Source: a virus
Reading direction: 5' to 3' (one strand)
DNA length: 27,916 nt
Virus record (IMG/VR): IMGVR_UViG_3300030102_002867
Span: 1 to 27,916 of that record
A program made the translations under genes and the position numbers. This document shows positions 1 through 27,916 of the stretch, piece after piece; positions within the stretch are counted from its first letter, which is position 1, and each line of letters begins with the position of its first letter. Under the pieces are notes generated by a model. The model was not told where the DNA came from. It made no database searches and worked only from the letters and a program-made list of their open reading frames with translations.

Positions 1-1
1 A

Positions 2-169
2 GACGCCAGAGCTACGGTTGCAAAAGTTAAAAGAGTCAGTAAACCTTTTGCGAGAAAGATACAGATCCTTACAGTTGGTGAGCAAAGAGCAAAGGTGATG
101 GGTAAGAATAAAGTAGCTGGTATATTTAAAAGAGGCAAAGAGAGCATTAGAAAGGCTCAAAAGAAATGA
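2..169 (+). CDS. C-terminal end of an unknown basic phage protein (partial)
   Basis: A frame open from the left window edge runs 55 codons to a TGA at 167-169. The visible part is very rich in Lys and Arg (KVKRVSKPFARK near the edge, ending RKAQKK), as in a nucleic-acid-binding tail or a virion protein tail. The start and any domain lie outside the window, so no family can be named. It sits just upstream of the promoter and lysozyme, so it probably ends the preceding virion gene group. It is too short for the usual ORF cutoffs, but the reading frame is clean and codon use matches the genes that follow. Confidence 0.55.
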   Translation, partial: DARATVAKVKRVSKPFARKIQILTVGEQRAKVMGKNKVAGIFKRGKESIRKAQKK

Positions 170-199
170 AGTGGACTTATTTAAAAATATCTATTTTTT

Positions 200-228
200 T
201 TAACAAGATAGGTAATTATTTTTATTAT
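200..228 (+). promoter_or_regulatory. Sigma70-type promoter upstream of the lysozyme gene
   Basis: TTAACA (200-205), a 17-base spacer and TATTAT (223-228) each differ from the sigma70 consensus by one base. The site lies in the 100-base AT-rich gap between the partial gene and the lysozyme. It would start a transcript covering the lysozyme and the overlapping virion genes down to 12757. AT-rich DNA produces such matches by chance, so this is a prediction only. Confidence 0.45.
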
Positions 229-269
229 AAACATGTGCAGTGTGTTAAAAAGAGTCAAGGGAGATAGTT

Positions 270-716
270 TTGGATATTAATAAACTTAGAGAAGAATTAG
301 AAGCAGATGAGGGGAAAGTACATGCAATTTACTTGGATCACCTTAACCTGCCTACTTTTGGGATTGGCCATTTGGTGCTTGATTCTGATCCAGAATATGG
401 ACAACCTGTAGGCACACCTGTTAGTGAAGAGCGTGTAAATAGCTGTTTTGACAGTGATATACAAGGAACTATAACAGATTGTAAGAATTTATTTGGCAAC
501 TTTGATGACCTGCCAGAAGAGGCACAACTAATTTTATGTAATATGATGTACAATTTGGGGTACACAAGACTAAGTAAATTTAGTAAACTTAGAGCAAGTA
601 TATCAATCATGGACTTTACTGAGAGCGCAAATCAAATGTACGACTCGAAATGGAGAACACAAGTGCCTAACAGAGCAGAACGTTTAATTAATAGAATGAA
701 AGCACTAGGAGCGTAA
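270..716 (+). CDS. T4-type lysozyme endolysin (GH24)
   Basis: This muramidase would cleave the MurNAc-GlcNAc bond of peptidoglycan at lysis. The N-terminus has the T4 lysozyme catalytic spacing: E14 (in DEG), D23 and T29, followed by GIGH with H34. The E-D, D-T and T-H distances of 9, 6 and 5 are the same as E11, D20, T26 and H31 of T4 lysozyme. The C-terminal NRAERLINRMKALG matches the T4 NRAKRVI region. Length (148 aa) is normal for the family. The start is TTG at 270, chosen because AAGGGAG ends six bases upstream. No signal peptide or signal-anchor helix is visible, so export should need a holin, and none is adjacent. The next gene starts two bases after the stop. Confidence 0.93.
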   Translation: MDINKLREELEADEGKVHAIYLDHLNLPTFGIGHLVLDSDPEYGQPVGTPVSEERVNSCFDSDIQGTITDCKNLFGNFDDLPEEAQLILCNMMYNLGYTRLSKFSKLRASISIMDFTESANQMYDSKWRTQVPNRAERLINRMKALGA

Positions 717-717
717 T

Positions 718-1776
718 ATGTTATCAGCAATACTTAGTTTAGCAGCACCGCAAATATTTACTGCTTTAGGGGCTACTGCCTTGCCTGCAGCAGCAGCTAG
801 TTTCATTGGTGGTGGTATAGGAAAGTTGCTTGAAGGTGGAACAGAACAAGAAGCGCTACAGGCTGGCGCTCTTGGTGGCTTAGGAAGTTTTCTTGGAGGC
901 AAATTAGCAGGTGGATCTAATATAGCTGGTGGAACAATGCCGGGCTTTGGAACTACCGCAGGCACAGCAGGTGGCGGAGCGGGTGTTGCAGAGGCTTTTC
1001 AAGGTGCAACGGGTGCAGGCGGAATACCCGTGGCAAGTGGAGATTTATACGGTAAAGTTGCCGATACAGGTTTTATGGCAGGGTTAACAAGACCAGAGGC
1101 AATAGGTGCTGGTATAGGTGCATCTTTAGCTCCCCCGCCTATGATGAAGCCAAAGGAAGAAGAAGAAACAGAAATGCCAAGAGGCATGCCTATTAAAAAT
1201 ACATCTATATTTCCTGAAATGGGATACGATGCAGGCAAAATGGGTGAGTTTGATTACAGAATACCTAAAAACTTTGCAGAGGGTGGTGAAGTTGATTCTA
1301 TGGATATGGCAATGGATGCGGGTATTGGCGGAATGATGAAAGAAGGAATGAATGATAAAGAATTAATTAGCAGTGCCATAGATGTGCTTCAAGGAGAAAT
1401 AGAAGACCAAGAACAACAAAAAGTTATATTATCACAATTTGTTGCTCAATTTGGGCAAGATGCCTTACAAGATCTAATGCAAAAAGTAGAATCAGGCGAA
1501 ATACCATCTATGAATCAAGAAGGAGATGGTATGGTAAAAGGTGCTGGAGATGGTATGGCTGATATGATTCCTGCTAATATGGAGGGAGATCAAGATGTAT
1601 TACTTTCTGATGGTGAGTTTGTTGTGCCTGCTGATGTTGTTAGCGGCCTTGGTAATGGCTCGTCAGATGCAGGTGCTAATAAATTAGAAGATATGATGGA
1701 TAGAGTTAGAGAACTAAGAACTGGCGGCAAGGCACAACCGCCTGCTATACCTGATGAGATGATGTTGCCTGCATGA
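718..1776 (+). CDS. Glycine-rich virion protein, probably internal or tail associated
   Basis: This 352-residue protein starts with a hydrophobic Ala/Gly segment (residues 1 to about 65, several GxxxG spacings) that could insert in or associate with membranes. A low-complexity Gly/Met/Asp-rich middle follows. The C-terminal region (LSDGEFVVPADVVSGLG, then a DAGA and MMDRVRE segment) is a pattern I recognise from virion proteins of marine podoviruses, where it sits near internal virion proteins. The exact role is unknown. The gene lies two bases after the lysozyme and its TGA overlaps the next ATG (ATGA), so the block is translationally coupled. The virion assignment rests on context and recalled similarity. 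Confidence 0.65.
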   Translation: MLSAILSLAAPQIFTALGATALPAAAASFIGGGIGKLLEGGTEQEALQAGALGGLGSFLGGKLAGGSNIAGGTMPGFGTTAGTAGGGAGVAEAFQGATGAGGIPVASGDLYGKVADTGFMAGLTRPEAIGAGIGASLAPPPMMKPKEEEETEMPRGMPIKNTSIFPEMGYDAGKMGEFDYRIPKNFAEGGEVDSMDMAMDAGIGGMMKEGMNDKELISSAIDVLQGEIEDQEQQKVILSQFVAQFGQDALQDLMQKVESGEIPSMNQEGDGMVKGAGDGMADMIPANMEGDQDVLLSDGEFVVPADVVSGLGNGSSDAGANKLEDMMDRVRELRTGGKAQPPAIPDEMMLPA

Positions 1777-2201
1777 TATGCACAGCAGTGCCTCGTGAGG
1801 CAATAGATATAGTTTGGGGCGATGTAAGTAATATGCTTAACAAAGCCATAGTAACAAGCGCAGGTAAGTATCATATTGATGATATTTACAGGCATTTAAC
1901 TGAAGGATATTATAATCTTTGGTTGATTATAGATGATAAGAAAGATGAAAAGGTGATAGCAGCAATAACCACTAGAATAATAGAATATCCAAGTAAAAAA
2001 GCTATGGCTATGGATTGGATAGGTGGCAGAAGAATGATGGAGTGGTTGCCTATCGCTATGGAAAGATTAACAAGTTTTGCAAAAGACTGTGGTTGTAGCC
2101 ATTTAGAGGGCTATGGAAGAAAAGCATGGTCTAAGATTTTAAAAAAGTATAACTGGGAACCAGAATACATAGCTTATCGAATGGAGATAAACAATGGGTA
2201 A
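1773..2201 (+). CDS. GNAT-like small virion-block protein
   Basis: This 142-residue protein has the look of a GNAT-fold phage protein. A central segment (GYYNLWLIIDDKKDEKVIAA) resembles the strands around GNAT beta4, and the C-terminal CGCSHLEGYGRKAWSKILKK followed by W-x-PEYIAYRMEI resembles the last helix and strand. Proteins of this size and fold occur in marine phage structural blocks, and T7 internal protein gp13 is of similar size. No clear acetyl-CoA pyrophosphate loop (Q/RxxGxG/A) is visible, so catalysis is doubtful and the role may be structural. It overlaps the previous gene by 4 bases and the next by 8 bases (ATGGGTAA). Confidence 0.6.
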   Translation: MICTAVPREAIDIVWGDVSNMLNKAIVTSAGKYHIDDIYRHLTEGYYNLWLIIDDKKDEKVIAAITTRIIEYPSKKAMAMDWIGGRRMMEWLPIAMERLTSFAKDCGCSHLEGYGRKAWSKILKKYNWEPEYIAYRMEINNG

Positions 2202-3129
2202 AGGCGGATCAAGACCACAACAGCCAACTGAACAAAACATAGTGCAAAGCTCATTACCTAAATATTTTGAGCCATATGCTATAGACATGATAAAAAGAGC
2301 AGAGGCTGAATCTAAAAGAGAATACACTCCATTTCAGGGGCAAAGGCTTGCAGATGAAAACACTGATACAGCAAGGTCCAGAGAAATAGCTAGATCTGTA
2401 GCGGAAGGTGGTATACCGGGCCTAGGTCAAGCAACGGCAGGAACTACAGCCGGTATGGGAAGAGCAATAGAGGGTCTTGGTTTTCAATCACAAGATTTTG
2501 GATCTGCACAAGCGCAACAATACATGTCACCATATTTACAAAACGTATTAGATGTACAGAAAAGACAGGCTATATTAGATTTTAACAGACAGCAAGCAGG
2601 TAGAGATGCTGATGCTGTTCAGGCTGGTGCGTTTGGTGGATCAAGACAAGCTGTAGCTCAAGCTCTTGCTGGAGAGGGTTTGCAAAGACAACTAGGTGAA
2701 ATACAAGCTGTTGGTCAACAAAAAGCATTTGAACAAGCACAGCAACAGTTTGAAAGAGATAGAGCAGCACAATTAGCTGCAGAAAGACAAGGATTGTCTG
2801 CGGCAGAGAGTTTGTCTGGTCAATCAGCGCAACTTGCTGCATTAGGTGAAAAGGCTAGAGCAGGTGATATAGAGTCTGCACAATTACTGGAGAAGATAGC
2901 TAAAGACAGGCAAGCAAGAGAGCAAGCAGGATTAGACTTAGCATACGAAGATTTTATTAGACAAAGAGATATGCCAAGAGAAGATTTAACATTCTTGTCA
3001 TCTATTTTGCGTGGTGTGCCTGTGCAACCATCTACTGAAACCACTAAATTTCAACAATATAATCCTATTAAAGACTTGTTAGGCACAGGTATAGCAGGAT
3101 TGGGAATATATAGAGGATTAACAGGCTGA
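2194..3129 (+). CDS. Helical internal virion or tail protein
   Basis: The 311 residues are mostly helical and rich in Gln, Ala and Arg, with a coiled-coil-like stretch at about 140-260 dominated by QA, EQ and RA repeats. The segment QYMSPYLQNVLDVQKR, followed by QAGAFGGSRQA, is a pattern I recognise from virion proteins of marine podoviruses, where this gene precedes the large internal protein. A short hydrophobic C-terminus (GIAGLGIYRGL) may be membrane active. Composition and position suggest a T7 gp14/gp15-like ejection protein, although no direct homology is claimed. It overlaps the next gene by one base (TGATG). Confidence 0.65.
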   Translation: MGKGGSRPQQPTEQNIVQSSLPKYFEPYAIDMIKRAEAESKREYTPFQGQRLADENTDTARSREIARSVAEGGIPGLGQATAGTTAGMGRAIEGLGFQSQDFGSAQAQQYMSPYLQNVLDVQKRQAILDFNRQQAGRDADAVQAGAFGGSRQAVAQALAGEGLQRQLGEIQAVGQQKAFEQAQQQFERDRAAQLAAERQGLSAAESLSGQSAQLAALGEKARAGDIESAQLLEKIAKDRQAREQAGLDLAYEDFIRQRDMPREDLTFLSSILRGVPVQPSTETTKFQQYNPIKDLLGTGIAGLGIYRGLTG

Positions 3130-4103
3130 TGATAAATCTTTTACAAATTCAAGACGATTTAAAAAATTTTTCTGAAGATCAATTAGTAAGGGAAATGCAA
3201 CAGCCTAGCGGCACTGCGCCCCAGTTTCTTGTTTTATCAGAGCTAAATAGAAGAAAAAGAGTTAAAGGTGAGTTTGCAGCTAGACAAGCACAACAAGCCC
3301 CAACAGTGGCTGAAGAAGTTGTGGCGGCTGCTGGTGTGCCGCAGTCAGGTATGATGGGTATGTCAGAGGCTATGGCTCCTGCAAGTGTTGACTCAGGTGG
3401 TATAGGGGCTATGATGCCACAAAACATGAAATCTGGTGGTGTTATTAGAGCGCAATCAGGTTTACCTGAAGATGAAATAGTAGATACTAGTTTTGACAGT
3501 GATTTTGATACACAAGGTGGATCACAAATGATGCCAATGGGTATTAATCAAAAGTTAAATTTAACTTCTGAAGATGATGACGTTCTTGATATAGAGCAAG
3601 AATTAAGAAATAGACAGGCTATGCTTGAATCTGACAGAAACTTTGCAAGAAATATGGCTTTAGTACAGGCAGGATTAGGTATATTGGCATCAGATAAACC
3701 AACATTAGCTCAGGCAGTTGGTGAAGGTGGCCAACAAGGACTAACTGCTTTTACAGATGCAAATAAAGCATATCAAGAAGGATTGACTGATGTACTGAAT
3801 GCTAGGTCCAAGTTACAACAAGCTAGAATAAAAGCATCAGGCAAAGGCACTTTAGATAGAAAAGGGGCTTTGGCTGCAATAAGTTCTTATAATAATGATA
3901 TAGCGGCAATCAGAAAACAAATATCTGACGTATCTACTAGTTATGAAGGCGATCCTAGAGAAATACCTCAAAAGTTAGCAGCATTAGAAGAAGAATTAAA
4001 TAGATTAAGATTTGAGCAATCACAGCTTTATGATGCTGCAGGTATAAGACCAAGACCAAAGATAAAAGTAGCTGATTTACCATCTTCAACAAAGAGTGAA
4101 TAA
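3129..4103 (+). CDS. Virion-block protein upstream of the giant internal protein
   Basis: This 324-residue protein has three parts. The conserved N-terminus (INLLQIQDDLKNFSEDQLVR, then MQQPSGTAPQFLVLSELNRR) recurs in marine podovirus virion proteins. A Met/Gly/Gln-rich linker covers residues 75 to 125. The C-terminal half is helical (155-310), ending in a coiled-coil-like stretch. A hydrophobic patch near 175-190 could contact membrane. The role is unknown, and position suggests an internal core or scaffold partner of the giant protein. It overlaps both neighbours by one base (TGATG, TAATG). A copy of the dispersed AAGTTAA inverted repeat lies inside the gene at 3552-3567, encoding KLNLT. Confidence 0.6.
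   Translation: MINLLQIQDDLKNFSEDQLVREMQQPSGTAPQFLVLSELNRRKRVKGEFAARQAQQAPTVAEEVVAAAGVPQSGMMGMSEAMAPASVDSGGIGAMMPQNMKSGGVIRAQSGLPEDEIVDTSFDSDFDTQGGSQMMPMGINQKLNLTSEDDDVLDIEQELRNRQAMLESDRNFARNMALVQAGLGILASDKPTLAQAVGEGGQQGLTAFTDANKAYQEGLTDVLNARSKLQQARIKASGKGTLDRKGALAAISSYNNDIAAIRKQISDVSTSYEGDPREIPQKLAALEEELNRLRFEQSQLYDAAGIRPRPKIKVADLPSSTKSE
3552..3567. repeat. Dispersed inverted repeat, copy 1 (in a gene)
   Basis: AAGTTAAATTTAACTT is a perfect 16-base palindrome: arms AAGTTAA and TTAACTT, centre AT. It lies inside the coding region of the 324-residue virion protein and is followed by CTG, like copy 2. Confidence 0.8.
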
Positions 4104-7100
4104 TGGGTTCTTATTCTACTATAAGCCCCGTAACTGGTAAGTTATATGACTTTGAGATACAGGGTGATACACCTAATGAAGAAGAATTAGATAAGATATC
4201 TAATTATATTGCCAATGATGGCGTAACTCCACAAGAAACTACAGTTGCCGAAGCAAATGATGATGATGCCACATTCAGTGCAGGAATAGGCAGAGGTGTT
4301 GACTTAATACAACAAAGTTATGGATCTGCACTAGAGGGTATCGGTAAAGTAACTGGATTACAGGGATTACAAGATTATGGCGCTCAGGTAGCAGAAGATA
4401 ATGAGAAAGAACTAGAGGCTTCTGCAGGCAGCGCTAGACAACTAGCTGATATAAATGATGTTGGTAGTTTTATTGACTACATGCAGGTTAATTTAGGTCA
4501 ACAATTACCTAATTTAGCACCAAGTTTAGCAGGTGGATATGCTGGTGCAAAAGGCGGAGCAACAATAGGATCTTTTTTAGGGCCTGCTGGTACAGTGATT
4601 GGTGGAACAATAGGTGGTATTGTTGGCGCCACAGCGGCTAATTTACCTTTTTTCTATGGCATGAACAGAGAGGCCCAAAAAGAAGAAATAGAAAAGGGTA
4701 ACAAAGTAGAGTTGAGTGAGGGTGCAGCAGCGCTTACTGCGATACCACAGGCTGCTCTAGATGCTATTGCAGATAGATTGTTAATAAGAGGTTTTTTAAG
4801 TCCATTAGTAACAGGTGGTGGATTATTTACTCGAGGTGTAAAAGGTGCGGCTAAAGGTATTATATTAGAAGCTCCTACAGAAATAGGTCAGCAGGTTTTA
4901 GAAAGAGCGCAAGCAGGTAAAGAGTTATTTAATGAAGAAGCATTAGATGAATATCTTGAGGTAGGTGTAGCTGCTGGTCTACTTGGTGGTACGATTAGAG
5001 GCACAGGTGAGATAATAGGCGGTAAAAGGGCGGCTAATAAAACAGACGAACTAGCCCAAGACGCTGTATTAGAAGAAGAGCAAGCTAGACAAAGAGGTAA
5101 AAACTTCCAAGATATTAGTGGTTTAAAAGCTCAAACAATACTAGATGAAAATGAAAAGCAAGTAAAAGATGCCCCTGTAGAACAGGTTGAGCCTTTTACT
5201 AGTGTGTTTGGTAAAGAGCTTACACAAAGTGCTGTGGACAACAAAGTTGCAAGAGAAACAGCAGATCCTCTACAGGCGGCCAGAGAGACCACGCTGCCAT
5301 TCAAACCAATAAAATTATCAAGTTTACCCAAAGATGAAGCATTGCGTATAGCGCAGATTCGTCAACGCACCGGGTCCCAAGCACCAAGTGCTGACGTTAC
5401 TATAGCTGAATTAGAAACTTCTATAAGCCCTGAAGCAGCGCAGCGTGAGAGGATTAAGCAAAAACCATTACTTTCACAGGGTAAAGCTCTCTTTGAAAGA
5501 CAGATAAATAATCTAGACACGCCACAAGATATATCTGCATTTGCAACAGATACAGCAGGTATAATAGAAGAGTTGATTGCTACAAATAAACTTAATCAAA
5601 AAAATCTTACACAATCGTTAGATATTAATAATCAAGAAGCTAATGAAGTTATAAAATATTTAGAAGATGCAGGGCATGTAAAGCGTGAAAAAGGCAGACT
5701 AAAAAAAGGTAACGATGATATAAAAAGTCTATCTACAAAAGCTGATGCCACAAAGGCTAGAGCTAACGACCTGTTAAAAGATCAGCAAAACATAGAAAAA
5801 GACAGGGTAAACATACCAGATGCAGATCAACAGCTAGACAGGATAGCTCAGGAGTATGCACAACTTCAAGAAAATGCTTTTCAAATAGAAAAACTAGGGA
5901 AAAAGGTAGGCAAAGACACAAAAAAATTAAAAGCCTCTAATATTACGCCTGATTTTGTTGCCAAGCGCACATCAGACAAAGCTGAAAAAGCACAATTTAC
6001 AGATGAGTATAAGTTAAAATTAACTTCTGTACTTAATAATTTAAAGAAGCAACTCGTTGATCTTGGCTTGAAAGACATAGAGCTAAGAGATCAAAGTATT
6101 ATAGAGAATGATGCCAGTATCGAAGGTTACTTTACCACATCACCTGCTGGTAAGCGTGTTATAGGACTTGCTATGGATCTGTATGATCCTAATTTAACAG
6201 ATGCACAGCTTACAGATAAACTTGCTGGTGTTATGAACCATGAGTTAATTCATGCATTAAAAGACATGAACTTTTTTACAGAGCAAGAATACACAACACT
6301 TGTAAATGCCGCTAATAAAAGAAAGTTTGTAATAGAAATAAATGGTGTAGATACCACTAGGAAATACACATATATGGAGAGAGCGGCTCGTATATATCAA
6401 AAGAAAGATGATGGTACAGATTACACAAAAGAAGAGGTAGCAGAAGAAGCTATAGCTGAAATGTATAGGCACTATGTACAGGGCAGATTACCTGTTGTAG
6501 CCAAGCCAAAGGGTATATTTGACAAGATTACCAGATTTATAAAGGCAATATTTACATCACATATAGATTCAGGTTTTATGAATGCCGATGATATATTTGC
6601 TAATATCAATAAAACAAATGTAGAGCAACGTATTAAAGATCGTGCCAACATACCGTCAGGAGCAAGAAGCAATCAAAAATATTCTACCGCCGGAATAGTT
6701 GCTGGTTATATTAGACCTAAATTAGGCAATATAGAAAGAATTAAACAGTCATTTAAAGATGTTACAGCAAGAATAGATGTTTTAGAAAAAGCTGCAAAAA
6801 GATTACAAAATGATGAAATAGATTATAAGACGTATGATAAATTAGTAAATGATGTTAAGCCTATAGTTCCTTATGAAACTGTGCCTAAACCAGCTACAGT
6901 ACAAGAGATGACTAATGCTCTTGATGAGAATAAAGTTGCTAAAATAAATAAAATATCAACCATACCAAATGGAACTCCAGTACAGTTAAGATTAGATATA
7001 CCTGCTTATACAAGAAAGGGAGTCTGGGTTCCAACTATACATGGGACAAATGAAACTGATGCATTAGGTTTAGGAAGAAGAAATCAATCTATAGCCCATG

Positions 7101-10100
7101 AAAGCGTGGCTATAGTTAATAATGCAGATTTGTTTATGAAAGAAGCATTTCAAAAAGTGGGTTTAAGAATAGCCTCGGGCGCGCAAAAAGGACCGTATGC
7201 TACAATAAGTGGTGAGTTAGAGCAAACAACCCCTGATGCGGCATTTGCAGAAGCACAAGCGGCTTTAAATGATCCTACATTTATTCAAGTTGGTTTTGAT
7301 CCTACAAGGCATTCTTACTTTTACGATAGAATGACAACACAGCCAGTTATATCAGCCGATAGAATAATACAAGTTGGCCCACTTGTTATGGCTAAAAATC
7401 CTGTTTTTGAGGGTAAAGAAATTTTTAAATATTCTAAAACAGGTTCTTCTATAGAAAGGGCCCGCAGAACATTCGATAAAGATGGTGATGCTCTTATAGA
7501 TAGCACTATAGTTGACGAGTATGATGACAAAGGCGATATAAAGCCACAGCCTGAGTATCAAACTAATCCAGACCAAGCCACACCTGCTATTAAAGAAAAA
7601 GTATTAAAAATTGATGCTTTAAGAAATCATCAAAAGAAAAGAAAAAACAAAACATTTGATATACATTCTGAAAATCTAGAAGAAAGAGAAAATAATAGGG
7701 AAAATGTTGCAATAATGCTTGCTGCTGAGGCTGAACGAGCATTGCAAAAAGATAATAATGCTATTGGATGGTATGGTAGGACACTAGATAAAACAAAAAA
7801 ATTAGTAACTAAATTATTATATCCTAATATTAATCAGCCAAGTCACAAACTTGCTTTTGATTTTGCTTTATCTGTTACATCTAATGGTATAGGCGTTGTA
7901 CAAAATTTTGGTTACGCATCGCAACAATATGAAAGTTGGTTAAAATCTAGCGATGTAGATTCAGAAAGAAGATTTCCAATAAACGGATGGGGTAAAAGAG
8001 TACAAGCTATGGAAAAGGCTTTTGCTTTTTATAATGCCATGAAAGACAATGGCGTATCTACAGAAGAGTTTGTAGAGTTTATGAATCACAAAACAACTCC
8101 TGCGTTATTAAGAAAAAATAGCTACATATTAGAAACTCAACAAACTGTAGACAGCAAAGAAGCTGCTAATGAGCCTGTAAATGGTTCGTATATTATAGGT
8201 CCAAAAATAGGTCAGGGTTTTTATCAAAACTTAATTGGTAATTTTGATAACTTGACTATGGATATATGGTTTACAAGAACTATAAATAGATTAACAGGAT
8301 TTCCATTTGAACCACCAAAATTACCAGCTACGTTACAAAGACAAGTAGAGCGAGTTGACCTTGCTTTATCTGGTAGAAAAAGAGATGGAAGAGCGGCTAA
8401 TGCTCCTATAATAGATAATCCATTAACAGATCTAGATATTGAGTTAATACAAAATACAGAAGAAGCAACAGGTATAGATGTGGTAACTGAAGCAAATATG
8501 CTACAGTTTTCAAAAGAATATGCCAAAGAATATCAAAGGTGGAGAGGGAGAACTGAAAGACAATTTGAAAAAGAAACAGGTAGAAAAGCTAAAGAATTAC
8601 AGTTACCCGAAAAAACAGAATTACAGTTAGCAACAGAGTCGTTTGTAAATGCAAGAGAGGATGTAGAACAAGAAGACCCAAGAAACGTACAAGATAGACA
8701 GGCATTTAGACAAATTGTTAATAGAGCTAGAGAAATATTAAAAGAAGATACTGGCACTGATATAAGTAACGCAGACTTTCAAGCACTTATTTGGTATGCA
8801 GAAAAGCAATTATTTGAAGCTCAAGGAGTAAAAAAATCACAGGGTGATGATAACGATTATTTAGATGGCGCTATATTTTTATTACAATCAAAAGGAATAG
8901 AAAATGACCAAATCACAGAAGCACTTCCCGAAGCAGACAGAAACAGAGTCTATAGTAGAACAAGTCCCTATGGAAGAGATGGACAATTTCGTGAAAGAGT
9001 TACTGGAGAGCTACAGGTCGAATCAGATACAGACACCGAAATTGAAGGACTAGGTGAAAGCGAGACTATATACGAATTTATAGATCCTGAGCTAAGAGCT
9101 AAAGCTGAAGAAGATGGATTAGATATAAAATATTCTATGCTTGGTAGTATGTTTGCCAAAGACTCTAGTTTGTCATTTGTAGACAGACCTATAAGAGGAA
9201 CAGAAACTAAATTTGGTGATGTTTTAGGAAACATAGCCGCAGCAAAAAGAAGAAGAGAAGCAAGAAATAGTCCATCTATAAAATTATTTGGTTTAGTTGA
9301 AGATATAACTGGTAAACTTAATCATGTTGTTGTGCAAGAAGGCACACATACAGATTTGGGTAATGGTAAGTATGGTGGCTTTGGATTAGCTCATATAAGG
9401 GGTAAAAGATTTAATAAAGATGGTAGACCAATATTAACACATTCACAAGAAATATTAAGAAATCATGATTTTCGATCTGACTTAGAAGCTATTGAGCAAA
9501 TGCTTAGGGCATATAAAACACAAAAAAATAACTTTGCAAAAGCATTTTATGATGAAGCTCGTGATAACATGGGCATAAGAGTTGAGCCTGACGGAGGCAT
9601 TGGTAATAATGATTTAAGGATAGAGTGGACAAAATCTAGAACTAAAAATGGTAGTGAGAATAAACTAGTTATGTCATTGAAATATGACAATACTACTTTA
9701 AAAAAAGGTGGTTTATTTGGTAAGCCTGTACAGACATTACCTTTATACACTGTTCGTACAATATTCTCTACACCACAGCAGTCAGAGATAAGAAAAAGAT
9801 CTCAGATAAGCTCTACACCAGTTAATGTTACAAGTCCTAACTCAGCGCAGATTGCTAAAGACATACAGGCTAAAAGACAAAAGATTAGATACGATAATTT
9901 ATCAGGTATAATAGCAAAAGGTTTAGGCTTCACCATGCCACAAGACGAGGCAAAGTTAAAGGCTCAGAGATTTTTAACTTATTTTCAAGATGCCATGTTA
10001 CCTGTTGGTGCTTTAATGGACAAGTTGCGTAGTGAAGGTTTAACAATCACTGATGCTATGGACACATATATGCAAGAAGAAAGATATCAGGGTATAGCTG

Positions 10101-12757
10101 GTAATAAGGTTAGAATAGTTCAAGAAGAATTATTTGAACCTATGATGGAAAAGATAAGAAAACTAAATATATCTGATGCAAAAATAGCCGAACTAAAAGC
10201 TATAAAAGGCCCAGTAGATCTAGGCTTCTTTGCATTTGCAGATGAAAAATATGCAAGCCAAAAGTTAGCGATTATGGATACTGTTCTTTACGCGCAGCAC
10301 GCTCTAGAACGTAATGACTACATACGAAAAAAAACAAATGGTCAAAATAATGCAGGCTCAGGCATGACTGATAGAGAGGCTACAGAGATAAATAATTGGG
10401 TAAAAAGTTTATCACTTGCAGAGAGAGGTCAGATAGAAAATGTTGTAGCGGATGTAAGAAACATAAATGAAAATACTATTGATGCCAGAATAGAGGCTGG
10501 TCTTCTTCCAAAAGATACAAAGACAAGAGACAGAAGTGATCCTGATGCCATTATTATCTATGATAATTATGTTCCTTTACAAGGTGATTTAGATATAGAA
10601 CAAGAGAAGTTGTTGTATGACGAGGGCTATGGGCGTAAGCGTAGAATAAGCAACTACTTTGGTATAGCAGGCAAGCTAGACAAAACAGCAAAAGGTAGAA
10701 AATACGATAACTATGCCCAAAATATAATTGCTTCATTAATGGCGCAAAATAATAACACTATTGCAAAAGGTGAAAGAAATAAAGTTGGCTTATCCTTCTT
10801 TAATCTAATCCGAGGCCAAGAAGAACAAGCTGACGGATCTGTCGCTACAAACGCTACCTTAGCTACAGAGATGAATAAGATAGGAGAAGATATAACAGGT
10901 CAATCTCTACAAGAAAGAAGAGGTAAAGATATTACCGCAGAAGATGAATTAGTTTTAAGAGAAGATGGTCAAGAGAGAATAATACATATAAAAGACAGAA
11001 GAATAGCCAACGCTTTAAATGGATCTATGAATCCACATCAAAGTAATAAACTTATTAGATTTATGGGTAAACTTAACAGATATCTATCTGCTATCAACAC
11101 TACATATAACCCATCGTTTGTTATACCAAACTTCTTTAGAGACTTAGAAACAGCGGGTGTGAATGTTCAACAATATGATGAAAAAGGGTTAACAAAAGAA
11201 GTTACAAAGGGTGCTTTTCCTGCTGTATTTGGAATAGTAAAAGAACTAAGAAATAAAGGCAGTAATGATCCTTGGGCTATAGAATATAGAAAATTTGAAG
11301 AGGCAGGCGGTAAAAATGCTACTAACCAAATGAGTGATCTTCAAGATCAAATAGAAAATGTAAAAGGATTATTAGATGATATAAGCGAAAATACTTTAAA
11401 AAGTAAGTTTGGTTTGCAAAAAAGACAGTTTGTAGGAAAAAATATTAATAGTGCGTTAACTTTATTAGACGATGTGAATACAGCGGTAGAAAATGGTGTT
11501 CGTGTAGCAACGTTTAAAGCGCTGCGTGAAAGAGGAATGACCGCAACACAAGCCGCTCAAGCCGCTAGGAACGTCACCGTAAACTTTGCGAAGGGTGGTG
11601 AAAATAAAGTTGCCATGAATAGTTTATATTTATTTTATAATGCATCACTACAAGGGTCTATGGCACTTATAAATGCGGCTATTAGATCTCCTAAGGTAAG
11701 AAAGCTATGGGGCGGTATGGTTGTGTATGGTATATTCCAAGACCAGATCAACTCATTATTTTCTGGAGATGAAGATGGCGATGGAATTAAAGACTATGAT
11801 GAACTACCAAGATATATACTTGAACATAACTTAATCTTTCCAACACTTGGGTTAGCTGATGACAAGTTTATATCTATACCTCTTGGCTATGGACTAAATA
11901 TGGCAGTTAACTTTGGAAGAGCTTTAAGTAGAACACAGCGTGGCGAGTACACGGCTGGAGAGGCTACTCGCACCATAGTAGGAACTGCTATAGAAAGTTT
12001 AAGCCCGATAGGTGCTTTTGATCACTATCTTACATTTGCCGCTCCTACAGTAGCTGATCCATTTATCAGTTTAGCTATTAACGAAGACTATAAGGGAGAT
12101 CCTATATATAAAGAAAGCCCAACATTTTCTTCTGTGCCAAAGCCAAACAGTCAGCAATATTGGTCTAATACTGGCAGAATACCAAAGTTCATAGCAGATC
12201 AGTTGAACACTCTCACACTAGGAGATGAAGTTGAAAGCGGATATTTGGATTTTTCTCCTGATGTAATAGAATATTGGATTGACTATCTTACTGGTGGTGC
12301 GGGAAGATTTGTTCAAAGAACTGCTGAAATGCCACTTAATATTATGGATGCTCTGAATGGTGACCTTGAGGTAAGCCTATGGAGTACAGTTCCTTTTGCT
12401 AGAAAGGTTATTGCTTCTCCCTCCGAGAGGCAGGACACTGGTAATTACTTAGATAATAGACAAGACCTATTTACAATATTAGCTAGAGTTGATTTAGCCA
12501 AGAGATCAGGGGATCGTGAGGCAGTTATCGCTATGTACGACAAATATAAAAAAGAACTTAGTATTGCGGGAAGATTGAAGGCGATAGACAATGCAAGAAA
12601 CAGAATCATCAGGCAGATTAGAGAAATAGAAAAGAATCCTCGAATACCTGAAGAGACCAAAAGAAATCTTATACGTCTACGCAGAGACAAGATAAAAGAC
12701 TTACAACAAACGGGCTTGATATTAATGAGATCCGTGGGCTTCAAAAAGGCGGGATAA
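4103..12757 (+). CDS. Giant polyvalent internal virion protein (2884 aa)
   Basis: This is probably stored in the capsid and ejected with the DNA, as T7 gp16 and other polyvalent phage proteins are. Recognisable parts, in order: glycine-zipper hydrophobic segments at about 143-178 and 284-307; a winged-helix-like stretch at about 485-530; a zincin-like HELIH at 713-717 with Glu-rich helix candidates for the third ligand near 777-785; a conserved module at about 945-1110 (GVWVPTIHG, then HSYFYDR and QVGPLVMAKNP) known to me from phage polyvalent proteins; a candidate BECR-type nuclease domain at about 1715-1905 with GGFGLAHI (H1764); a segment near 2336 (NPSFVIPNFFRDLETAG) resembling LPD38; and an EF-hand-like loop at 2556-2567. 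The start overlaps the previous stop by one base. The individual functions are inferred. The frame is intact throughout. Confidence 0.85.
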   Translation: MGSYSTISPVTGKLYDFEIQGDTPNEEELDKISNYIANDGVTPQETTVAEANDDDATFSAGIGRGVDLIQQSYGSALEGIGKVTGLQGLQDYGAQVAEDNEKELEASAGSARQLADINDVGSFIDYMQVNLGQQLPNLAPSLAGGYAGAKGGATIGSFLGPAGTVIGGTIGGIVGATAANLPFFYGMNREAQKEEIEKGNKVELSEGAAALTAIPQAALDAIADRLLIRGFLSPLVTGGGLFTRGVKGAAKGIILEAPTEIGQQVLERAQAGKELFNEEALDEYLEVGVAAGLLGGTIRGTGEIIGGKRAANKTDELAQDAVLEEEQARQRGKNFQDISGLKAQTILDENEKQVKDAPVEQVEPFTSVFGKELTQSAVDNKVARETADPLQAARETTLPFKPIKLSSLPKDEALRIAQIRQRTGSQAPSADVTIAELETSISPEAAQRERIKQKPLLSQGKALFERQINNLDTPQDISAFATDTAGIIEELIATNKLNQKNLTQSLDINNQEANEVIKYLEDAGHVKREKGRLKKGNDDIKSLSTKADATKARANDLLKDQQNIEKDRVNIPDADQQLDRIAQEYAQLQENAFQIEKLGKKVGKDTKKLKASNITPDFVAKRTSDKAEKAQFTDEYKLKLTSVLNNLKKQLVDLGLKDIELRDQSIIENDASIEGYFTTSPAGKRVIGLAMDLYDPNLTDAQLTDKLAGVMNHELIHALKDMNFFTEQEYTTLVNAANKRKFVIEINGVDTTRKYTYMERAARIYQKKDDGTDYTKEEVAEEAIAEMYRHYVQGRLPVVAKPKGIFDKITRFIKAIFTSHIDSGFMNADDIFANINKTNVEQRIKDRANIPSGARSNQKYSTAGIVAGYIRPKLGNIERIKQSFKDVTARIDVLEKAAKRLQNDEIDYKTYDKLVNDVKPIVPYETVPKPATVQEMTNALDENKVAKINKISTIPNGTPVQLRLDIPAYTRKGVWVPTIHGTNETDALGLGRRNQSIAHESVAIVNNADLFMKEAFQKVGLRIASGAQKGPYATISGELEQTTPDAAFAEAQAALNDPTFIQVGFDPTRHSYFYDRMTTQPVISADRIIQVGPLVMAKNPVFEGKEIFKYSKTGSSIERARRTFDKDGDALIDSTIVDEYDDKGDIKPQPEYQTNPDQATPAIKEKVLKIDALRNHQKKRKNKTFDIHSENLEERENNRENVAIMLAAEAERALQKDNNAIGWYGRTLDKTKKLVTKLLYPNINQPSHKLAFDFALSVTSNGIGVVQNFGYASQQYESWLKSSDVDSERRFPINGWGKRVQAMEKAFAFYNAMKDNGVSTEEFVEFMNHKTTPALLRKNSYILETQQTVDSKEAANEPVNGSYIIGPKIGQGFYQNLIGNFDNLTMDIWFTRTINRLTGFPFEPPKLPATLQRQVERVDLALSGRKRDGRAANAPIIDNPLTDLDIELIQNTEEATGIDVVTEANMLQFSKEYAKEYQRWRGRTERQFEKETGRKAKELQLPEKTELQLATESFVNAREDVEQEDPRNVQDRQAFRQIVNRAREILKEDTGTDISNADFQALIWYAEKQLFEAQGVKKSQGDDNDYLDGAIFLLQSKGIENDQITEALPEADRNRVYSRTSPYGRDGQFRERVTGELQVESDTDTEIEGLGESETIYEFIDPELRAKAEEDGLDIKYSMLGSMFAKDSSLSFVDRPIRGTETKFGDVLGNIAAAKRRREARNSPSIKLFGLVEDITGKLNHVVVQEGTHTDLGNGKYGGFGLAHIRGKRFNKDGRPILTHSQEILRNHDFRSDLEAIEQMLRAYKTQKNNFAKAFYDEARDNMGIRVEPDGGIGNNDLRIEWTKSRTKNGSENKLVMSLKYDNTTLKKGGLFGKPVQTLPLYTVRTIFSTPQQSEIRKRSQISSTPVNVTSPNSAQIAKDIQAKRQKIRYDNLSGIIAKGLGFTMPQDEAKLKAQRFLTYFQDAMLPVGALMDKLRSEGLTITDAMDTYMQEERYQGIAGNKVRIVQEELFEPMMEKIRKLNISDAKIAELKAIKGPVDLGFFAFADEKYASQKLAIMDTVLYAQHALERNDYIRKKTNGQNNAGSGMTDREATEINNWVKSLSLAERGQIENVVADVRNINENTIDARIEAGLLPKDTKTRDRSDPDAIIIYDNYVPLQGDLDIEQEKLLYDEGYGRKRRISNYFGIAGKLDKTAKGRKYDNYAQNIIASLMAQNNNTIAKGERNKVGLSFFNLIRGQEEQADGSVATNATLATEMNKIGEDITGQSLQERRGKDITAEDELVLREDGQERIIHIKDRRIANALNGSMNPHQSNKLIRFMGKLNRYLSAINTTYNPSFVIPNFFRDLETAGVNVQQYDEKGLTKEVTKGAFPAVFGIVKELRNKGSNDPWAIEYRKFEEAGGKNATNQMSDLQDQIENVKGLLDDISENTLKSKFGLQKRQFVGKNINSALTLLDDVNTAVENGVRVATFKALRERGMTATQAAQAARNVTVNFAKGGENKVAMNSLYLFYNASLQGSMALINAAIRSPKVRKLWGGMVVYGIFQDQINSLFSGDEDGDGIKDYDELPRYILEHNLIFPTLGLADDKFISIPLGYGLNMAVNFGRALSRTQRGEYTAGEATRTIVGTAIESLSPIGAFDHYLTFAAPTVADPFISLAINEDYKGDPIYKESPTFSSVPKPNSQQYWSNTGRIPKFIADQLNTLTLGDEVESGYLDFSPDVIEYWIDYLTGGAGRFVQRTAEMPLNIMDALNGDLEVSLWSTVPFARKVIASPSERQDTGNYLDNRQDLFTILARVDLAKRSGDREAVIAMYDKYKKELSIAGRLKAIDNARNRIIRQIREIEKNPRIPEETKRNLIRLRRDKIKDLQQTGLILMRSVGFKKAG
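6011..6026. repeat. Dispersed inverted repeat, copy 2 (in the giant gene)
   Basis: AAGTTAAAATTAACTT has perfect 7-base arms and an AA centre. It lies inside the giant gene at about residues 637-642. It is identical in sequence to the copies at 13603, 16891 and 19388, although it is coding here. Confidence 0.85.
11768..11803 (+). other. EF-hand-like calcium loop within the giant protein
   Basis: Residues 2556-2567 read DEDGDGIKDYDE. This fits the 12-residue EF-hand or dockerin loop, with Asp at positions 1, 3, 5 and 9, Gly at 6 and Glu at 12. It follows a hydrophobic stretch (MVVYGIFQDQINSLF) and precedes another (YILEHNLIFPTLG). It is a single copy, so calcium binding is plausible but unproven. 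Confidence 0.6.
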
Positions 12758-12773
12758 AAGTTAATTTTAACTT
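12758..12773. repeat. Dispersed inverted repeat, copy 3 (abuts a stop codon)
   Basis: AAGTTAATTTTAACTT is the reverse complement of copy 2. It begins at the first base after the TAA of the giant gene, in the convergent gap between blocks 1 and 2. A further half-site (AAGTTA) follows at 12784. Confidence 0.9.
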
Positions 12774-12863
12774 TTGTGCAGAAGTTAGATATAGAGTGAA
12801 TGTTGTAGCGAATCCCGGGACTAAAATCAAAGAACATCCTAAAAGTTATCATATCAGCAGATC

Positions 12864-12930
12864 TTTTTTACCGCAGCGAGCTGATAAGTATGTTAGTTGG
12901 CGATGTGGGCATTTTTTATTCGGCAGCGAG
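12864..12930. repeat. Two-copy direct repeat in the convergent gap
   Basis: TTTTTTA followed after 2 or 4 bases by GCAGCGAG occurs twice: 12864-12880 and 12912-12930. Each copy is part of a weak local inverted repeat: TATCAGC/GCTGATA at 12852-12886, and GGCAG/CCGCC with one wobble at 12922-12936. The gap 12774-12956 has no convincing gene and no clean intrinsic terminator. This may be a weak bidirectional transcription end. Confidence 0.4.
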
Positions 12931-12956
12931 TCCGCCATATTACTATCATACTATCA

Positions 12957-13178
12957 TTATTTGATTTTTTTTATTAATTCCTTGAGATACCATTGTGCTT
13001 TTTCAAGATCCTCTATCTGATTCTTGTTGTTCTTATGCTCGTATCTCCAAAGGTATTTCATAACGTTACCTTGTAAGTAGTATTTATAACCATCGCCTAG
13101 TGCTGACTGTATTGCGTCTATACACTCTACCTTACCTTTTCTGTAGTGCTTTGGTCTATTAACATTGTCTTGTTTCAT
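12957..13178 (-). CDS. DUF3310 family small phage protein
   Basis: This 73-residue protein matches the DUF3310 pattern: NVNRPKHY at the start, then VECIDAIQSALG, GNVMKYLWRYEHK and DLEKAQWYLKEL. The family is common in phages and has been linked to T7 gp1.7, a nucleotide kinase, but no nucleotide-binding loop is visible in this short form, so the function is open. AGGAGAT is correctly spaced before the ATG at 13178. The gene overlaps the end of the upstream nuclease gene by 20 bases and is the last gene of the leftward recombination block. Confidence 0.85.
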   Translation of the reverse strand: MKQDNVNRPKHYRKGKVECIDAIQSALGDGYKYYLQGNVMKYLWRYEHKNNKNQIEDLEKAQWYLKELIKKIK

Positions 13179-13602
13179 CTGTATCTCCTATTCTTTTAAA
13201 ATACTTCAAGTCGAAGTGACACATTGGCTCTTGATCTTGCCAATCGTTGCGGTCTGATCTGCCACCTTGCTTGATGGTGAAGGGGCAAAAAACATCCAAA
13301 TACACAATTACATCTAGGTACGACACCAAAATAATTGAAGTAGTATTTGTTTGGTCTGCAAGCCTCCTAGCTTCTAAGACCTTTGCTAGTGATATTATGT
13401 ATGTGGGGAATGTTCCAAAGTTATGAGTTCGGCATTTTACTTCCGCCCAGCCCACCAGATCATCATTGCGGTATATTGAATAATCTAACTTGTATGACAT
13501 TGGAAGTTTGTAATAGACCACACCCCAACACTTTGAGATGTGATCTAATACTTTTTTTTCTGATTTTCTATCTTGAGAATTTTCGTATAAATCCCTAGCC
13601 AT
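13159..13602 (-). CDS. Small PD-(D/E)XK nuclease
   Basis: This 147-residue protein carries a PD-(D/E)XK-type signature: E15 in the first helix, D40 (KLDYSIYR) and E54-V-K56 (GWAEVKCR), followed by alternating strands (IILVSYLDVIVYLDV). Similar stand-alone nucleases are frequent in marine phages, and the size resembles T7 endonuclease I. Likely roles are branched-DNA cleavage or DNA degradation. The start at 13602 has no Shine-Dalgarno sequence because the dispersed inverted repeat (13603-13618) directly abuts the ATG. The upstream gene stops inside that repeat, 10 bases away, so translation may depend on reinitiation. Confidence 0.75.
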   Translation of the reverse strand: MARDLYENSQDRKSEKKVLDHISKCWGVVYYKLPMSYKLDYSIYRNDDLVGWAEVKCRTHNFGTFPTYIISLAKVLEARRLADQTNTTSIILVSYLDVIVYLDVFCPFTIKQGGRSDRNDWQDQEPMCHFDLKYFKRIGDTDETRQC

Positions 13603-13618
13603 AAGTTAAAATTAACTT
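13603..13618. repeat. Dispersed inverted repeat, copy 4 (abuts a start codon)
   Basis: AAGTTAAAATTAACTT lies between two - strand genes. It contains the TAA stop of the HTH gene (13614-13612) and ends one base before the nuclease ATG. It therefore occupies the place where a ribosome binding site would be expected. Confidence 0.9.
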
Positions 13619-13845
13619 CTAGGGCTATTCTCTAACCAAGCGACAATATCTTCTTTCTTGTAAAGTTTCTTTGGTCTATTTCTTTCAGACCTGACTATCT
13701 CGAAACCTTTTGGAAAGTTAGAGTTCTCATCCTTGATTATGTTATATAAAGTCATGCGACTTATAGAAAGATAGTTGGCAACACCATCTAAGGTTAAATA
13801 ATCCGATTGTGTATCAGCATTATTCTCCGACTTTTTCTTGGTCAT
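13612..13845 (-). CDS. AlpA/excisionase-type helix-turn-helix protein
   Basis: This 77-residue protein consists of a short basic and polar lead (1-15) and a MerR-like HTH of the AlpA/excisionase group: DYLTLDGVANYLSISRMTLY (16-35) is the HTH. The wing and the end are GFEIVRSERNRPKKLYKKED then IVAWLEN. Such proteins act as DNA-bending excision factors or transcription regulators. I chose the ATG at 13845 because AAAGGA lies six bases upstream; an upstream in-frame ATG at 13878 lies inside the previous gene. No integrase is visible, so a regulatory role is at least as likely as excision. It is the only clear small DNA-binding regulator in the window and a candidate reader of the dispersed inverted repeats. 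Confidence 0.8.
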   Translation of the reverse strand: MTKKKSENNADTQSDYLTLDGVANYLSISRMTLYNIIKDENSNFPKGFEIVRSERNRPKKLYKKEDIVAWLENSPRS

Positions 13846-14050
13846 TCTCTTTCCTTTCGTCAGGTGTTCCGTCTTCATTCAACTTTACCATGACAACCAT
13901 ATACCTAGAACCAACCCAATCTTTATGTAAGTCCTGAGGAACGTCATTAGGATGTATGGTTAATTTTATGTTTGTTCCGTTTTTATCTTGCATCATAGAT
14001 GTTTTGACTGCCTCGAAACTAATGTTAGGCACTTTATTTTCTTCTTCCAT
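13820..14050 (-). CDS. Small conserved phage protein in the recombination block
   Basis: This 76-residue protein has an ordered centre (ISFEAVKTSMMQDKNGTNIK, then LTIHPNDVPQDLHKDWVGSR and YMVVMVKL) and a charged tail. I recognise the pattern from phage genes beside recombination functions but know of no assigned activity. It starts at ATG 14050 behind AAAGGAGAG, and its end overlaps the HTH gene start by 26 bases. Its place between SSB-like and HTH genes suggests a role in DNA metabolism. That is inference. Confidence 0.65.
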   Translation of the reverse strand: MEEENKVPNISFEAVKTSMMQDKNGTNIKLTIHPNDVPQDLHKDWVGSRYMVVMVKLNEDGTPDERKENDQEKVGE

Positions 14051-14061
14051 TTATCTCTCCT

Positions 14062-14388
14062 TTAGAATGGTATTGGATCATCAAAGCTATCGTCATCCTT
14101 TGGCTCTTCTTTTTTAGTTTCTTTAACCTCTGTGATTCCGTCTTTTCTATCTTTTTCTACGTTGGCAATTATCCTGAGATAAGGCTTTTGTGTGGTTCTG
14201 CCTACCTTTTTCCAACCAACTAGATTTACTTTTGGAATTGCAATACCCTCATTCTTTTGTGCAATAAGGTCATTAACAACATCCATCTCAAATTCTAAAG
14301 ATCCTGAGTAGTCAGGGCTTTTCTCAGTCCTCTTAGATTTAGCGGTAAACAATGCTCCCGTTGCGGGAAATTTATTATCATCTTCCAT
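14062..14388 (-). CDS. SSB-like protein with acidic C-terminal tip
   Basis: The N-terminal 80 residues form a short beta-rich region compatible with an OB fold (TGALFTAKSKRTEK, then IPKVNLVGWKKVGRTTQKPY and LRIIANV). A charged linker leads to a C-terminus DDDSFDDPIPF, which closely resembles the DDDIPF tip by which bacterial SSBs recruit partners. It would coat single-stranded DNA during replication and recombination. At 108 aa it is shorter than typical SSBs (about 150-180 aa). It lies directly after the probable annealing protein, overlapping it by 11 bases, with GGAG before its ATG. The fold assignment is inferred from the tip and the context. Confidence 0.65.
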   Translation of the reverse strand: MEDDNKFPATGALFTAKSKRTEKSPDYSGSLEFEMDVVNDLIAQKNEGIAIPKVNLVGWKKVGRTTQKPYLRIIANVEKDRKDGITEVKETKKEEPKDDDSFDDPIPF

Positions 14389-15082
14389 TTTCTTCTCCTT
14401 TGTTATTTTCTATTTCCAATGATCTTGCTTTGAAAGCCTCTTCAACTTCCTCGAAGTCTTTTTCAGATACTGCTTTCAGTATTTCTCTAGGTTCTTTGTT
14501 GCTCTTCCAAAAATTTACAATATCTTGTCTATTGTTTTGGATAGGTAGGAAAGTTATAAAACATTCTTTTATAAATTCTGCACCCTTAACCCATTCCTCT
14601 TTGCCATCTAGATGAACAAACTTAGCTTTAGGCAGATCGTCTTTATTTTCAGTTTCAATAGTGCCACCCTTTATTTCTTTAGGTCTTTCTTCTTTAAAAC
14701 TGTCAGCCTCATCCTCTGCATATACATCCCCGTGCAAACCAACAAGTTTTAGTATTACTCTATCCTTGGCTCTTTTTTCTGCCATAGCATATGGATAACT
14801 ATTTTTATTGTTAGATGGGGATGCCTCGCCTATAGACCATTCAGACTTATCGCCCATATGACCCATGACCATAAGACTAACGATACGTTTACTGCTATCG
14901 CTTTCTAATATCTGAGGGGCATCAAACTTTATATTTCTTTTTACTGCCACTTTTTCCAATGCTTTATGCAAAAGCACATAAGTTCCGTGACAGTTCCAAC
15001 CCGCCTCTTGATGAGTCATGCCGATTTCTTTCAAGGTTTCGACAACCTTATCAGGTATATTGCTCCTCATAGTTTCATCCAT
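14378..15082 (-). CDS. Probable single-strand DNA annealing protein
   Basis: This 234-residue protein has a conserved core: HGTYVLLHKALEKVAVKRNI, a VSLMVMGH-type strand, then NSYPYAMAEKRAKDRVILKL-VGLHGDVYAEDEADSF. The AMAEKRAKDRVILKL helix resembles the AETRA-type helix of Rad52/Erf/Sak phage annealing proteins. A variable charged C-terminal half follows, which may bind partners such as the SSB-like protein encoded next. It should anneal complementary strands after resection by the nearby exonuclease. It overlaps the basic protein gene upstream by 16 bases and the SSB-like gene by 11. An alternative start is the ATG four codons downstream. The family call is moderate because it rests on one motif plus context. 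Confidence 0.6.
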   Translation of the reverse strand: MDETMRSNIPDKVVETLKEIGMTHQEAGWNCHGTYVLLHKALEKVAVKRNIKFDAPQILESDSSKRIVSLMVMGHMGDKSEWSIGEASPSNNKNSYPYAMAEKRAKDRVILKLVGLHGDVYAEDEADSFKEERPKEIKGGTIETENKDDLPKAKFVHLDGKEEWVKGAEFIKECFITFLPIQNNRQDIVNFWKSNKEPREILKAVSEKDFEEVEEAFKARSLEIENNKGEENGR

Positions 15083-15291
15083 AATCTAATTTTATCTCGG
15101 ATGTTGGCATACCAACGTAACAAAAAGAACGTCTTGATAGGTTTGCCTTTTCCTGTAGCCTGTACAATATGCTCGGCTATCAAAGATGCATCCTTAGGTC
15201 TAGTGCTTGTTATCTTTGGCTTTAGTTTAACAACACCGCTTTTCTTTACTTTTCTTACAACCTTTTTAGGTTTTGGTTTTTGTTCTTTCAT
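15067..15291 (-). CDS. Small basic protein, function unknown
   Basis: The product has 74 residues. The first 30 are strongly basic and Pro-rich (KPKPKKVVRKVKKSG), then comes a possible helical domain (DASLIAEHIVQATGKGKPIK) and a Trp/Arg-rich end (TFFLLRWYANIRDKIRLW). It may bind nucleic acid. I chose the ATG at 15291 because GAGGGAG precedes it; a longer frame to 15348 would run into the exonuclease gene. It overlaps the exonuclease stop by four bases and lies between exonuclease and annealing genes, so a recombination accessory role is likely but unproven. Confidence 0.6.
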   Translation of the reverse strand: MKEQKPKPKKVVRKVKKSGVVKLKPKITSTRPKDASLIAEHIVQATGKGKPIKTFFLLRWYANIRDKIRLWMKL

Positions 15292-16190
15292 TGCTCCCTC
15301 TCTTTCTTTTGTTTGCAAAAATCGGCAACCGAACAATAGTTGCCACATCGTGTGTACTCGCCACTACGAAACTCTATCTCTAAATCTGTTTTCTTGGTGT
15401 AGGCTTGGTCAGTTTCATTATGCCAATCGATGTAATTGTTTGCTTCTTCTTCACTATCTAAAACTCTTATGGCTCTTTTCTGACCCTTTTTCTTTACTGC
15501 CCAAGTGTCATTCTTTTTCCACATATCTTCATCACTACAAAGCCCAACGTCTTCATTTAAATCAAAGCTAATCTGAGCCTCTTGATGCATTCTAATTCTT
15601 TCTTTGATGTATTCTTCTGTTTTGTTTTTATCCCACAAAGGTATATCAACAAAAACTATTGGTGCTTTTGGATAATCTTCTTTTTTCTCGGCATCCCGTC
15701 TATTCCAATCCCTGAGGATTGCACATATTTTTAAACTGCCCACATTCTCTTTTGATGCTAGATATGCATAGCAGTTTAATTGATTTTCCCACTCAGGCTT
15801 TCCGTATATCACAGACCAAACTGAAGTAACTTTGTAATCAATTATGTTTACAGTCCTAGAGCCATCATCGTTGGAAATAAATTCTTGCCTATCTATTGCA
15901 CCTGATAAAACCCAACCATCTACTTCTTTGTAGAGCCTTTCTTCAGTTATAATATCATCGGATTGTTTTGAATTTTCTAATACTGAATGAACCGCAGTTC
16001 CGAATAATGCCCAAACCATATCGACTGCATCGACCTCTATTTGATCGTCATACTTGTCTTTCATCAATCTTATCTTGGGGCTATCTATCAAAGATGTAAC
16101 TGATATATCAGCTTTACCTTTACTGTATTTATCATTTATGGCAAAGTCCACAAAGGGCTGTGGCATCCCAAAGTTATTAGTGATTTTCAT
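15288..16190 (-). CDS. Cas4/RecB-like PD-(D/E)XK exonuclease
   Basis: This 300-residue nuclease is probably the recombination exonuclease that resects DNA ends. Family motifs in order: GTAVHSVLE with H68 and E72, SGAIDRQE with D100, IIDYK with D118 and K120, and Q137 in NQLNCYAYL. Four cysteines, C218, C282, C286 and C292 (the last three in RCGNYCSVADFC), resemble the Fe-S cluster set of Cas4 and AddB, although here the first Cys follows the nuclease core and the second spacing is CxxxC. I chose the ATG at 16190 because AAGGAG is at the proper distance; an upstream extension to 16232 has no ribosome site. It is the first gene of the leftward block, with a promoter in the 45-base divergent gap. 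Confidence 0.85.
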   Translation of the reverse strand: MKITNNFGMPQPFVDFAINDKYSKGKADISVTSLIDSPKIRLMKDKYDDQIEVDAVDMVWALFGTAVHSVLENSKQSDDIITEERLYKEVDGWVLSGAIDRQEFISNDDGSRTVNIIDYKVTSVWSVIYGKPEWENQLNCYAYLASKENVGSLKICAILRDWNRRDAEKKEDYPKAPIVFVDIPLWDKNKTEEYIKERIRMHQEAQISFDLNEDVGLCSDEDMWKKNDTWAVKKKGQKRAIRVLDSEEEANNYIDWHNETDQAYTKKTDLEIEFRSGEYTRCGNYCSVADFCKQKKEREQ

Positions 16191-16213
16191 GTTAAACTCC
16201 TTACGCACTTTTA

Positions 16214-16242
16214 TAAATAATAGGAACACCAACTTATGTCAA
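16214..16242 (-). promoter_or_regulatory. Leftward promoter of the recombination block
   Basis: On the - strand, TTGACA (16242-16237), a 17-base spacer and TATTTA (16219-16214) precede the exonuclease gene. The perfect -35 box overlaps the start codon of the divergent RusA gene (ATGTCAA). The predicted site at 20101-20129 has the same layout. Confidence 0.5.
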
Positions 16243-16628
16243 TAAAAACCCATAAAAAAATAAATTTTATTATTGAGGGCGAACCCGCAAGCAAGGCAAA
16301 CTCAAGAAAAATAGTTAGTTTTGGAAAAAGAATGGGAGTTATAAAATCTCAAAAAGCTAGGGATTATGAAAAAATATTTGCAAGCCAATGCCCACAATTA
16401 GAAAATCTTATTGAAACTGATGTTAAAGTAGAGTTAATTATATACTACGCATCTAGGAGACCTGATTTAGATGAAAGTGTAATCCTAGATTGCATGCAAG
16501 GAAAAATATATTTGAATGACAGACAAGTTAAACACAAGGTCGTATATTGGGGATTGGATAGAGAGAGACCTAGAACTCATGTCCGAGTGTCGGCTTTGGA
16601 AACATGTGATGTGCCAAGCGATTTCTGA
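16236..16628 (+). CDS. rusA: RusA-like Holliday junction resolvase
   Basis: This 130-residue protein matches the RusA endodeoxyribonuclease family: IIEGEPASKANSRKIV near the start, KSQKARDYEKIF, then RPDLDESVILDCMQGKIYLN and DRQV. The Asp residues D77, D79 and D95 fit the catalytic acidic set (D70, D72 and D91 in E. coli RusA). It would resolve four-way junctions made during phage recombination and replication. It starts at the ATG at 16236, with a weak AGGA 11 bases upstream, and diverges from the exonuclease block across a 45-base gap. Its end overlaps the next gene by 50 bases. Confidence 0.88.
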   Translation: MSIKTHKKINFIIEGEPASKANSRKIVSFGKRMGVIKSQKARDYEKIFASQCPQLENLIETDVKVELIIYYASRRPDLDESVILDCMQGKIYLNDRQVKHKVVYWGLDRERPRTHVRVSALETCDVPSDF

Positions 16629-16836
16629 TTTATATTTAGGTAGCCCAAAACAAAAACTATCGGTAGCCGAATGGATTTGCAGTCAGGATTTTCAAGACGT
16701 ATGCGATATGGCTGAACTAAACCCAAGTAAAATAAAACCACATTTAGACAAGATAGCAACAAGCAAGCCCGTTGTCGCTAGGTACTTGGGAGAAAGATTA
16801 AAACGAGTAATTCAGAGCCGAAGTGTGTTCCACTAG
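16579..16836 (+). CDS. Small conserved phage protein downstream of RusA
   Basis: The predicted 85-residue product (RLWKHVMCQAISDLYLG, then SVAEWICSQDFQDVCDMAEL and NPSKIKP) resembles a family of short phage proteins with an N-terminal LWKAVILQAL helix and a DFxxVCxLAGxxP motif that often neighbour primase or resolvase genes. The function is unknown; the second half could be a helix-turn-helix. The ATG at 16579 gives the family-like N-terminus. The ribosome site is weak, and ATGs at 16516 and just after 16600 are alternatives. It overlaps RusA by 50 bases in another frame. Its stop codon lies within the first ACTAGTTATAACTA palindrome. Confidence 0.65.
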   Translation: MSECRLWKHVMCQAISDLYLGSPKQKLSVAEWICSQDFQDVCDMAELNPSKIKPHLDKIATSKPVVARYLGERLKRVIQSRSVFH

Positions 16837-16910
16837 TTATAACTAATACTAGTTATAAATATATATATATATACTAGTTATAACTAGTAGAAGTTAAAAT
16901 TAACTTTTAC
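16832..16910. other. AT-rich palindrome cluster: candidate replication origin or operator array
   Basis: Three copies of ACTAGTTATAA start at 16832, 16848 and 16873. The third is a perfect palindrome, ACTAGTTATAACTAGT (16873-16888). An uninterrupted AT run (16859-16873) separates them, and the dispersed inverted repeat follows at once (16891-16906). All share the AGTTA half-site. The cluster sits about 130 bases before the primase-helicase gene, in an AT-rich gap (16837-17038) with no gene. Iterons plus an AT-rich unwinding stretch next to a helicase gene suggest an origin. A regulator-binding array is the alternative. Confidence 0.55.
16891..16906. repeat. Dispersed inverted repeat, copy 5 (upstream of the primase-helicase)
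   Basis: AAGTTAAAATTAACTT is extended on both sides to an imperfect 24-base palindrome (16887-16910) with one mismatch pair. It adjoins the ACTAGTTATAACTAGT palindrome. Confidence 0.9.
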
Positions 16911-16985
16911 ATGACCTATTCCAAACTACAGGACAAAGTATAAAACTATTGATTTGATAACTAATAAAATTTTTATTTTTTTTCG

Positions 16986-17014
16986 TTGACTAGATTTTTT
17001 TATAACACTATCTT
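16986..17014 (+). promoter_or_regulatory. Promoter of the primase-helicase gene
   Basis: TTGACT (16986-16991), a 17-base spacer and TATCTT (17009-17014) lie 25 bases before the ATG at 17039, which has AGGAGAG in front of it. The site is downstream of the palindrome cluster. Confidence 0.5.
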
Positions 17015-17038
17015 TTTGAAATTGCGTAGGAGAGAAAT

Positions 17039-18856
17039 ATGGAGTTATCACAAACAATCAGGGCTAATGCTCTAAGGTTGGGAGATGGTCAACACAAAGT
17101 TAGTTGCCCGTTTTGTTCCAACACACGAAAGAAAAGTAATCAAAAAACTATGTCGTTAAAAGTAGATGAACAAGCAGTTGTTTACAACTGTTGGCATTGT
17201 GGTAAGGATGGCTTGGTCAAGTTTGGTGAAAGAAAATTTAAGCTGATAAGGAGAGATGATGTGGTAGGCAAAGTAGATAAGAATTGGCATGATTTAACAG
17301 TAGAGAATGGCAGTATAGATTATCTTAAAAGCCGAGGCATATCAGAAACAACCGCAAAATTTGCGGGAGTAAAATTTAAAAAACACTACATAGCATCAGA
17401 AAATAAAGAGATGCCATGCTTGGTTTTTCCATATGTAAACAAGGGAAATACAGAGTATGCAAAGTTAAGATGTTTTCCAAATAAAGGATTTTCTTCTCAG
17501 GGATCGGCAGTAAATTTTTTTAATATCGATAATGTTGAGACAAATGATTGGATAATTATTTGTGAGGGGGAGATGGATGCACTTTCTTTTATAGAGGCGG
17601 GATATAAATCTGTAGTTTCAATACCTAACGGGGCAGTTATGAAAGTGGTTGATGGCAAGATTGATGCCCACGAAGATGGTAAATTTAAATTCATTTGGAA
17701 TGCTAAAAAGAAATTAGAGTTATGTGACAAAGTCGTAATAGCTATGGATAATGACAAATCAGGTCAGGCTATGGCTGAGGAGATTGCTAGAAGAGTTGGC
17801 AAGGATAGATGTTACAAATTAGATTATCCTGAGGACTGCAAGGATGCCAATGATGTTTTGGTTAAGTATGGCAAAAAAAGATTAGACGAAATAGCATCTA
17901 ATCCAAAACCATATCCCGTATCAGGATTGTATGATGCCTCGCATTTTTATAATGAGGTCGATGAGATATACGAAAAAGGTATAGGATCAGGAGTGTCTAC
18001 TGGCTACGAAGATGTAGATCCGCTATATACTGTAGTTGAGGGGCAGTTAACAGTTGTGACTGGTCATCCTAGTAGCGGTAAGTCAGAGTTCATTGATCAA
18101 ATCATGATTAATATAGCTAAAGACAAAGGATGGAAGTTTGGTATTTGCTCATTTGAAAACGAGCCAAGAATACACATAGCAAAACTAATCAGCAAGTATG
18201 TGGGCAAACCATTTTTTGACGGGCTTACACCTAGATTAAATAATTATGAATTAGATCAGGGCAAGAAATTTATACAAAGTCACTTTTCTTTTTTATATCA
18301 GGCAGACGGATCTCTATCCTCATTAGAAAGCATCATGGAGAGAATGAAGATAGCGGTAATGAGGCATGGAGTTAGAGGTGTCGTTATAGATCCATACAAT
18401 TATATTTCTCGCAATATGCAAACTTCCGAAACAGATTGGATATCTGATATGCTAACAACCCTCAGAGTATTTGCTCAGGCTCACGGGATACACATTTGGT
18501 TTGTTGCTCATCCAACAAAAATGATGAGGAAAGATGATGGAACTGTTCCGCCACCAAAGGGATATGATATATCAGGATCTGCAAGTTGGTTTTCTAAAGC
18601 TGATGTAGGGCTGACTGTTCACAGACCTAGCCCGTCAACATCGAGCATAAGCGAAATAATAATTTGGAAATGTAGGTTTTCTTGGATGGGATCTATTGGG
18701 GAATGTGCTTTATCCTTTGACAAAATCACTTCAAGATACGAAACTGTCAAAGATTATGGTACTGCTGAGGAGATGTTAGATCCAAACAAAGTACCAAAAA
18801 AGGCAGAGTATAAAAATTATTATGAAAAAGAGGATGACGAAGATCTACCATTTTAA
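17039..18856 (+). CDS. T7 gp4-type primase-helicase
   Basis: This 605-residue replicative enzyme joins DNA primase to a hexameric 5'-3' helicase. A zinc ribbon (C23, C26, C51, C54) is followed by a Toprim-type primase core with CEGEMDAL (E176, E178, D180) and AMDND (D237, D239). The RecA-like helicase has Walker A GHPSSGKS (342-349, K348), FENEP (372-376), Walker B VVID (D451) and the FVAHPTK motif (H491). The tail is acidic (EKEDDEDLPF), like the T7 gp4 tail that binds polymerase, and resembles the SSB-like tip encoded at 14062. The ATG at 17039 follows AGGAGAG. It would unwind the fork and make primers for a DNA polymerase encoded outside the window. Its end overlaps the next gene. Confidence 0.95.
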   Translation: MELSQTIRANALRLGDGQHKVSCPFCSNTRKKSNQKTMSLKVDEQAVVYNCWHCGKDGLVKFGERKFKLIRRDDVVGKVDKNWHDLTVENGSIDYLKSRGISETTAKFAGVKFKKHYIASENKEMPCLVFPYVNKGNTEYAKLRCFPNKGFSSQGSAVNFFNIDNVETNDWIIICEGEMDALSFIEAGYKSVVSIPNGAVMKVVDGKIDAHEDGKFKFIWNAKKKLELCDKVVIAMDNDKSGQAMAEEIARRVGKDRCYKLDYPEDCKDANDVLVKYGKKRLDEIASNPKPYPVSGLYDASHFYNEVDEIYEKGIGSGVSTGYEDVDPLYTVVEGQLTVVTGHPSSGKSEFIDQIMINIAKDKGWKFGICSFENEPRIHIAKLISKYVGKPFFDGLTPRLNNYELDQGKKFIQSHFSFLYQADGSLSSLESIMERMKIAVMRHGVRGVVIDPYNYISRNMQTSETDWISDMLTTLRVFAQAHGIHIWFVAHPTKMMRKDDGTVPPPKGYDISGSASWFSKADVGLTVHRPSPSTSSISEIIIWKCRFSWMGSIGECALSFDKITSRYETVKDYGTAEEMLDPNKVPKKAEYKNYYEKEDDEDLPF

Positions 18857-19277
18857 TAAAACTGTTCAGCCTGAGTTTATCGGTAAGACTAATAAAGTCA
18901 GGATGAGAGTTGTAGATCAGACATGCCTAGATACGTTACTACTGAAACATATACTATCATTAAATGATTTTATGATATTGGACAAATTCCAAATGGATTA
19001 TAATAGATCAGGCATGGTAGGTGTAAGAGCATCTAATTATAATCCTAGAATTACGACTACATACGACACCCAAGGCGATAATGAAATACTGAGGCGGAAA
19101 GTTAGCGAATGTTTAAGTTATGCTAAATCGGCAGGTGGGACAAAAATTTATGACACCGTGTTGAAAATAATAACTGATAAAGAATTAACACGAATTGATA
19201 TAGAATTTATAAAAAATAATATTGGGGAAATTGTTAAGCCTATAAAAGAATTTTATGAAAGTTGGAGAAATGGTTGA
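18822..19277 (+). CDS. Unknown phage protein after the primase-helicase
   Basis: The product has 151 residues and no recognised domain. It contains VVDQTCLDTLLLKHILSLND, a basic and Tyr/Asn-rich middle, and a helical second half (NEILRRKVSECLSYAKSAGG and TDKELTRIDIEFIKNNIGEI). Comparable proteins occur near replication genes in marine phages, without known function. Two in-frame starts are possible: ATG 18822, inside the helicase gene, and ATG 18834, four codons later, directly behind AAGAGG. The 35-base overlap with the primase-helicase indicates coupling. It is the last gene of the rightward block and ends before the terminator at 19348. Confidence 0.65.
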   Translation: MKKRMTKIYHFNKTVQPEFIGKTNKVRMRVVDQTCLDTLLLKHILSLNDFMILDKFQMDYNRSGMVGVRASNYNPRITTTYDTQGDNEILRRKVSECLSYAKSAGGTKIYDTVLKIITDKELTRIDIEFIKNNIGEIVKPIKEFYESWRNG

Positions 19278-19347
19278 CTTAACTGCTTGGCGGGATTATG
19301 TATTGATTAAGTGATTGTTTACTCAGCATCTCACTTCTTACGCAAAA

Positions 19348-19376
19348 AAGGGGGCGGTCTCTCCAACTGCCCCCTT
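19348..19376. terminator. Intrinsic terminator between converging blocks 3 and 4
   Basis: A GC-rich stem (GGGGGCGGT with ACTGCCCCC, one wobble, extended by AA/TT) has a 7-base loop. On the - strand it is followed by six U residues (A run at 19344-19349), so it is canonical for the leftward block 4 transcript. On the + strand the tail is UUAU only, so rightward termination would be weaker. Confidence 0.85.
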
Positions 19377-19387
19377 ATAGTTTCTAA

Positions 19388-19403
19388 AAGTTAAAATTAA
19401 CTT
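19388..19403. repeat. Dispersed inverted repeat, copy 6 (abuts a stop codon)
   Basis: AAGTTAAAATTAACTT directly abuts the TAG (19406-19404) of the cell wall hydrolase gene and precedes the terminator of block 4. Confidence 0.9.
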
Positions 19404-19853
19404 CTAATCGTACAAGTAATTATTATTTGGTTCAGTTTCCCATCTATAAAATATATGGTCATCTATTCTTGTAACGTATGTTTTTGTTTCTGCCCAACTA
19501 GGATTGACATAGTCAGCATGATAATGTGTAGCACCCTCGACAAATTCACTTAAATGTTGATTGTAAACACCATTGGCAACATGCATAGCATCTTCCCATG
19601 CTTTTGTTTCTAGAGGCTTGTCACTTTTGCCATCACAATACCAACTGAATTGGCATCTATTCTTGATAGGCAAGTTAGGTTTCCATTTGTAAGTTTGACC
19701 TTGTTTTACAACCTCACAAACTGTATTGGGATATCGTTTATCTTTTACCCTATTCATAACAACTTGTGCGACTGCCACCTGACCTAAGAAACTTTGATTT
19801 TTAGCCTCATGATACACATTAAGTGCAAGGCAAACTAAAGATGCAGTTAACAT
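19404..19853 (-). CDS. SleB/CwlJ-like cell wall hydrolase
   Basis: This 149-residue protein matches the Hydrolase_2 (SleB/CwlJ) family: NVYHEAKNQS with the presumed catalytic E16, then QVAVAQVVMNRVKD and YPNTVCEVV, then QFSWYCDGKS, WEDAMHVANGV, a GATHYHADYVNPSW segment and DHIFYRW. The family cleaves peptidoglycan, in spores as a lytic transglycosylase-like enzyme, and in phages serves as endolysin or virion hydrolase. No separate signal peptide is seen. AGGAGATAT precedes the ATG. It is the last gene of the leftward block 4, with a two-TM protein gene 0.6 kb upstream. The same genome also has a GH24 lysozyme at 270-716, so there are two wall-degrading activities. Confidence 0.88.
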   Translation of the reverse strand: MLTASLVCLALNVYHEAKNQSFLGQVAVAQVVMNRVKDKRYPNTVCEVVKQGQTYKWKPNLPIKNRCQFSWYCDGKSDKPLETKAWEDAMHVANGVYNQHLSEFVEGATHYHADYVNPSWAETKTYVTRIDDHIFYRWETEPNNNYLYD

Positions 19854-19864
19854 TATGATATCTC

Positions 19865-20107
19865 CTATTGCTCTTCAAAAGGACTTCCGCCCCTCATATG
19901 TTGAATTGTGGATGTAGATACACGATTTATTCTGCCATAATCTTTTTCTCGAATGGCTCTAGGATCATCCTCGAACCTCTCATCCATTTCTAATTCCTTT
20001 GGAGTTTTCTTTGCATTCCTTTTCCAAAGGTCTCTTTGTAGGTCTACTATTGAGTTTCTATAGCGATAACCCTTAGATCTACCCTTAATTTTACTGTAAC
20101 TTGTCAT
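19865..20107 (-). CDS. Small basic protein with a possible C-terminal HTH
   Basis: The 80-residue product has a basic N-terminus (SKIKGRSKGYRYRNS), a charged middle (RDLWKRNAKKTPKELEMDER) and a C-terminal segment DYGRINRVSTSTIQHMRGG that resembles the turn and recognition helix of an HTH (xxVSTSTIxxxxxG). No family is recognised, and DNA binding is inferred. I chose the ATG at 20107 because GGAG lies five bases upstream. It is separated from the hydrolase gene by 11 bases. The predicted + strand promoter at 20101 overlaps its start codon. Confidence 0.6.
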   Translation of the reverse strand: MTSYSKIKGRSKGYRYRNSIVDLQRDLWKRNAKKTPKELEMDERFEDDPRAIREKDYGRINRVSTSTIQHMRGGSPFEEQ

Positions 20108-20129
20108 TAAAATCTCCAATATGTATTTA
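20101..20129 (+). promoter_or_regulatory. Predicted + strand promoter antisense to a gene start
   Basis: TTGTCA (20101-20106), a 17-base spacer and TATTTA (20124-20129; TTTAAT at 20126 is an alternative -10) face right, away from the - strand gene whose ATG they overlap. They lie about 100 bases before a + strand intrinsic terminator, with no + strand gene in between. Confidence 0.35.
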
Positions 20130-20135
20130 ATCGTT

Positions 20136-20232
20136 GTTTAAGCCCCGTGCATAGCACAAAGACCTTTTTGCTAGGAATCATACAGAGGGGATATGTTACC
20201 CCCTCTGTACAAGGCTCTATGAGCCTTTTTTT
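20136..20232 (+). ncRNA. Candidate small RNA with terminator (about 97 nt)
   Basis: On the + strand the segment holds a small hairpin GTGC-ATA-GCAC (20147-20157), a perfect 10-bp stem TACAGAGGGG/CCCCTCTGTA (20181-20209) and then a canonical terminator (20211-20232). A promoter-like sequence lies just upstream. The two large stems could instead serve the - strand transcript, like other gaps in block 4. The - strand also has an open frame of 45 codons across the segment. The 312-base gap 20108-20420 otherwise shows nothing I can support. Confidence 0.35.
20211..20232 (+). terminator. Intrinsic terminator on the + strand
   Basis: AAGGCTC-TAT-GAGCCTT is a perfect 7-bp stem running into seven T residues (20226-20232). 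The U run exists only in the + direction, opposite to the surrounding genes. Confidence 0.75.
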
Positions 20233-20420
20233 GTGGCTTTCCATACCTTAGCCTAACCATAGTTTAGAGATCGAGGCTTTACTCATCATGACTGCCAATA
20301 AAATTATGGGGGCAACATTCATGTAGAGAGGTATAGCATTGACGGATGGTAATGAAAAAATTAAAAACAACCCAAGGCATCCACTTTTACCCACGACTTA
20401 AAGGAGTGATCTCTCCCCCA

Positions 20421-20612
20421 CTATTCTTTAAAATAAATACTAAAGAAACTCACTATAATCATAGTAACTCCGATAGCACCGATGAAACAAGTAAAAATGA
20501 TACCCTCGACACTTTGCATATAATATCCATCAGGATCAGCAATAGTGACAATAGACATAAGCAATACACATATGCCTAATAAAAATAATAAAATACGATC
20601 TAGATTATTCAT
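20421..20612 (-). CDS. Small two-TM membrane protein, holin candidate
   Basis: The 63-residue protein has two hydrophobic segments, about 6-26 (RILLFLLGICVLLMSIVTIA) and 36-60 (GIIFTCFIGAIGVTMIIVSF), joined by a short polar loop (DPDGYYMQSVE), with few charged residues elsewhere. Size and topology fit a class II holin or a similar phage membrane peptide. It lies upstream of a cell wall hydrolase in the same operon, which supports a lysis role, but no holin family motif is recognised. I chose the ATG at 20612 because GGAG lies seven bases upstream. Its first bases overlap the previous gene stop (ATGAATAA). Confidence 0.6.
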   Translation of the reverse strand: MNNLDRILLFLLGICVLLMSIVTIADPDGYYMQSVEGIIFTCFIGAIGVTMIIVSFFSIYFKE

Positions 20613-20811
20613 CGAATAACTCCTTTTTCCATTCTTTGATTTTAGTTTGTAAAGCCTCGGCACATTCGTATCTTCCATCGAGTATACCGAGTTCTCGACT
20701 ATCGACCTCGTCATCGTGATGATGAGATCTGACATCGGAGATTTCTCCCCTCAGCCATGTTTCTATTTTAGCTATAAGCTGATTAGATAAATCGTCAGGA
20801 TTGTTTCGCAT
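20605..20811 (-). CDS. Small acidic protein, function unknown
   Basis: This 68-residue protein is predicted helical and charged, with a His/Asp-rich centre (SHHHDDEVDSRE) between two helices (LSNQLIAKIETWLRGE and DGRYECAEALQTKIKEWKKE). No domain is recognised. The ATG at 20811 follows AAAAGGGG and overlaps the preceding stop (TAATG). Its own stop overlaps the membrane protein start, so it is coupled on both sides. Confidence 0.6.
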   Translation of the reverse strand: MRNNPDDLSNQLIAKIETWLRGEISDVRSHHHDDEVDSRELGILDGRYECAEALQTKIKEWKKELFDE

Positions 20812-21011
20812 TAGTATCCCCTTTTAATAACTTTGATTGAATTTTGTAATAGTCTAACAGTCCTATCATTACCTCTTTTTTTGAGATCTGATATTTCCTC
20901 ATTGACTAAACCCTCGATCTCTAACATAGCCTCAGCCCATGTTAGATTATCTTCTAGGTCAGCCCAAGTTAAATTCTCAGGCTCGACCTCTTTCCATTTT
21001 ATTTTACTCAA
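20811..21011 (-). CDS. Small acidic helical protein, function unknown
   Basis: The product has 66 residues with a Trp-rich start (KWKEVEPENLTWADLEDNLT) and a helical remainder (EAMLEIEGLVNEEISDLKKR) ending in a basic tail. No family is recognised. The start is TTG at 21011, chosen because GGAG lies seven bases upstream and no in-frame ATG exists nearby. The stop overlaps the next ATG (TAATG), and the upstream gene ends two bases before the TTG. Confidence 0.6.
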   Translation of the reverse strand: MSKIKWKEVEPENLTWADLEDNLTWAEAMLEIEGLVNEEISDLKKRGNDRTVRLLQNSIKVIKRGY

Positions 21012-21013
21012 AT

Positions 21014-22258
21014 TTAGTTCTCCTTTAAAACATAGTCTTTGATTATACTTCCAAGTTTAGGATTACCGCATTTCATTTGGTCAATCCAAACTCGCTTTTT
21101 TAATTTGCCATCTTTAGTTCTAAGAACTCTCCAATGACCTCTTCGCCAATGCTCTTTCTTAGGAGAGCCTTGACCCGTAAAAATCTTTTCGTATACCCTT
21201 TTACCTCTTGGCTTAGGTAAGGTTATCTCCAAGACTTTGTACTCGCTTTTAGGTGTATTCCTACCAAAAGATATATGATTAATCTTCTTGGGCGGAGTGA
21301 CACTTTCTTGAACTATAAAATCGTAATTCAATAATCCAAGTAATGATATTAGAAATCTAGGATCTCCCTCGAGTGAATGTATCGATTGTTGAAATCTCTT
21401 AACATCATTCATATTAATTTTTCTTTCCCAAGTAGACTTAGGAACTAACCATGCAGTACTTCCTGACTGAACCCATTTTATATGCTTTGATATATTGGGA
21501 GTTGTTGCAGAATTATAAGGATAAGCAGTAAGAGTATCATAATCTCTTTCAGCTATGCTTTTTACCAAGTTTTTATCTTTATAAAGTTTGTCTTTATAAT
21601 ACATTCCGTAAGTAAAACCCAAAGCCAACATACCTTGCATATTGGTATCTTTCCAATAATGCTCCTCACTACTTATAGGTGCATGACTTACCTGAGATAA
21701 ATACAAATCATCAGCATAAGTTAACTCTCTTTCATTATTAATATGAAAACACATCTCAGGACAAAAGAACTGATTGCTTTTTGATTTGTAATTAGCCCTT
21801 TCTAGTTCTCCATTTTTATACTGCCAATCAACTCTCTCGGGATCTAATTTGAAAAAACAATGATAAAGAAATTTATCATTAATATTTTTTATTAGATATC
21901 CAACTCTAGGCGGAAGACCCTCACTTAATGGCTCTACCTTGTCTTGACCTACTAAACTAATTAAATGATCTCTTAGTATCTTAGTTCTCAATGTCTCGTT
22001 CCATTCAATCCACATAGAATTAAATGGCGGTATTGCTCTTTTAAGAACATCGTATAAAGTTGATGGAGTGACATAACTAGCCTTGGCAGTATGCTCTAAT
22101 AGATTATCACTAACTACAAATTTTTGAGATGTAGCAAGTGTTGTTTGAAAACTCCTAATCTGAAATCGTGAGTACTTATGATCTTGATAATTAAAAATAC
22201 CTCGCTTAGGATTTGCAAAAGCTGATAATAATTCGTTAGCTAATATAGGTGTATGCAT
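21014..22258 (-). CDS. Large unknown phage protein (414 aa)
   Basis: I recognise no catalytic domain. The N-terminal half is mixed helix and strand with many aromatic residues; the middle includes CPEMCFHINNERELTY and a Tyr/Lys-rich stretch. The C-terminal part is strongly basic (HWRRGHWRVLR, KRVWIDQMKCGNPKLGSIIK) and resembles a short basic C-terminal region seen in several phage proteins of unknown role. Nucleic-acid binding is plausible for that part. The ATG at 22258 is favoured by GGAG eight bases upstream; a TTG at 22270 would put that site inside the gene. A degenerate dispersed repeat lies 12 bases before the ATG. The gene is AT-rich, unlike the GC-richer MoxR-VWA genes upstream. Confidence 0.75.
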   Translation of the reverse strand: MHTPILANELLSAFANPKRGIFNYQDHKYSRFQIRSFQTTLATSQKFVVSDNLLEHTAKASYVTPSTLYDVLKRAIPPFNSMWIEWNETLRTKILRDHLISLVGQDKVEPLSEGLPPRVGYLIKNINDKFLYHCFFKLDPERVDWQYKNGELERANYKSKSNQFFCPEMCFHINNERELTYADDLYLSQVSHAPISSEEHYWKDTNMQGMLALGFTYGMYYKDKLYKDKNLVKSIAERDYDTLTAYPYNSATTPNISKHIKWVQSGSTAWLVPKSTWERKINMNDVKRFQQSIHSLEGDPRFLISLLGLLNYDFIVQESVTPPKKINHISFGRNTPKSEYKVLEITLPKPRGKRVYEKIFTGQGSPKKEHWRRGHWRVLRTKDGKLKKRVWIDQMKCGNPKLGSIIKDYVLKEN

Positions 22259-22270
22259 TTGGTTCTCCAA

Positions 22271-22286
22271 AAGTTAAGTTTAACTA
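22271..22286. repeat. Dispersed inverted repeat, copy 7 (degenerate)
   Basis: AAGTTAAGTTTAACTA keeps the 7+2+7 layout with the last base of one arm changed. It lies between the stem-loop at 22292 and the ribosome site of the 414-residue gene. Confidence 0.6.
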
Positions 22287-22291
22287 TTGAT

Positions 22292-22314
22292 GGGCAAAGT
22301 GACGGGCTTTGCCC
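22292..22314 (-). other. Intergenic stem-loop in block 4
   Basis: GGGCAAAG pairs perfectly with CTTTGCCC across a 7-base loop. GATGG/CCATC flanks extend the stem beyond a bulge. No U run follows on either strand, so it is not a simple terminator. It may protect, process or attenuate the leftward mRNA. Confidence 0.55.
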
Positions 22315-22327
22315 ACCATCTATAATT

Positions 22328-22534
22328 TTAGTGGATTTCTGTAGACTTTAGCATATAGTCCACGAACTCCCGAAAGTCTCTTTCACTCCAAGCTATTTGT
22401 GTTCGCTTGTCGCAAAAGAAAACAATCCGATCTTCATTTGAAACATGATAAACATCGTGGGATAAGATATCATCTCCAATAAAACTTGGATTGTATACAT
22501 ATCCACGATAGCACCATTGTACTATGTCTTGCAT
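22328..22534 (-). CDS. Small unknown protein
   Basis: The 68-residue product has aromatic-rich strands (VQWCYRGYVYNPSFIGDDIL, then YHVSNEDRIVFFCDKRTQIA) and a helical end (ERDFREFVDYMLKS). No family is recognised. It looks like a compact alpha/beta domain. The ATG at 22534 has AGGAG six bases upstream. It lies 12 bases after the upstream gene stop and before a 55-base gap carrying a stem-loop and the degenerate repeat. Confidence 0.6.
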   Translation of the reverse strand: MQDIVQWCYRGYVYNPSFIGDDILSHDVYHVSNEDRIVFFCDKRTQIAWSERDFREFVDYMLKSTEIH

Positions 22535-22546
22535 GATTACTCCTTT

Positions 22547-23386
22547 CTAATCTAATAAGTTATTAAGTACATTTGATGTTATTCTCTTAGAGACATTGAC
22601 CTCAGCTAATCTTAACTCAGGGCTTATGGATGCAATGCACTTGGCTTGCTTATGACCCGCAATCCCGTTGTTATAGTAAGGCTCAGTCTCGAAAGCTACA
22701 CACCATAGATCTTTAATGACACTAACAATACCGCTTTTGGAACTAACGACATCGACCTTGTAAACTTTCATGTCTTTGTCTTCCAATCTAGCTATTGGTG
22801 TATATTTGAGATCAGCTATAAAGTGTGGTCTGCCTTTGTACTCGACACCTGATAGACCTCTTTTCCAAACTTTGTGAAACCACAAAGGGGATAGCTTTAG
22901 ACTACGTCTATCGTAAGTATACTTAGCTTGCTCTTTTTGATCAGGCTCTACAGTAAGAGAAAAACCCTTTTCACAGTAAATGCGAATGTTAGTTCTCTGA
23001 TGATTTTTACTCCACCAATCTAGAGCATGATCTTTGGTGTCTCTTATGGCTTTCTTGAATATATCAAACTTACTGAGATAGCCCTCTTGATCCAATAAGG
23101 AAAACTTTCTCGCATGTTCTCTATATTCTTGTATGCTTTTGAACATATTTGCCAAGCCAACTATTACCTGACCTTGATCGTAATCCAACATGGATCTGTA
23201 CTTTTCCATCTTTTGTTCACGAGCCTTGTCATACTTGGCATGACTACGATGATTGTAACTCATTGATACAATGTCATCGATCTCTAATCCAAACTTGGAT
23301 ACTGAATACTCAAAGGCATCTTTCATATTAAGGTATGTCTGATGCTTTGCTAAACTTTTGTTCTCTAAAATATTATCTATCTGCAT
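22547..23386 (-). CDS. Unknown phage protein (279 aa)
   Basis: I recognise no domain. The N-terminal two fifths are helical and charged (AREQKMEKYRSMLDYDQGQV), followed by a beta-rich, basic part (RTNIRIYCEKGFSLTVEP, then FHKVWKRGLSGVEYKGRPHF and VYKVDVVSSKSG). Two Cys-containing segments near the end do not form a clear zinc motif. The ATG at 23386 has GGAG at the usual distance. It lies between the VWA protein gene and a short unknown gene, and its role is unknown. Its GC content is intermediate between the AT-rich 414-residue gene and the MoxR-VWA pair. Confidence 0.7.
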   Translation of the reverse strand: MQIDNILENKSLAKHQTYLNMKDAFEYSVSKFGLEIDDIVSMSYNHRSHAKYDKAREQKMEKYRSMLDYDQGQVIVGLANMFKSIQEYREHARKFSLLDQEGYLSKFDIFKKAIRDTKDHALDWWSKNHQRTNIRIYCEKGFSLTVEPDQKEQAKYTYDRRSLKLSPLWFHKVWKRGLSGVEYKGRPHFIADLKYTPIARLEDKDMKVYKVDVVSSKSGIVSVIKDLWCVAFETEPYYNNGIAGHKQAKCIASISPELRLAEVNVSKRITSNVLNNLLD

Positions 23387-23418
23387 TGATTACTCCATGA
23401 TAGTAGTTGATGATTTGA

Positions 23419-23447
23419 CCACAAGCCCAAACTTAGGGGGCTTGTGG
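23419..23447 (-). other. Intergenic stem-loop with 10-bp perfect stem
   Basis: CCACAAGCCC and GGGCTTGTGG pair perfectly across a 9-base loop in the 75-base gap between the VWA protein gene and the next gene. No U run follows. A single AAGTTAA half-site lies beside it at about 23450. It is probably an mRNA processing or stability element. Confidence 0.6.
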
Positions 23448-23461
23448 ATAAGTTAATTTGG

Positions 23462-24598
23462 TTAGGCAACTTTGAGATAAGTAGTCTCCCCGATAGGTGC
23501 ATCCTTGGCTTTGATATCGGATGATACCCAAAGAATAGGATAGCCTACATCTTTCTCAGGATAATCGAATATGCCCATATCTGAAAAGTAGATAAAGTTA
23601 TCTACATTGATATTATTATTGGCAATATAATCGAAGACGGGCATAACTCTCGTACCGCCTCGACCTTTGCACTCTAGCATCTCGATCTGCTCGCCCTTTT
23701 CGTATCGGATGACATCTTGGATATCAGCATCACAAGTAATAATCGTGACACTATCAGCACCCGAACTGCTCGCAATAGCATTAAGTTCTCCTAAGAAATA
23801 GGATAGTTCTTTACTACTGACTGAACCGCTAGTATCGATGCCGACAACGATATCGCCACAACCGATCTTATTAGATACGGGAGTGATAACCTCGTTGAGA
23901 TACCACTGCCTACGATTAGGTCTGCGGTAGCTATAGCCCTCGGGCTGATCGCCCCCGATGAACTTGCGGAGTACATCAGTCCAATCTATTTGAGATCTCT
24001 TCATCTCGTTGATGATCTCTTGAATATTGGATGGTAGTTTGCCCGCCTCTTTCTTCATCGAGTTGACTGCCATAACAACCTGAGCATTGATCGTAGCCTC
24101 TTCAGCCTTGACCTGATCTGAACTCATGCCACCACCCATATCCTCGACATTGCCCCACTCCTGAGGCTCAGGCTTATCCTGAGCATTCTGCATGAGGTGA
24201 TCATAAATTTTTTCGGCTGACATACCGAAGAACTTTTGATCTATCAAAGCACCATCAGGTAAAGTTAAACCTGAGTTGATGATGATGGGATTGATTGCAT
24301 AATCGCAAGCTATATTCCAAAGCTGAGGATCTCTCTTGCCCATCCTTAGATGATGCTTGAGAATACGATGATAAGCCTCGTGGACTTTTACTCCATCTAA
24401 TTGAGGCTCAGTCAATGCATCGGTAAACTCCGCATTATAGAATATAGATCTGCCATCAGTTGCCATAGTCGGTATAGTATTTTTCTCGACCATTGGCATT
24501 TGATAAAGGACTGAGGCATAAAAGCCCCAACCCTTGCTCTCTTTATCTAGCATTAGTCTAACCTTAGACCTTGCTATCTTTCTTGGTAAATCATGCAT
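23462..24598 (-). CDS. VWA-like protein with metallopeptidase-type domain (DUF2201 type)
   Basis: This 378-residue protein has two domains. The N-terminal part carries VHEAYHRILKHHLR with HEAYH at 73-77, a zinc-peptidase-like HExxH, followed by WNIACDYAIN (D99). A linker (140-200) leads to a VWA-like domain with a MIDAS signature: DTSGS at 255-259, GGT with T316, and FSD with D340. This matches the DUF2201 family, usually paired with MoxR-type ATPases, as here with the gene 31 bases upstream. MoxR-VWA pairs act as chaperones or metal-inserting remodelers in bacteria; the phage target is unknown. AGGAG precedes the ATG, and copy 8 of the dispersed repeat lies just before it. The gene is clearly GC-richer than block 1. 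Confidence 0.88.
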   Translation of the reverse strand: MHDLPRKIARSKVRLMLDKESKGWGFYASVLYQMPMVEKNTIPTMATDGRSIFYNAEFTDALTEPQLDGVKVHEAYHRILKHHLRMGKRDPQLWNIACDYAINPIIINSGLTLPDGALIDQKFFGMSAEKIYDHLMQNAQDKPEPQEWGNVEDMGGGMSSDQVKAEEATINAQVVMAVNSMKKEAGKLPSNIQEIINEMKRSQIDWTDVLRKFIGGDQPEGYSYRRPNRRQWYLNEVITPVSNKIGCGDIVVGIDTSGSVSSKELSYFLGELNAIASSSGADSVTIITCDADIQDVIRYEKGEQIEMLECKGRGGTRVMPVFDYIANNNINVDNFIYFSDMGIFDYPEKDVGYPILWVSSDIKAKDAPIGETTYLKVA

Positions 24599-24613
24599 TA
24601 AGCATTCTCCTAA

Positions 24614-24629
24614 AAGTTAAATTGAACTT
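24614..24629. repeat. Dispersed inverted repeat, copy 8 (degenerate, abuts a stop codon)
   Basis: AAGTTAAATTGAACTT has one arm position changed. It abuts the TAG (24632-24630) of the MoxR gene and precedes the ribosome site of the VWA gene. An outer CCTA/TAGG pair extends the symmetry. Confidence 0.7.
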
Positions 24630-25676
24630 CTAGGCAACGAGATATTTCCCGTTGCCCTTTGCAGATGCCCACAATCTGACATCCTTGTTTTGCTTGAGAC
24701 TGTTGTCTCTTGATAGTGCATCCTTGAGGACATAGGCTTGGAACTCCTCATTCGGCAATCTCTTCAAGTACTTTAAGATATTACCGATGTTCTTATCGTT
24801 AGCCTTGGTCGATAAGGTGGAGCATAAAGCATACATAATCGCAGGCTCTTCCACGATCTCCGCAGTATCAGGATTAGCGATTAGCTTATCAACATCAGGA
24901 CACTTGGAGTAAACATCCATATGTGTCTTGAGATTAGCATAAGCTGATCTGCCGATCTGACCGCTGATAGCCTCAGCCATTGCCTCTTCATCGAGATCCC
25001 AATTCATGATCTGAGCAGATCTCTCGATAGACCTTGGAGTAGGATAAGCATTCTCGCCTAGCTTGAACTGATGCAAGAACTCAGGCTGAAATCTGAGCCA
25101 TGAAATAACTCTATGATCAACACCCGTCTTAGCAAAATAGTTGCAAGTGTCATCGAGGTTAGGCTCGATCTCGAGGAACGTAAGCCTATCGATTACATGA
25201 CTAGGCATAGCATTTGTACCCGCTTTGTCTGATAGCTTATTACCCGCTGACATTACATAACACTCAGTACGATCTAGCTTGTAATCGCCAATTCTATATT
25301 CATCGGCAATCTGAGCATATATGTTCATGTTGAGAATGGGGGCTTGAGGCAACTCGTCAAAGAAATACAAGACACCCTTGTATCCCTCGGCTTTTAGCTT
25401 TGCCATCTGCTCCGCATCGACATACCAATCAGGCTGAAGAACGATCATTCTATCGCCCTTAGGCATTCTCATACCGCCAATATCGGTAGGCTCTAGCTGA
25501 GGTAACGACACAATAACTAGATAAAAACCTAAGTCTTTAGCTATCTGCCTAGCTAATGCAGTCTTGCCAATGCCCATGCTACCCTCGAGGTGGAATGTGA
25601 TTGGCTTGGTTAAAGTTTGAGCAACATTCTTTTTGATGCCCTCGACAATAATTTTTCTTGCTAATGATAATCTCAT
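24630..25676 (-). CDS. MoxR-type AAA+ ATPase
   Basis: This 348-residue ATPase has Walker A GSMGIGKT (32-39, K38), an LEPTDIGG motif typical of MoxR/AAA_5 proteins (61-68), Walker B LYFFDEL (103-109, D107 and E108), sensor 1 SAGN (N146), DRL (163-165) for the arginine finger region and TPRS for sensor 2. It should form a ring that remodels a substrate by ATP hydrolysis. The partner is most likely the VWA/metallopeptidase protein encoded directly downstream. The start overlaps the previous stop (TAATG). GC content and use of ATC, CTC and GAG codons are higher than in the structural block. The cellular target cannot be told from sequence. Confidence 0.92.
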   Translation of the reverse strand: MRLSLARKIIVEGIKKNVAQTLTKPITFHLEGSMGIGKTALARQIAKDLGFYLVIVSLPQLEPTDIGGMRMPKGDRMIVLQPDWYVDAEQMAKLKAEGYKGVLYFFDELPQAPILNMNIYAQIADEYRIGDYKLDRTECYVMSAGNKLSDKAGTNAMPSHVIDRLTFLEIEPNLDDTCNYFAKTGVDHRVISWLRFQPEFLHQFKLGENAYPTPRSIERSAQIMNWDLDEEAMAEAISGQIGRSAYANLKTHMDVYSKCPDVDKLIANPDTAEIVEEPAIMYALCSTLSTKANDKNIGNILKYLKRLPNEEFQAYVLKDALSRDNSLKQNKDVRLWASAKGNGKYLVA

Positions 25677-25945
25677 TATACAGTACTCCTTGTTTTTAAA
25701 GTTACACCTTTAATTTGGTTATGTTTAATCCAACGATCTCCGCTATTAAGCACGATAGATCCTTGGTCTAGTCTAAATCTACGATAAGCCTTTTTGCTAA
25801 AGTCGTAGACTGTTACGAGGTTAGGAACATCCCTATCCTCATACTTGAGAACTCCCCAAAACTTTCTGCGAGAGCCATCAATCTTTTTAAATACACCTCG
25901 GATAATACGACCACCGAAATGTTTTACGATATCTTGATTATTCAT
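25676..25945 (-). CDS. Small beta-rich protein, DUF2693-like
   Basis: The 89-residue product has a pattern (FKKIDGSRRKFWGVLKYEDR, then NLVTVYDFSKKAYRRFRLDQ and GSIVL) that resembles DUF2693-type SH3-like small barrels found in phages: a basic residue-rich strand followed by a VYDF strand and an RxF strand. The function is unknown. It is coupled at both ends: the start overlaps the previous stop (ATGAATAA) and the stop overlaps the MoxR ATG (TAATG). That strict coupling to the MoxR gene hints at a shared function. Confidence 0.55.
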   Translation of the reverse strand: MNNQDIVKHFGGRIIRGVFKKIDGSRRKFWGVLKYEDRDVPNLVTVYDFSKKAYRRFRLDQGSIVLNSGDRWIKHNQIKGVTLKTRSTV

Positions 25946-26111
25946 CTAGTAACTCCTCAATATCTATTTGTGAATTTGCCTCAGCCTTATTGAACTGAGA
26001 CCCGATTTTTTGCTTTTCAATTTCTAATTGATCAGCAATTTCATGTAGACCATCCATCCTTAAATCTTGAATGATATCGTCTAGCTTTTGAATGGTTTTT
26101 AATTCATCCAT
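25938..26111 (-). CDS. Small acidic helical protein, function unknown
   Basis: The product has 57 residues, mostly helical and acidic (DELKTIQKLDDIIQDLRMDG, then HEIADQLEIEKQKIG), and ends EELLDE. A coiled coil is plausible. No family is recognised. The ATG at 26111 follows GGGAG. A longer frame to 26339 would overlap most of the end of the 219-residue gene and contains an Asn run from the intergenic hairpin region, so I reject it. It overlaps the next gene by 8 bases (ATGAATAA). Confidence 0.6.
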   Translation of the reverse strand: MDELKTIQKLDDIIQDLRMDGLHEIADQLEIEKQKIGSQFNKAEANSQIDIEELLDE

Positions 26112-26140
26112 ATAGTTACTCCCATAGTTGTTATTGTTAT

Positions 26141-26181
26141 TGCTCGACTGAACAAGCAGAGACCCGACAAAGTCGGATCTC
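26141..26181 (-). other. Tandem intergenic stem-loops in block 4
   Basis: Two adjoining stems lie here. GAGACCCGAC/GTCGGATCTC (26159-26181) has a 3-base loop and one wobble, and TGCTCG/CAAGCA (26141-26158) has a 6-base loop and one wobble. They fill most of the 85-base gap after the 219-residue gene. No U run follows. Confidence 0.55.
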
Positions 26182-26196
26182 AATTTGTGCATTCGA

Positions 26197-26856
26197 TTAT
26201 GCAGTAAGCTGATCGAGAACATCGTTAGTCTCTTTGTTATCGGTTGAGGTCTCGGATAACTTTTTGGCATTCGCCTCATCAGTTGCAACCCTGACCCTTT
26301 TGATATCTGCCATATGCTCTTCAATCTGATTGATCTCATCCATTGTTAGATCAGTTGGAACGAAGATAGTTTGCTCGACACCATCAACCTTTTTGGTAAC
26401 CTCTTTGCCATAAACCATCTTGGCAATCTTCTCGGCAAGTGTAACCTCTTTTTTGCCTGAGACCTTTGCAACAATCTTGGTTTGAGTATCGAGATCATTC
26501 TCAGATAAGATGCTCTTGACTAACTCAGGTGTAGCCTGAGTAGGTAAATCAAAGAACTCGCAGAATTTGATACTGTTCTCTTTCAGTATCTTGGCTGACG
26601 ATTTAGAAAGTCCGCAATGATTTACGAGATCCTCATACATAACTTGAGTTGTATGCTTGGAAACATTACCGCTTTTAGTCCTTGGGAACTGAGCAGAATG
26701 AACGATAAAAGGAACGTACTGCTCCTGAACTTTGTTATAGTTAATCGTTGCAGTATTCTCTTTGTTGACATCCTTGAGACCCGAAATCGTGGTCTCAGCG
26801 GATGCGATTGACTTTATGCTCTCGTTTGATAGTCCGTAAGAAATATTTTTTTGCAT
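26197..26856 (-). CDS. Unknown phage protein (219 aa)
   Basis: I recognise no domain. The protein is largely helical, rich in Lys, Glu and Ser, with a hydrophilic N-terminus, a central segment (YEDLVNHCGLSKSSAKILKE then CEFFDLPTQATPELVKSILS) that could be a small helical domain, and an acidic C-terminus. No membrane segment or signal peptide is seen. GGAG precedes the ATG at 26856. It lies between the DUF6011 gene and the small genes leading to MoxR, so it may belong to the same functional module. That is inference. Confidence 0.7.
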   Translation of the reverse strand: MQKNISYGLSNESIKSIASAETTISGLKDVNKENTATINYNKVQEQYVPFIVHSAQFPRTKSGNVSKHTTQVMYEDLVNHCGLSKSSAKILKENSIKFCEFFDLPTQATPELVKSILSENDLDTQTKIVAKVSGKKEVTLAEKIAKMVYGKEVTKKVDGVEQTIFVPTDLTMDEINQIEEHMADIKRVRVATDEANAKKLSETSTDNKETNDVLDQLTA

Positions 26857-26895
26857 TAATTTTCTCCATTATTTGCAAGTTGGTTGGTTGATTAA

Positions 26896-27498
26896 TTAGT
26901 AAGGAAAGCCCCAATTCTCGGCACACTTTTTGCCATAACCATTTTTAATTGATCTATCTACAGTCAATTCTTTATTGCACATAGAACAATGGTTAGACAT
27001 TTTGCCATGATTGATAGCACTCTTTAAAGGATCGTCAGCTATAGACATAACAGTATCAATAGCCTCTTTAGATGCCCTCAGGATCGGCATGAATACGTTA
27101 TTCATAATCTTACCTACATAGTTTTTCTCGGTATGCCCGTACTCGTTGGTATCCTTATGCTTAACGTAGATAGCCCCTTTATTCTTTGACTGCTCACTAG
27201 CCAAAGATAAGATAACATCTCCACAATGAAACCTTGGTCTCTTCAGCCCGTTACTTAATGCAACTGAAAAAAGATCCTCGATTTTTTTGGTGTCAAAACT
27301 TTTCCTGAGGCTCTCAGCCTTAGACTTGTTTACTGCCATCTTATCAAGCATAGCTTGAGCAGAGGACATTTGCTTTTCAGATAGACCGCCTTTTGATCTG
27401 TACTGATTTACAAGACTTAAAGCAAAGCTATTCCAAGACATAATCTCTTCTAACTTTGTGATAAGCTGAGGCAAATACTCGATGTTAATATTTTGCAT
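26896..27498 (-). CDS. DUF6011-type protein with C-terminal zinc motif
   Basis: This 200-residue protein has an N-terminal helical part (LVNQYRSKGGLSEKQMSSAQ), a strand-rich centre (GDVILSLASEQSKNKGAIYV, then NYVGKIMNNVF) and a C-terminal zinc motif, H170-C171-x2-C174 followed by GYGKKC192AENWG. This layout is that of DUF6011 proteins, which occur in phages and plasmids and read C-xx-C...G(I/Y)G..CA. The role is unknown. GGAG precedes the ATG at 27498. The first genes of the leftward block are small or unknown, so this gives no functional hint beyond an early accessory role. Confidence 0.75.
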   Translation of the reverse strand: MQNINIEYLPQLITKLEEIMSWNSFALSLVNQYRSKGGLSEKQMSSAQAMLDKMAVNKSKAESLRKSFDTKKIEDLFSVALSNGLKRPRFHCGDVILSLASEQSKNKGAIYVKHKDTNEYGHTEKNYVGKIMNNVFMPILRASKEAIDTVMSIADDPLKSAINHGKMSNHCSMCNKELTVDRSIKNGYGKKCAENWGFPY

Positions 27499-27535
27499 TA
27501 TGGTTCTCCATGTTGATTAATTATTCTAGGACAAG

Positions 27536-27575
27536 GAGCAGTAAATACTGCTCAATGTTTCGACCTCGTTAGGTC
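27536..27575 (-). other. Tandem intergenic stem-loops near the right edge
   Basis: GAGCAGT/ACTGCTC with an AAAT loop (27536-27553) and GACCT/AGGTC with a CGTT loop (27562-27575) lie in the 80-base gap after the 81-residue gene. Neither has a U run. They repeat the pattern of paired stems seen at 26141. Confidence 0.55.
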
Positions 27576-27578
27576 TCA

Positions 27579-27824
27579 TCAGCTAGACTTTTTTGTTGGA
27601 ATATTCCAACCGCCCATTGGGGCTAGAGGATATTTATTATCTGAGTTGTACTGTTGAATAGTTGAGTACATATCATTCTCTAGATCTTTTCTGCCTCTCC
27701 AAATTTCAACGAAAACTTTATCAGAAATATAACTAGGATTAACTCCATACAACTCGTCTAATAAAGCATCGTACTTTTTTAGAACTCCATCGATAATCTT
27801 CTTTTGTGTATCATTTATATTCAT
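27579..27824 (-). CDS. Small unknown protein
   Basis: The 81-residue product is helical at first (TQKKIIDGVLKKYDALLDEL) and continues with an aromatic and charged part (DKVFVEIWRGRKDLENDMYS) and a Pro/Gly end (NKYPLAPMGGWNIPTKK). No family is recognised. GGAG lies eight bases before the ATG at 27824. Its start overlaps the end of a possible partial gene at the window edge. Confidence 0.6.
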   Translation of the reverse strand: MNINDTQKKIIDGVLKKYDALLDELYGVNPSYISDKVFVEIWRGRKDLENDMYSTIQQYNSDNKYPLAPMGGWNIPTKKSS

Positions 27825-27916
27825 AATCTAGTCTCCATAAAAAAATTAACTGTTTCATACTTTCGTAATCATCAGGCACAACACACATTGCACTACAGTC
27901 TAGGACAAGAGGGCAA
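27811..27916 (-). CDS. Possible C-terminal end of a gene running off the right edge
   Basis: A - strand frame enters from the right window edge and runs about 34 codons to a TGA at 27813-27811, overlapping the next gene by 14 bases as other genes here do. An internal ATG gives a 25-residue candidate starting MCVVPDDYESMKQLIF. Length is too short to prove coding. Confidence 0.4.
   Translation of the reverse strand, partial: CPLVLDCSAMCVVPDDYESMKQLIFLWRLDYEYK

Follow-up and report, generated by a model that had tools for sequence, protein, structure and literature searches.

What recognises a short palindrome that recurs at gene boundaries throughout a phage DNA, and what would its binding achieve? 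The question is raised by AAGTTAA-NN-TTAACTT, which is dispersed through a 27.9-kb IMG/VR fragment with mechanically called genes (the window, i.e. the whole stretch of 27,916 nucleotides analysed). The reading that we favour, with a probability of roughly one half, is that the repeats are operators of a phage-encoded dimer, most likely an HTH_17 protein encoded in the window, and would serve as a stoperator-like roadblock to elongation or as insulators. From sequence comparison we infer HTH_17 as the binder, its dimerisation here and the elongation block.

The repeat in the window

A pattern scan returned eight copies of the repeat, six perfect (starting at 3552, 6011, 12758, 13603, 16891 and 19388) and two with one mismatch (22271 and 24614), exactly where the initial annotation had placed them. 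Five perfect copies are a single 16-mer in either orientation, as had been claimed. Of the 12 perfect palindromes of 7-N2-7 form in the window, six have AAGTTAA as their arm, each of the other arms listed being present once. The expectation of far fewer than one chance copy is likewise borne out: eight matches to AAGTTAANNTTAACTT at up to two mismatches compare with a mean of 0.40 in 100 dinucleotide shuffles (maximum 2), and order-3 and order-4 Markov shuffles yield 0.07 and 0.0 copies when at most one mismatch is allowed, against eight in the window. The symmetry of the flanks, also pointed out earlier, is seen in the genome-wide matrix, tAn-AAGTTAAatTTAACTT-nTa. The site form of the window's own class is TAGAAGTTAAAATTAACTTCTA; AAGTTCA is the version of a different class.

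Six of the eight copies are intergenic and two are genic, as first described. The genic ones are the perfect sites at 3552..3567, inside a 324-aa virion-region gene (3129-4103), and at 6011..6026, about 1.9 kb from the start of a 2884-aa gene (4103-12757). Two copies were correctly assigned to convergent boundaries, namely 12758..12773, immediately after the stop codon of the 2884-aa gene, and 19388..19403, right after the stop codon of a SleB-like gene (- strand) and before a strong hairpin. The site at 13603..13618 overlaps the stop codon of the HTH_17 gene and abuts the ATG of a PDDEXK_14 gene; a site at this boundary is retained in most relatives, its form altered where the motif class differs. 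The site at 16891..16906 lies in the 200-bp region upstream of the primase-helicase gene, with a conserved -35/-10 pair about 80 bp further downstream. Of the two one-mismatch sites, 22271..22286 separates two minus-strand genes and closely precedes a Shine-Dalgarno-like sequence and ATG, and 24614..24629 comes immediately after the stop codon of a MoxR-like ATPase gene, upstream of a VWA gene on the minus strand, a boundary that also has a site in the relatives G002 and G004.

Three other features of the window were recorded along the way. The giant 2884-aa protein (4103-12757) has a HELIHAL metallopeptidase-like motif and is named 'large polyvalent protein' in Planktothrix phage Pag-Yong1. 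A 418-aa gene between sites (21014-22270) has a relative in only one of the 17 longer relatives (G001) and no family match, and is a lineage-specific insertion. Upstream of the primase-helicase gene, positions 16832-16892 hold ACTAGTTATAACTAGT repeats with a TATATATA core, which are conserved in relatives and look like a replication origin or another regulator's site.

One palindrome, several lineage versions

The window primase-helicase, used as query, retrieved 80 related loci, and 17 longer relatives were taken for comparison; apart from a few isolates the genomes compared are metagenomic fragments, their genes called mechanically like those of the window, and relatedness inflates every pooled count given here. 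The window repeat is one instance of a 22-bp palindrome present in nearly all relatives whose sequence suffices for a test, some short loci (e.g. L015 and L038) with few or zero matches having diverged forms or too little sequence. Relatives carry about 6-19 sites of roughly 18-27 bits, the lowest bit values (G018, G019 and G014) including doubtful sites. Within most genomes the motif is near-uniform; between lineages both halves shift together and symmetry is kept, which gives the versions AAGTTAANNTTAACTT, AAGTTCANNTGAACTT, (A)ACTTTACGTAAAGT(T) and GTTCAG-N-CTGAAC. The 22-bp consensus reads, by lineage, TAnAAGTTAANNTTAACTTnTA, AAGTTAACGTTAACTT-like, AAAAGTTCAATTGAACTTTT or CAAAACTTTACGTAAAGTTTTG. 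In Pag-Yong1 (68% GC), GTTCAG-N-CTGAAC recurs 33 times with no more than one mismatch versus 0.25 in shuffles, and the motif is maintained in genomes spanning 32 to 68% GC.

The initial annotation had proposed a search of relatives and had staked its case on conservation in close relatives and on rarity in unrelated AT-rich phages. Close relatives keep sites in position at the same gene boundaries as the window, and seven other phages, including HTVC023P, HTVC027P and 023Pt_psg01 (35-36% GC), have zero copies of the three main versions at one mismatch. A de novo palindrome scan of the first 50 kb of four of these motif-free phages found none above the shuffled level. Three of the seven are AT-rich and marine with related packaging genes, and two are Pelagibacter isolates; all seven are devoid of the recombination module described below.

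A DNA site with a probable symmetric reader

The palindrome could in principle act as DNA or as RNA, and a DNA-binding dimer had been preferred at the outset. Pooled over 19 site sets, 758 changes are one-sided, 62 are complementary two-sided and 78 are non-complementary two-sided. Left-right pairing amounts to 1936 cells versus 1996 expected from shuffled halves, a deficit that probably arises from the score threshold, in a pooled test that ignores kinship between genomes; there is no compensatory excess. The half-sites vary independently, and an RNA hairpin, which would call for covariation, is therefore ruled out; an Rfam search of the window gave no match. An intrinsic terminator was also rejected: the site is rich in AT, and any hairpin terminator present stands beside it and not within it. 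Independent halves, together with the lineage-wide symmetric shifts, uphold the original preference and argue strongly for recognition by a symmetric DNA-binding dimer, which is probably encoded by the phage.

The genic copies appear to be under selection as DNA. At 6011, synonymous identity is 0.94 versus 0.51 in the flanks, the top of 949 six-codon windows, and six genomes use the same codons for the peptide KLKLTS. At 3552, the codons AAG TTA AAT TTA ACT TCT are identical in six genomes and synonymous identity is 1.0 versus 0.59 in the flanks, a value reached by four overlapping site windows and one other. Relatives of different motif class carry other residues at the position matching 6011, so it is apparently the DNA site that sets the peptide there, and not the reverse.

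The candidate binding protein

The best candidate for the binder is a predicted HTH_17/AlpA-like winged-helix protein of 77 aa (13612..13845, - strand). Its HTH_17 match scores 27.2 bits against a cut-off of 27 (Pfam), and the Pag-Yong1 orthologue matches Phage_AlpA at 21.9 against a cut-off of 21. Orthologues are recognisable wherever the locus is covered, as far as the AlpA domain of Pag-Yong1; the gene for this Pag-Yong1 protein starts 11 nt downstream of a site. The HTH_17 alignment proved too poorly conserved to serve as a query against viral contigs. In the window the gene adjoins that of a putative nuclease, PDDEXK_14 (13159..13602, - strand; Pfam PF24579, E 9.7e-36), and a recombination module lies at 14062..16628, consisting of an SSB-like protein with an acidic tail, an ERF-like annealing protein, an exonuclease and RusA (the names SSB-like and ERF-like are presumptive).

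Presence of this module tracks the motif. Six families are common to the eight long motif genomes tested and missing from each of the seven motif-free phages, two of which were searched in the first 50 kb only: the virion-region protein, HTH_17, the SSB-like and ERF-like proteins, the exonuclease and RusA, families here being those testable across all genomes. The distribution of HTH_17 (8/8 versus 0/7) lends indirect support to the regulon of a phage regulator that had been envisaged, and HTH_17 alone among the six is predicted to bind double-strand DNA in a sequence-specific way. Since it travels with the whole recombination module, co-occurrence is not specific and cannot settle the binder alone. 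Partial Mantel values for motif versus protein distance do not single it out (0.15 for HTH_17, up to 0.30 for other proteins), and the loci L064 and L083 (G013 and G017) share a motif class and have different HTH_17 recognition helices. A monomer model (pLDDT 74) gave moderate-score Foldseek matches to excisionases, BldC, RacA-DNA and MerR-type DNA-binding domains, which are compatible with a binder role, short of proof. Taken as a whole, the case for 13612-13845 as binder of the palindrome is moderate.

The second HTH protein that had been proposed as binder, an 84-aa product (19865-20107/20119), did not find support. It is without Pfam or PHROG match, and its relatives occur only in genomes of the AAGTTA classes, so it cannot be the general binder. 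A conserved protein adjoining sites in G006 was considered as a regulator and set aside, its sequence reading as a terminase small subunit; in several genomes, namely G006 (52748-53272) and relatives, sites flank the gene for the small terminase.

Positions of the sites and what they would do

Across 12 marine relatives, a site is present in 22 of 27 convergent gaps versus 5 of 24 divergent gaps, where gap length would predict 12.1 and 9.8 occupied gaps, respectively (Fisher P 2e-5, ignoring relatedness). Sites in tandem gaps often start with the stop codon of the preceding gene, this codon then supplying the TAA or TAG of the motif flank; the Shine-Dalgarno sequence of the gene downstream comes next. 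The share of sites in non-coding DNA is roughly half to 80% in most genomes; in G016 it is only 3/17, which counts against the favoured reading. Pag-Yong1, too, weighs against it, having its one convergent gap empty and both divergent gaps occupied; its gap sites are mostly between cistrons of the same operon, often 4 nt after the stop and 22 nt before the start. Because sites stand mostly after stops, at nearly all convergent junctions, between cistrons and at times far inside long genes, elongation is the likeliest target. An HTH_17/AlpA-like dimer would sit on the ~22-bp palindrome TAnAAGTTAANNTTAACTTnTA at eight or more places and act on host RNA polymerase, most likely during elongation; such a dispersed roadblock or insulator would separate neighbouring transcription units and could silence operons at several points. 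A more far-reaching proposal, which we offer tentatively, is that in an uncultured, apparently lytic podovirus lineage one small AlpA-like winged-helix dimer and its palindromic boundary sites insulate and time all transcription units, making up a stoperator system independent of lysogeny whose specificity has been switched several times, with every site rewritten.

The sites might instead be architectural or segregation marks, i.e. spaced docking points for a DNA-organising protein of the phage, comparable to RacA, Noc or ParB sites on chromosomes and placed in gaps mainly because gaps tolerate them. We consider this unlikely, although sites are spaced more evenly than by chance in G012, G013, G015, G016 and Pag-Yong1 (P 0.001-0.008), the sites of G016 are mostly genic, one site is kept 1.9 kb into a long gene, and RacA-DNA structures are among the fold matches of HTH_17. 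Against these stand the preference of the marine group for convergent gaps and its avoidance of divergent ones, the lack of sites in most late structural genes of G002 and G006, and the uneven spacing in G006 and G017.

Conventional operators, each used by a phage activator or repressor of initiation at a nearby promoter, are doubtful too. Convergent junctions and gene interiors offer no obvious promoter to serve, and consensus promoters are not enriched in the window (46 versus 54 expected). The primase start lies about 25 nt downstream of a promoter-like element, TTGAC[TG]-N17-TATCTT (16986-17014), which is strongly conserved in the closer relatives. In the AAGTTAA clade the site is some 80 bp upstream of this -35/-10 pair, and therefore not placed as a classical repressor operator there; in G006 and G007 it is just upstream of the primase -35, which would suit an activator. 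Initiation would also fit the many tandem-gap sites 12-23 nt before a Shine-Dalgarno sequence or start, and those that precede the small terminase start by 14-16 nt in G006, G007 and G017.

A host protein, used by the phage or acting on it, is an improbable reader of the sites: the binder named above is so far a candidate only, but the motif shifts in concert between phage lineages, persists from 32 to 68% GC and is missing from other marine phages, among them two Pelagibacter isolates. Marks for recombination or processing by the ERF-like protein, exonuclease, RusA or PDDEXK nuclease can practically be dismissed. Most of the genes in question do occur together with the motif, and one site adjoins the PDDEXK gene; but cruciforms do not readily form on sequences as short as 16 to 22 bp, it is implausible that a nuclease would cut the genome of its own phage at 8 to 33 places, and PDDEXK_14 is undetected in three of eight motif genomes.

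Comparison with known systems

The preferred reading, a dispersed roadblock, recalls the stoperators of cluster A mycobacteriophages (L5 repressor type), which number more than 20 short sites per genome, many of them in short intergenic spaces, with motifs that are similar but not identical, genome by genome, between related phages (PMC9283540; PMC6550527). Here too, many copies (about 6-19, and 33 in Pag-Yong1) are dispersed over each phage genome, largely in short intergenic spaces. Stoperators are, however, asymmetric 13-bp sites, bound by a monomer, oriented with transcription and found in temperate phages with a known repressor (PMC9283540), whereas the present site is a symmetric 22-bp matrix and no integrase or repressor was seen among the genes inspected. 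The stoperator-like label of the initial annotation thus holds for location (after stops and at convergent junctions) and for site number; the palindromic form speaks against it, and lysogeny genes or prophages were not seen in the incomplete sequences inspected. We do not claim membership of the class because its defining asymmetry was looked for and the sites are symmetric.

In profile and predicted fold the candidate binder resembles AlpA/HTH_17/excisionase-type proteins (8c3t excisionase, RdfS, BldC and Pukovnik Xis). RdfS and BldC assemble head to tail into oligomers, in the case of BldC on direct repeats (PMC11963761); in contrast, the sites described here are palindromic, which counts against HTH_17 as binder. 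For RdfS/BldC-type proteins, the literature consulted describes no genome-wide palindromic site set. A search of the literature for dispersed palindromes in phages found nothing relevant, and the genome paper on HTVC023P-type phages mentions no promoters, palindromes or terminators (PMC9599517).

The Foldseek matches of the candidate also include RacA-DNA. RacA of the Bacillus chromosome is a MerR-like winged-helix dimer that binds dispersed, GC-rich inverted repeats. The likeness lies in this combination of a dimer and dispersed inverted repeats; unlike the phage sites, those of RacA are GC-rich and serve to anchor a chromosome in the cell, and no sequence relationship between the proteins was shown.

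The dispersed sites provide a testable regulatory code and a named candidate protein for widespread marine podoviruses with packaging genes related to those of Pelagibacter phages. Between lineages, 8 to 33 sites have been rewritten in concert, a natural series in which to study how a regulator and all its sites change specificity together. If the sites do stop elongation, dispersed transcription roadblocks are not confined to temperate actinobacteriophages.

The phage lineage and its relatives

Common genes of the lineage are a giant gene of 2,500-3,300 aa, the recombination module (ERF-like protein, exonuclease and RusA), the primase-helicase, the VWA protein and the MoxR-like ATPase. The early module is common to the lineage and Pag-Yong1, and HTVC023P and HTVC027P are without it. 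The large terminase of G006 shares about 55% identity with its counterpart in Pelagibacter phage HTVC027P and 48% with the one in Pag-Yong1. No integrase, repressor or lysogeny gene was seen among the genes inspected, the window and most relatives being incomplete, and a search of genome contigs for prophage relatives gave a single match, a phage-like contig binned with an archaeal MAG, and no clear prophage. The lineage is apparently lytic.

Two sets of database entries deserve mention. L132 (PBMQ01000020.1) is a 61-kb contig binned as a Euryarchaeota MAG, with a primase-helicase 45% identical to that of the window, and is probably a misbinned phage. OL906435.1, OQ594354.1 and PP438419.1 have the same length (65,014 bp), equal scores and three different recorded cyanobacterial hosts; the one that was read has 68% GC, and the three may be one phage of a co-cultured heterotroph.
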